NCBI GenBank assembly: GCA_963969365.1 | Contig: OZ017761.1 | Location: 1,612,001-1,676,000 of the forward strand | Origin: Asterochloris sp. CNOR1 | Taxonomy: Eukaryota > Chlorophyta > Trebouxiophyceae > Trebouxiales > Trebouxiaceae | Length of the DNA stretch: 64,000 nt | Direction of reading: 5' to 3' | In this document: positions 1 to 64,000 of the stretch, piece by piece | How the letters are laid out: each line of letters opens with the position of its first letter | Position numbering within the stretch: the stretch's first letter is position 1 | Notes under the pieces: generated by a model | Seen by the model: only the letters and a program-made list of their open reading frames with translations | Told to the model about the DNA's origin: nothing | Databases searched by the model: none | Position numbers and translations under genes: made by a program

Positions 1-1108
1 TCAGGACGCTGTGGCTAGGGGTGGCAAGCTGCTGGGGCTGTTCAAGAGGGCTGGGGAGCGGGTTCTCATGAACGCTAAAGGTAACGCATCTGACTCCGTC
101 GGCCTCTGCCAGCCTGACAACCTTGCAAACAGCTTCTTATCCTGCAGGGGACATGCTCGTGTGTCCGGGCTTCCTGGAGGCAGCCGTCTGGCGTAAGCTG
201 GCATTCACCAATGTCAGGCATCATCTGATGACGGCTTACATGAAGGTGGGCTCAGTAGCATGGCTTGTTGCACCCGAGGTTGCTACGCCAGAGCTCTCGG
301 CAGACAGCAGCAGAAATAACGAGTCAGCTCTGTGAAAGCACATAGTACCCACCTGCCTGCTTGCAGTCCTTCTTGGCAGTGGTGCAACGCCAGATGACCA
401 TGCAAAAGGCCAGCAGGGATGGCCAGCAGGTGCTTTTGGCAATGGCAGACAAGCCAGGCATGCGCGAGGTGGGGCAGCCTGTTGAGTTTGCATGACCTGA
501 TGCATCCAAACCCCTTTGCAATTCAGGAGGATGTTGTCTGGCCTGTCACTGCGAGAGCTTAAAGCAGTGCTGTCTGCCTGCCGTCAGTGAGCTGCAACAT
601 GACAGCTGCAATGGGACTCATTGCCCATCTGGCTGCATTATGTCTTCGCAATGATTATGTCATGCACTCTTGCAGTTATTTCTGGCTGTCTTTGGCATCA
701 CCAAACAAGACCTTCTAGAGTGCATCAAGGCAGGCTTTGGAGGCAGTCTGGTGAGCTGCAAGTGGCGCAGCCAGCCAAAGCCGCCTTCCAGCATTAGACT
801 GCTCCCTTCCACGCCTGCGCAGCTGGGAGCAGATTCTGGACAGGAACAGATGGAGACAAGGGAATCTGAGCAGGTGCACATTGGTGCTGATACCGATCTG
901 AGCTCCATTGAGAGTGCTTTGACTGCATCATCATGGCCTGCAGCTCCTGTCCTCATGGTCAGCAGGGCCACATTGTCACCTGTCTCTGCTCAGGCTGCCA
1001 GATGCCCTGCAGGTAGCCATCCCCTCCAACATTGACGCTGGCATTGCTGGCGAGGAGGCAGAACAGGCGCAGGCCTGGATGGCCCGGCGACCCTTCCTCT
1101 GGAACTAG
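1..1108 (+). CDS. 3' end of an unrecognised protein gene (5' truncated by window edge)
   Basis: I do not recognise this protein. Exons that join in phase are 367-429, 676-750 and 1013-1108, the last ending in TAG. An upstream exon ends at about 80 with a good gtaacg donor, and a possible exon lies at 148-192, but its phase does not fit the next exon, so the 5' part is uncertain. The readable C-terminus includes FLAVFGITKQDLLECIKAGF and ends EAEQAQAWMARRPFLWN. No signal peptide, membrane segment or catalytic motif is visible. The case for coding rests on clean gt...ctgcag borders, preserved phase over three exons, and composition unlike the flanking CAG-rich DNA. It converges on the expansin gene. 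Confidence 0.5.
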
Positions 1109-1498
1109 CCCAGCTGTGGCTTCGCCGCGCAGGCGTCCCCCCTTGAGCTGCTGTGCCTCCTGTTTCATTATGACCCCTCATGTACTTCGCATTTGCACAT
1201 AATGGCAAGGATTGCAGATACTTGTCATCCTCAGCTGCTTGAATATGGTTTTGCCCTCCCTTATCGCTTTTTATGAACATGCTTGACTGAACGCCTGGAG
1301 CCTTTTGAACCCCCTGCAACAGCTTTATTCGCAATCCAAATCTCTGCCAGCATATATCAGGGCAAATTGCAAGGTTCAGAGTAAAGAGCCGAGGCACACA
1401 GGTCACTTAAATATGTTGTCAAGCTTCAGGAGGAGGGAGGTTTGGTGCCCAGCGCACACCGCAGATCTTTGGGTTGGGCTGGGCCTCGCCTGTCCTGT
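1109..1498. other. Convergent 3' intergenic region, no gene seen
   Basis: About 390 bases between the stop of the left-edge gene and the stop of the expansin gene. I see only 3' untranslated-type sequence, no convincing open frame and no repeat. Confidence 0.5.
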
Positions 1499-4400
1499 TC
1501 ATTGTTGCCTCGGCAGCTGCCAAAGGTCAATGGGAGTGTTGGACCGCACATTCAGCAGCACTCCTCCACTGTCCTGGTATGCTGCCAGGATGTTCTGGCT
1601 CCAGGTGGCCATCTGTAAGCAAGTCCACAGCGTGAAACAGCTTGCCCCAGGCCGTGACTGGCCCTGAAATGCGTGCAGGAAAACGTACAAAGACAGGCAG
1701 CTTGCAAGCAACAGGCAGGCTCACTGCTCCTGGGAGCACACAATGGGCATACCTGGCATATTGACCAAGCTGCCTCACCAGCCCACATCGTCGAATTGCT
1801 TGCCCTGAGCAATTGGCTGGCTCAGCTGCCCATAGGTGCATGTGCAGCCAATGCGCGACAGAGTTGACAACTTCACGCACGAGCTGCCACAACAGGCACC
1901 CCCCTAACGGGGAGGTTGCCACTGATGGGGAGCCTCGCTGCGCCCCACTGCAGCCCAGGCAGACTGAGACATGATCAGATGTGGGCTCACCGTGGTGTTG
2001 AAGTGTTGCTCCCAGCTGGTCCAGACAGCCCCATCATCTCCATTGTTGGGCCCACAAGGCACCTCCTGCAGCCAGCATCTAGTGCTCAGCAACGCCAACC
2101 TGGGGCTGGCCCTCCCGCCACCAGCTGCCAAGCTGTGCATGCAGAGGGCTGCCGACGCCACACACATCCCCTGCAAGCACTTACTCCCGCCCGAAGCGGA
2201 ACAATCTAGCATAATGCACCAATTGTGCTGCAGACCTTGTTCACCTCAGGCAGCGCTGAGCTCACTCAGCAAGGAATGGCTGGTGGGGCACCCAGTTCAG
2301 AGGCAAGCTGAGCCAGTATCCTGCCTGACGTGTGCATGCAGTGGGCAGGCTCTCCCGCTGGCAGTGGCTCTGTGGAGCACTCAGGCCTTCATCCAGGCTG
2401 AGCACAAGATGCAGCTTGCCTTGTACTCCACGTCCATGTTGCCGCAGCCTGGGTCCGCAATGGCAGCAAAGGCAGGTTGAGACAGGTCCTGCATGCAGCG
2501 GGACCCATGTTTTGCTGGCAGATCAAAGCCAACTCGGCGTGCACCCTCGGCAGAGGTGATGGGTGCTGGCATCATGCATGCAGGCCACTCATGAGGGACA
2601 GCATAGGTTGGTGGATGCAACAGGTGCTAAGGGTGATGATGCTCTGCTGTTGTGATGCCTGGCAGTCGCTGCAATCTCAGTGCGAAGCTCAGGCACAGGT
2701 GCCGGATGCTGACAACCTGCACAAGTGGCACTGGCAGGTGGCAGGCGCCACATTGCAGCCCTGCCGCAGTCTGCAAAGCCGCCAGCAGACCCCGGAAGAA
2801 TGTCTGTATTGTGTCATCATGAGGGACACATCTCACCAGGTGCCGTGACACAGTGGTTGCATTCTCAGCAGAGGTGACGGACTGCCGGCTGCAGGGGGCG
2901 AAAACAGTGCTTTGGAAGACAGTGCTCTGGAAGTGTATGGCCACAGCAGCAGGCTGTAGGCGCAGCGGTGTGTGCCACATACACTCACCTGTTGCAGCAG
3001 TTGGCAAAATTACTTGGGTTTTGTGTGCATGGGCAGCTATCGGTGATCTGCAGCGGAGCGCAGCAAACAGTCAGATGCAGGGCAGCTGGGCAGCAGGATT
3101 GCAGCCTTGGGATGTGGCAAGGTCGTCAATCTCAGACAACCTGAGGGTGGGTTGCAGCCTGATGAGTCTGAACAGAGTACAAGGGCAGGTGCTGCAGGCT
3201 GATCTGGCACTGTGTGCAGCAGGTCCAGCCATGCATGGCAGCACCAACAGCAATGCACCCATGGGCCACATGGGGCTGGCCGCACCCCTTGCAAGCCGCC
3301 TGTCATACAACCAACAAAATGGTACCTGACCTGAACAAAGACCTCAGGGTTGCCTGGCAGGCAGGGGGCAGGCCCAGGGTACTTGCTGTTGGGCAGTCCC
3401 CGAGTGGGGCCTGCAGGCGGCAGGCCACTTCAGTCAGGCACAGCCTGAGCCCATCTCAGGTAGCATCAGTGGTGCCGGCAGCACCTCAGATTCAGGCAGG
3501 CTGGCGCTGATGTGCGAATGCCTGCAGGACTGGCCAGCAACAGGGCAAGATGTGCTGCCTGATTCACAGCCCACATGGAGCGGATCTCACAAACAGGGAG
3601 GAGCCAAAGGCCAGCAACAAGCAGATGGCTGCTAGACAATGCAGGGCAAGCTGTCGCTTGACAGTGCAGCCCACCTGCGACGCATCTGACATACAGGCAG
3701 GTGCCGCAGGTGTTGGTGCCCACATTCTGGCCGTTCCCCACCATGCCCCCAGAGATGTCAACTGCAGGCAGCAGTAGCATGCTGAGCAGGCATAGCGTGG
3801 TGATTTGCTGCAGTGCGCCCGGTCAAACCCCGCAATTGCAAAGGCGCGGGCAAGCGGCAGCGGGCTGCAACCTTGATGAAAGCTCTACTTGCCTGCAGCA
3901 ATGTGACTTGGTGGGCCTATGCTAACAAGACAAGGCGTTCCAGAGCTGTATCCAAAGTTAGTGCACTTGCATGTTCCATCATTCCAGTCCTGCAGACCGG
4001 TCCCAACTGCTAAGACAATGTTTGGCAGGCAGTCTGACAGGCAGGCCAAGCCATGCAAGCAGGCACCACATACAGGCCAGGTCTGGCAGGCAGCATGAGC
4101 ACTGCAATCCAGGCAGCTCATCTGCCAACCCAGGACCGACGGTTGGTCTGAGCCATGTGTGTGGCAGCCCAACGGGTGCAGGCCAACTCAACCCTTCTGA
4201 GTGAGCAGCAGGGTTGAACAGGATCGGCATGTGCACGTGTCAGACAGAGCATCAAGCACAGAGGACTGCCCAGCAGCAGGCTCACCGAGTGCAGGGCATC
4301 AGTAGGGCCATACCTGCAGTCAGCAACTCTGCCCTTGAGCAGCTGTTGCTGGGCAATGCTGCCTGACACAGGGCCCAAATGTAGCAGATGGGCATTGAGG

Positions 4401-5153
4401 TGGGTCTGCAGGGACAGCTGGGGGTGCAGCCATTGCTATGAGTAGGTACAGGTGCACCGTGTAACTCACAGGGTCGCAACAGCGCCGCTGACCCACACGT
4501 CTGCCGCTTGCACCGGAGTGGATGGGGCTGCAGTGGGGCCTGGAGGCGCTGTGGACGGCATCCCTGAAGGTGGGCTGTGGACGTCAGGTGTGGGCGCAGC
4601 AGCTGGGGGCTCTGGATCTGGCACAGATGGAGTTGTAGGATCTGCAGTCAGGCACAGAGGCAGCGTAGCAAGGTGGGCTGGCCAGGGCTGGGGGGTACGC
4701 CAGGGTCATGCCTGTGCAGCAGCTGGGGATGCTGGCTTGGCCACGGCATGAGATGCCTCATCTGCAGGCAGGCAGAGAGTCAGGGTGGCACCCTGCAGGT
4801 GGGCAATGAACAGGCCACAGCATCAGGCGCCTCATCTGCACCAGGCCAAGAGAAGGGTGACAGCATGACTGGGCCCAATGGTGATTCTCAGGGTGACCCT
4901 GCAGGCAGACATAGAGGAGGATGGCTGTGTGAACAGGCAGACAGACACAGCTGGCGGCGCACTTCAGGTGGCTGTTTGGCATTCCAAAGCGACAGCTGCC
5001 AGCTGACTGACCTGCTCCCACCAGAACATGCATACCAGTATCCAAGATACATGTCCTTGCATTCATTGCAGTGCATGAGGGCTTGCCTGCACCCTGAGCC
5101 AGGCGAGCGCTGCCCAGAAGCAGGCACACAGCCAGAGAAACTGACATTGCCAT
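1499..5153 (-). CDS. Expansin-like secreted protein (D1 double-psi barrel + CBM63-like end)
   Basis: Predicted cell-wall-loosening, secreted, non-catalytic protein. Start 5153 is chosen because it gives a signal peptide (MAMSVSLAVCLLLGSARLAQ, then a GA). A following exon near 5030-4960 reads GSCRFGMPN. Exon 3675-3761 reads NVGTNTCGTCLYVRC, the expansin CGxC strand. Exon 2989-3047 reads ITDSCPCTQNPSNFANCCNR, matching the TDTCPC...CC block of algal expansins. Exon 2420-2488 (DLSQPAFAAIADPGCG...VEYK) and exon 1991-2065 (EVPCGPNNGDD) form the typical end of domain D1. Last exon 1499-1612 (WSQNILAAYQ...GVLLNVRSN) resembles the CBM63-like domain. The 2066-2419 intron is GC-AG. One or two middle exons (about 3674-3048, 2988-2489 and 1990-1613) are not resolved. 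Family assignment is strong; the full exon set is not. Confidence 0.78.
2066..2419 (-). other. GC-AG intron in the expansin gene
   Basis: Donor reads TACAAG|GCAAGC and acceptor ggctgcag|GAGG. Splicing here is phase 0 and joins VEYK to EVPC, which restores the conserved end of expansin domain D1. The nearest GT donor would delete VEYK. Confidence 0.75.
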
Positions 5154-5514
5154 CCTTGCTGATCCTGTGCACATGTCAGAGATCAGGCAACACAGGAGCT
5201 GGCCTGCAGTTGCTGGTTTGCAGGTCACCAGAGCAAATCAGCTGCTTTTGAAAGTCTGGGCTTAGGTCAACATTACTCGCGGCTGATCTCCCTACAAGTT
5301 GCTGTGCAGCCTTCAATGCAGATCAGTGCTTGATATATACAGCCAATCAGAGGCATGTCCTGTTTGTGTCGTGGGCTGCCTCCGAGATTCGGCCAAGTTG
5401 ACCAAACAAATTGCCTAATACAACAGCAAATGTACCTTTGTGGCTCCTGCCTGCCACTCTTGTGCTCCACTGTTGCCTGTAGACTGTCTTCCCAGCTTGC
5501 CGGCGCTGCCAGCA
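5154..5514. other. Spacer between two minus-strand genes
   Basis: About 360 bases upstream of the expansin start and downstream of the SET-gene stop. It should hold the expansin promoter. No TATA box or repeat stands out. Confidence 0.4.
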
Positions 5515-8500
5515 TCAGAGCCCCATCTGGTCTGCAAGCTGCTCCAGCATCCTCCTCTCCACGCCCCTCACATGGGCGGCTGCTGCCACTCTCCAGGCAG
5601 CTTTGCTGGTATCAGGGCCCACTAGTGAAGACCCAGACCCAGCTGCATGCTGCTGTCTACTGACAGCCTCTGCGCACAGCATTGCAGGGCCTTCTGCATC
5701 AGCAGACTTGGGCTGGTGGGCCATCAGACCTTCACGACCCACCACAACAGAGTCCAATTTGGCAGGAGCCTGTGGGCCGGGCCCTGGGGCAGCCATTTGT
5801 GACAGTGCAGTGCTGAGTTCAGCAGGTGCTTGCACAGCTGGTCCCGCAGCAGTCTGCCCTGTTGGCCCCTGCTCGGCGCCTGCCTCAGGAGGTAGCTGCT
5901 GCTGGCAGGCCACTGCAGCTTCCACTGCTGGCTGCGAGCCTGCCAGCTGCTGCAGACGAGCCCTGGCTGCAGCGCGCACTGCCTGCCTGGCCTGGGTCTG
6001 CAGGCCGGTCTCCTGCAGCAGCTGCTGCACCTCTTTCTTCCTCTGCAGCAGCACGGCAGGATGGGTTAAAGAATTTCACGCCAGCAGGAAGCCTGTGAGG
6101 GAGACATCTGGCCTGCCAGGAATGCAGTGCAGCTACATCGAGGGAGGGCCAGGCGGGTGTAGGGTGTCTGCACGCCATGCCTCACAGAAGCCATATGTGC
6201 ATGCCTGTGGAGCAGGGCAAATGGGTTGCAGCAGGTGGGGTGTGCAGGACGGCAGGGCAGGGTTGAGTTGTCTGCAGGTCTCAAGGCACCGCAAGAGGAC
6301 ACAGCATGACAAGGTGCAGGATGTGGTGCAGCCTCAGCAGCCCACAAGTAGCTTGCTGCAGTCCCCACCTGCTTCCTCTTGGCCTGCAGCACCCTGGCAC
6401 GCTGGGCAACAGAGGCCACCAGTAGAACAGCAGCCTCCATCAGAGCAGCCTGCAATGCTGCATCGTCTGGCCGCCATGCCAGCCATCCACTCTTTGGCGT
6501 CAGGTTTGCAGCCTGCAGGGCAAACGAGACACGGCAAACACTGGCTAGGTCTGCACTTGTCATCCCTCTGATGGTGTGCTGGGCGCCAGGCAACAACATT
6601 GTGTGACAGGCAACTGGCAATAAGCTCCCAAAGCCTGCAGTGGCTGGCCTGCCTCTCAAGCGCAGGTGGGACCTTGTGGGCTGTAAGAGATGAAGACAGG
6701 GGAGTTCATCAGACGAGAAAGACACAGAGCACCCGCCTGCAGCTTGAACAGCTCCTCTTCATCTGGGCAGCAGTTGGGTGCTCCCTCAGCCGCCATGCCA
6801 ACGGCCAGCTTTTGGCGCTTCTGCATCTTCTTAACTGGCTCGACAAGGCCTTCTTCAGCTGCGGCTGCTGCTGCAAGACACTCCTTTGCTCTGCCACCCT
6901 GGGATGCTTGAGCTGCAGCTGCTGCTGCAGCCAGCTCTTTCAGGGACAGCTCGCAGCAGTCAAAGCGATTCGGTTCAGTCTCTACAAACCTGCACAGAAA
7001 CAGTAATGTTTTTATTATTGCTCAATCTACTGCCTGTGATGCAATGAATCCAGCCGCCACATGCAGCAGCAGCTGATGGCCTGTCTCTTTCATGCTTTGA
7101 AACAGACCCAGGGCAGCGCCCCAGCCAGATGCGGGGAGCATGCTCACCCATAGCACCGCAGCAGCTCAGTACTGCTCAGCTGCCCATAGCTGTTGACTAG
7201 TTCCTGCCCTGAAGCGATGTCAGCAGTAGCCAGCATCTGGAGGGTGCCCTGATAGTCATCGTGGTGCAGCCTGACGTTGCACTTGCCAGTTGCATGATTG
7301 AGCATGTCCCAGAGAGGCACCTGAGAAGCACAGGGAGCCGCTAGCTTGCTTGCTGCTTGAGGACGGGTGCTTGCATTGCACTTGCCAGCCAGTCCAAGAA
7401 GGAAGTGCGCCCTTCGCAGAGAGTCTGGCACAGGCAGCTTGGCGCATGAAGGCAAGCTGTGCTGGCAGTCGTTGTACCAGGCAGATGGGCTTGTGCAAAA
7501 CGGCATGGTTTTGTCAAGAATGGTACAAGCATGGCACTGCTACTTGACTCACCATTGCCTGGTACTGATCATCCCCCAGCATGAAGGCATAAGCAGACAC
7601 CACAGCTGTGGCCCACAGGTATAGCTGCCAGCTCTGGGATCTGCTTGGTGGCCAGGGCACTGCGCTGGCGTACTGCTGCAAGAAAGGGGCGATGACCTCC
7701 TCGAACTTCTCCTTCACCTGCAGCAAGCAGCAGCTTCAGGCAGGCAGCAGCATGCCTGTTGGCTTGTGAATTGCCACGATGTCATGTGCTGTCACCAGCA
7801 TCGCGCTTCACTGCCAGGCTGCTTGGTGCTGCTTGCCTGCCCTGTGCATGCCAAGAAGATTTCTTGGCATGGTAGACTGTCATCCTGCACAAGGACAGGG
7901 CTGTAATGGTGTCAATGTACTTTCCCCAGGCCTAAAGGCGCGCCAGTGCACCCAGGCAACGCCTACAGTGATTGAGGCTTCCAGGCAGGGCAATGCTGAA
8001 CTTGGTTGTTACATAGCAGAGCGTGGCCATGGCAGCGCAGCTCGGCACAAGCAGCCCATGCAGGAAGCTCCATGCACGAAACCTGCGAGGGAGGCTCCAC
8101 AAAGCTCCCGCGCAGTGCCAGTGACCCCCTCAGCTTGTCCAGCAGCGCAGTCCCCTCCATGAGAGCCTGGTCAGAAGCTGGCCACAGAAATGGCAGCCCT
8201 GGAAGGCTGCTGGGCAACACGCTGAGGTATCCATCCCACCTGCAGCGCAGTGGGGGCAAGTCTGTGACCACCTGAGGGCTTGTCAACACCTCCTGGGGCT
8301 TGCCTCCCAGCTGACTGCAGCCTGGTAGCACCGTACCACGTTCTGGTCTGGAAGGGCTTGTCTTCCCTCGTGAAGGCATCAGCATGACTCGCTGCAAGAA
8401 GAATCACGGGCAGGGTCCCGTGCCAGCAGAACTGCGCTTCGCTCAGGCTAGTCCTTGTGCTGCAGGCAGGCATCACAGCAGGAGCTCTGCTGCGCAGGAC

Positions 8501-9202
8501 TGCACCTTATCCCAGACGCTGCTGCACCCCACAAGTACTAAGAGCGCCGCCTTGGCATATCCAGCAGTTCAACACAAGATGCTGCTGCGCTAACCTGCTG
8601 GCCGTGCCAAGGCAGCGCTCTGCCATGACTGCCAACACGAGCCCCGCCACCTCAGCTTGGTTGCCTCCAGGTCCTCCATTGCAGAGGTGTGCTGCCTCCA
8701 GCTCAGCGCTCAGGCTGCAGCGCAAGAGTGCTGTAGTGCTTGAGGCAGCAGGGAGACCGCTCCCTGAGCAAACATGCGCAGCTGCAGAAGGCAGAGGCTT
8801 CCATGCTGTAGCAGAGGCGCCGCACAAAGTGGAATGGCAATTGCACAGGCGGCATAGGCCACAGCCTGCCTGTCTGCTGAGCTTGGCAAAGGAGCCTGAC
8901 AGTGCGGGATTGCATTCTCACCAGGAGGTGTGGGGCATCAACACAGAGTCATCAGGCACCTTAATCAACAGGCTCCCTGCTTTGATGCTCTCGGTGGCTC
9001 TTACTCCTCTTCCTGCACCAGCAGTTTGAGTTTGCGATCTGTGTGGTCTGCATGGTGATCTCTGCTGTTGAGCCATGGGCACACCTGTGCCAGGAAGGTC
9101 ACATATCTCACAAGAGAGCTGGCTGCAGTCCTCCCTGTCTAGCCATGCCTGAAAGTTGTTGATTGCATGGACCTGCATTGCCTGATGCTGCTGCTCATTC
9201 AT
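5515..9202 (-). CDS. SETD6/Rubisco-LSMT-class SET-domain lysine methyltransferase
   Basis: Likely transfers methyl from S-adenosylmethionine to a protein lysine; target unknown. Start 9202 is the first ATG of the open exon (MNEQQHQAMQVHAINNFQAW). Exon 1 (to about 8922) carries AGRGVRATESIKAGSLL, the first SET strand. The next exon (to about 8593) has AGLVLAVMAERCLG and joins in phase to 8083-8239 (RWDGYLSVLP...LQGT-type GTALL). Exon 7553-7717 has LWATAVVSAYAFMLGD. Exon 7148-7320 has VPLWDMLNHATGKCNV and SGQELVNSYGQLSSTELLRC, the SAM-binding NH and catalytic-tyrosine region in SETD6 order. Exon 6733-6989 starts GFVETEPNRFDCCEL. An Ala/Gln-rich coiled C-terminus follows (an exon near 6520-6370, last exon about 6054-5515). 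The order matches SETD6 better than other SET families; the last third is poorly conserved. Confidence 0.82.
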
Positions 9203-9567
9203 TAGGGCTGCTTTATGCAAGCACTGTAAATCAAATGCTGCCTGGAGGCCCCATCAAGAGGGGCCTTGGCACATTGCAGTGTTTCTCAAAATTGCAATTG
9301 CTGAAACCCCACATGTGCATCTATCATGACGATCGTGTTGTGAGGGATAAGGACGGTCCTTCAGATCATTGCAGCATGCTCGACTTGCCTTCTAGGTCAA
9401 GAGCACAGCATGTGCGTTTTGTAAGCTCTCCATGCTGGCCTTGATCTGCCTGCCTGGCTACAACAGGTTCCTGAAACTTGGCTTCGCAGTGAGCGCTGCT
9501 GGCTTTCGTCAACCTGTCCCAGATCTCGACGCTGGTGCACCCATCCCCTGGCGCTGTCTAAATCAGC
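9203..9567. promoter_or_regulatory. Divergent promoter region, SET gene / J-protein gene
   Basis: About 365 bases lie between two start codons facing away from each other, so both promoters must be here or overlap upstream exons. I see no clear TATA box. Assignment is by position only. Confidence 0.45.
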
Positions 9568-12500
9568 ATGGTCAAGCTCAGCCGGGAGGAATGCTATGAG
9601 CTGCTGGGAGTGAAGGTGTGTCTGGTTGCCTGGTGCTGCTGCTGAGCAACGCTGTTCTCGCTGCCTCCTCTGAGTGCTGATGTGCCCATCTGCAGGAGGG
9701 TGACGATGATGCTATCATCCAGAAGGCCTACAAAAAGCTTGCATTGCAATGGTGAGGCGCCACAGACATGGCAAGGCACCTTGGTTTTGCCAGGCAGTAT
9801 GTAGGCTTTGAGGGGCCTATCTGCAGCAGCGCAGCTGCTTGATTCGGGCTTCATGAGGCTTGTGTGCCCCTCTGGGTCAGCCAATGCTGCTAACCCATGT
9901 GCTGCCTAAGGTTACCACAGGCAGCTCAGCGTCAGGCAGGCACCGTCTGTTTGTGGGTGGCGGAGCCCCTGTTTTGAGCTTTGGCTTAAGAGTGCCACAT
10001 GATTGCAGGCAGGATTGCTGCGGCTCACAATGGCTCTTGTCAAGGGCTGCTTCACCTTGCTGGGCCCATTGTTGCTGCAGCATCCTGCATGCCCAGTGGT
10101 GAATTGGCTGCTCCGCAGCTAGGCTTGGAGGGAGGCACCTGCATGCTCTGCAGCACCGTCCATATGTTCTCTGTGACGCTGAGTCGACTACCTGTGCACA
10201 TCAGGTACTTTGACGAAGACCCAGCTGACACATTGACAATGATCATCACCTCCTCGCTGGCCGTTGACCTCCTGCACTGCAGGCAGCATAGAGGGATTGA
10301 CATATAATGGTCACATGAAGTCCTGCCTGTGCTGCACTGCAGACACACAAACCTGAAAGCAGGCAGAACGCAATGCGTTCACCCCCTGAGGCACAGTTCC
10401 GGTGCATAGCTCTCGGAGGCCAACCCTCCTTGTGTCCTGCAGAAACCCCATGAGGAATCCAGACAGCGCAACCTGCCCTTCAGCAACTGCAGACCTTCAG
10501 CAGCTGCAGACCTGTGCGCCACGTGCAGACACACTGTCAAGCACTCAGAGAGCACTCCCCCTCTTCCTGGCTCTGCAGGCAGCCTGGCAAGCTCCTGGAC
10601 AGCCCACACAGTGGTCTCAGCCAGCAGTTGCATCCCATCCTGCCCTGCAGAAGTCCGACAAGCACCTGGGCTTATAAAGTCCTGTGTCACTTACAGGGCC
10701 TTTGTCTCAACCGCAGCTGTGCTCCCTCACAAGGACCGTCGTCGTACAGGCGACGGCAGCAGTCAGACCCAGATTGCCCGCTTTGAGCTGCCCTGTGGTG
10801 CAGGCTTTCTGTCACTAGCCCAGAAGGCACACACGTGGCAGGGCTTAGTGGCAGGTCCAGCAGGTTGATCTGCCTCTCCCTGGTGTATTGCAGGCACCCT
10901 GACAGGATCTTGGAGAACCCACAGAGTCCTGTGCCTAGCCTACCCCATGCGACTCCTCTCTTGCTTGCCTCCCTCATTCCCCATGCACGCACCTGACAAG
11001 GACCTGGAAAGCCAACAGGGAGTGAATCTTTCTCAGCTGCCTCCCCTGCTGCTCCTGCAGGCATCCTGACAAGAATCCAGACAACAAAGGAGAGGCCACC
11101 ATCAAGTTCCAGGGCATCTATAATGCGTACACACGGCTGACCCAAGAGGAATCCTCGTCCGAGGATGACTTTGACGACTACAACGAGGACCCTTATGATG
11201 CAGCAGCCCAATTCTTCTCACGCTTGTGAGTGAAGGGTCATCATGGGCTCACGGCAAACCCTGAGTTCAAGCTGCCTTCAGCTTGCCGGGGTCCAGTGGG
11301 TTCCAGTGCAGCAGATGGTTGTGCTGCACGTTCCCAGCTTTGCATGCAGCCACTCACTCTCTTTGCATGTGTGAGCTTTGGGGGGCTCTGCCGCACCTGT
11401 AGCTGCGCTCAGCACGCTTGAAGGCTGCAACTTATTGCATGCTCCCAGCGCCAGCTGAGATGCAATGGACCCACTGTGATCAGGGTTGTCTCTGTTGTAT
11501 TGACACTGCTTGACACCCGAAGGCAGGTGCAGGCTCCCTATCGCCCAGCAGCAGCTTAGCACAGCATAGCACTGTAGCTCTGAGAACAGCAATGGTCCAA
11601 ATAAAAATGTGACAGAGACTATGTTGCCTGGGCCGTTGTCTCCCTGCACATCTTCCAGCAAGGCAGATTTCTTAGGCGCCCAGGAGCTGCATGGCTGTAG
11701 CACACTTGCAACACCTTCAGTGCCTGCTCAAAGGTCACTCCGTCCTGTCAATATCAGAGCTCACTCAGCCCATTCCCCATGATCTGCAGCTTCGGCAACA
11801 TGGGCCATTTCCCCGGCTATGGCATGGGCAGCATGGGTGGCGGCTTTGGCGTGGGAGGGGCTCCTGGCATCAGGATCTTCAGCATGGGAGGCATACCAGG
11901 CATCGGCTTTGGCATGGGAGGCGGTGGCGGCCGTGGGTAAGCAGGGGTGCTTGTGCGCGCCAATCCCCACTGCCCTGAAATGTCTGCTCTGGAAAGGTAC
12001 AGTGTACATTAATCGACTAAATTGCAGCATCCTGTGTCCTGCATGCTCAGCTCTAGAACTGAGTACAGAGATGCGGAAGCAGACACAAATAACATAGCCT
12101 GCTGCATCTGCTCCCTGCAAAAGCGGGCATGGCACCAGAGCATTCTGCATATTGTCGACACAAATTGCTTGCCTGCAAGAGCATGCAACCTGCCCTTGCG
12201 TTGCACCCCCAATGTACTGAGTAAGCCAACTTGTTGCTAGTGATGGTGATGCGTAGCACAGCAATTGCTTGTGCAAGCCAAGCATGTGCATACCTCGGCC
12301 TGCATCAGTGCTGGGAGGCACAGCGCGTTGATTTGTGTGCCTCAACTTGTCTACCTGGCTGTCACCGCAGGTACTTTGGCAATGACGAGTGGGAGGATGA
12401 CTCAAATGATTCTGACTATGCCGACAGCCGGCAGCAGCGGCGAACCCAGGACCGCGCGCAGTGGCGACAGTCACGCAAGCAGCAGGAGCAGCAGTGGCGC

Positions 12501-15500
12501 CACAACTACAAGAGCGAGCAGCGAGCAAGGAAGCAGGCGCAGGTGAGGCTCACAGAAACTTACTCAACCTGCTTTGCCCTGCCCCGCCCTGCCTGACGGT
12601 GGGCAGCCGGCAGGGAAGCAGGTACAGGTGGGACTTGAATGGCCTGCCCTGCCTGAAGGCCTGGCAGCGGGCAACTCAACAGTGCAGATGGGGCTCCAGA
12701 GGGCTGCATTTGCCTGCCCTGCCTGTTGGGGTGGCAGGGAGCCATGAAGGAGGCGCAGGTGGGTATATAGCAGAATGGAGGATCAAAGGGTCCTTGGTGC
12801 TTTGGCCAAGCAGCAGGCACAGCATGGGCGCCATGCTTACAGCAGCAAGCAGCGCGCAACGAAGTTTGCCCAGGTTGAGCGTCAGGGGTCTGGTTGGCCT
12901 TTCCTGCCCTGCCTTGGGGACTAGGCAACGGCCAAGGTAGCAGGTACAGATGGGGATCAAGGGCATGGGCACTTATGTGGCAAGGCGCTGTGGCGCATGA
13001 GACCTAGGCGTTGCAACCTGACAGGGGATGATGGGCCCTCTATCTGGAGGATGCTTGCATCTGCCCGGCTGCAGGTGATATGGCACGCAAATGGGCGACA
13101 GGCTGGCTGCTTGGCTGGGCACGCTTCACTGTTTGCCTCTGTCAGCTGCGTTCAGGCTGAGGGTGCCAGGCTGTGCAGGGCTCCCAGCCCTTCCTTGCTG
13201 CATGCTGCGTTTTGGCTATGCCTATTGACCCTGAGCAGACTGTCAGAGCAGTCTTGCCCTGGTGTCCTGCAGTCAAGGTCCAGCCAACCCCCCAAGCCCT
13301 ACTATGAGCGCACACCTGACCCCTTTGCCAAGCCTGAGGATCTAACCCCCAAGATCCCAGCCAAGGTGGGTGCAGGATGGTGTCCAAGCTGACCTGCCCA
13401 TGCTCTGGCTGTACACAGCAAAGCACAGACCAGTTACCTGCCTGCACTGCAAGCCACTGCCTTTGAGATGGGCTGGGCCTCCGTCTGTGTAGCACTTGAA
13501 AATACGAAGGTGCCTCCCTCTGAATACACAGTCTTTACAACACTGGCTGTGCTGCTGCCACTGCAGTTGTCCTGGCAGCTGGCACACGCTGCCTCTGCAC
13601 AGGCCGAGCAAGCTCTGGCCACAGTGTCTGTGAACTCCCGCTGCAATAGCCGCAGCAGGTAGCAGCCAACACTGAAAATTTCCACATATGATGCTGCCAT
13701 GCAGCCGCCTCAGCACAGGCAGGCCTGAAGGCACTTGGCATGGCTGCCATGGACAGCCCGTCTGATCGCACTGTGTCTCTGACCCTGCAGCTGCCTCAGC
13801 AGCTGGCGGCCGAGCAGGCAGCACAGGCAGAGCAGGAGCGGGCCAAGGTGATGAAGACCCTCACGCAGCTAAGCCGCCCTGTGCGCAGCCAGCACACGGA
13901 CACCAGCCTGACGATGCAGCTGCTGCGGGGCAGTCGCGACGAGAGCGTGAGTATGCGCTGCATGTGCAACAGGAATCTGCATGATGCACAAGCCTGCAGC
14001 TGAACTGGGCAGGTAAGAGAGGGTGCTGGCAACCCGCTGCTGTGCAGGACCTCTGTTCTGCTCGCAGCTTGGACAGCAGACTGCACGGCGGGAGCCAGGC
14101 CTCCTGCACGGGCGGTTGTGGGGCAGCAGGTTGCGGAAGGGCATCCTGCTGGCCTGCACAGCAGTATGCCCAGGGCAGCAAGTGCACAAAGAGGCCACGA
14201 AACTTGCAGTCACTGCTTGCACAATCTGGGGAAGGTGGCACTGCACATGATCACCTGTGCGCCTGCCGTGTAGAACCCCTTGATACCCTGGCAGAAGCTT
14301 GACTGGAGCTTCCACTCTGTCTGCAGCTCTGGGAGACCAGCAGGCCTGACACCACTTATGCTGACGTGCCCATCAGCAGTTCAGATGACCTCGGGGCGGG
14401 CAAGCCAACCAAATTGAAGTGCAGCCTGTGCCTGTGCAGTTCAGGGAGGGCAGCCTCGCAGAGGTCAGGCTGTGGCGTGGCACAGAAAATGCCCCCCTGG
14501 AGGAGCCAACTGTCAAGATCACAGACAAGGCGGAGGTCGAGTGCTCTGGCTTGGAGCCTGGGACCAAGTACTTTGTCAGGGCGCGGCGGGGTGAGTCATT
14601 GCTTCCAACATGCAGGGCGGCTTCCAATGGCATGACACGGCATGAGAGGCAAGCCCACTGCCCCACTGTGGCTTGCTGGCGGATGAGAAGCGGAACGCCC
14701 CACCTCCCATGCAGCTGTGGGACCACTGGCAGGCCCGCTGAACCCCTCAAGCATCCCAGGCTGCTGTCAAGCCCCTATGCCGCCCCCTGCAGGCCAGAAG
14801 TGGAGCGAGTCAGAAATCCTGTGGGGCCCCTGGAGCGCTGTAAGCAACTATGTCACCTCAGGCACAGCCCAGGCTTCCTCTGAGTCTACTGCAGCCCGCA
14901 CAGGTACAGCTCTACATGCACCCATGGCAACGCACAGGCTCATGATCTGGACGGCTGTCATGCCTGCATGCTGGGCTCATGCTCTGTAATCATGGCGTCA
15001 GCACTGCCCAGCACCAGCACCTGTGCCAGGCAGTGGCCGGCGGTGGTGCCAGCGGCGGTCCAGGTGCCCAAAAGTCATGCCGTGTGGTCTGCTGCAGAGC
15101 CTGTGACTGCTGCCAGCGGTGGTCCCAGTGGTGGCCCCAGCCGTAAGAAGAAGGGCAAGGCGCCCGCTGCCCCCAGGCTGGAAGTGAACGAGGCGGAGCT
15201 GCAGAGGCAGGCGCAGGAGGAGATGCTGGTGAGTCAGCGGTGAGGGTGTGCATAGGTGACAGGCAGGCCCTACATGGGACAGCCTGGGGGGTTTTTGGGG
15301 GGTTGGGGTGGTGGGCTGCGAGGACCACTGCAGTGGGGTCAAATAAGCAGAGGTGCCTCGCAGCGGCAGGCACATCTTGAGGCACTGTCATGCTGCCCCA
15401 ATAACACAGACTGGATGTGGTGGCTGAACTAAAGCCGCAGAGGCAAGAACTGGAGAGATGCTGGTGGGGGTCGGCCGATACTGTGCAGGCTGAGCAAGAA

Positions 15501-18500
15501 GCCACCAAGCAGGGTGACCAGCAGTTCTCTGCTCTGCCTGGACAGTGAAGGCCACCTGGCTGCTTGCCCTAGCCCCTTCTCTGCGTAAGTTGGCAAGCCG
15601 CAGGTAGCTCCTCTACTGCGGTCTTCTGTCTTTGTAGCCTCTGAGCTAATGTGCTGACAACTGTGGGCTGCTCTGCGATGTGACTGAGGCAGAAGGGCTC
15701 TCTAGGGCTCTTCAACCACTTTCCAGCTTCACAGCAGGGGACGCGTGCATGCGACTGGCTTGTGTCTCACGAGTACAAACCAGCGGATGGTGCAGGCAGC
15801 CAAGATGCGGCTGAGCGTGAATTCTATGACCACCTGCTGCTGCTGCCGCAGGCCAAACAGGAGCGAGACCTTGCTCAGGAGGCAGCGCTGGCCAGGGCTG
15901 CAGCAGATTGGGAGGCCAGCAAGGCGCAGGCAGCTGGGCAGGTGACCTGCTGCTGCACATGCACTGCACACTGCAGCTGTGCTGAGCTCGGGCTGCAGCA
16001 CAATGTGCTGCGACGTCTGCGGCATGTGAGACATGGAGCTGGACGGAACACTGCAGCTGGTGCCAAGCCACTGCATGTGCAAGCATAGACTCTCATGATG
16101 CACTTCTTGATCCCACTTGTGTCAATTGTGCTGACCAAGATGGCCCCAAAGTGTGCAACCCCAACAAGTCATATGTTGCCAAATCAGAAAACTGCCTCAT
16201 TGTTGGCTGCTGCAAGTATCCCAGCGCTGCATCTGCACTCTTGCAAGCGTCCCAGTGCTGGACTCCTGCTGGTAGCCATGCCTGCAGGGCAAAGAACTGA
16301 AGAGGCATGCTGGGCGGCTGCCCTGCGGTTGGCATGACCAGCTCAATGCTGTGCCTGTGGCTGCTGTGTGCTGACGGGCATTGCTGCCGTTTGCAGGCGG
16401 CACCTGCCAAGACTGAGCCCACCGCTGGTGGGAGGAGCAAAAGGAAAAAGAGGAAGGCCAAGGTCAGTTGCCACTATGGTCTGTTGCGGCCTCATCTCTC
16501 TGCAGCTCTGCTGGAGAGCAGCGCGGGACATCACCTGCAGGGCGGGTGGGGCATCTGAATAGTGGTGCCACAGCTATGGTCGCCTGCGCTATGCTGACAC
16601 ATTATCATGCATCAGCGCGCATACTCATCTGGCAAAGCTGATGCTGCATGTTGAGAGGGTGGGCAAGGGGAGAAAAGGGCTTGGACTTCACATGTCACCT
16701 GGGAGCCTGTATGGGACCCTGTCTTGCCTTTGTCATCCCCTGTTGCGTTTGCAAGTCGTCCCAAGGAAGGTACCTCTTTGATGTGGAGCAGGGATCATTG
16801 GGATATAACTTTCCAAGCAATTGTACGAGAGGCATTGTCAATGCAGGTTGAGGCATGTTGCTTTCAGACCAAGTTGCTCTTTGTCTGCTTTTGCCAGCCT
16901 TATCACTCATCCTCAACTGAAATTGGCTGCAGGTGGAGGTGGCCCTGCTTTCATTCATTGACACACCTTCTTTGTCTGCATATCTCTGCCTCAGCATCCT
17001 TTGTAACCCCTCCTTGTGAGTGCAGGTGGAGGAGTCCACCATCCCTGGCATGGAGCTAAAGGCCACAGGAGCGCAGGCAGGCAAACCCGGCAGCACAGGG
17101 GCGCACCAGCTCAACTCGGGCTCACAGGCTCCGGCGGCTTCTGCCACTGCCAGGTGAGCACATGGCAAGGCCTGGTGGTTGGCACCAGGGAAGGGCGAAC
17201 AGTGAGGGCTCGGCGTCAGGGCCTGCAGCGCAGCAGCAATCTCCTGGCGCTGCCAGATGAGCACACATAGAGGACGAAGGGGTGAGGCCTTGTATATGCC
17301 GGCAACTCCTGGCAGTGCCAGGTGGGACCCAGAAGGGACTGCACTGCCAGAATGCAAGGATTCTGGCATTCCTGCTGGAGGCATCTGCTCCCATCAATCC
17401 CAAGTCCTGTGAAACCTGGTTCTGAAGCAGCTTTGAGCTACATATCTGTATGCTGAAAGGCAGCATGCAGCTGCTGGGCAGGTGGCAAGAGACGAGCACA
17501 TACCAACACTGTGACACTCACGTCAGACATCTGTCTTATTTGCCCCTGCAGATTCGAAGTCCCCACTCTAATGCTGCCCTTCTGGTTAACTGTGTATCAG
17601 GAACAACAGCCAAAGCACACACTCCCACATCCGGAATCTTCCCTGCCTCACACATGCAGGTGTCCAGCACTCACACTTCTGCATGTCCCTGACAAGAGCA
17701 TGCCGCCTAGGCTCACAAGTGGTTAGAAAACCACCCCCCACCCTTTGATTTGGGCAACAAGGGTCATGCTGTATACCCCTGCAGGACGGAGCAGGCTGTC
17801 CAGATCCAGCGCTGGACGAGGCACCACATGGCCCTGGGCCTGCGGGGCCAGGCACTGGAGGAGGCTGTGCAGATGAGCATCGTCATGGAGATGAGCATGA
17901 GGGAGTATGAGGCAGAGGCGCAGCTGCGCGCTGCTGCAGAGGTGGGCACCAGAGCACCGAAGCTCATGGGGAGCAAAGGTGGTAAACAGTCCAACTTGTG
18001 TCAAAGCATCTGTCTCAGCAGCTTTGGGGTGCTGCTAGAGTTGGGCATTTGAGCCGAGAACTTGGGTCAGTGTAGGTTTTGTGATGTAACAGTGAAGGCC
18101 AGCTGTTTGCTTGCTTTGGTGGGCAGCTCGATTGGCAGCTACCCCCGAAAGGCATGCAGGTGAAGGTGCAGGCTGCTATCCAGGAGGACTTGGCAGTGCT
18201 GTCCTTGAGCTTTGATGGCTGGCTGCTGGCTTGCTCTTTTGAAGGGGCGTCAGGGGCGCTGTGCATGGAAGACATCTTGTGAGGATTCTGAGGACCTCGA
18301 AATGCAGTCAATACATGGTCAGAAACAGTGCCAAGCTGGGAGCAGAGCATCAATGCCAAAAGCATATGGGTGATGGGCATCTGTGGCTGCCATCTGCAGC
18401 CAGTGGTAGAAGCCGGCTATCACCTGCAGATTCCATGCTCATCTGGTTCACTGTTCCTCCTTGAGGTTTGCCTGACCTGCTTGAGATGATGATTGTGCTT

Positions 18501-19899
18501 CATTGCCGTTTTAGCCTCCTGCAGTTTGCTGATGCGCAAGACGAGGAGGGGTCTGGCCGTTTGGTACATCTGACCTGCTTGTGATGTTTTGCTTCACTGC
18601 CTCCTGGTGCCTGCTGCAGCTTGATGCCCCAGCAGAGGGTGGGTTTGGCATCCCTGCCAGGAGTGCCCACCCTGAGTCAGACGTCACTGGCCAGGAGGCA
18701 GGTGGTCACCAGGCCTCCCCACATCCACCCCTACAACAGCAGCAGTGGAATGGGTTGCAAAGCGAGGTGGCGGCGGCCCACTCCCTGACCCACTCCCTGG
18801 GCGCTCCTGCCAGCAGTCAGGCAAGCAACGGTTATGGGGCTGGGGGCTATGGTGGGCGTCACGGTGCAGGCTACCACCAGGGGCAGGAGGGGTTTGGACC
18901 TCCAGACGGCTCAACCCGTCAGTGGAGAATGCCAGCCCAGCAACACCAGGAGGGCTTTGGCGCTCCAGATACCTCAGCCAGTCAGTGGGAGCAGCAGCAG
19001 GAGGGAGGCTTTGGTGCTCCTCTGGGCCCCACCCTTCAGCAGAAGATGCCTGCTGAGCAGCAGCAGGGGGGCGGTACGAGGCGTCAGCCAGCTCCAGCGT
19101 TTGAGTGGGAGCCAATTGCTGAGCACCAGGCTAGATGGCAGCAGCAGGAGCGCCGGCAGCCAGACGGAGGCGCCCGCGACGGGGGCAGGCTGCACACGCC
19201 CCAGGCTCAGGGCCACACGCCCCAGGCTGGGGGTTGGGGGCAGCCAGGGCCACCTCACCAGCAGCAGCGGCTGCCGCCCCAGGCACTCAAGGCGACCAAG
19301 CCCAGGCCTGGCGGCCAGAGGGAAATGCAAAATGATGCCGAGCAGCGAGAGCGGTCAACCCAGGCGCACTTGCCCTCCACGCGGCATGGGGGGGCCTGGG
19401 ACGCTGGGAGCCAGCCGTCTACGGGGCACCTGTCAGGCAAGTCTCTGCCCTCTGCAGCACACTCTGTGCATGGTCTACGGTTCTTGGGACAGAGGCAGGT
19501 GTTTTGTATTGCGCCCAGGAACAGTACACCTGTGCATGCCACAGCGTGGCTGCGCAGTCCAGGCATGCCCTGGTGGCCAAACAGATCATCCCAATGCTGA
19601 GGGACACCAACCACCGCTTTGCGCATCTCACCCCCTTTCCCCTCCCCCAGCCATGCATGGAGCACTCAGTGTTGGCTACCTCTGCCCGCAGGGCAAGACA
19701 ATGGGTGGCACCAGCCAGCCTTGTCACCCCCGCCGGCAAGCAGCAATCGCGGCCCCCTGCCACGAACTTTCCAGCAGCGCTCGCCATCACCCCCTGGCTG
19801 GCGCTCCGCACCCGAGCCTCAACCACAGCAGCATCAGCAGGAGCCTCAACACGATCTGGAATGGCAGGCAGAGATCTCACACAGTGCCCCTGTCGCTCC

Positions 19900-19934
<35 letters not shown>

Positions 19935-22900
19935 TGGAGCAGGGATGGCAGGCAGAGCCCCTGCAGCAAGCCCCTGCTGTGGCTGTGGCATGGCAGCAAC
20001 AGCAGAAAGAGGGGTGGGAGGCAGAGCAGAGGTACCCCTCACAGCCCGTGCCTGCAGCAGAGGGCGGCTGGGGCGGCGACCAGTTCACCAGCCGCCCTCA
20101 GGCTGGTTCCCAGGGGGAGGGCTGGGGTGGGGAGCAGGGTAGCTGGGCACACCTGCAGCAGCCAGCTGCGGCAGGCCAGGCTGAGACAGGGTGGGGCGAC
20201 CAGCAGCCAGCGCCACAGCAATGGCAGCACCGGCAGAGGCACCAGTCGCCTGCCGCAGAGGGCTGGCAGGCTGACAGAGGTGCACCACAGCCAGGCAGTG
20301 GTTGGCGGGCGGGGCAGGGGCACCCCGGCAGGCAGGCGCAATGGTGGGGGGCATCCTCTGGCTCGCCCCAGCCAGGCAGCCGCAGCAGCATCAGGCCCGA
20401 GGTGAGTCACACAGCCTGAGGCAAGCCACATCACAGGTGCACATCGCCACAAGGATCTGCGGGGCAGGCTTTGGAGTGAGGGTCACTGTCTGACTCGCTC
20501 CAGCCATGTGCATGTTACAGCAGGAGGCTGCTCCGACAGGAGCCAGAGGTGAGTCACAAACAGGCTGTGCTTGTTCTGTTTTCAAAATTGGCAGCAGGAC
20601 TTTGCTTCCGAGATCAGTGCGTGCAGGGTTGCTGAAGTTAGACTGCAAAAGGTTCTGCCCAATTTTGGGTGCAGAAGGAGCTCAGCAGGCCTCTGCAGCC
20701 TCCAAATGATTTTACACAGTTTCAGCTGCTGGCACCTGCCCTGGGGTCAACCTCAATGCGACCGAACCAATGTGGGTGCAAGAGGAATTACAGCAATGTC
20801 TGACTCATTGCCCACCGCTTCAGCTGCTGTGTACTGCCCAGCCCTGATGTGGGCTTGATTACATGGTGTGTCAAGTGTGAGTGCAAAAAAACATCCGCAG
20901 GGCTTGAGCGCATTTGCCATCGGTGTGTGTGAGTGTGCACTGTCTTCTGAGCTGCCGCTTTGTGCTGCACAGCCATCACATATGAAGATGGAGATTGCTT
21001 CAGTAGGTGACCTTCAACCCCAGCCTAGTCTTTGCCGAGCCACATGTTTTGTGGTTACATCCGACATGTGCCCTGTTACTTGCTACAGGGTCCCCAGAGG
21101 AGCTCCCTGGGCTCCAGCCAGCCAACCCACTCGCAGGCAGACATTGAGTCTGCCCGTCGTGCTCTAGAGGCACTCAACCGCCCCAGGGGTGCCCCACCAG
21201 CGCCTGCCCCTGCCCAGCTGCCCCTGAGCGACTTCAACAGGCTTGAACAGGTCAGCAACTTGCTGCCGGCTGCAGCTTGCACTCTGAATCCTGAATCTGA
21301 TGCTGCTGCGTTGCAGCCACTGGCAAGCAGGGACTACGAGGGTTTTGAGAACCTTCAGGGTCCCAAGCACCCCTTCCTGCACTGAGCAGGCGGGCTTGTC
21401 AGCAACATCTTCCTGCACACTGCAGACGGTTGAGTCGTGTTGTCCCTGAGCACCTGCCCTGTCTCTTTCCAGGGCGGCGGCATTCCAGGGAGCTGGCCTC
21501 AGCAGGGGTCAACAGCAGCTGCAGAGCAGGAGCATCAAGGCCGTTCATCATTGCCATCTGCCCTGTTCCAGCAAAATGAGCCGGCAATCGTGACAGGTGA
21601 GGTTGCTGGCTGTGGCGATCTGCGTCCTGGGAGGTTGTAAGGTTATCTTGATGCCTTACCTGCGGCCCTTGTTTGGGACTGCTGCTTGCCGGCCACCTGC
21701 TGTAGCACCTTGCCTGCCTGAAGGAAAGGCCAGGCAGCTTATGCAGCCTTGGCACCTCTGGTGCATGGGAACCTGATAAGCCACCAGATGTGGGAAAATA
21801 GAGTTGCTGGTCTGCTGCTGCCATGCTTTCAATGCTGCAGGCGAGGCTTCGTGTGCCACAGGTGGGGCCCCAGAGGTGAATGCAAGCCCATTTGAGCAGC
21901 AAGCCAACCCGTCGCTGCGCAAGCCTGCCAAGTCACCGCCAGCTGAGCCCAAGCCTCGCAGCAAGGCCAAGAAGGGTGGGGAGCAGGTGCGTGTTCCTGC
22001 ATCTGAGTTGCTTAAAGGGCACTGTGTCGGGGGTTGCTGCCAGCACACCCTGCGCTGCATGCAAGAAGCCTGTCCTGTCGCACTTCTTGGCTGAGGACAA
22101 TGGAGGCGTGCCAAAGCTACAGTCTGCCTTGAGAGGCGCCTGCCGTGTCATAAATGCAGCACAGATACAGGGCCCAGCATGGAGCACCTGAGTACCAGGA
22201 TTTTAAAGGACATTTCCAGCAGAAGCTGCAAGTGGAACAAGCCTAATTCTTGCTTCATATGCCCCTGTCTGACAGCTGTGACCAGCTGGCCATATTGCTC
22301 TCGCTTGCACCAGTTGCACCGGCAATGTTCCAACCAGGGCCTGCCAGCAATCGGGCTCATCCTTTGCACTTCATCCTCTGCAATTCACTTGATCTTCCTA
22401 TATATGGGCCCTCGAGCAGGGCTTCTTGGCTAGCTAGCTGCTGCACCAGAAACAGCTCAGGTGTAGGGCTCACACTCTCTGCTATTCCTGTGCACCTGCA
22501 GGGCGTCGGGCATGGCTCTTTGGAGCAGGCACAGGCTAACCAGCCCTCGCGGCCACTCCTGCAGCAGCCAGATGACGGGGATGCCCCACCTGGCTTTGAG
22601 AGAGGGCCAGGCAGGAAGAAGAAGGGGAGCACCCGCACCGAGGCCCCTGCCAGCCGCCAGCCCTCTGCAGGCAGGGCAACAGCTGGCAGCGGTGGGCCAC
22701 CTTCTGCCAATGCTTCTGCCACCACTCCTGCCAACAGCCAATCAGCTGCGGGCAAGGGGAAGGCTGGCAAGGGCCGCAACGCTGCTGGCAAGGGGCCAGC
22801 TGCCGATGCAGCAGCATTACTGGCTGGGGCAGACATGGGTGCTGCCAGCGGTGGCGCCACCGCCGACTTCGCCGCCCCCAGTGGCCAGCAGGGCAGACCC

Positions 22901-25900
22901 AAGCAGCTGCGCCAGCAGGCCAGGGTGTTGAAGGTGCAGCGTCCTGCAGGGCCGGCCAGCGCTGAGCCTGCTGGCGGCAGCAGGACGGGAGAGGCTGTGG
23001 GGGCCAAATCCAAGAAGGGGAGCAGGCAGGGGAGCGAACAGGAGGTGGCTGCAGATGGGCCTCCGCCAGGCATGCCCACGCTGCCCAATGGCAGGCCTGC
23101 ATCGGCTGGGAGCCCAGGTAGGTACTGTTGCAGGGGGAGGAGGGGGTGGTGTATATGCAGGGTCAAGTTCAAGAAGTGGAGCATGCAGGACGCGTCTGCA
23201 TATGAGCCCTTGCTGGTGAGGCCCATCATCCCACTGGAGGCCTGCATTGGCTTGGAGCCCACTGCTAGAGCCGATGGCTGACTTGCCCATCACAGCTGAG
23301 AGCCTGCTGCCGGGTGACCCTTTGTCCTACTGCCAGGTGACTTTTTGCTGTGAGGTGTATGGCCTGTTCTTGCAAGGTGCAGCAGATCCCCACGCGCCAC
23401 ACGCAAGGCATGCAGCAGCAAAAGCAACCTTGCTGCTTCATGGAGGCTCACTGTGAGAAGGGACGCTCCACTCATCTAGGTGCAAGGTGTTCCCCACTGC
23501 GCCTGTTGGGGGCCACACTGCAGCCGAAGCTCTTAGGTGATGTTTCCTGTGCGTAACCTGTGATGATCTCTCATTGCTGTGCTGAATGGGACTCCTACAG
23601 CAGCATCTGCGGACCCCCTGCTTCATAGGGAGTGCTTGAGATTCTGTGCCTGATAAGCTGCGCAGCTTGTTCCATGTGTGCCTGCACTTTTTAAGTGGCA
23701 CTGAAGACAAGACAAGCGGCCAGCATGTGAGACCCATTTGGAGGAAGTTGTGGGTCTGGTTGCAGGCTGCAGGGTTGACAGAAGTGCAGCTTTGCTGCAT
23801 AGGTCTTCACCTGTCGTCAAGCACCATCGTCAACCCTGTGTCCTGTGCTGCAGGGGAAGGGCCCCCCTCCAGCGGCAGAGGAGCCTTCATTCCTCCGAGC
23901 TCCGCCAGCGCCGCACCCTTTGTGCCGCAATCTCTGCGCCAGCACCAGCAGCAGCCTGCGTCCACGAGCCAGGCTGCTCCCCAGTCCTCCCACCAGCAGC
24001 ACCAGCAGCAGTCTGCGTCCGCAAGCGAGGCTGCTCCCCAGTCCTCCCACCAGCAGCACCAGTGGCAGCCTGTCCCACACTTCACGTCTGATGTGCCCCG
24101 GTCGGCGCGCCAGCACCAGCAGCAGCCTGCTGCGCAGGCAGCGCCCTTTGTGCCCCAGTCGGGGCGCCAGCAGCAGCATCGGCCTGACCTGCAGGCTGCA
24201 CCTGCTGCGCCGCAGCCCTCACGCCCGCAGCTGGAGCAGCAGCACCCCCCTGTTGTGGGGCGGGATCCAGCTCAGGCCCCCCACCACCAGCAGCAGAGCC
24301 CTGCACACCTGCAAGCTGCCGCGCCTGCCCAGCAGCTGCCCCTGCCTCCCTACCAGGGGCAGGCCCTGGCTGGGCAGCCCATGGGGCAGTCCATGGGCAT
24401 GGCTGGGCAGCACATGGTGGGGCAGTACGTGGCGGGGCAGTCCCTGCCCACGGCAGGGCAGTCTGTGGCACAGGCCATGGCGCAGTCCATGGCTCAGTCC
24501 ATGGGCATGACTGTGGAGGGCATGCTGGCCCACAACCTGGCCTACCAGGACCAGCTGCGCCGCCAGCAGCTCGGGGCTCGGGCGACAGCTGAGAGGGCCC
24601 TGAAGGACCTCCAGGAGCGCCGCCAGCAGGGCCTGCAGCAGGGCAGCCCCCAGGGCGGCGCGTCGCAGGGGATGGATGGTCAGGGAGTCCAGCAGGTGGG
24701 TGCTCTGGCCCCCCGCTGCATTGGCATGTGGGAGATGGTGCAGCAAAAGCCCCCCGGGCGGTCAGGAGGTGTACGCTACGCATTGCTGCTCAGGTTGGCT
24801 CAGAGGCTCAGATCAGGGAGGCAGGCATTGCACCTGTTTCCCACTGAGGTCAGTCAGCCCATGTCTCTCCGCACCACAGACAGGGGATGGCAGACCATGA
24901 CTGTGTCGCCTGGGCGGGTCTTCCTTCAGTGAAATTCCCAGCCTGAGGGGGAGCAGAGCTTGCCTGTCTGCCTGTGCAGCACCTTCCGCAGCCAGCTCCC
25001 TCGCCGCCGGTGCTGCGCTCCCGCGGCTCAGACAGCAGGGGCCACCACCAGCGCCAGGGGCACCCCCCGGGCCAGTCGGGCAGCCACCAACCCGACAGTG
25101 GGCGCAACATGCCCGCTGCCAACGGCTGGGGGTACGGCGCCAGCAGCCAAGGCCATTCAGGCCGCAGCGGCTGGGACTACGGCGGCAGCCAGGCCCCTGC
25201 AGGCAGCAGCGGATGGGACTATGGCAGCCAGGGCCCTGCAGTGGGTGGCGGCTGGGACTACAGCGCTGGCCAGGGGTGGGACAACTCCAGCAGCAGCCAG
25301 GGCCCTGCAGTCAGTGGAGGCTGGGGAGGCGCCCAGAGCCTGGGGGAGCCTGCTGCCAGCAGCACACCCAGCGCAGACATCCTGTCGCAGCTGAGGCCAG
25401 GGGGGCACCGGGGGCCTCAGGTGGGCATAGACCGGTGGTGGCTGTGATCGAGACAGGGTGCTGCCAGCATAGGACCCAGGTACATGCCGGGAGTTGATTG
25501 GGGCATGTAGCCTGCTGGCTTGAGCACGTCTGGCATTCTGGTCTGGCAATGGTCAGCAGGTGGGTCAGCAGCGGTGTTGGGGCTGCGCCCTGCGTATCGA
25601 AACTGCATGCTGCCTGTGGGGCGGCTCTCCTTCGTGCTGCTGAGGAGTCTGCAACCAGTCACGGTGCTGCGCAGCACATGCAGCTGTGCTCTCGTGCAAG
25701 GCTGCCTCACAGACTGTCTGTGTGCCTGCCGTGGAGAGTTGACTGCAGGCTCTTGCCTGCCTGAAGCTCTGCAAGGACACCTTCATACTCACGCAGCAGC
25801 TACTCTGGCTGCCTGCAGAGTGCGCTCCCCAGCTCTTCTCATGGATCACAGACGGCTCCCTCTAGCGCTAGACCTGGGTCCCCAGCTGGCAGCTCACACA

Positions 25901-26063
25901 GTGGAGCCAGGCGCCAGCAGCAGGGGCCCAGGCCATCTCGTCAGGTTGTTACCTCTGCACTTGACCTCTCCACTCGCATTGCAATGATCTATCAATGCAG
26001 TCTCACAGTGGGGCAGAGCGCCAGAGGCAGGAGCAACAGGGAGCTCCCTTTGCATGGCACTAG
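9568..26063 (+). CDS. Giant J-domain protein with G/F segment, FN3 domain and long disordered tail
   Basis: Predicted Hsp70 co-chaperone of about 1,980 residues. Exons: 9568-9615, 9696-9751, 11061-11225, 11790-11936, 12371-12542, 13273-13365, 13791-13946, 14327 or 14440-14590, 14793-14903, 15098-15228, 15738-15941, 16397-16462, 17026-17153, 17785-17941, 18620-19436, 19692-20401, 21089-21250, 21473-21596, 21841-21986, 22502-23117, 23854-24695, 24980-25420, 25819-25944, 26001-26063. Phases agree at every join except inside exon 8. Exons 1-3 give a J domain with HPD at residues 36-38. Exon 4 is Gly/Phe-rich. Exons 8-9 form an FN3-like fold (AEVRLWRG, LEPGTKYFVRARRG, WGPWSAVS). Then come a basic KKK patch, a helix (EEAVQMSIVMEMSMREYEAE) and over 1,000 residues rich in Q, G, P and S with GWDYG repeats. 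An alternative stop is 25447 if the last two exons are unused. Long intrinsic disorder is clear; client or location is unknown. Confidence 0.75.
10436..10925 (+). repeat. Decayed copies of J-protein exon 3 acceptor and start, in intron 2
   Basis: Exon 3 begins tgcag|GCATCCTGACAAGAATCC at 11056. Related stretches occur in the preceding intron at about 10438-10470 (tgcag then AAACCCCATGAGGAATCC) and 10888-10925 (tgcag then GCACCCTGACAGGATC). Both keep the splice acceptor but no longer encode HPDKN in frame. Confidence 0.5.
12598..12960 (+). repeat. Tandem decayed copies of J-protein exon 5 end and donor, in intron 5
   Basis: Exon 5 ends AAGGAAGCAGGCGCAG|gtgagg at 12542. Similar segments follow at about 12610 (GGAAGCAGGTACAGgtggg), 12745 (GAAGGAGGCGCAGgtggg) and 12930 (GGTAGCAGGTACAGatggg), separated by repeated CCTGCCCTGCCTG stretches. 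Each keeps a donor-like border. Confidence 0.55.
14380..14440 (+). other. Frame ambiguity at the start of the FN3 domain
   Basis: Reading exon 8 from 14327 gives SSDDLGAGKPTKLK, then runs out of frame. The FN3 frame resumes as EVQPVPVQFREGSLAEVRLW. One extra base near 14416 would join KPTKL to EVQPV, a normal first FN3 strand. Alternatively the acceptor ending at 14439 (cctgtgcag) starts the exon in phase with exon 7 but removes that strand. Confidence 0.55.
19437..19691 (+). other. GC-AG intron in the J-protein gene
   Basis: Donor CTGTCAG|GCAAGT, acceptor gcccgcag|GGCAAG. Splicing is phase 1 on both sides (GHLSG|QDNGWHQPA) and keeps the Gln-rich frame open. Reading on without splicing reaches a stop at 19600, and the nearby GT donor at about 19498 gives the wrong phase. 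Confidence 0.65.
19901..19933 (+). repeat. (CAG)11 microsatellite encoding polyglutamine
   Basis: Eleven perfect CAG units inside the disordered tail of the J-protein gene give a run of eleven glutamines, followed by LEQGWQAEP. Perfect units suggest recent instability. Confidence 0.95.
25140..25320 (+). repeat. Gly-Trp-Asp-Tyr coding repeats in the J-protein tail
   Basis: Within exon 24980-25420 the unit GWDYGS.(Q)GPA/GGGWDY recurs about four times (SGWDYGG, SGWDYGS, GGWDYSA, QGWDNSS), spaced by 12-18 residues. Trp-Gly dipeptides also dot exon 19692-20401. Confidence 0.8.
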
Positions 26064-26499
26064 CGCACTGCATGACAGCGGCATAAGTCTTGTGTGCCAA
26101 CCGAGCTCTGTGTCTGCAGCGCCAGCTCTGAGCACAAGTTCCATGTGTCACATTCACTGGGTTGAAGGCTGACCATCCCTGCCTCTGCAGTCACACCCAC
26201 CAGCAAGCGGATAATGACCCCCAGTACTCCTGATGCCGACACCCCCAGCAGGAAGCATTTCAGCCATCCCAAAGTCCTTCAAGATGGGCAGCAGGGCTCT
26301 GCACCTCTCTGCTGCCCATCACGCCAAGAGCATCACCTATCAGACCATCTGCCACAAATCAGGATGAAGTTGAATGGTAGCGCACTTCATCAAAAAACTA
26401 GCATTACTTACAGCCGTCCAGCAACCCTCCAGCAAAACAAGGTGGCTTTCAATTGTCTGGCAGCCATCTGTATGAATTGATTCATTCCTTCACAAGCGT
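26064..26499. other. Convergent 3' region between J-protein and IspF genes
   Basis: About 435 bases. It contains TTACA at 26408-26412, which is TGTAA on the minus strand 88 bases past the IspF stop. No other feature seen. Confidence 0.5.
26408..26412 (-). terminator. TGTAA polyadenylation motif for IspF
   Basis: TGTAA is the usual polyadenylation signal of chlorophyte green algae; here it lies on the coding strand 88 bases after the IspF stop. Confidence 0.5.
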
Positions 26500-28533
26500 T
26501 CATTTCTTTATCAACATCACAACTGTGTGGCATGCAATGCTCCTGTTTTCGCCCAGGCTGTCCACCTTTTCATGCGTCTTGGCCTGCAGCAACCCAGCAG
26601 AGGGCACAAGGTGGTCCTCACAGCATCTTGATGGGTCAGCAAGCTTTGCAGGAGCTCATGATTCAGCTAATCCACCAACACAGAAAAAACAGCCTTGAAT
26701 GCAAAGACCTTGACGCTGCGCAGTGGCATAGAGCAGCCTGCACGTCTAGGGTGCAAATCTGTATTTGAGCTTGAATCACCTTTATGTTGATGACACTAGG
26801 GTGGGCACCCAGCAGCTGACACAGGGTTTCTCGCATGACCTCCTTGTGGGGGCTCAGCTTAGGGCGCTGGGCAATGATGGTGATGTCTGCATTGCCCAGC
26901 ATGTAGCCATGATCATGTGCCAAGCGTACCTGCACACACCACATATGGGAGGGTGGACTGTGACGGACATAGCAGTTGTCAGGATCCCTGCGACATAGCA
27001 GCAGGTCCCTGTAAAGACAGAGGCAGACCTGACCTGACAACTCAAGCTGCATTGCCTAGGAAACGCTTGAGCATGTTGGCCGCACACAGCACAATGTATT
27101 ACAGAACTCAGGCAGTTGGTGCAGCTGATGTGTTTTTGAGCTGGTCTGAGATCACTTTTGCCACCACATGGAGCAAAACCAGGAGGCAGGCTGAGCCCTG
27201 GGCACCCTCCAGGCCTGCTGAGAAGATGTGAACTCTCCATCCAAAGAACACAGCTCCCTGGTCTGTCTACCGCCTGAGTAGCTGGAGCCTGACCGCTGAA
27301 TGAAGATTGGTGCAGCTCGCGCCCCTTCCTGCTTCATGCACTCTGCTGAGCAGAAGCAGGCCTCAGATGCCCTGCATCAGGTTCCAAGGGCAGCTCACCG
27401 CCTCTTTGATGAAGGTGTCTGAGTTGGCACCCTTCCACTGGGGATCAGTGTCTGGAAAAAGCTGCCCAATGTCTGGCAGGCACAGCGCGCCCAGAATGGC
27501 GTCTGTCAAAGCGTGCAGCGCCACATCACCTGAACAGCAGTGCAGCACAGGTGATGACGCTGCCATTGACACGGCTGAGTATGACTGAGTATGACAGTTG
27601 ACAGAGCCATCCAGCACCCCGTCACCCGCACCCAGTGCAGCAAGGTGAAGGCAGTGCCTATTTGCAAAGACTTGAATGCACACCAACGCAACACAGGTAA
27701 GGGCCCTGCCATTGCCTTATGGCGCAGGGTGGTCTGACGTTGTGTGCACACCAGCACATCATGGGTAACAAACTGCCATCATGTACACATTGGGAGTTGC
27801 ATCTGTCATGTGTGCATGGCAGCGTTGCCTGCCCACCTGCAGATCCTGTAATCACTTCACCTGCAGAGCTGCAGGCCGGCGCCTGTGAGCAAGTGCAGTG
27901 CCACGCCAGTCAACTGCATTTTGGCCGTGGCCATTTCCCCAGGCTCTTGGAGGACATGTGGCTGCCCATGCTCAAAGCGGGCATTGCTGCCTTGTGGGAG
28001 TGCCTGACAGAGCAGCACCTGACTGCAGACAGCATCAAAGGCTGCATGCCGCCATGCTCACATTTGAAGGGGGCGGTGCAGCCCTTCTGCACTGCCTCAT
28101 CTTACACCCTGTTCACCCCTAGCTGCCTCCCCAGGCACATGGCGCTGCACACAGGCTTGGACAGACCGGCTGTGACAAATAGCCTTGGCCTTGGAGGCTG
28201 TGACAGATGGGCCATGGAGGGTGCAACAGACAGGCCCAACTTTCAGCATACACACCAGTGCCTCTTTCACATGGGACCCCAAGGGCACAACACAGCCATG
28301 TGGTTGGTTGGTTGGTGTGAAGTGTGCTGCCCCAGCAGGCCCCTCCTGCAAGGAGTGCTCATGCTGCTCCCCGAGAGCCGATGCAGCAAATGCCACCACG
28401 TCTCACCGTCTGAGTGGGCATCACAGCCCTTGGTGTGGGGGACATCCACCCCGCAGATGATCAGCTTCTTTCCCTCCACCAGGCGGTGCAGGTCAAACCC
28501 GTACCCCACACGGAAGGGCAGCACTGGTGCCTC
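26500..28533 (-). CDS. ispF: 2-C-methyl-D-erythritol 2,4-cyclodiphosphate synthase (plastid MEP pathway), 5' exon unresolved
   Basis: Converts CDP-ME 2-phosphate to MEcPP and CMP in plastid isoprenoid synthesis. Exons, all phase-consistent: 28407-28533, 27399-27529, 26780-26929, 26500-26583. The mature enzyme starts [20 protein letters not shown], with the metal-binding D-x-H (DLH). It continues [20 protein letters not shown] (third metal ligand H in LHALTD), [33 protein letters not shown] and [20 protein letters not shown], ending VVMLIKK. Every block of the family is present with no gap. The upstream exon with ATG and plastid transit peptide is not settled: an ATG at 28818 opens a Ser/Arg-rich frame but its phase does not match exon 28533. 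The 5' end therefore lies between 28534 and about 28820. Confidence 0.92.
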
Positions 28534-29379
28534 CTGTGAGCTGGCAGGGGACGCCTCCTGCAGGCAGGGGCTTGTATACCCTTTCAGACTGCCATGTAGC
28601 TCGCAAAGGAGAGGGGGCCTGACGCTTCACGACAGCTGGCAAACACTTGACCAGAGGATGGGGTGCAGGGAGTCCTGGCGGGGAAGACTGCGAGCAGAAG
28701 ACCAGGCAGCCCGTTTTGAGTGATTTAAAAGGATGATTGCTTCTGAGTTGCCACAGCAAGGTGGTGCCAAACAGGCATGGCGCATTGAGGATGGCACATC
28801 AGCTTGCCAGGCTGGCATCTGGGCCTGAACCTAGATGTCAGACAAGCAGCAGCTGATGCCGCAGGCTAGGCAGCAGATGGAACAAGTTGTCCCAGACCCG
28901 AGAGCTGGACTGACCTGAATTGGGCTTGGGGGAGCCTCTGTGACCGCTGCAGCAGACACAAGGAGGCTTTCCTGTCTGCCGGTGGCTCTGTTGAAGCATT
29001 GCCTGTGCAGCTCGCTGTGTGACCTGCATTGCAGGTGTTTCTGCTGAGCGTCCCAGTGTCTGCAGGTGCCATTGCAACCATGTGCACCAGATGCTCACCT
29101 GTCTGCAATGGACTGGAATTTAGCCTGTCTACAGGTCCTCAGCACCTGCATCATGGTGAAACGCAGCTTTGGCATCTCTGTGCACCCTGCTGGGGTGGGA
29201 CATCAAGAGAGCTTGCCTGGACTGCTGGACACCGGCTGCTGGAAGTAGGGCCGCATGCGCTCCTATCCATAAAATAGTGCATGGGGGGAGAGGTTCTGAT
29301 CCTCTTCTTGCAGACCCTCACGCTGCCCCTTGAAATTCCATGTGCACACATCCGTGTTATCTGCTTGAACAGCACTGAT
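28534..29379. promoter_or_regulatory. Divergent region between IspF and RUS genes
   Basis: Holds the unresolved IspF transit-peptide exon (about 28540-28820, minus) and, by position, the promoters of both genes. No specific element recognised. Confidence 0.4.
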
Positions 29380-32300
29380 ATGTTTCGCAACTCAATGCGA
29401 CTTCGGCTTGACCGAAGCTGGCCGGCATGTTCCTGCTCGCATGTCAGGCCCTCCCACCGGCAACGTTTTACAGTGCATGCAATACTTGATCAGGAGAAGA
29501 GGCCGGTAAACTTCAGCATACAGGTGTCCGACATGCATTTGTTCAACACACAGCCAAGCTGCATGAAGATGTGCAGGCCCAAGTCGTCATTGAAATCTCA
29601 AGAAACAAGCAGAGGCGATATAGTCAGCACTCTGGCAGCGCTGCTGAGACCAGCACATCAGATAAGAGGCAGCCCACACAGACTGTTCCAGGCAGCGCCA
29701 TTGCGTTTGTAAAAGGTAGCAGCCCTTGGTGTGACTACTGTGCTCCTGCCATGCTGCACAGCAATGCAGTGTGTTGCATCACCCCGCACCTGCAGCCGTG
29801 CAGGCTACTTCCTGCCCAAAGGCTTCCCAGACAGTGTGACCCCAGACTATCTAGCATATCAGGTGAGCTCCTGCCCCTGCTGCTGGCTGGTCTCACAGTG
29901 TCAGTGTCACAGCACCCGCTGGCCCCTGCTCTGGTGCACCCTGGCTTGCTGGCCTCGTGCCTCACATGCAGTCTGCAGCCATGTCCAGCTCTTGGCGGCA
30001 ACCTGCAGCTGTGGCAGTGCTCAAACGTGATGCACTCCCCAACATGAGTCAGACCTCTCAGTTCCTGGCGTGACCCTGCAGCTGTGGGCAGTGCCCTCCC
30101 ACATCGCTGGGTGGATGGGCACCTCCCTGGTGACCTCCAGCCTGTTGAAGGCAGTGGGCATTGACGCGGGGGCTGCAGGGGCGGCCACAGCTGCAGCCAG
30201 CATCAGGTGGATCACCAAGGATGGCATCGGCGCTCTGGGCCGTCTGCTGGTGGGTGCAGCTGGCTGCTTCCCTGCTTGCATCTGCTGTTGATGTATGTGC
30301 CGTAGGGCTGTTGCAACTTCTGCCGTGCCGATGTCCTGTTGCAGAGGCATGCTGTCCCGCTGCTTGGGGCCCTGCTCTGACTGGTGTGCGCAGAGGCATG
30401 CCTGGGGCTCTGGGGCGCCTGCTGAATTTGCAGAGCCATGCTGCCCTGGTTGGTGCTGCATGGGACCAATGCTGTGCTGTCGGCTGGGCGCTACGCAGAA
30501 CGTGCTGGACGTTGTGGACTCATGCCCTGTGACATGGGGAGGAAGCGTTGCCTGTCACATGTGGCACAACAGCAGCCCTCCTGGCTGAGTCGGGTGCTCT
30601 TCACCTCTGCAGCATGGCATCCACGTCCCTTGCAGGCAATGGTCCTGCAATGCAGTTGTCTGACATCCACCGAGGCAGCCATCCAGTTCTGCTGTCTCAG
30701 AAGGCTTCTTGCACTGGGAACCATGCAAATGGACCCATCACTGCTGCTTTGGAGTGCTTGATAGCCCCCACATGCTGTCCTAGACCACGCCTGTGCTCCT
30801 GCAGGTCAGTGGCGGCCTGGGGCAGGCTTTTGATGAGGACCCCAAGCGCTGGAGGATGATTGCGGAGGCTTTCACAACGACAGGGTATGCTCTGGAGGTT
30901 GGCACCGCTCTCTTCCCCCAAAACTTTGTGCTGCTGGCAGGTGAGCTTGTGCTGGTCTGCTGCAGTCTGCTGTTCGGCTGCATTGCCAGTTACGTGGCAA
31001 GTGCATATCGAGCAGACTTAGTATGGACGCAGTGCAAGTGCTAAGCATGTGTCTCAGGATGCTGAGCCCATGTGTGCTGCCCCAGCAATGCTGCAGCTGT
31101 GCTGACTCACCTGGGCAATGTTGTGAGGGGCAGGCCGCAACCTTTGCGGTGGCAGGCCCTGACAGCAAAAAGGGCGGGCATGGCTGCTGCAGGGCTAGGA
31201 AACTTCACAAAGGCTGCAGGCAAGGGCATTGGGGGGCCCTGCTTCCGCATCATCCAGACCCACTTTGCCAGGTCGCGGAATGTGGGCGATGTGTCAGCAA
31301 AGGAGCAGGTCAGCAGGATGCAGGCAGCATGTTGCTGCAGGGCTCACGCACCCATGGCTCATTGGGAAGTGCCACCTCATTGCCTGGCACACACCACCGG
31401 CCGGGTTCGCCACGTGATCCAGCATGAAGTGAAGCAGGAGCTTGCTTCCTGCTGCGCTCAGCTGCACTGGCAGCCAGCATCCATTGCCAACCTCCGGACT
31501 TCATCATTTTGTTTCACTCTTTGCTGTGCTGTTTGCCACAGGTTTGGGAGGTGGCAGCACAGCTGACGGGGCTGGTCGGCTCCATTGCGGTGCTGAGGGC
31601 CATCGAGGCCACCCACCACCCAGAGAACATCGTGCCCACCTGGGCTCTGTTGCAGGTGAGCTTGTAGTTGTTGCCCGTTTATCTGCGCCCCAGACTGCTT
31701 CACAATGGCCTGTCATGCCCACCTATCACTGGTGCTTGCGGGGGGGGTTTTGATGCCCTCAGAGACATCTTGATTCTGGCATTGCCACTGCCACTGTCCC
31801 CTCCAGCCTCAAAGAGGGCAGGCCAGCTGACCTTGAGCAAGGGCTGCATCTCCTGCCCCCACGTTCTTCATTCCCTTAAATAGGGTTGTTTTGTTGCAGG
31901 GGCTGCATGTCCTGCTGCGCTTCATGAGCCTGCGGGTGCTCCAGTTCCCCAGTCTAAACTTGAAGCGGGCCTCTACACTGGTGCATGCGCACTTGGAAGG
32001 CAAGAAGCTGCCAGGTAGGCCTCTGGTACAGTGGGCTGCCCTGATTACATGCATGCCTGCTGCCAAGCGAAAGGTGCTTGCCATGGCCAGTCCAGGCGCA
32101 TGTGCTTCCAGATAGTTTGGCAAGCAGGCTGGCGCTTGAGCAGCAGCTGTGGCAGTGATGCCGCTGCAGCAATCTGCCTGGCCAGCTCTTCAAGCACCGC
32201 GTTGGGGTCTTGAAGGCCGATGGCTGTCGAGTAACTCAGCTGAGAAAGGGCAAAAGCAGCCTCAGCCCTGCTGCTGCTGTTGCAGATGTGCGGCAAGCCA

Positions 32301-33136
32301 ATGCTGAAGAGGTCATCTGGCAACTACCCAGTCATCTGGAGCCACAGATAGCATTTGGCTGCAGTGTGGAGCAGGCGCTGGGCTCAGATGCAGAGGTCAG
32401 TCCTGTCACGTACAAAACTGTGGTTTGATTCTTGTTGGTACAGGTTCTGGTTCTGGCCAGACGCAACATCTCTGCTGCCTGAGTGTGGCTGGTACCCCTT
32501 GGCAGCATGACGCTCTCTCTTAAGCAGATCTCGGCAGCATAGTGCATTCCTTTGTCAGCTGCAGAGTGGTGCAATCTCTCTGTCACCAACTCTGAACACA
32601 AACTCGTCTCAGCGCAGGCAAGCATCTCCCTGCTGCCAGTCTCAAGGTGGCATTGGACCTGTCTGCAGGCAGAGTCACTCTTAGAGGTAGTCCATCTCCA
32701 CACCCCAGAACAGCATGCGTTGACGCTGCGAGACGGCAAGGCCTGGGTGCTGCTCACAGAGGAGAGCAGCCCTGAGACACTGCTGAGAGCCCTCTGGCAG
32801 GTGGGCTGTTGATTGTACGTGCTGTCGGGGCTGCAGTCAAGAGCACCTTGAATGGATTTGGGCGCAGTTCTGCTACAGCCGCACGGCACAGCATCTGGCA
32901 GTTCAAGGCACCCCAGCTGATGTCCTGCACCAGCATGCAGAGTCCTCTGTGACATGCAGGCCACATGGCTTCACCAGCACGGCATCAGGACAGCGACGCC
33001 TGAACAGGTGCAGACCAGCCTGGAGGCACTGAAACATGACTTTGGGGGCTTCTGTGAACACCTTCATTTCAATGGATGGGACCCCAGCAATGTGACCATG
33101 CTGGCTGGCGACACCCGCCTGCGTTACGATAATTGA
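29380..33136 (+). CDS. RUS family (DUF647, ROOT UV-B SENSITIVE) protein
   Basis: Family members are plastid or membrane-associated; land-plant RUS1/RUS2 act in early seedling growth and vitamin B6 homeostasis. Biochemical function is not known. Eleven exons join in phase: 29380-29505, 29577-29715, 29804-29862, 30082-30249, 30805-30940, 31166-31308, 31542-31655, 31900-32014, 32286-32395, 32669-32800, 32960-33136, giving 472 residues. The first exon (MFRNSMRLRLDRSWPACSCS) looks like an Arg/Ser-rich transit peptide. Diagnostic DUF647 blocks: GYFLPKGFPDSVTPDYLAYQ (about residue 89), IRWITKDGIGALGRLL, FDEDPKRWRMIAEAF, GLGNFTKAAGKGIG, RNVGDVSAKEQ. The C-terminal part (LRDGKAWVLLTEESSPETLL) matches the family's end domain. 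The acceptor of exon 31166 could be a few bases different. Confidence 0.9.
30341..30433 (+). repeat. Two decayed copies of RUS exon 4 end in intron 4
   Basis: Exon 4 ends GGCATCGGCGCTCTGGGCCG (30226-30245) before its donor. The intron repeats this at 30391-30433 (GGCATGCCTGGGGCTCTGGG then GCGCCTGCTG), still readable as GALGRLL, and more weakly at 30341-30380. Confidence 0.6.
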
Positions 33137-33863
33137 CATCCAGTTTGCAGCCCTTCACCAGGACCTCCAGGAACATGCATACATTGCTCTGCTGAACCCC
33201 CCTCTCAGTGATCAGACAATTCAGGCACCTCAGTGCTGGCTGATTGCTCCTTTGATTCATCTTTTGAACGAGCAATGTCGTTGCCAGATCCATGATGAAC
33301 TTCACAAACTTTTCCCTGCTTGACGGTCCGGATGCTGGCTGAGCCTATTGCTGTTGCACTGAAGCAAGTAAGCTGATAATCAAGGCCACCAAGAATTAGG
33401 AGCTGCTTCTCTCGCCTTTTTGCACCTGCATGCTATCAAGATGGAGCAGCCCTGGCTTCGAATGTCAGTGAGAGCAGTCATCCTTGACATGCCTCAATCC
33501 TGACTGCACCAGGACAGCAGCAAGGCCCTGATTATGCAGCACGAGCTCGCAAAAGCTACCACTCGAGCTTGCCAGGGCTCATCTGCAGAGCAGGTCTCCC
33601 TGGCAGCGTTGAGGGGCCTAGCCTCCAATGCAGCCATCATGTGTGGTTGGGACAGATCAAGGGCACTTGCAGCTGGATCAGCAGTGCTGCTCCACATGAC
33701 CAGCAGCCTGCTGGCCCCCACGTAGCAGAAGAGCATCCTTGTCAACTCCTCTCATGCTTTGTCCGAAGAGAGTGCTGTGCACCTGATCCCCTACATCCGG
33801 GGATTGTAAGTATGGAAAAAAACGAAATTTTGCCTTCTATCCAGGTCTCTGCCAAGCATCATC
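33137..33863. other. Intergenic spacer upstream of AGT2
   Basis: About 725 bases between two plus-strand genes. A TGTAA lies at 33805-33809, possibly the RUS poly(A) signal, but it is only 55 bases before the AGT2 ATG. A 63-codon open frame at 33534-33725 has no recognisable motif. Confidence 0.4.
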
Positions 33864-39001
<5,138 letters not shown>

Positions 39002-39389
39002 GTCCTGAGCCTGTAGGGCCAAGGAGGCGCGTCTGAGCTTGTAATTTGGAGCTGGGTTGCTCAGTGGCAGGCCGTCAGCCCTGAGGGGTCAGGCTGCCTG
39101 TGAGCTCCAAGGCTCACTCTCAATCCTCCAAGCAATTATGCTTCCCTGGCGTTCTCAGCGCTCAGGCCCTCCTTTATTGTAACAGCAGCAGCCCAGGATG
39201 CCCATGACTGACGCTGAGCCAGGTTGCTGGTCAACTCGAACCCCGCCCATGCTCAGTCTGCTCATTACAGTGCAATATGCCATCTCACAAACTCTCTCGC
39301 TCGCATATCCACGCTTGACTTAGGAGCTGAGTCTCTGACACTTGCGTCACAGCTGCATAGCCCAACAAACTGTCATGACATATGATTTG
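39002..39389. terminator. Convergent 3' region AGT2 / cytochrome b5 reductase
   Basis: About 390 bases with TGTAA on the plus strand at 39040-39044 and 39178-39182 (AGT2), and TTACA at about 39264-39268, which is TGTAA on the minus strand (reductase). Two genes therefore share a short bidirectional 3' region. Confidence 0.5.
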
Positions 39390-41454
39390 TCAGAATTCAA
39401 ACTGCATCTCCTCGGTGTAGCCTAGAGCATCTAAATGGCCTGCCATGGCTTTGTTCATGGGCATGGGACCACAGCGCAACACCTGAATGCGTGGGCCTGG
39501 TTGTGGGAGGAAATCTCTAATCATTTGCAGTGAGATGAAGCCAACACCACCCTTCCAGCCAGGCGGCGCCTCATTCAGGACGTAGTACACCTAGCAGCAT
39601 GAGAAGCAGGCACATCAGAGAATGACTGCGTAAGCAAGAAAGGTGTGCAGGGCAGCCCTGAGCAAGGAGCTTTTGTGCTGCAGCAAGGAGCCTTGTGTAA
39701 CAGAGACAGTCGCCAAGGGCAGCATTTCGACCACCAAACACACCTGAAATTGCCCCTGGCTGGTGGCCTGCAGCTCGTCCAACAGGTCCTGTATGAGGAT
39801 GTCGTCTGCCGTCAGGTTAGCAAAGATGAGGCGTATTCGTGTCCTGCAAGCGCAGACGCAGTGATCTGGTTTCTCATTGCCATCTGCAAGAGCCCTAGAC
39901 CACAAGCAGACCTGACTGCGAACAGCGCATTCACAGCCAAGGATGGAGGCTGAGCCTCTCCAGCTGTGCACGTGTCGTGCTGGCGTGTCACAGCCTGAAG
40001 ACTGAGTTTGCATGCACCCTGGCCACTCACCTGTCAGACTTGGTTTTCAGAATGGCCTTTGCTACCTGGTACATAGGCGTGACGCCTGTGCCGCCAGCCA
40101 GCATGCCTGCAGCAGGAGCATGCTCTGCGTCGGCAAGGCATCAACACTGCGATGATTGCATGCAGATGACAGAAGCTGGCTCCACAGCTGTATTGCATTG
40201 GAAGGCAAGTGTGTCAGCGTCTAATTTAAGGCTGCCACCCACACGGTCAGGGGTCTCCCGAAAGGCGTTCTTTCCATTGGCAGCCCTCACGCACCTATAT
40301 CTGTCAGCGAGCCCTTCTGGTAGGTGTAGCGCCCCTTGGGCCCCTTGAATTGCATGGTGTCCCCCAGCTGCAGCTTGTCCAGGCGCTGCGACATCTTGCC
40401 CTGAGGGTACACTTTGATCACGAAGTCAACATGGCCTGCAGAGCTGCGCAGAGGGACTTTGAGGGAGCTGCACCGCTGCACGATGTCACAGCAAAGCCAT
40501 GGGGGTGTGGTGTACCTTGGGGGCCAGGGAACTGTAGGGCTGCTGCAGGCACGTGCAGATGCTGCAGGGGCAGCTCAGGGCAGAGTTGTGGTGTTGGTGC
40601 AACAGAGCTCTATGATGAGTGGTTCATTGGTTATCGATAGCATGCACAGTGTTGCAGATGCATTCTACAGTTGGCAGCTCAGAAGGCTATGCTTGGGCAG
40701 GCATGCTGGCAGGTGTTGCAGGGAGTCACCACGTCTGGCTTTAGGCCAGGGGCAAGCACACTGGGGTCAATTGCAGAAAGCACATTGCCGGAGGTGGCAT
40801 GAAGGAGCTCCTGGCAATTTGTCTGCACCTGTTATGCGCAAGCTATAGTCAGGGGTTGTCCAGTGCTGCAGCCGACACAAACCTAGGGTGTCATCATCAG
40901 TGACAGGCGTGTAGGGCCTGAACACGTCTGCTCCATCATCGCCTTTGAACTTGAAAGTAATGTGCTGACCAATGGGCAGCCCCAGGACATGAGCCTTGCT
41001 GGGAAGGCCAAACCTGGAAACCAGTGCAGGCTCAGCTCGTCACAGCATGGAGAGCAGCATGGGGTAAGGCACTGCTGCTGAGTGCAGCATGTCAATGAGC
41101 TTCACCACATGGCACTGCACATTGTTCACACTTGGCAGAGCAGACAGCATGAACAGCTTGCCATCAAGAGCAGGCAGAGAGTCCCACGATGCAGCTGTGT
41201 GCAACAGGTGCTGCAGGATGGGGAGCAGCCAGAGGGCACAGACGGCACCTGAATCGCCGCGTGTTGTGGCTAAGTTCCTTCCTGTCAATCAGGGGCAGCT
41301 CTTTGAAGACAGATGGATTCAAAAAGACAGGCCCCTTCTTGCTGCTGGTGAACCAGCCATATGCCTGGTAGAGGATCAATGGGCACAATACTAAAGCAAG
41401 GACGCCAGCCCAATGCTGCAGTGCTGCCGGCAGCATGTCGCTGACAGGGGCCAT
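39390..41454 (-). CDS. CBR1: NADH-cytochrome b5 reductase, N-terminal membrane anchor
   Basis: FAD enzyme passing electrons from NADH to cytochrome b5, for lipid desaturation and related reactions at the ER or outer mitochondrial membrane. Six exons join in phase: 41249-41454, 40883-41013, 40295-40435, 40031-40106, 39744-39843, 39390-39590, giving 284 residues, the family's usual length. Start 41454 gives [12 protein letters not shown] and a membrane anchor at about residues 12-33 ([20 protein letters not shown]). Then follow [11 protein letters not shown], the FAD motif [29 protein letters not shown] with GPKGRYTYQ, the NADH-binding [11 protein letters not shown], and [13 protein letters not shown] near the end. 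The C-terminus EEMQFEF matches the usual terminal Phe. No residue of the cofactor motifs is missing. Confidence 0.95.
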
Positions 41455-41584
41455 TGTAACTGTAGAATACAACAGCACAGATCGACCGCCAGAATGCAAA
41501 ACAGAACGATTTAGATTCAGCTGAAGATCTGAGGTCTGAGAAAGCCATTGACGGCATTCAGGTGGTTTCTAGGCAGTTTCAGAC
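41455..41584. promoter_or_regulatory. 130-base bidirectional promoter, CBR1 / TLP18.3
   Basis: The two start codons face apart and are only 130 bases apart, so the promoters must overlap. No TATA box is visible; an AT-richer core (ACGATTTAGATTCAG) lies near 41507-41521. Confidence 0.65.
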
Positions 41585-44144
41585 ATGTCGCAGAGTCAGA
41601 TGCTCAATGGAGCAAACCTGAACCTGAGGCTGTCGCAGAGGGCACGGCCTCTGCGAGCAGCACCATGCAAGCATCAGTGTCGCAGGCAAAATTCTGTCTG
41701 TCACGCCCAGCAGGTGCTTTTGTGTGGCAGCCATGCTGCCAGCACTTGTGATCCATCATTTGGTGCTAAGTTGCGACCTGGCCTCATGCGGCGTTTGAGA
41801 CCTTCTAATGCTGCCATAATGGGTTGCTGTGGTCATTGCTGCTGCAGAGAGCGAACCTGGTGCAAAGTTTGGGCACCAAGGCCGCAGGTGCAGTAGCAGC
41901 TGCCATGCTTTCCCTGAGCAGCCTGTCTGGCGCAGCCCTGGCGAATGAATTTGATGTGGTGAACAGCCCCACCCCAGAGCTGTCGTACTACATTGACGAC
42001 GCTGGCGTGCTCAACAAGACCACAAAGAAGGCCATCAACGACAGACTCTACAAGTTGGAGGTGTGTTGCCTGTGCTGACAAGGCTCCCAGGTTGCAGCAG
42101 GTCCAGGACAGGGCACTGGCAGATGCAGGGGCCCCTTGGAGCAAAGGTGGCAGGTGACCATCTGACAAGTATGCCATGGATACAGTCTGCCGGCCCTCCT
42201 CTACCTCACCAAGGCACCCTCCAGAGGCTTGTTAATATAGCACTGTCGACATGGCACCTTCCCTGTCTGCAGCTGGCCGCCTGCCGAGGAGTGCAGTCCT
42301 GCCGGAAGGACGGGCAAGGTAGACTTTGCTGTCATGCCTTCCTGTCTGCCTGCCATGCAACCAGTCAATGCAGCTGCCAATGTGCTGCTGCAGTCAGGGC
42401 AATGGCGTCCCACGTCCACCTGTGAGTGAGGACTGACGGCACCGACCGCTGCTGCAATGGTCGTCAGGGGTGCTCAACTCCAGCAATGCTTGCAGTCTCC
42501 ATCTGCCCCCGCCTGCAGGGCTTACAACAGGGTCAGCCTGGGGGCGGCCGAAGCGCTAATATTGCATGCTAAGCGAGACATTTCAGTAGCTGAACACCGC
42601 ACCTGCCCTGCCTGCAGGCCAACACCGGGTACCGCCTGGAGGCAGTCACTGTGCGCAAGCTGGAGTTTGAGCAGGACGCCTTCAGTTTTGGGGACAAGGT
42701 CCTGGAGAAGTGGTACCCCAACAAGGCAGAGGCTGACAAGAAGGGCATCCTGATCGTGGTGACGACCGGCAAGGACGGCGCGCTGACAGGCGGCCCGGCC
42801 TTTACCAAGGTGGGCCGAGCAGCCGCCCTGCAGGTCGTCAGCAGTTGTGCTGGGCAGGACGCTCGCCAAAGCAGAGGCTGATCATATGGGCATCGCGAGT
42901 GTGGCCACAACTCTGCGCTGGGCAGGTGGCCGAAAGGGTCTTGCTTGTTGCCACAGCGGAGATCCTAGTGAATTGTCAAGCCCAAAGTGGAGGGACTGAT
43001 TGGTGCCCTCACTGGCGGCACTGGTGGCCTCACAAGGACCAGCGGCGCTGACAGCTGCAAAGCGGCCCTCCCTTGGTGACGAAAGAGGTGCTGGGAGCTG
43101 TCACCAATGCAGGCAACACAGTGGTGCAAGCCATAAAGGCATGCAGGGCCTACCAGACACACTGACTGGCCCCTGGCCTTCAGCCGTGGCATACGTGAGG
43201 CTAGCTATGACTCTGTCATCAAGGGCCCGCAGGCTAGTGATGTGACGGCCTGCCCTGCGGCTGATAAGCCGCTCTGCCAACAAGCCTGTAGATCCAGGAA
43301 AGACCTCACATCCGCCTCAGTATCACCTGCATATGTCGCCTCTGGCCCTGCAGGCTGTGGGTGACAGCCTGATTGACAGCATCATCGGCGACAACATCCC
43401 CATCTTGACCGAGCAGGAGAAGTGGAATGAGACACTGACCAGCTGTGTCAAGAGGATAGAGGCCGTCCTTACAGGTGAGCACACTGGGGCTGCTGTGCAC
43501 AGAGAGACAGAGAGCTGAGCACTGCTCACGCTGCTGGCTGACCCCATACACAGTACGCTGAATGCCATTGGGGTCCTCAGTTGCATTGAGCAGCACCCCA
43601 GAGTTGGTTTTCTCAGATTTCAGGCCTTTAAAAGTGACTCATTGATGTGGCAGCCCTGGATGCCTCCCAGGGGGCTTCGATGAGAGGCTGCGGACACGCA
43701 AGTGTTCAGAAGCAGCTGGTACCCATTTCTGCCTGGCTATGCAGGCTTTGAAGAGTCTGGCAGCTCCCCATAGGGCCTCAGACAAGGGCAGCCTCCCAGA
43801 GTTGGCCTCACTCGGACGTCTGGGGTTGAAGATGTGCATGATGTCTTGTCCTGTCAATGCAGGCTCTAAGGACCCTGGAGCCCCTCAAAGGGCTTCAGAT
43901 GAGAGGCAGCGGACCTACAAGACAAAGGCGGAGGTTGAGAAGACCAAGAGCTCGACCACCCTCATCGTGGCCGTCCTGCTTGTCATCGCTTTTGTGGTGC
44001 CCATGCTGCAGTACTATGGGTGAGTCTGTTGGACTCAGAAGATCTAGTCCCTGTAGCCGTTGCTGGTGGTCCTGAAATGCGCTGTCATTGCCTGGCCTGA
44101 GCTCACTTTGATCATACGGCTGCAGGTACGTAAGCAAGGAATGA
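41585..44144 (+). CDS. TLP18.3-like thylakoid lumen protein (TPM domain, PSII repair)
   Basis: Thylakoid lumen protein linked to photosystem II repair in Arabidopsis (TLP18.3, TPM-phosphatase fold). Six exons join in phase: 41585-41713, 41848-42060, 42618-42809, 43354-43474, 43863-44019, 44126-44144, giving 276 residues. Exon 1 is a stroma-targeting peptide (NLRLSQRARPLRAAPCKHQC). Exon 2 adds a lumen signal (AAAMLSLSSLSGAALA, then NEF), followed by ELSYYIDDAGVLNKTTK. Next come VTVRKLEFEQDAFSFGDKVL with EKWYPNK, ILIVVTTGKDGALTGGPAF, VGDSLIDSIIGDNIPIL and a basic linker. A single C-terminal membrane helix (TTLIVAVLLVIAFVVPMLQY) ends GYVSKE. Order, lengths and C-terminal anchor all match the Arabidopsis protein. 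Confidence 0.93.
43651..43800 (+). repeat. Two decayed copies of TLP18.3 exon 5 start in intron 4
   Basis: Exon 5 starts GCAG|GCTCTAAGGACCCTGG at 43859. Copies lie at 43741-43800 (GCAGGCTTTGAAGAGTCTGG ... GGGCCTCAGACAAGGGCAGC) and 43651-43702 (CAGCCCTGGATGCCTCCCAG ... GATGAGAGGCTGCGGACACGCAAG). Spacing is about 90 and 120 bases, like a decaying tandem array leading into the real exon. Confidence 0.75.
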
Positions 44145-44443
44145 CATGATGAGGAGAACAAAACAACATTTTGAAGTGCTACACCTGTGCTTGCCAGGCG
44201 CCAATTTCTTTGCCCACTTCCTTTTGCCCTCTTATCAGCAGTTGCCACGAGAACCAATTTTGCAGACTGTCCATTGCCTTCATTGGCTAAGTAGGGCACC
44301 ACATTAAAGGCCAAAGTCCAAAACAACATGTCACAACATAACACATTTTGTCGTGTGTTTACGGATACAGTCACACCACACTACTGTCACTCTTCACTGG
44401 CTCTCCATTGGGCACAAACATCTAGCAGCTCAACTGCTCACTC
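44145..44443. other. Convergent 3' spacer, TLP18.3 / LHC-like gene
   Basis: About 300 bases between two stop codons; AT-richer than the surroundings. No coding signal, repeat or clear TGTAA seen. Confidence 0.45.
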
Positions 44444-47400
44444 TCAAAATCCGCTGTCCTTACCCAGCAGACCCACCACCTGCAGGCATGAAGGTAAGTG
44501 CCTGGTGCTGTGCACTGCTTTCAAGATGCAGACCAGGACACAGGCAGACAGAGCAAGAAGCAATTTGATTATGTCGGCAATCTGCAGATTGCAGTCAAGT
44601 CTTACCTTGAACCAGAAGAGGACCTGTGACAAAATGCCCTTTCCTGTGGCTGCCTCCACGAGGATGGCCACAGCAAAGCCCAGCATGGCCCAGCGTCCAT
44701 TGGTAATCTCCACCTTGCGAGCGTACCTTCAGAGCATGTTGCATCGTGAATGAAAGCATTACTGTGTTGCACGGTTTGTGCGAGAGCATCAAAAAACCAG
44801 GTCAGCACGTTCACACCATATACGTCCAGCCCAAAGGTCATCAGACCCATACAAAACGCCCTCAGCAACAAGACAGTGCTGTGCCAGAGGGCTGTCTGGG
44901 CTGCAGCTAAGCTGAAGGCATTTCAGGACATACGTGATGTACCCCAGGCCAGCATAATGGGCAGCTGCTCAGCAGATCGCAGGTGACCACAGACTTGAGG
45001 TGGGCTCGATATCCGTCTGCCTACTCAGCCATAAAGGAGCCTGCCGGTTCCCACCACACAGGCTGTGCAAACAGGTGCCACGCGCTCAGCAGGCTCTTGC
45101 CAGTCTGGGCGAGACAATACACGGATACCAGCTAGCTCAGCTGGTGGCCACCAACCTGAGGGTGGGCTCGTTGGCAAAGTTCTGCCTCTCGAGCTCATCG
45201 TTCCTCTGGGCTATGCTCATAGAGGGGCCCGCAGCCCTGTACTTCTGCTTCTCCTCATCGCTCATCTTCTGCTTGCTAGCAGCCTCACTCCTGTCCTGCA
45301 AGTTGAGCGCCCTGCAGGTCATGGCAAGGTGCTCAGACAGGACAATCCACACTGACATCTGGACATGGCAGTGGCCTGCTGCCGCTGAACATGCTCCAGA
45401 CCCAGCAGGGGAGGGCGCTTTGTCAAGCCAGATGCAGTAGCTTGCTGGTGGCTGGGAGGCTGCTGCTGAGTCAGCCTACACGTGGGTAGCAGGTCCATCA
45501 GCCAAGATGGTTTGCTAGCAGCTGCAGGGCTGGATACCTTGCCCATCCTCAGCATCTCCATGCTGAGCGCCTTGCACAGGCTGTCCAGCCGAGGTGCCAG
45601 GGTTACAAAAGCAGCCCAGGTTCACAGTCTGAGAGCGTCCAACAGGGCAGCCTGGAGTAATGCACTGACAGGCATGTGCACTGCATCTGCCCGGGAGCTA
45701 CAGCCTGACTGCCTTGCCAGCTGATCGAGTCGCACCAAAAGTACATACGCACAAGCAGCCGCTCCCTGCCAGCAGGTTCAGGCCATTGCTGAGCACGCCA
45801 GTGATCTGCCTACAGTGTCCGATGCACGCAGGGAGCTGCCACCTTCGGGCTCACACCTTACCATGTCCCGGGCTGCGCTGCAGCTGAGCCCAGCTGGCCC
45901 CAAGGATGCCCTGATTCTTGCTGGCGTCAGTGTCCATTATCTGTGGGTGCCATTTCAGCAGTGCAGCAAGGCATTGCTGTCCATCTGTGTACCTGTCTGC
46001 AGGGGTTCCCTGAGCCTTGCTGTCCCCGATCTCCTGCGACTCCTGCCTGCTGTCAGGGGCCAGAGTATTGGTGACAGGGTCCCCCCTGTTCTTCAGCCCT
46101 GACGCGCTCTCTTCAATGTTCTTGTCCTCTCCGGCAATGCCCAGGAACTGAGAATACCGTGCTGCATCCCTGCAGCATGCATGGCAGCATCGTCAGGCGC
46201 GTGTCGCTGTATTGACCAGTCCTGCTGCTGAAAGTTTCTGACCCACAGGCAGGTCCTTGAGACACAGTTGCGGGCAGACTTGGTGCTGCCACTGCTGCAT
46301 GCTTGCCGTGCTGTCTCCTTGCAGCAGGTGTGGCAGCTGCTGCTGGGTGAAGCAGTCCTGGCACCGAGAGTACTCTGCAGCATCCCCCAACATCAGGCAG
46401 CTATTGTGTAAGCATATGCATGAGCTGCCTGGAGACCACAGCGCATCCCAACACGCTAGGCAGCACTGTGGAGCGCATGGCATCTGCTGCTGGGTCTGCT
46501 GCTAAGATAGTGGACAGGGACAGCAATGGACATGGCATCACAAACTGCAGGCGCCTCTGGCGTCTGACATCTGCCTCTGCTCGTGTTGCTGACCCAGTGC
46601 GCAAGCGTGCCTTCATCATGAGTGTTGCTCCATTGCCGCTCTGGGTGTTGCTGACTCCCACATGATGCAGGTGCACCCTGCGCCACCAATGCACCCCTCT
46701 GCAGTAGCTGTGATTGGAGCTTTGCATGTCTGTGCACAGCTTGCACCGCACCTGGGGGACAGGTCCCCCTTCTGAGCCTTCACCAGCGTCTGCACCAGTG
46801 CCACAAAGGTTGCTGAGGTCAGTGCTGCCGACAGCGTGACCAGCAGGGGTGGGGAGGGCGTGATGAGGCCGATCTGTCCCAGAGGCCCCTTGCCTGCACA
46901 TGTTCACTAACATGTGTCAGTAGTGAGCAGGGGTGGGATGGCGGAAGAGGCTACCAGGGCCCCTTGCTTGCACACAGATAAAGCTACAGCATCAGTGCAA
47001 GACAAGCTGCGCATGCCAGACCTCTGCCTGTGCAGGGCCACACAGATGGCAGCAGCAGATTGTATGGCCAGTGCGAGCTTGGGACCCTGTTTTGCTTAGT
47101 TCAAGACTTGGGGCAACTGGGCCAGGACAGCGGTGCTGCAGGCCAGATCCCAAAAGACGGCCCACCTGTAATGAACTCGCCGATGATGGCGCTGAGGAAA
47201 CCAGCCATTGCCAGACGCCCGACCCAGACCTGCATGTGGAGAGCGCAGCTCAGGCTGACCTGCCAAAAACAGCGCACAGGGAATAACAGTGGGTTGCTAG
47301 ATGCCAAAGCAAAGGCAGCAGCCCCCGACCCACCTCTGCGAATGGCTTAAAGCCAAAGATGCCCTCTTCTGTGGGCAGGCCAATGCTTTCTGCGAACTGC

Positions 47401-47812
47401 AAGGCAGAAGACATGCTCAACATAGTGGCAGTGGGATGGACAGTGAGGGGTTGCAGCAGGCCAAGTATGCACATGTTTGACCCACATCGAGCTGCCAACT
47501 GCTGAATACTGCATTGGGCAAGCAGGCCTGCACAGGAATTTCTGCTGGGCCCCGATGTGGCGCAAGGCTACAAAATCACTGGGTAGCTGCACGCTCATCA
47601 GGTGGCACTCATCAAAAGCGCACCTGAACAACCTCATCCTTTACTCCTGGCTTCTCCTGAGTCTGCTGAGATTTGCAGATCTGGGCCATCTGCCGCCTTG
47701 ATGCTGCCCGGCAGAAACTGTGCTGCAGCAGGGGTTGTCCTGCCAGCCTGTCACATTGGTGCCTCAGCTGTCTGCTGGGCAACTGTACCTGGGTGAAGCA
47801 TGCTGTCTGCAT
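44444..47812 (-). CDS. LHC-superfamily three-helix protein (ELIP/PsbS-like), plastid
   Basis: Predicted thylakoid chlorophyll- or carotenoid-binding stress protein. Eight exons join in phase: 47624-47812, 47334-47396, 47166-47229, 46752-46893, 45993-46169, 45156-45311, 44606-44726, 44444-44479, giving 315 residues. Exon 1 is a plastid transit peptide (MQTACFTQVQLPSRQLRHQC). Helix 1 is GFKPFAEVWVGRLAMAGFLS with IIGEFITGKG, carrying the ExxxGR motif and resembling the first PsbS helix. Helix 2 is LLVTLSAALTSATFVALVQT. A charged loop of about 110 residues follows (DAARYSQFLGIAGEDK to ELERQNFANEPTLR). Helix 3 is VEITNGRWAMLGFAVAILVE with an ExxNGR motif and ATGKGILSQ. Three helices with LHC motifs in 1 and 3 fit ELIP topology; helix 1 is closer to PsbS. 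I cannot choose a named subfamily. Confidence 0.82.
46351..46390 (-). repeat. Decayed copy of an LHC-like gene exon start in its preceding intron
   Basis: On the minus strand the exon starting at 46169 reads GATGCAGCACGGTATTCTCA (DAARYSQ). About 210 bases upstream the intron has GATGCTGCAGAGTACTCTCG (DAAEYSR), then diverges. Confidence 0.6.
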
Positions 47813-48698
47813 GATGCCAATTGCTGGTTGATTAGCTTGTTCAGGGAAATGCCGTGTGAATCAGCGATGGGAGTGAGAGGCTCCAGGGGCTTCCACGCAA
47901 CACTTGGGCTCCAGAATCCTTCTGAGAAAAACAGCAAAAAATCAGCTCTTTGGGACATTTGCTCGAGCCGCTTCTGCAACTGGAAAGGGCCTGAGTATTC
48001 GCTGCCGAGATCAAGTGAACGCGGCAGTCAACTGTGGCACTGCCGCAACGATCGCACTCCTGGCCGGCAGCATGAGCGCCACATAATGTCGAACCAGCCT
48101 CAGTGCCGGTGGAAAGAGTGTCAGCAGAGCCATTGTGCCGGCTGAGCTTGCAGCTGCAGAGTCTGCATGGGCAGCATGCTGGCCTGCATGTATACTGCCA
48201 GCCCAGGGCTGGCTTGCGACGGCAGCAGCCTGATGTCACCAGGAAATTTCAACAGAGCGAGTCCCATGTCAAGTGGCAGCTGCAGAGTCAGCATCTGCAG
48301 TGGCCAGGCCTGCAGGGAAGGCGCCTTTTGGCATGTACTTTCAGTCCAGCAGCACAGCCCCCAAGAGGAGTCCTGATGCTGACTTGCAGCTAAGGCTGGA
48401 CATGCACCTGATGGGTTGTCTGCTGGTGAAACGGCCCCACTGGGAGACGATTGCAAGCTGGTACTGACTGCTCGCTGAGCTGCATGATCTGGCTTCCATC
48501 AATGCAATGGCAGTGTACCTTGAGTCTCATGCCAAGACAGAAAGAGAGAAGCTGATGTCCTGTCAGTGAGTTGATGTGCACCTGGCCTTAAGCCAAGGTT
48601 TTTTCGCAGCCAGTGATCAACAGATTTTAGCGGTGGCGCTGGAAAAAAGGAAAGTGAAAAAAAGGCAAACCTAACACTGGACCATTCATCAGATCATC
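47813..48698. promoter_or_regulatory. Divergent region, LHC-like gene / S1-domain gene
   Basis: About 885 bases between two outward-facing start codons. I see no convincing exon and no repeat; promoters are inferred from position. Confidence 0.4.
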
Positions 48699-51600
48699 AT
48701 GGCCGTTGGCACCCTCCCCTGCAGTTGTCTGCCCCAGAGATGGTCCAAGAATGTAAGCTACTGTAAGTGTCGGCCCTGTGGTGCTGCCGCTCGCACCAAT
48801 GTGACCACTGATTTCACTGCAGGTCGTCAGGAGTTCCAAAACTACTGCCCACGTGCCTGCCCATTCTAGATTTAGCAGCAGCAGCCAGAGACAGTCCACA
48901 GCTGGGAAGTGCCACAGCGCTGCTCATGCAGAGGCCGTGGCTGAGACACAAGGACCTGCTGCAGCCTCAGAGGACGCAGACACGATCTCAGGCAGGTGTT
49001 GAGCACGCAGCCGACATGTCCTGGCTGTGCCAGTTGCAGCCACGCCAGCATTGATGCTCCCACTCTGGGGCGTTCCGTAATGCTGCCTTCTGCATGCAGA
49101 GGAGTGGAGGGAGGCACTGGAATGGCAAGAGAAGAAACAGGTCATAGAGGCCAATTTCAAATTTGTTGGGGATGGGTATGCCCTTGTGACGGTAAGCATG
49201 ACTTGAGATGATACTGTGCTCAATCCAAACTCCAAATCAGGTCACTCACCAGAAAGAAGGGGGTGCCATGCACTCACTCTGTACGAGAGCTGTACCAGAG
49301 GCCCTGAGCAAGCCCACAGGCATGCACAGAAGCTGTCTGAAGAGCTGCAGCTTCTGCTAAGCTTGGACCTGCTACCTTGTGCAGATTGGCAAGCTCACAG
49401 GTATCGTCTCGCGCTTCCAGTTGAGACCCTGGCGCCTGCTTCAGCTGTTGCCAGATCAACAGCAGGAGGACCCCCTCTCAATGACCAAGGTCATTGCTGG
49501 CAGCCCTGTGGTGGACTGGACGCGGGGCAAGGCCTGGAGGGGGGAGCCGCTCTTGGTGAAAGTCATTGGGGTGAGGGCACACTGCCTGTGCGGTGCACTG
49601 CCAGAACAGGGCATCTGCAGATGCTGCTGCACCATCGGGTGGCTTGTGTGCCAAGCCACCACGCTGGCAAGGCAATTGTCAATAGGGCGGGAGCATGCAA
49701 CCTGCCAGAGCCGTGCCCGAGCAGGGCAGCTTGCAGCAGCCCAATTTGCATTGCCTTCCTGCACCCTCCTGGTGCGTATGAGTAGTGCCGCATGCAAAGC
49801 TCATGGCATCTGCTCTCTGAGTGTCAAGCCACCATGCTGGGATTTTGAACATCAGCGAGGCAAGTGTACACGACCTTGCCAAGGCGCTGCCTGAGCAGAC
49901 CAAACTGCAGAGTCTGTCTGGCAAACTCAGCAGGGCAGCTGTGCAGTAGCACCTGCTGATAGCCTCATCAAGCTTACGTGCATATAGCAAAGCTGCTGTG
50001 CCAGCCAATCAACTGGTAAAGGTGGACTTGTAGACCGCAAAGCAGAGCTTGCACAGAGTCTCAGCCTGCCGCTGAGCTTACAAAGCAGGGACTGAGCAGT
50101 GCAAGGGCAGGTCAGCAGTGCCTGCACAGGGCCTCGGGCAAGCGTCACGATAAGCTGTTGTTGTTTCATAAACCTCTGTGCCAACCTCCGTGCCAGACGC
50201 ATCCCATCGCCATCTCTGGACTGTGGCTGCAGCTCTCTGAGACTATGACAGCCACCCAGAAGCTGCTGCGGACCTCCCATAGCCTTTCTCACCACGCAGA
50301 TGTGAAATGTTGATGCGCTGCTGTAGGTGGGGTCCCCAAGGACAGGGTGCGGCTGTCAAGACTCGGCCTGTGGCCATGGATGGTCATCATGTATGCAATC
50401 ATGCATTCTTCTTGCAGGCGAGCCCCAACAACTGGCTGTGGTCATCTTGAACGCCTGCACGACCTGCTGCAGTCCCCACGATCTCTCACCATTAATGCTG
50501 GGGCCTCCCTTGTGCTACTGCAGGTAGATGTCCCCAACAAAAGGCTGCGCCTGTCCGAGAAGCCTGTGGCCATGGACGAGCTGCTGAGCCGGGTCAGGGC
50601 TGGCGACGTCGCAGACGGCATCGTTACAGGCATTGCCAACTCAGTCGTGTATGTCAGCATGCGGGACCCCGAGACCGGCCGCTTTGAGGGTGCCAGCGTG
50701 AGTCACAGTTGTTTTGTCGCCTTTGTTGCTGTCTGGGATGTTGCGCTCTGCCTGCATGCTGGTGTGCTGCATAGCCCCCCAGTCACTATAGAGGTGCAGA
50801 GGGCGACAGCTCCATGGTGAACCCTGAGACCAGCCAACCTGAGGCTGTTAGGTCATGTGCGATCTGTGCCTGACTGTGTGGCGCTGAGCAGCCTGGTGTC
50901 CATGGCTGCTCAGCTAAAGCGGCACAGCCTTTGAGGCTGTGTGGTGGCTGGTGCAAAGCTCCCCATAGTCTGGGGAAGAAAGCCCAGTTTGTTGATGCCT
51001 TCATGTGATGGAATTGGCAAATTAATGGGTTGACCTTGGCACGTGGTGTTGACGCCTGTGAACGTGTGGGCTGGGTCACGTTGTCTGACATGTTGGTTCT
51101 GTGCTGGCAGGGCATCATCAGCTATGGGGAGCTCAGCTGGGACTCCTTCCTGACGGTGGAGTCGGTGGTGCAAGTGGGGCAGAACATCACCTGCAAAGTT
51201 CTGCAGGTCCAGAAGCAGCGCAGGAAGATTCTGCTCTCGCTGAAACAGATGGAGGTGAGTGGTTGCCGGGTGCCGTCAGCCCTAGGTGCTTTGTGCAAGT
51301 AGCAGGGTAGTTGACAGGTGTTACTCCAGCAAACGAACGCAGGGCGCGGTCTGATGCTCGGTGGTCACTGTTGTTGGCTACGGCATGTGGGTGAGAGGCA
51401 ATTTGGGAGCTGAGCATACAGCCTGCTGTATGTGGGTGACAGCAGCTCTGTCTGCCGTATGTGGGGGGTGACAGCTGCTGGAGGCCATCAGCTTTGCCTG
51501 CTGCAGTTGGTTGAGAGGCTGCCCTGGAGCCTTAAGTGCTGGTCGCGCATGTGGATGAGGGCTGTCAGGTGCCACTGCACTGGCTGGTGTACTTGAGGAC

Positions 51601-52617
51601 ACAATGGTCCAAGACTGCTGCATCCAACCTGCATGCTGCAGCACTCGCTCAGGCTGGTCACATCCAGAAGCTGCACTGCATCCCTTCTTGCTGCATGTGC
51701 ACCTCTGATTGCTGTGCACATTCCCAGCAGCTCATGAGCACCCAGCCCTCCTGCCGTGCCTGCAGACTGATCCCCTGCGGGAGACTCTTGACAAGGTTCT
51801 TCCCAAGGAGAACCGCGAGCTCATCACAGAGGTGCCTGTCAGCATCCCCCAGGGGGTCAAGGACATCTGCAATGAGCTGGAGTTGGAGGACGGCATTGAG
51901 TATGTGGTGCTCGGCAGACAGGCTGAGGAGCGGCGCGTCGTCTCACAGGTAAGCTGCTTGGGGGCACTCTCGCAGTGTGGTAAGATTTGCAAAGCCTCTC
52001 TTTTGTGGCATCCTGTGTCGGACGCCAGGTGACATGTGTGCTTCGGGTCCTGTGTGCCGGGCAGGCAGTTTAGGAAGAGAGAGGGGTTCTCACAGACATC
52101 TTTCTGGAATGTGTCCTGGAGACACTGTGGTGCTGGGCAGGCAGACAATCAAGGAGGTGGTCTCTCAAGCAGATCCTTGGACTGGGCTGCTGCCCTGCCT
52201 GACGCCACACTTGTGACACGCGACTCACCGACCCACAGGTCGTAACCACCTTGCCTCTGTAGAAGCAGGTCCTGTGAGCGTGCATGCCAACGCTGAGCAC
52301 AGAGCCTCAAGCCAGTGGTGTATGCTGCCAGCGCTTAGTGTGGAGTGGGCTGCAGGACTTGCAGCTGTGGCTGTTCAAGAAGCTCTTCCCTGGTGCTCAG
52401 CATGGCCAGTCAGTCAGGTAGCCAGCACTCAGCCTGCCCCTGATTGTCTTTCTTGGTGCAGGATCTAGAGCTGTGGTTATCCAGGGAGGTTGTTCCTGAC
52501 GGGCACCTCCTCATCACGCGGGCAGGCAAGACGGTGCAAGAGCTGCAGATCAAAACCTCCCTCAGTGCCCCAGAGATGAAGTCTGCTGTCCAGCGGGTGC
52601 TTCGCAGGCTCGTGTAG
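48699..52617 (+). CDS. S1 RNA-binding domain protein, probably plastid
   Basis: Predicted organellar RNA-binding protein. Phase-consistent exons: 49100-49191, 49385-49570, 50524-50697, 51111-51254, 51766-51948, 52462-52617. The 5' part is inferred: ATG 48699 opens a transit-like peptide (exon 48699-48822), and exon 48932-48991 (EAVAETQGPAASEDAD) fits only with a GC donor, otherwise 48822 joins 49100 directly. A degenerate first S1-like unit runs from KKQVIEANFKFVGDGYALVT through IGKLTGIVSRFQLRP to VDVPNKRLRLSEK. A clear second S1 domain follows: MDELLSRVRAGDVADGIVTG, then IISYGELSWDSFLTVESVVQ and VGQNITCKVLQVQKQRRKIL. The C-terminal domain (DPLRETLDKVLP to VQRVLRRLV) is not recognised. Plant S1 proteins of this kind bind chloroplast transcripts; the exact orthologue is not named. 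Confidence 0.75.
52050..52172 (+). repeat. Two decayed copies of an S1-gene exon end in the next intron
   Basis: The exon ending at 51948 finishes GTGGTGCTCGGCAGACAGGC ... CGTCGTCTCACAG. The intron repeats it at 52124-52172 (GTGGTGCTGGGCAGGCAGAC ... GGTGGTCTCTCAAG) and 52050-52100 (TGCCGGGCAGGCAGTTTAGG ... GGGGTTCTCACAG). Confidence 0.65.
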
Positions 52618-52990
52618 ACTGCTGCTTTCCTCCCCAACTGCGCCGCATCGCAGGGTTGAACACCAGCAACGACAAACATATTTGTTTGAGTTTGCCCAGT
52701 GCAGCAGAGTTTTTGAGCTCTCTCTTGCTGCACTCACTTCAAAGCCAAACGCAATATTATGAAATGTAGTCAAATCTCAGTGCAAGATAAGCGCCTAGCC
52801 ACATTGTGCTGCATGACTTGCATGCTTGTGTGTGGTTCCTTCGGGGCCAAGCACCACTCCTATGAGCCTGGCTTCTCACAGTCATGAGGTTCTGGCCACC
52901 AAGTGCTGCTGCTAGGAGGGTCAAGTCAGGGCTAGCCAAGTTTCAGGCTTGGCCAAACGACAAATAGAGCTGCCAAGCTGAGAGACACTG
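52618..52990. other. Convergent 3' spacer, S1-domain gene / SPT4
   Basis: About 370 bases between stop codons; no coding signal, no clear TGTAA on either strand. Confidence 0.45.
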
Positions 52991-53754
52991 TTATCTTCGC
53001 CGTCGTGCTAGCAGATCTTGCACATCATCTGTGGGCAGGCCTTTTACCACAAGGGCGTAGCAGCCAGGCACCAGCTTATCTGCAGGGAGGCTGAGGAAAT
53101 TGGTGCCGGAGCTGCAGCAGCAAGAAGCAGCAAGCAGCAGCAGGCCAGACCCGAGTCCAGCAGCAGGGCTTGCCTGTGTGCTGCCACTTGGCGACCCAAC
53201 TGCCTGGGGGATCCAGCTGCATCATCATGCTGCACCCAGGGACAGCAAAGCCTCTTGCAGGGTATGAGGACCAGAGCAAAACAGCCACCAAGTACACAAG
53301 CGCTCGACACAGAAACACAAGCAGCCCAGAGCAAAGGCTCAAGCCTTCCAAGGGGCAAAATAGCAGGAGATACCATCATACCTAAACCGCAGGAGCATTG
53401 TGATGCCAGCATCAGCTCACCCTTTGAAGTTCACACTGGTGGCATCGTGCACACGATCGTGGTCCCCTTCCATGTTCAGGTAGGGGCAGTTCTCACAGCC
53501 ATTGTCCAGGAACTGCATGAGGATGGACAGGGAACAGAGGACTAGTGACAGTGGACAGGCTCAGATGCACATGGCTGAGGGACTCAGAGTCTTTCTGGGG
53601 GACTCAGAGGACTGCTGAGGACATGAAGCAGGCAGTGGGGCTGCAGATCCACCTGCTGCTGCGTCTTTACCAGCTTGCACCCAAAGCAAGCGCACAGGCC
53701 CTTGCCCAGGGCCATGGGCACCTCTGCTACCCTGTCTAGCTGCTCTGCAGCCAT
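52991..53754 (-). CDS. SPT4: Transcription elongation factor SPT4
   Basis: Small zinc-finger subunit of the SPT4-SPT5 (DSIF) complex, which binds RNA polymerase II and helps elongation in the nucleus. Four exons join in phase: 53653-53754, 53421-53512, 53174-53229, 52991-53079, giving 112 residues, close to the usual 116. The N-terminal finger reads GKGLCACFGCKLVKTQQQFL and GCENCPYLNMEGD, providing two CxxC pairs. Then come DRVHDATSVNFKG, MMMQLDPPGSWVAKWQHT (the conserved DP..SW.A.W block) and DKLVPGCYALVVKGLP. The third intron is GC-AG. Identification is by full-length match to the family; the lysine-rich tail of plant SPT4 is replaced by RRRR. Confidence 0.93.
53080..53173 (-). other. GC-AG intron (94 bases) in SPT4
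   Basis: Donor CACACAG|GCAAGC, acceptor ccctgcag|ATAAGC, phase 1. It joins AKWQHT to DKLVPGCYAL exactly as in the SPT4 family; no GT donor in the area gives this join. Confidence 0.85.
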
Positions 53755-54508
53755 GACAGCACTTCCTTGGGGTGGCCTGCTGCTGGGGGCCTGGCAGTTG
53801 AGAAGATCAGCAGTTGGCCTAAAGAAGGAAAAACCAGTGTACCAACAACACTCAGCCTTGCTGCAGCGTTTCAGCCCTTTCCTCGCGCTCAGGATGACGA
53901 CCAGACACTTCAGGTGGGTGTCCAGCAGCAGCAGCCTCCGTGGAACTTTTGGGCCAGCTCATTTCGGCGTCAAGACTGCCCTCCTCCCATGGGCTGTTGT
54001 CAAGCAGCCATGCAGCTGCTTCCTTGTCTAAGCTGATCACGGCCTTGCCTGCTGAAGGGTCATGACAAGGCTGATGCCCCTGCACTCTTGCTCAGCTGTT
54101 TTCTTGAGCTCCTGGCAGCCTCTCATGCGTGCTGCAGGAGCTAGTCCAGCCGCAAAATCATGGTCGTTCCAGCCTGATTGTTGGCAGATCCCTCACCTCA
54201 AAGCCACAGCCAGCCGCTTGCAGCCTCAGCGGTTCCTCTCGGCGGCCTTCAGGTAACTCGCAAGACCGGTGCCGAGGCTTACTTGAGCCAGGAGCCGTTG
54301 CAGCGGGGCTTTCTGCACCAGCCTTGTGTGGCCTGCTCCACAGGGCAGCACTGGATCTATTCCTGTACAGCATGCCTGGCAGCACAGACTCAGCTCTCTG
54401 TGGTGACCTGATGCGCTTTGGTGCACCCCCTCCTGATCCACCCTCCCTGCTCTTGCAGTGGGCCAGCGCACAGCCTAATTCACCTCCCTGCAGCAGGCAT
54501 CTGCAGGG
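53755..54508. promoter_or_regulatory. Divergent region, SPT4 / DCD gene
   Basis: About 755 bases between two outward start codons. It may also hold a 5' untranslated exon of the DCD gene, since ATG 54509 lies just after a ctgcag acceptor. No other feature recognised. Confidence 0.4.
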
Positions 54509-57500
54509 ATGGCAGCCTCAGGCCGCAGTGTGCCGCGCAAGCCTGGCCCTCCAGCAGGAGTGATCTTTGGCTGCAATAGAGCCTCTGAGGATGAGTGCCT
54601 CAACGGCCTCTTTGGCATGTCGTCAGGCCACTGGGGCCTGGTCAAGGAGATTCTGCCCGGAACACCCTGCTTCCTGTTCAACTTCAACACCAAGGTGAGG
54701 GCATCCTGCCCTGCAGCAGTGCTGCACAAGCTGTTTGCCTGGCAGCCCTGCGCGGCTGCTAATGCAGCCACCAGCTGTGGTGAGCCGCTGCTGGATGCAA
54801 AGCGTGGTGGAGACAGCGTACAGCTGCCAGCAGCCAGCCTGTTCTCAGACCTGATCTGTTCTGTTCATGCACTCAGCTCTGATGAGAGGCTAGCTGTCCT
54901 CAGCGAAAGCGCTCTCTGCAAGGCACACCTGCAGACGCTTCTGCCAGCCAGATCATACACCTGCAGCCTGCCAGCCCACCTTGGGATCGTATTTGCTCAG
55001 CCTACCATTCACAGCCTGAGGCAGGGGAGGCTGCATGATGTCACTGCAATCAGCTCATGCGGAGCTGTGCCAGGAGCTGATGTGGTGTCAGGGCTGTGCC
55101 ACGTCAGAGTGGTGGGAGGTCACCATGCCTGGCAGTAATGTTCATGTCACTCAGATCCCGCTGACTGATCAAGCATCCTCTGGATGCTGCAGCAGCGCTC
55201 CCAGCAAGCTGGCTTGGCTTGTTGAGACAGGTGTGCAGTATGTGCTGCAAAGGGCTGCCTTGCTACATATTTATGCTGCAGCACAATCAGCGTCCTGCCT
55301 CCCTGCTGCAGGAGGGTGCAGGCGTTTTCAGTCTTGCATTGCTGAAAGCTCTGGCAGTCTGTCTAACGTGCTGAACACCCGATGCGGCAGCTGCCTGGAT
55401 CATTGCTTGCTGCAGCATGTCAGCTCTATCAAACAACCTGTCACAAGATCTGAGGCTCTTACCACCTCTGCCTCTGCTGCAGAAGCGGCGCGACACATCT
55501 GCGTTGCAGCAAGGCACAGAGCAGAGCCTGGAACACTTGTTGGGAGCCCTCTTGGTCTGATGTCACATGCCTGCCAGAATCTGTTGTGCAGGAACTGTGC
55601 ATTGCGTGTCCCCCCCCCCCTGCAGCTCCCTCTCCATCATCAGGTGTCATGTGCACCCGGCCTCTGCTGCAGGAGTTGCATGGGGTGTTCAAGGCAGTCA
55701 CTCCTGGCGGGTGGAACCTGGACCCCCTGGCCTTTGGCGGCAAGCAGAAGGACGGGTCCAGCTACCCTGCACAAGTGCGTGTGGAGTACTGCCCCCGCTG
55801 CCCGCCCATGGAGGAGCACCAGTTCCGCTCGGCCATCGCAGAGAACTACTTCAATCCCAACAGGTTCAGATGGGAGCTCCAGGGCAATCAGGTGAGGGTG
55901 GTCCCCCTGTGGTGACCCCTACTTTTCCGCAAAGTTTGAGTGACAGGAGGTCAGGTCAGCTGGGAGGTCTCCTGCAGCCAGGTGGGGCAGCATGTGCTGG
56001 CCAGAAGCAGCCTATTGAAGGCCTTGTCCTGCAGCCAAACAGCCTCAGGGGGCAATCTCACAAGACCCAGGTATGTGCTGTTCGTTGGGGGTCGTGCCGT
56101 GGTTGTGACATCTTTATAGTGGCATTTCTTCCAGCCCAACATGCTCAGCTGCGAGCTGCTCAGCTGCCAAGCATGACAGCATCTGCTGACCTGAACCCCT
56201 CTGGGTGAGGCAGGCTTTCCTGCAGCCCATCAGCTTTGAGTTTGGAACTCCAGGGCCGTCTGTAGTCTAGGGCAAAGGAGTCTTAAGATGCAAGGAGGTT
56301 GAGCTGTAGTGCTGCCTTCCTGTGACTGCTGGGGGCATCACAACAACCCCTCCAACAGCCATGATAGGCTGCTGGCGCAAGCCTGCGCACCCAAGAGCAT
56401 CCATGTCTTCTGGCCTGAACAGCTCCAACTCCACATCTCCCCCATAGGTGGAGCACCTGCTGGACCTGTTTCTTGGCCCTGGCGCCCCATGGCCGCCTAC
56501 TACCACCGAGAGGGTGGAGGAGCGCAGGGGCGGCGGCAGCTACTACCCACGCTCACCCCCTAGGGCTGCCCTGCCACCCCCAGACCGCTACCTGGATCGC
56601 CCTTACAGCATGGACAGGTTGGTGCCAAGCAGTTGTGCTGCAAGAGCCGTGGCCCAGCTCATGTCAAGCCTGCCTTGAGGCCTCACCATGTAATCTGCAG
56701 CCATGTGATGCCATGCCTATTTGAGCTTGCACACTCTACCAATCCTGTCCTCAAATCCAGCGGACTTTTGCAGCCCCTCAGAATTTTCCACAGGTCCTAG
56801 CAAGCCTAAGGTGACTTATCAGGCAGCTGGCTGTTCCCAAACCACAAAAGCCGCTCACCATCATCAAGTGCCAGGTTGACTGCCTCATCGCCTGTGCAGG
56901 GGTCGCTATGGCCCCCCTTCCCCGCGCGACTACAGGGACCGAGGCTGGAGGCGCTATGATGATGACTTGTACATGCGCGAGCCCGCGCCACGGCTGGCCC
57001 CTCCTGCCTATGGAGGGTACGATGACCTGGATAGGGGCCGGGACTATGGGTGAGCAAAGCTGCTGCTCGGGACTTGTGGTAACTCCTTGCGGCACAGCGG
57101 GGCTCGATTTGGAGGGGGCCTCGCTTGAGTACAGCATGCTCTGTGGGCAGGCAGCCCACCTGGGATTAGGGGCAGGCGCACCCGCCTTGCTGCATGTTCA
57201 TACTGCACAGCAGCCAGCTCCCAGGGGGGCCATGTTCTTTTGGGCAGCAACCATCCTGGAGCTGCTGGGCTAAAAGATTATAAAGATCACTGGGCTGCTG
57301 CTTGTTGCGCCGCTTTCCTGAAGTGTTCATGGTGTCTGAGCACAGCCAGCGTCCTGAAACTCATCTGCTCACTGCTGCAGGCGCCCCCTCCCTGATGAGC
57401 GGTATCCCCTGGGCCCCCCTGATGAGCCCCTAGGTCGCCCGCTGGCAGTCAGCAGAGGCCTGGACGGTCCTGCAGCCTACGGTGCACCCCTGACCACAGC

Positions 57501-60500
57501 AGTGCCTGACGACCCATTTGGCCTGCGCAGCACCATCACTCCCGCAGCGTCCGGCCCTTCGCTCACCGTTGCCAGGCCAGCTGTGACTGGGCTGGAGCCG
57601 CAGCAGGTGAGTCTGAGGCACTGCCCCGCTTCAGCCATGCAGCTGGTGCAAAATGCTGACTCTGCAGTGTGCTCGAGGTGCTGCGCTGCTGCAGCCGTTT
57701 GGTGAGGTCATCTCCTGCTCTTGCAGCACTCGACGACACCTGACCTGCTGTGCACCAAGATGGAAGCCCTGTGCCTGAACTGTGGCTGACACTGCAGTTG
57801 GTGGTCCAGGGCGGATCTGCTGAAGCTACGACCACAAGCCTCTCTCCCCTCACGCCCCCGGGGAACTCAGTCCCGGGTTTTGCCTGTGCAGGTGCTGCAT
57901 GGCGACTCACCCTCCCGGATCCTTGTGCGTGACACCCACGCCCAGAACTTTGACTACGACGCAGGGCACACTGGTCTGCTGTGTGATCGCTGGCGGGACC
58001 TGTCCACTGACCAGCGGACCATCGAGCAGGTGGGCAATGCCTGCGTGCAGGGCAAGTCTGACCACCTGTGCTGGCGAGGTCTGCTCTTGAGTTGTTGCTG
58101 TGCAGCTGCATCTGATTGCCTGCAAGCTGGCAGCTGTGCTGGCAGCTGTCCTTTGAGCTTCCACCTGATGCCACACCGGTGTGTGCGCACAGGCCTCTAG
58201 ATTCCAGGGGTTCTGTGGCATGGCCCAGCAATCCCACTGCAGGATCTGAGGAGCTTCTGGCTTGAGGTCCAACGGGTCCCAACCTGTACTGCAGGACATG
58301 CCTGTCACAGAGCCCGGCTTCCTGTCAGCCTCCGCCGAAGTTCTGCTGGACCGCTATTTTGGCACCCTGCCCCCCCACCCTGTGCACCAGGCAGCCGCTG
58401 GCATCGTCACGGGTGCCCTCACCATCACCGTGCAGCAAGCTGACGACCGGGAACGTCAGGTGGGTGCTTGCCTTGTTATGGCCCTTTGCAGCAGCTTGAG
58501 TGGTACAGCACCTGGCTGTGGGAGATGGACATAGTGTGTGAATGGACATCAATGGAGGTGTGCCGCGCTGAGCATAGTACATGAGCTGACTTTGTGGCAT
58601 TCTGTGGCCAGTATCTGGCTGCCCATGTGGCCCTCCAGGCACACCTGGTTTTGCACAACAAACCTTTATGCTTCCAAGGGCTCATAAGCCAGGAGATTAC
58701 CTGTGGAATGGTCTGACAAGGTTGCCCTATGTCTGGCATTGCAGGGTCCTCCCGCATCAAAGCACTTGCGCCCATCACCCCGCATCTTGACTACCTGTGT
58801 GCAGGTGTTGGACCCCTTCAGCCTGGCTGCTCTCACACCCACCTCGGCGCCGCCAGCCTCGCCGCTGCCCACACCTGCACCCTCTGGCGCCCCAGGCCTG
58901 TCCCCTGACCCCTCTGGCCACCCGCAGCCGCAGCCCATGCAGGTGGGTTTAAGCCTTGTCTCTTTGCCTCATACAGCAGCTCACACGCCTCAGGGCTGCA
59001 CTCTTGAGGGCTGTAGCATGCCAGGAGCATGCAGCTCACTTGTCCTCAGCTGAAGCTGCTTCAAGCACTGCTTTTGCTTGAGCACAGGGCACAGTGCTGC
59101 TTGTAAGAGCACCACCTTTCCCCATCAGCACTGTGCAGGGTCTGAGAGCTCAGCAATGTCTCTCATGCGTGCAGGTCCAGGGCACTGTCACCACCTTTGA
59201 GATCACCAACCTGCCAAAGGGCACTGAGCCCCGGCAGCTGGTTGACATCCTGGATGAGGGGGGCTTTACCGACCAGTTTGACATGTTGCTTCTGGGCCGC
59301 GAGAATGAGGACGGGCACACCACCATCATCAACTTCAGGTGGGCTCAGTTCTGGATCGCGAAAGCTGTTAGAAAGAACAACTTGAAGAAGGGGCACACTG
59401 ATGTCAATCTCAGGTGGTCTGCAGAGCTTGGCAGTGGGTGGTGGCTGGCTGCAATGCTGGTGGCTGGCTGGGTGTGCCCTCCTATTTCTAGTCTGTTTAC
59501 TCATCCATTCATCTATTCCTTCATCGGCACACCAGCCTTGTGTGCTTGACGCGTAAACACGGCAGGCAGACCAGCTATCAAGCAGCGCATGCTATCCTAG
59601 ATATCATTGCGGCCAGCTCATCTTGGTTGACCCACAGCACTGACTGATCCAGCCACATGTTGTTGACAAACAAAGTCCCCAATACCCTGCCGTCTGAAAA
59701 ATTGGGAGCTATATAGCTGCAGATCTGTCGCCCTACTCAGCAGGTTGATGATTGCTCTTCTGACTGTGCTGCAGGGAGCCTTCTGATGCTGATCGCTTCA
59801 GAGAAGATTGGGAGGACACACCCTGGCCCGAGCTTAGCGACCTCTGGAAGAGCAACACAGCAGTGGTGGACCTGCAGGTCGGTGCCTCCTCAGCCTGTTC
59901 ATGTCGCAGCAAAGCCCAATGCACAACTGCTTGTGCGGCCATCGAGGGTGCAGGCTCTTTAAAGGGCTTGATCCTCCTCTAGCAGGCGTGCTTAGTCTTG
60001 CAGGCAGGTTGCTGCAGCCTTGAGCAACATCAACTGCCTGCATGACATGATGACATCTACCCTTCCTGTTGGAGGCGCCTCCACCACACAGCGTCTGGAG
60101 CCCTTCTCTGCTGTGCTACATCCATGCTTGCAGATGTACAGCATGCGGGGGCATTGTCTGCATGTCAGCCCCTTTGTAACAAGCTGCCCCCCCAACAACT
60201 ATGATGAAGCTCTTAATTAACTTGCTGGGCCTCTGCTTGCGCTTGACACAGGGGTGCATGGTGAACCTAAAGCTTGGCTTGATCGCCTCCTCTTCAAGAG
60301 GATTCTCAGCTGGGTGCCCATCCTGCAGGTGCACAGTGTACAGGGGCGCACCGCCCTGGAGGCTGAGTACAAGAGCAGCCCCTATGGGATGCGCAAGTAT
60401 GTGGGGCCCCCCAGTGTGCGTGACCACCAGCTGGTCAAGTTCAAGGCCCTTTTCTTCTTCCACGCCAAGCGGCGGGCCACCTCAGCAGCTGTGGGAGGCG

Positions 60501-62439
60501 TGGCTGCCAAGTGAGTTGCCTGCCCCTCCTGTGCTGCCCAGGTGGAAAGCGCTTCCACCTGCCCTGCAGGATGTCTTGCAGCCATCTACCCAGTCTGTGC
60601 ACGCATGCTGCTGCCAGCATTCGTTGCGTTCTGAACTCAAGCAGCCCCGACGCCAAGGCATTGACCTCTGGGCCCGCATGCCACCATTTGCATGCTCCTC
60701 AGGCCTGACTGCACCTCCAGCGGGAAGCAGCCGCTTCTGTGACCTGCAGCTTGATTTCAAATGCTGCAATCATGCTGACCTGAGGGTGTCCTGCCAGCTC
60801 TTGTAGGCCTCTACGCCCCCCACTACCTGCAGCTTGCGGCTGCACGCACAGGGCACCTCTGTTTGCTCAGCCCAACGATAATGTGCTGCGTCCTCGGGCG
60901 CAGCATTCCAGCAACCTCCGCCTCTGTGCAGGGGCACCCTGCTGCTTGCCTGTCCTGCGGCTGTGGGCTCAGCACTCAGCCACTTCCCACACTGCCTGCA
61001 GGTCGCGCCTGGACGCAGAGGGCACCTCAGCCGCACGCAAGGGCGGCGAGACCAGCGCCATGAGCGAGGTCAGCGGAGACAGCCAGCGTGCGCCGCTGAT
61101 GCCGACCGGGCAGACAGCTGCAGCCGCCGCCAGCACTCCCCATGCAGCAGCAGCTGCAGCAGCTGCCGAGCCCATGCAGACAGAGGTGGAGCAGCCCAGC
61201 CTGCGGGAGCGCAGGGGTCTTGGCAGCCTTACGGGCGTCAAGATGGAGCCCCTCACCATCACTGCTCCCCTGGGGGCAGAGGGTGTGGGCAGGGACATTG
61301 CCATCCAGCCAGTGCCCACCCCAGGGGCTGCCAGGGACCTGGAGGCAGTGCAGTCAGCTGGCACCACGCCAGTGGAGCGCAGTCCAGAGCGCAGGTGGGC
61401 CTCGTGTCCTTTATGTATGGCAAGTGTCTGCTGCAATGTCTAGTGTTGTGAACGAGGCTCGACGCACTGTTAGTGGGCGCAGCGATCGCTGTAGCGCCTT
61501 GTGGCCAGCGGCCCTGCATCCTGCCAGGTTATGTGACCGTAGGCCAGCCTCATCGCGTCTCCTCGTCCAACCTGCCGTCTACTCTAACAAGAGCTCGGTG
61601 TGCCGCTGATCCTTGCTGTTTTCACCTACAGGCCAGCTGAGGCAGCAGAGAAGCCGCAGCACAGCACCCGCGACAGCGAGCGGGAGCGCTCAGCCCGTGT
61701 CCCTGCAGCCGCCCCCACCAGCCGGTTGCCCCGCACGGAGTCCCACAAGCGAGAGTTTGAGCGCCGACCTGAGCGGGACAAAGAGCCATCCAAGCGGCCC
61801 CGCCTGGAGCGCGGCAGGGAGGACAGGGACCACCGCAGCAGTCGCCGGGATGCAGAGCGGCGCAGCAGCCGCACAGAGCACGACCGCGAGCGCGAGCATG
61901 GCAGGCGCGAGGCAGACAGGCAGAAGGGCAGCAGCCGGCGCGAGCATGCAGCCGATCGCGAGCATGGCTCCGACAGGGAGCATGGGCGCCCTGCTCGTCA
62001 CGAGCGTGCCCGCTCAGCCGATCTGCCAACTCGCGATGCCGCTCCGCTCAGAGTGCAGGTTGATGCAGAGCCTGCGCCCTATGCGGCTGGTGCAGATGGT
62101 CTGAGCAGGCAGCAGTCAGGCACGGGGGGCCACCGCTCCCGCCAGCCCGAGCTGGCTGCTGCCCTCGGGCAGCATGCAGCAAATGCCAGCAATGGCAGCC
62201 CCCAGGAGGAGGCTGGCGAGTCTGAGGCCCCCAGCCTCCCCATGGCACTGGCAGCTGAGACAGCCGCCACCAGGTCACGCCACCAGGCCCCAGCCGCTGC
62301 CTCCACCCCTGTCAGCCACTTAGCAGCCCGCGTGAAGCCTGAGCCCATGGAGGTGGCCACAGGGGCAAGCACAGATGTGCCCGTGGAGGGGCAGGACGAG
62401 GCCCCTGCTCCTGGCGCCGACTATCTGCCCCTTGCCTGA
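54509..62439 (+). CDS. DCD-domain protein with Mei2-like RRM and RE/RD-rich tail
   Basis: Predicted nuclear RNA-binding, stress- or cell-death-linked protein. Thirteen exons join in phase: 54509-54694, 55673-55891, 56448-56617, 56900-57049, 57381-57606, 57892-58029, 58295-58459, 58805-58942, 59175-59338, 59775-59877, 60329-60510, 61002-61394, 61632-62439, giving 1,013 residues. DCD domain (about 15-145): AGVIFGCNRASEDECLNGLF, GTPCFLFNFNTKELHGVFKA, YPAQVRVEYCPRCPPMEEHQ and FRWELQGNQVEHLLDLF. An Arg/Asp/Tyr/Pro-rich segment and an unrecognised middle follow. From about 465: TTFEITNLPKGTEPRQLVDI, GGFTDQFDMLLL, HTTIINFREPSDADRF and VVDLQVHSVQGRTALEAEY, which parallels the Mei2 C-terminal RRM. The tail is Ala/Pro-rich, then RE/RD/RH-rich (KREFERRPERDKEPSKRPR). 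An in-frame extension of exon 8 back to about 58746 is possible. The DCD assignment is strong, the RRM moderate. Confidence 0.85.
60820..60870 (+). repeat. Decayed copy of DCD-gene exon 12 start in intron 11
   Basis: Exon 12 starts CTGCAG|GTCGCGCCTGGACG then CAGAGGGCACCTCAG. About 180 bases upstream is CTGCAGCTTGCGGCTGCACG then CACAGGGCACCTCTG. Confidence 0.6.
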
Positions 62440-63047
62440 CCAGCCAGCTGCAGTTGTCTAGCACAGCAGGTGAGCTTATGCTGGGTGGCTGTGATGTTGC
62501 CATGGTTGGGCAGCAGATCCGTGCATGCTTTTGTGGCGCCATCAGCAGCTCGGGCAACTTGCGCTCTTGCAGATTTCTCAGATAGGCATTGTACAGACAG
62601 CTCAAAAGTTGCAGGCACACTGGGGCCTGCAGCCACCGCTTGGGTGCGTCTCCCAGCCAGCAGAAGGTCCTACATGCTGCTCATGCCTGCCTGCAGGTTT
62701 GAAAGTATCAGCCATTTAGTTTCGAGTCAGCTTTCAGTACTGCCACCCGAAGGTCCCTTGTGTGTGTTTGGTGTTCCACTGCTGCCAGCGTGTTGTCTAA
62801 TGAGACCTCGCTGAGCAGCACATTTTATGTTTCAGTGCCGTGCCATTGCTGACCATGTGAAATGTTTTATATTCATGCTAGCTGCACCCAGAGCACCCTT
62901 CCTGTCACACCTGGATACTTGTTATGTGTGTCCACCTGTAATTTTCAACCTTGGCTGTGACACTCCAAGATTGCAATTGTCAGTCCTCTTGAAGCATGCT
63001 GGACCAATGATTGACAGTGTGAGGGAGTGGACCATAGAGTTGACCTT
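62440..63047. terminator. Convergent 3' region, DCD gene / mL45 gene, with TGTAA
   Basis: About 610 bases between stops. TGTAA at 62937-62941 on the plus strand, about 500 bases after the DCD stop, is a candidate polyadenylation signal. Nothing else seen. Confidence 0.45.
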
Positions 63048-64000
63048 TCAGTGCTTCATGAGTGCAGGTTGTGGCCCAACACTCTGTGGTTGCTTTCTGG
63101 TAGCAGGTGTGGATGCGCCAGCTTCCAAGCGCTTTTGCTGGCGCTGCTGCTGTTGAGCCTGAATGGTTGCCATGGATCCTAGACGCCCTGCACATCTCCA
63201 TCTGCAAAACAGCCAAGCACCTTAAAGCAAGGACAACATGTAGGCTGGCTGAGGCACAGTTGCAAGATGTGTGAGCGCATGTCCAGGAGGTCAGCACGTG
63301 CACAGCGCAGCGGCCCAAGCAAGCAGTAGTTGTGGGTTGACCTGGCTGCTGGAGCATGTTCATCAGTGCTCATGCCACACTGTTAAACATGCTCCAGCAG
63401 CCAGGTCAACATGTAGCTCTTCACCCTGTCTGCTTGCTGCTGGATGTAGCTTCAGTTGAGATGCGCCCTAAGCCTGTCCAGGTTCAGCAGTGCCAGGCAG
63501 GGGCAGCAAGTAACACTGGCAGGCAGGACATGCGCAGCAGCTCAGCCGCCGTGACCACGACCACCTTTGAACTACGCACTTGCCTGCTGGAGATATCGTC
63601 CCTCAGAGTGCGCTCAAACACCCACACATCGTCAACTGGGACTGCCTTGTCTGGGTCCCCTTGTATGAGCTTGCCCCTGGCGTCATATGCTGCAAATGCC
63701 TGCTGGCTGGGGATGCGAGCAGTGAGCTGCACAAAGGCAGTCGTGTCGTCCTGCAGGCATGGGAGCACCTGGCAAGTCAGGCGCTTGGCAGGCATATGAA
63801 GTCCTAGCATGAGCAGCCGCACCGTGGCCACGTGTGCTAGTGTGGAGCTGCACAAGTCATCTGCACACACCAACATGCAGGCTCAATTCAGCAATCATGT
63901 CAGCTCCTGAAACCAGGAGAGTATGCGGGAGCCTGAGCCGCTGATGTGCTGTGACCTTCGCATCACACACGCTCACTCATAGCAGGGCATGACGGTGTAG
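63048..64000 (-). CDS. Mitochondrial ribosomal protein mL45 / Tim44-like domain protein, 3' part
   Basis: mL45 is the Tim44-like subunit that anchors mitoribosomes to the inner membrane; the gene's 5' end lies beyond the window. Two exons are firm: 63584-63750 (TTAFVQLTARIPSQQAFAAY, then DARGKLIQGD and VDDVWVFERTL) and 63048-63201 (WRCAGRLGSM, then a Gln/Lys-rich tail ending PALMKH). The pattern V-x-x-TARIxSxQ, YDxxGxLxxGD, VWVFER and WRxAGRL is the C-terminal half of the Tim44-like fold. A preceding small exon near 63775-63810 is possible. The intron between the firm exons is GC-AG and holds a perfect hairpin. mL45 is favoured over TIM44 itself by the VFER spacing; confidence in the exact member is moderate. 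Confidence 0.78.
63202..63583 (-). other. GC-AG intron in the mL45-like gene
   Basis: Donor TCCAGCAG|GCAAGT, acceptor ctgttttgcag|ATGG, phase 2. It joins RDDISSR to WRCAGRL, the conserved end of the fold. The overlapping GT donor four bases further in gives the wrong phase. Confidence 0.8.
63336..63410. repeat. Perfect 25-bp inverted repeat with 25-base loop
   Basis: Arms 63336-63360 (starts GTTGACCTGGCTGCTGGAGC) and 63386-63410 (ends GCTCCAGCAGCCAGGTCAAC) are exact reverse complements over 25 bases, separated by 25 bases. It lies inside the mL45-like intron, so the transcript can fold into a stable hairpin. Confidence 0.95.

Follow-up and report, generated by a model that had tools for sequence, protein, structure and literature searches.

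The 64,000-nt window from Asterochloris sp. CNOR1 contains several intron-containing genes. Pfam searches with nine spliced proteins identified DnaJ, YgbB, UVB_sens (RUS), Aminotran_3, FAD/NAD reductase, TPM (TLP18.3), Chloroa_b-bind, S1 and Dev_Cell_Death (DCD) domains. For the J gene and for DCD, only part of each model was submitted to Pfam, and the DCD model is uncertain outside its domain. Gene models were produced with a home-made gene finder, which yielded 450 introns (median length 283 nt) in 264 kb comprising the window, contig C1 and seven other contigs. It merged RUS with the aminotransferase gene and S1 with DCD, and both fusions were separated by hand. The splice consensus of the 450 introns is CAG|GTGAG at the donor and CTGCAG|G at the acceptor, the motifs with which both site models had been seeded; the acceptor YTGCAG was also reached by a separate run seeded with CAG alone at that site.

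The clearest case of exon-edge duplication is an intron of the J-protein gene, where four decayed copies of the exon end, each with CAG[G/A]T after it, follow the exon that ends at 12542. All features are on the + strand unless indicated. The source (12476..12544), which includes the 5' splice site and belongs to a model with a DnaJ domain, forms a direct repeat of 69 nt and 75% identity with 12807-12875. This best J pair fails the low-complexity filter and is therefore absent from the filtered counts below. Copy 1 (12603..12635, decoy CAGGTGGG) has 24 of 42 matches upstream of the decoy at 12627, copy 2 (12734..12761, decoy CAGGTGGGT) has 26/42, copy 3 (12807..12875, decoy CAGGTTGAG) 29/42, and copy 4 (12924..12954), a repeat of copy 1 (12602-12632) in which the GT is lost (CAGATGGGG), 24/42; the best of 332 other window sites reached 21 of 42. 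The gene finder placed a 21-nt exon at 12738-12758, inside copy 2, a call that is probably wrong. In the same gene, an 80-nt copy of the 3' border of the exon at 13791 lies at 13547..13626 (partner 13771-13850, shift 224, 66%, border score 26).

Similar copies lie in further introns of the window. The exon end at 17153 is copied with its splice site, the GT being lost, at 17241..17265 (source 17138-17162, shift 103). In RUS, the 3' splice site of exon 30082 recurs at 29986..30014 (partner 30059-30087, shift 73, 83%) and the 3' border of exon 31900 at 31837..31856 (partner 31896-31915 from border-relative positions, shift 59, score 16). The aminotransferase gene has five such features: the end region of exon 34679-34846 at 34906..34936 (source 34802-34832, shift 104); an exon end with its AAG|GTGGAG splice site at 36331..36395 (source 36221-36285, shift 110, 65 nt, 75%, border score 31), a copy in which we read an in-frame TAA; the start region of exon 37394-37600 at 37294..37330 (partner 37424-37460, shift 130, 81%); the end of that exon at 37910..37960, with the GT lost (source 37555-37605, shift 355, 69%); and a further exon start region at 38744..38775 (partner 38845-38876, shift 101, 81%). 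In TLP18.3, the start region of the last exon is found at 43654..43702 (partner 43873-43921, shift 219, 71%) and another exon segment at 42867..42911 (source 42722-42766, shift 145, 73%); the latter source sits at least 43 nt inside its exon and thus falls mostly beyond the 60-nt border test. The LHC-like gene, on the - strand, carries a copy of the 3' border at 46169 in 46306..46337 (partner 46157-46188, shift 149, 81%, border score 20). Two S1-gene copies, of the start of exon 50524 (50332..50357, partner 50530-50555, shift 198) and of the 3' splice site and start of exon 52462 (52351..52392, partner 52457-52498, shift 106), both score 16, with partners taken from border-relative positions. 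Finally, the end region of DCD exon 55673-55891 is copied at 56128..56157 (source 55849-55878, shift 279, 80%), and 60817..60859 repeats the 3' splice site with the adjoining exon start at 61002 (partner 60986-61028, shift 169, 84%, score 29).

In order to quantify these copies, 60 nt of each exon edge were compared with the gene's own intron, and the expectation was taken from introns of other genes (score ≥15, corrected low-complexity filter). A decayed same-strand copy was present at 81 of 880 exon borders, where 1.6 were expected; 43/440 5' borders (0.4 expected) and 38/440 3' borders (1.2 expected) were positive. The window contributed 26/166 (13/85 5' and 13/81 3'), C1 40/546 and the seven other contigs 15/168, which shows that the pattern is not peculiar to the window. 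The window rate is about twice that of C1, compared without a statistical test. An earlier version of the test, with 318 introns, a score ≥16 and a low-complexity filter that lost long matches, pointed in the same direction (16 vs 0.4 and 19 vs 0.2). Positive window borders were 12542 and 13791 in the J gene; 30082, 30249 and 31900 in RUS; 34846, 36271, 37394, 37600 and 38825 in the aminotransferase gene; 43863 in TLP18.3; 46169 and 46893 in the LHC-like gene; 50524, 50697, 51948 and 52462 in S1; and 55891 and 61002 in the DCD model, which is unsure beyond its domain. All seven genes for which the initial annotation had described decayed exon-edge copies were thus recovered. The similarity stands far above shuffles and other-gene introns, and the excess at borders therefore goes beyond what composition gives. 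The suggestion that such density over 50 kb is unusual was not supported, as the same was seen, within this genome, on C1 and in five of the seven other contig samples.

Exon borders are one setting of a wider phenomenon. The window has 64 local direct HSPs (shift 40-400, score ≥16), a count that takes in the coding repeats of the J-gene tail, vs 1.8-2.6 in local dinucleotide shuffles; C1 has 139 vs 7.6-7.8. C6 and C12, two of the seven 10-kb contig samples, yielded no HSP at this score. Near pairs exceeded far pairs, Markov sequence and local shuffles, and far pairs in C1 were about at the Markov level (9.8 vs 9.0 per 1e8, score ≥16). Orientation was mostly direct and the inverted excess smaller (score ≥16, older filter: window 33 vs 1.8, C1 79 vs 16.2); C1 has an inverted excess as well, weaker than the direct one. 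Most copies are 65-90% identical to their source, HSP length has a median of about one third of the shift, and only 3 of 134 pairs look young and full-length (length/shift ≥0.6 and identity ≥0.9). C1 also has a small number of clear arrays. Shifts are spread widely (median 128 nt, 5-95% range 55-320, among the shifts of 40-400 counted), and a fixed step size was rejected on this breadth, judged without a formal periodicity test. Slippage at CTGCAG, which had been named as a plausible recurring mechanism, was discarded too: the motif is the normal 3' splice consensus, its enrichment in copies is modest (44 vs 24.2 of 200 HSPs), HSPs prefer common motifs anyway, and the shifts are broad. A scan of viral contigs for relatives found none.

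A process specific to borders is not supported by the pooled per-cell rates at score ≥16, which across borders (241 and 205) are close to that within introns (200). In the window alone the rates were 354 and 268 across borders vs 160 within introns, and at score ≥18 the exon-to-intron rate was 197 vs 116. On top of general local duplication, a mild effect of the border is therefore possible. Exon-exon pairs in C1 were only slightly rarer per cell than intron-intron pairs (157 vs 218), which indicates that exon duplications are not strongly purged. Over all samples, exon-exon shifts are divisible by three in 23 of 27 pairs, 16 of which lie in the window, chiefly in the J-gene coding tail; all remaining pairs split 35/36/36. 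Mismatches in the intronic copies are nearly even over codon positions (0.192/0.200/0.235), so the copies do not look coding.

The geometry at the border bears on how the copies arose. For the test of placement relative to the border and for the two flank tests, window pairs starting at about 18500-25500 (the J-gene coding tail) were omitted. Exon copies crowd the border as a straddling unit predicts, with a log LR of 14.6-24.9 depending on the threshold: at adjusted score ≥14 (n=84, 8 dropped) the observed mean weight was 0.606, compared to 0.430 for uniform placement and 0.555 for straddling (log LR 24.9), and at score ≥18 the log LR was 14.6 (n=39). Junction-spanning copies amounted to 29/51 vs 14.0 expected and, with splice-consensus positions removed, to 36/97 vs 22.4 and, at a higher threshold, 25/63 vs 16.2. 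Border counts and straddling geometry therefore agree with the initial reading that introns carry local duplications taking in exon edges and splice sites. The flanks of pairs with score ≥18 and shift ≥60 extended the match (score ≥8) in 6.4% of 188 cases vs 0.6% in the control, and held collinear second matches (score ≥12) in 15% vs 2.7%. Simulated tandem duplicates gave flank extension of 35-64% in six settings with short indels (one with more indels), 30%, 16% and 2% in three settings with heavier mutation, and 6-28% with longer indels. As the real flanks rarely extend, only old, heavily eroded duplicates fit. This, like the scarcity of young full-length pairs, the lack of a strong purge in exons and the two contig samples without HSPs, weighs against a duplication origin.

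Taken together, we consider it likely that short local duplication acts genome-wide, and that units straddling splice sites lengthen introns and leave decayed exon-edge copies. Short same-strand duplications, mostly 50-350 bp apart and presumably tandem, would pile up across exon borders as well as in introns and intergenic DNA. A unit straddling an exon-intron border, once duplicated, would place a second exon edge and splice site within the intron, the intronic copy being the later one; the outer site would stay usable and the intron would gain one unit. Since splicing could keep using the outer site, such an event would be nearly neutral, and duplications internal to exons would be tolerated chiefly if the reading frame is preserved. 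Within the intron, the copy would then erode by substitution and long indels to a fossil of 20-80 nt, which at times retains a decoy splice site; recurrent duplication may produce a ladder of copies. A stronger form, in which intron length in this lineage is largely driven by a ratchet in which selection does not see straddling duplications but removes those internal to exons, is conceivable but doubtful.

Patch copying, in which break repair inserts 20-80 nt copies of nearby sequence with length and spacing unrelated and never a head-to-tail unit, is unlikely, though it would account for HSPs that span about a third of the shift (median) and for flanks that hardly extend; such events, splice sites included, are described in human DNA by Pace et al. 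2009 (PMC2671141). Against it stand the predominantly direct orientation of the local copies, the crowding of exon copies at the border, where uniform placement would be expected of patches, and the collinear second matches in the flanks.

In a known model, introns are born when an exon segment carrying AGGT is duplicated, and grow later (Rogers 1989; Hellsten 2011, as cited in PMC4974935); this would agree with the earlier idea of intron gain by tandem duplication. We regard it as very improbable here: in 318 introns neither exon end and intron end nor intron start and next exon start were excessively similar, the signature with a shift equal to intron length (score ≥10) occurring in 1/318 vs 1.6 expected and 2/318 vs 2.0 expected, although very old births would leave nothing visible. 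Equally improbable is a role of the copies as alternative exons or as decoy splice sites that are maintained. In copies selected by the splice site, its dinucleotides seem over-retained (57/62 positions vs 0.73 outside; both bases kept in 29/34 copies), also relative to the same dinucleotides away from junctions (0.45-0.69), and one J copy was read as an exon by the gene finder. This over-retention vanished once copies were picked independently of the consensus, which keep GT in 10/25 and AG in 7/17 (background 5.5% and 7.5%), and preserved decoys were accordingly rejected. The nearly even codon-position mismatches speak against alternative exons, which we also rejected; in-frame stops (5/36 copies) do not discriminate at such length. 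Of the proposal that copies serve as decoys, what stands is that leftover sites exist and that copies extend over the splice site; nothing points to preservation. Chance similarity from a CAG/TGC-rich composition is hardly credible, even with CTGCAG and CAGCAG as the commonest hexamers and modestly CAG-rich copies (157 vs 121.2 of 200 HSPs), since matches are far scarcer in each of four controls (local dinucleotide shuffles, Markov-5 sequence, far pairs and introns of other genes), which refutes composition as the main cause.

If local duplication across splice sites is indeed the source of the copies, about one border in 11 (81/880) carries a readable trace, a countable fossil record of possible intron lengthening; with relatives, intron growth could be dated and its rate measured. 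Were the ratchet true, introns would lengthen stepwise, and the decoy splice sites collecting in them as ladders would influence how accurately splicing proceeds. For gene annotation the copies are a warning, as decoys can pass as exons, which they probably did at 12738-12758.

Short local duplication is a known kind of event. Doublets (Thomas 2004, Messer and Arndt 2007 and Achaz 2001, as cited in PMC2671141) are likewise short nearby duplicated segments found genome-wide; those surveys, as described there, used identical or nearly identical copies, whereas the copies here are mostly 65-90% identical and the fate of the splice site is in focus. The repair-mediated duplications of Pace et al. 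2009 are similar in that proximal copies may include exons and intron splice sites. As reported in PMC2671141, copies closer than 50 bp are left out of that set and the average distance is 1.2 kb, compared to a median shift of 128 nt here, and unlike them the exon copies in this genome hug the border. Introners (PMC9860276) are also repeated sequences in introns reported from green algae, but they form dispersed transposon-like families, whereas the copies here are local. Duplication leading to intron gain shares duplicated DNA that carries splice signals; in our case existing introns seem to be lengthened, and new introns have left no trace. Closer to the present copies than intron gain itself is a potato gene in the intron-gain paper, in which an 83-bp duplication lies within an intron and leaves the gene structure unchanged.

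Exon borders in Asterochloris sp. CNOR1 resemble their flanking introns beyond what the controls produce, as the initial annotation had proposed. At a score of at least 15, 81 of 880 borders matched their own intron, against 1.6 expected from the introns of other genes, and 27 of the 42 genes having six or more borders carried at least one such match. Near direct repeats in the window (score ≥18, coding repeats included) numbered 59, versus 0.7 for far pairs (scaled) and 2.0 for local inverted repeats; short-distance direct repeats were also well above Markov and locally shuffled sequence. Local inverted repeats, perhaps small foldback elements, were present in modest numbers in a 200-kb sample of contig C1 (C1:500001-700000; 16.2 scaled versus 79 direct, score ≥16).

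The genome comprises 56.4 Mb in 21 contigs, of which C16 contains the window (1612001-1676000), and the C1 sample has a G+C content of 58%. For the lichen alga Asterochloris glomerata, PMC6652019 reports 56 Mb, a G+C content of 56-62% across 98% of the genome, and some nine introns per gene. Gene models came from a two-strand HMM gene finder that trained itself on the window and 200 kb of C1, where at convergence it called 450 introns (median 283 nt) with donor CAG|GTGAG and acceptor CTGCAG|G. Both motifs had been given to the splice-site models as seeds, and an earlier run seeded at the acceptor with CAG only also learned YTGCAG. CTGCAG is the commonest hexamer window-wide (251 copies), in agreement with this 3' splice consensus. 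The conserved exons are sound, since the spliced models gave Pfam domains that were full or almost full for YgbB (1-154 of 155), UVB_sens (14-239 of 241), Aminotran_3 (11-403 of 403) and Dev_Cell_Death (1-126 of 126), and almost full for S1 and DnaJ. The remaining domains were partial, the ends of some genes and several of the small exons are unsound, and two gene pairs were fused. The almost full-length YgbB domain lies in the spliced model of an IspF-type gene on the minus strand (26503-29256). The gene at 34285-38998, labelled AGT2, may instead encode an AGXT2L1-type lyase, because an ethanolamine-phosphate phospho-lyase (6tor) scores best among its solved relatives (60 listed of 193 matches).

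The best single case is the J-protein intron (12543-13272; 730 nt, disregarding a doubtful 21-nt exon), which holds nine CAGGT, CAGAT or AAGGT sites. The 42 bases before four of these matched the exon end at 24 (after 12627), 26 (12758), 29 (12873) and 24 (12949) positions, the remaining five at only 12-16, and across 332 comparable sites in the rest of the window the count never exceeded 21. The 21-nt exon called at 12738-12758 most likely represents the end of the exon before it, copied and decayed, and shows how such copies can mislead annotation.

Three signs together mark these matches as real duplications whose intronic copies decay freely. Exon copies in exon-intron pairs crowd the border, with a mean straddling weight of 0.606 (84 pairs, 8 dropped, adjusted score ≥14) where uniform placement predicts 0.430 and border-straddling units 0.555. 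Shifts between copies were multiples of three in 23 of 27 exon-exon pairs; in all other pairs they were spread evenly over the three remainder classes. The exon-exon result is less independent than it appears because the window contributes 16 of the 27 pairs, most of them from a single repetitive coding tail. Mismatches were almost equal across codon positions. The tail of the J-gene model (18500-25500) is Gln/His-rich and coding, and its in-frame repeats include a 57-nt unit at 23940-24072.

Similarity seldom covered the whole shift. When plain tandem duplication was simulated with short indels, the matches mostly extended further than in the observed pairs, and only heavily mutated duplicates, or those with long indels, came to look like the data. 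Patch copying by break repair would leave such limited similarity, but it is the less likely source: collinear second matches occurred in the flanks (15% versus 2.7%, score ≥12), which points to longer units that have eroded more than to isolated patches. Few pairs are both young and full-length; the C1 sample has some, including those at 68721-68938 (period 75, 80% match), 69054-69186 (period 71, 93%), 157888-158010 (period 40, 93%) and 178216-178359 (period 72, 98%), counted from C1:500001.

Pooled matches at shifts of 40-400 nt (score ≥16, per 1e8 cells) numbered 241 for exon-intron, 205 for intron-exon, 200 for intron-intron, 143 for gap-gap and 302 for exon-exon pairs, the last including the J-gene tail repeats. 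The corresponding values were 207, 186, 218, 160 and 157 in C1, and 354, 268, 160, 56 and 982 in the window. Because the pooled rates at borders are near the intron-intron rate, no clear genome-wide border hotspot emerges from the pooled and C1 rates; at a score of at least 18 (pooled exon-intron 197 versus intron-intron 116) there may be a mild one, an appearance also expected if the exon copy decays more slowly. The window had been thought unusual, and its border match rate (26/166) is indeed about twice that of C1 (40/546), but a reader who had seen the pattern chose the window, so the case for local enrichment is weak. With exon-exon pairs set aside, the window has 0.66 matches per kb, C1 has 0.60, and seven other contigs have 0.53 when pooled; two of these seven, C6 and C12, gave zero matches in the samples.

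The copies had also been proposed to act as decoy splice sites. Among copies picked without use of the splice site, 10 of 25 retained GT (background 5.5%) and 7 of 17 retained AG (background 7.5%), so the duplications often cross it; there is no sign that selection maintains the decoys. GT/AG seemed over-retained (57 of 62 positions) when copies were picked using the splice site, which we take for selection bias.

In the literature covered, mostly outside subscription journals, no survey was found that counts local duplications straddling splice sites in an alga, which given that coverage is a weak negative. Short local duplications are themselves a known phenomenon, and so are repair-mediated duplications in which splice sites are copied (PMC2671141) and intron gain through tandem duplication (PMC4974935).
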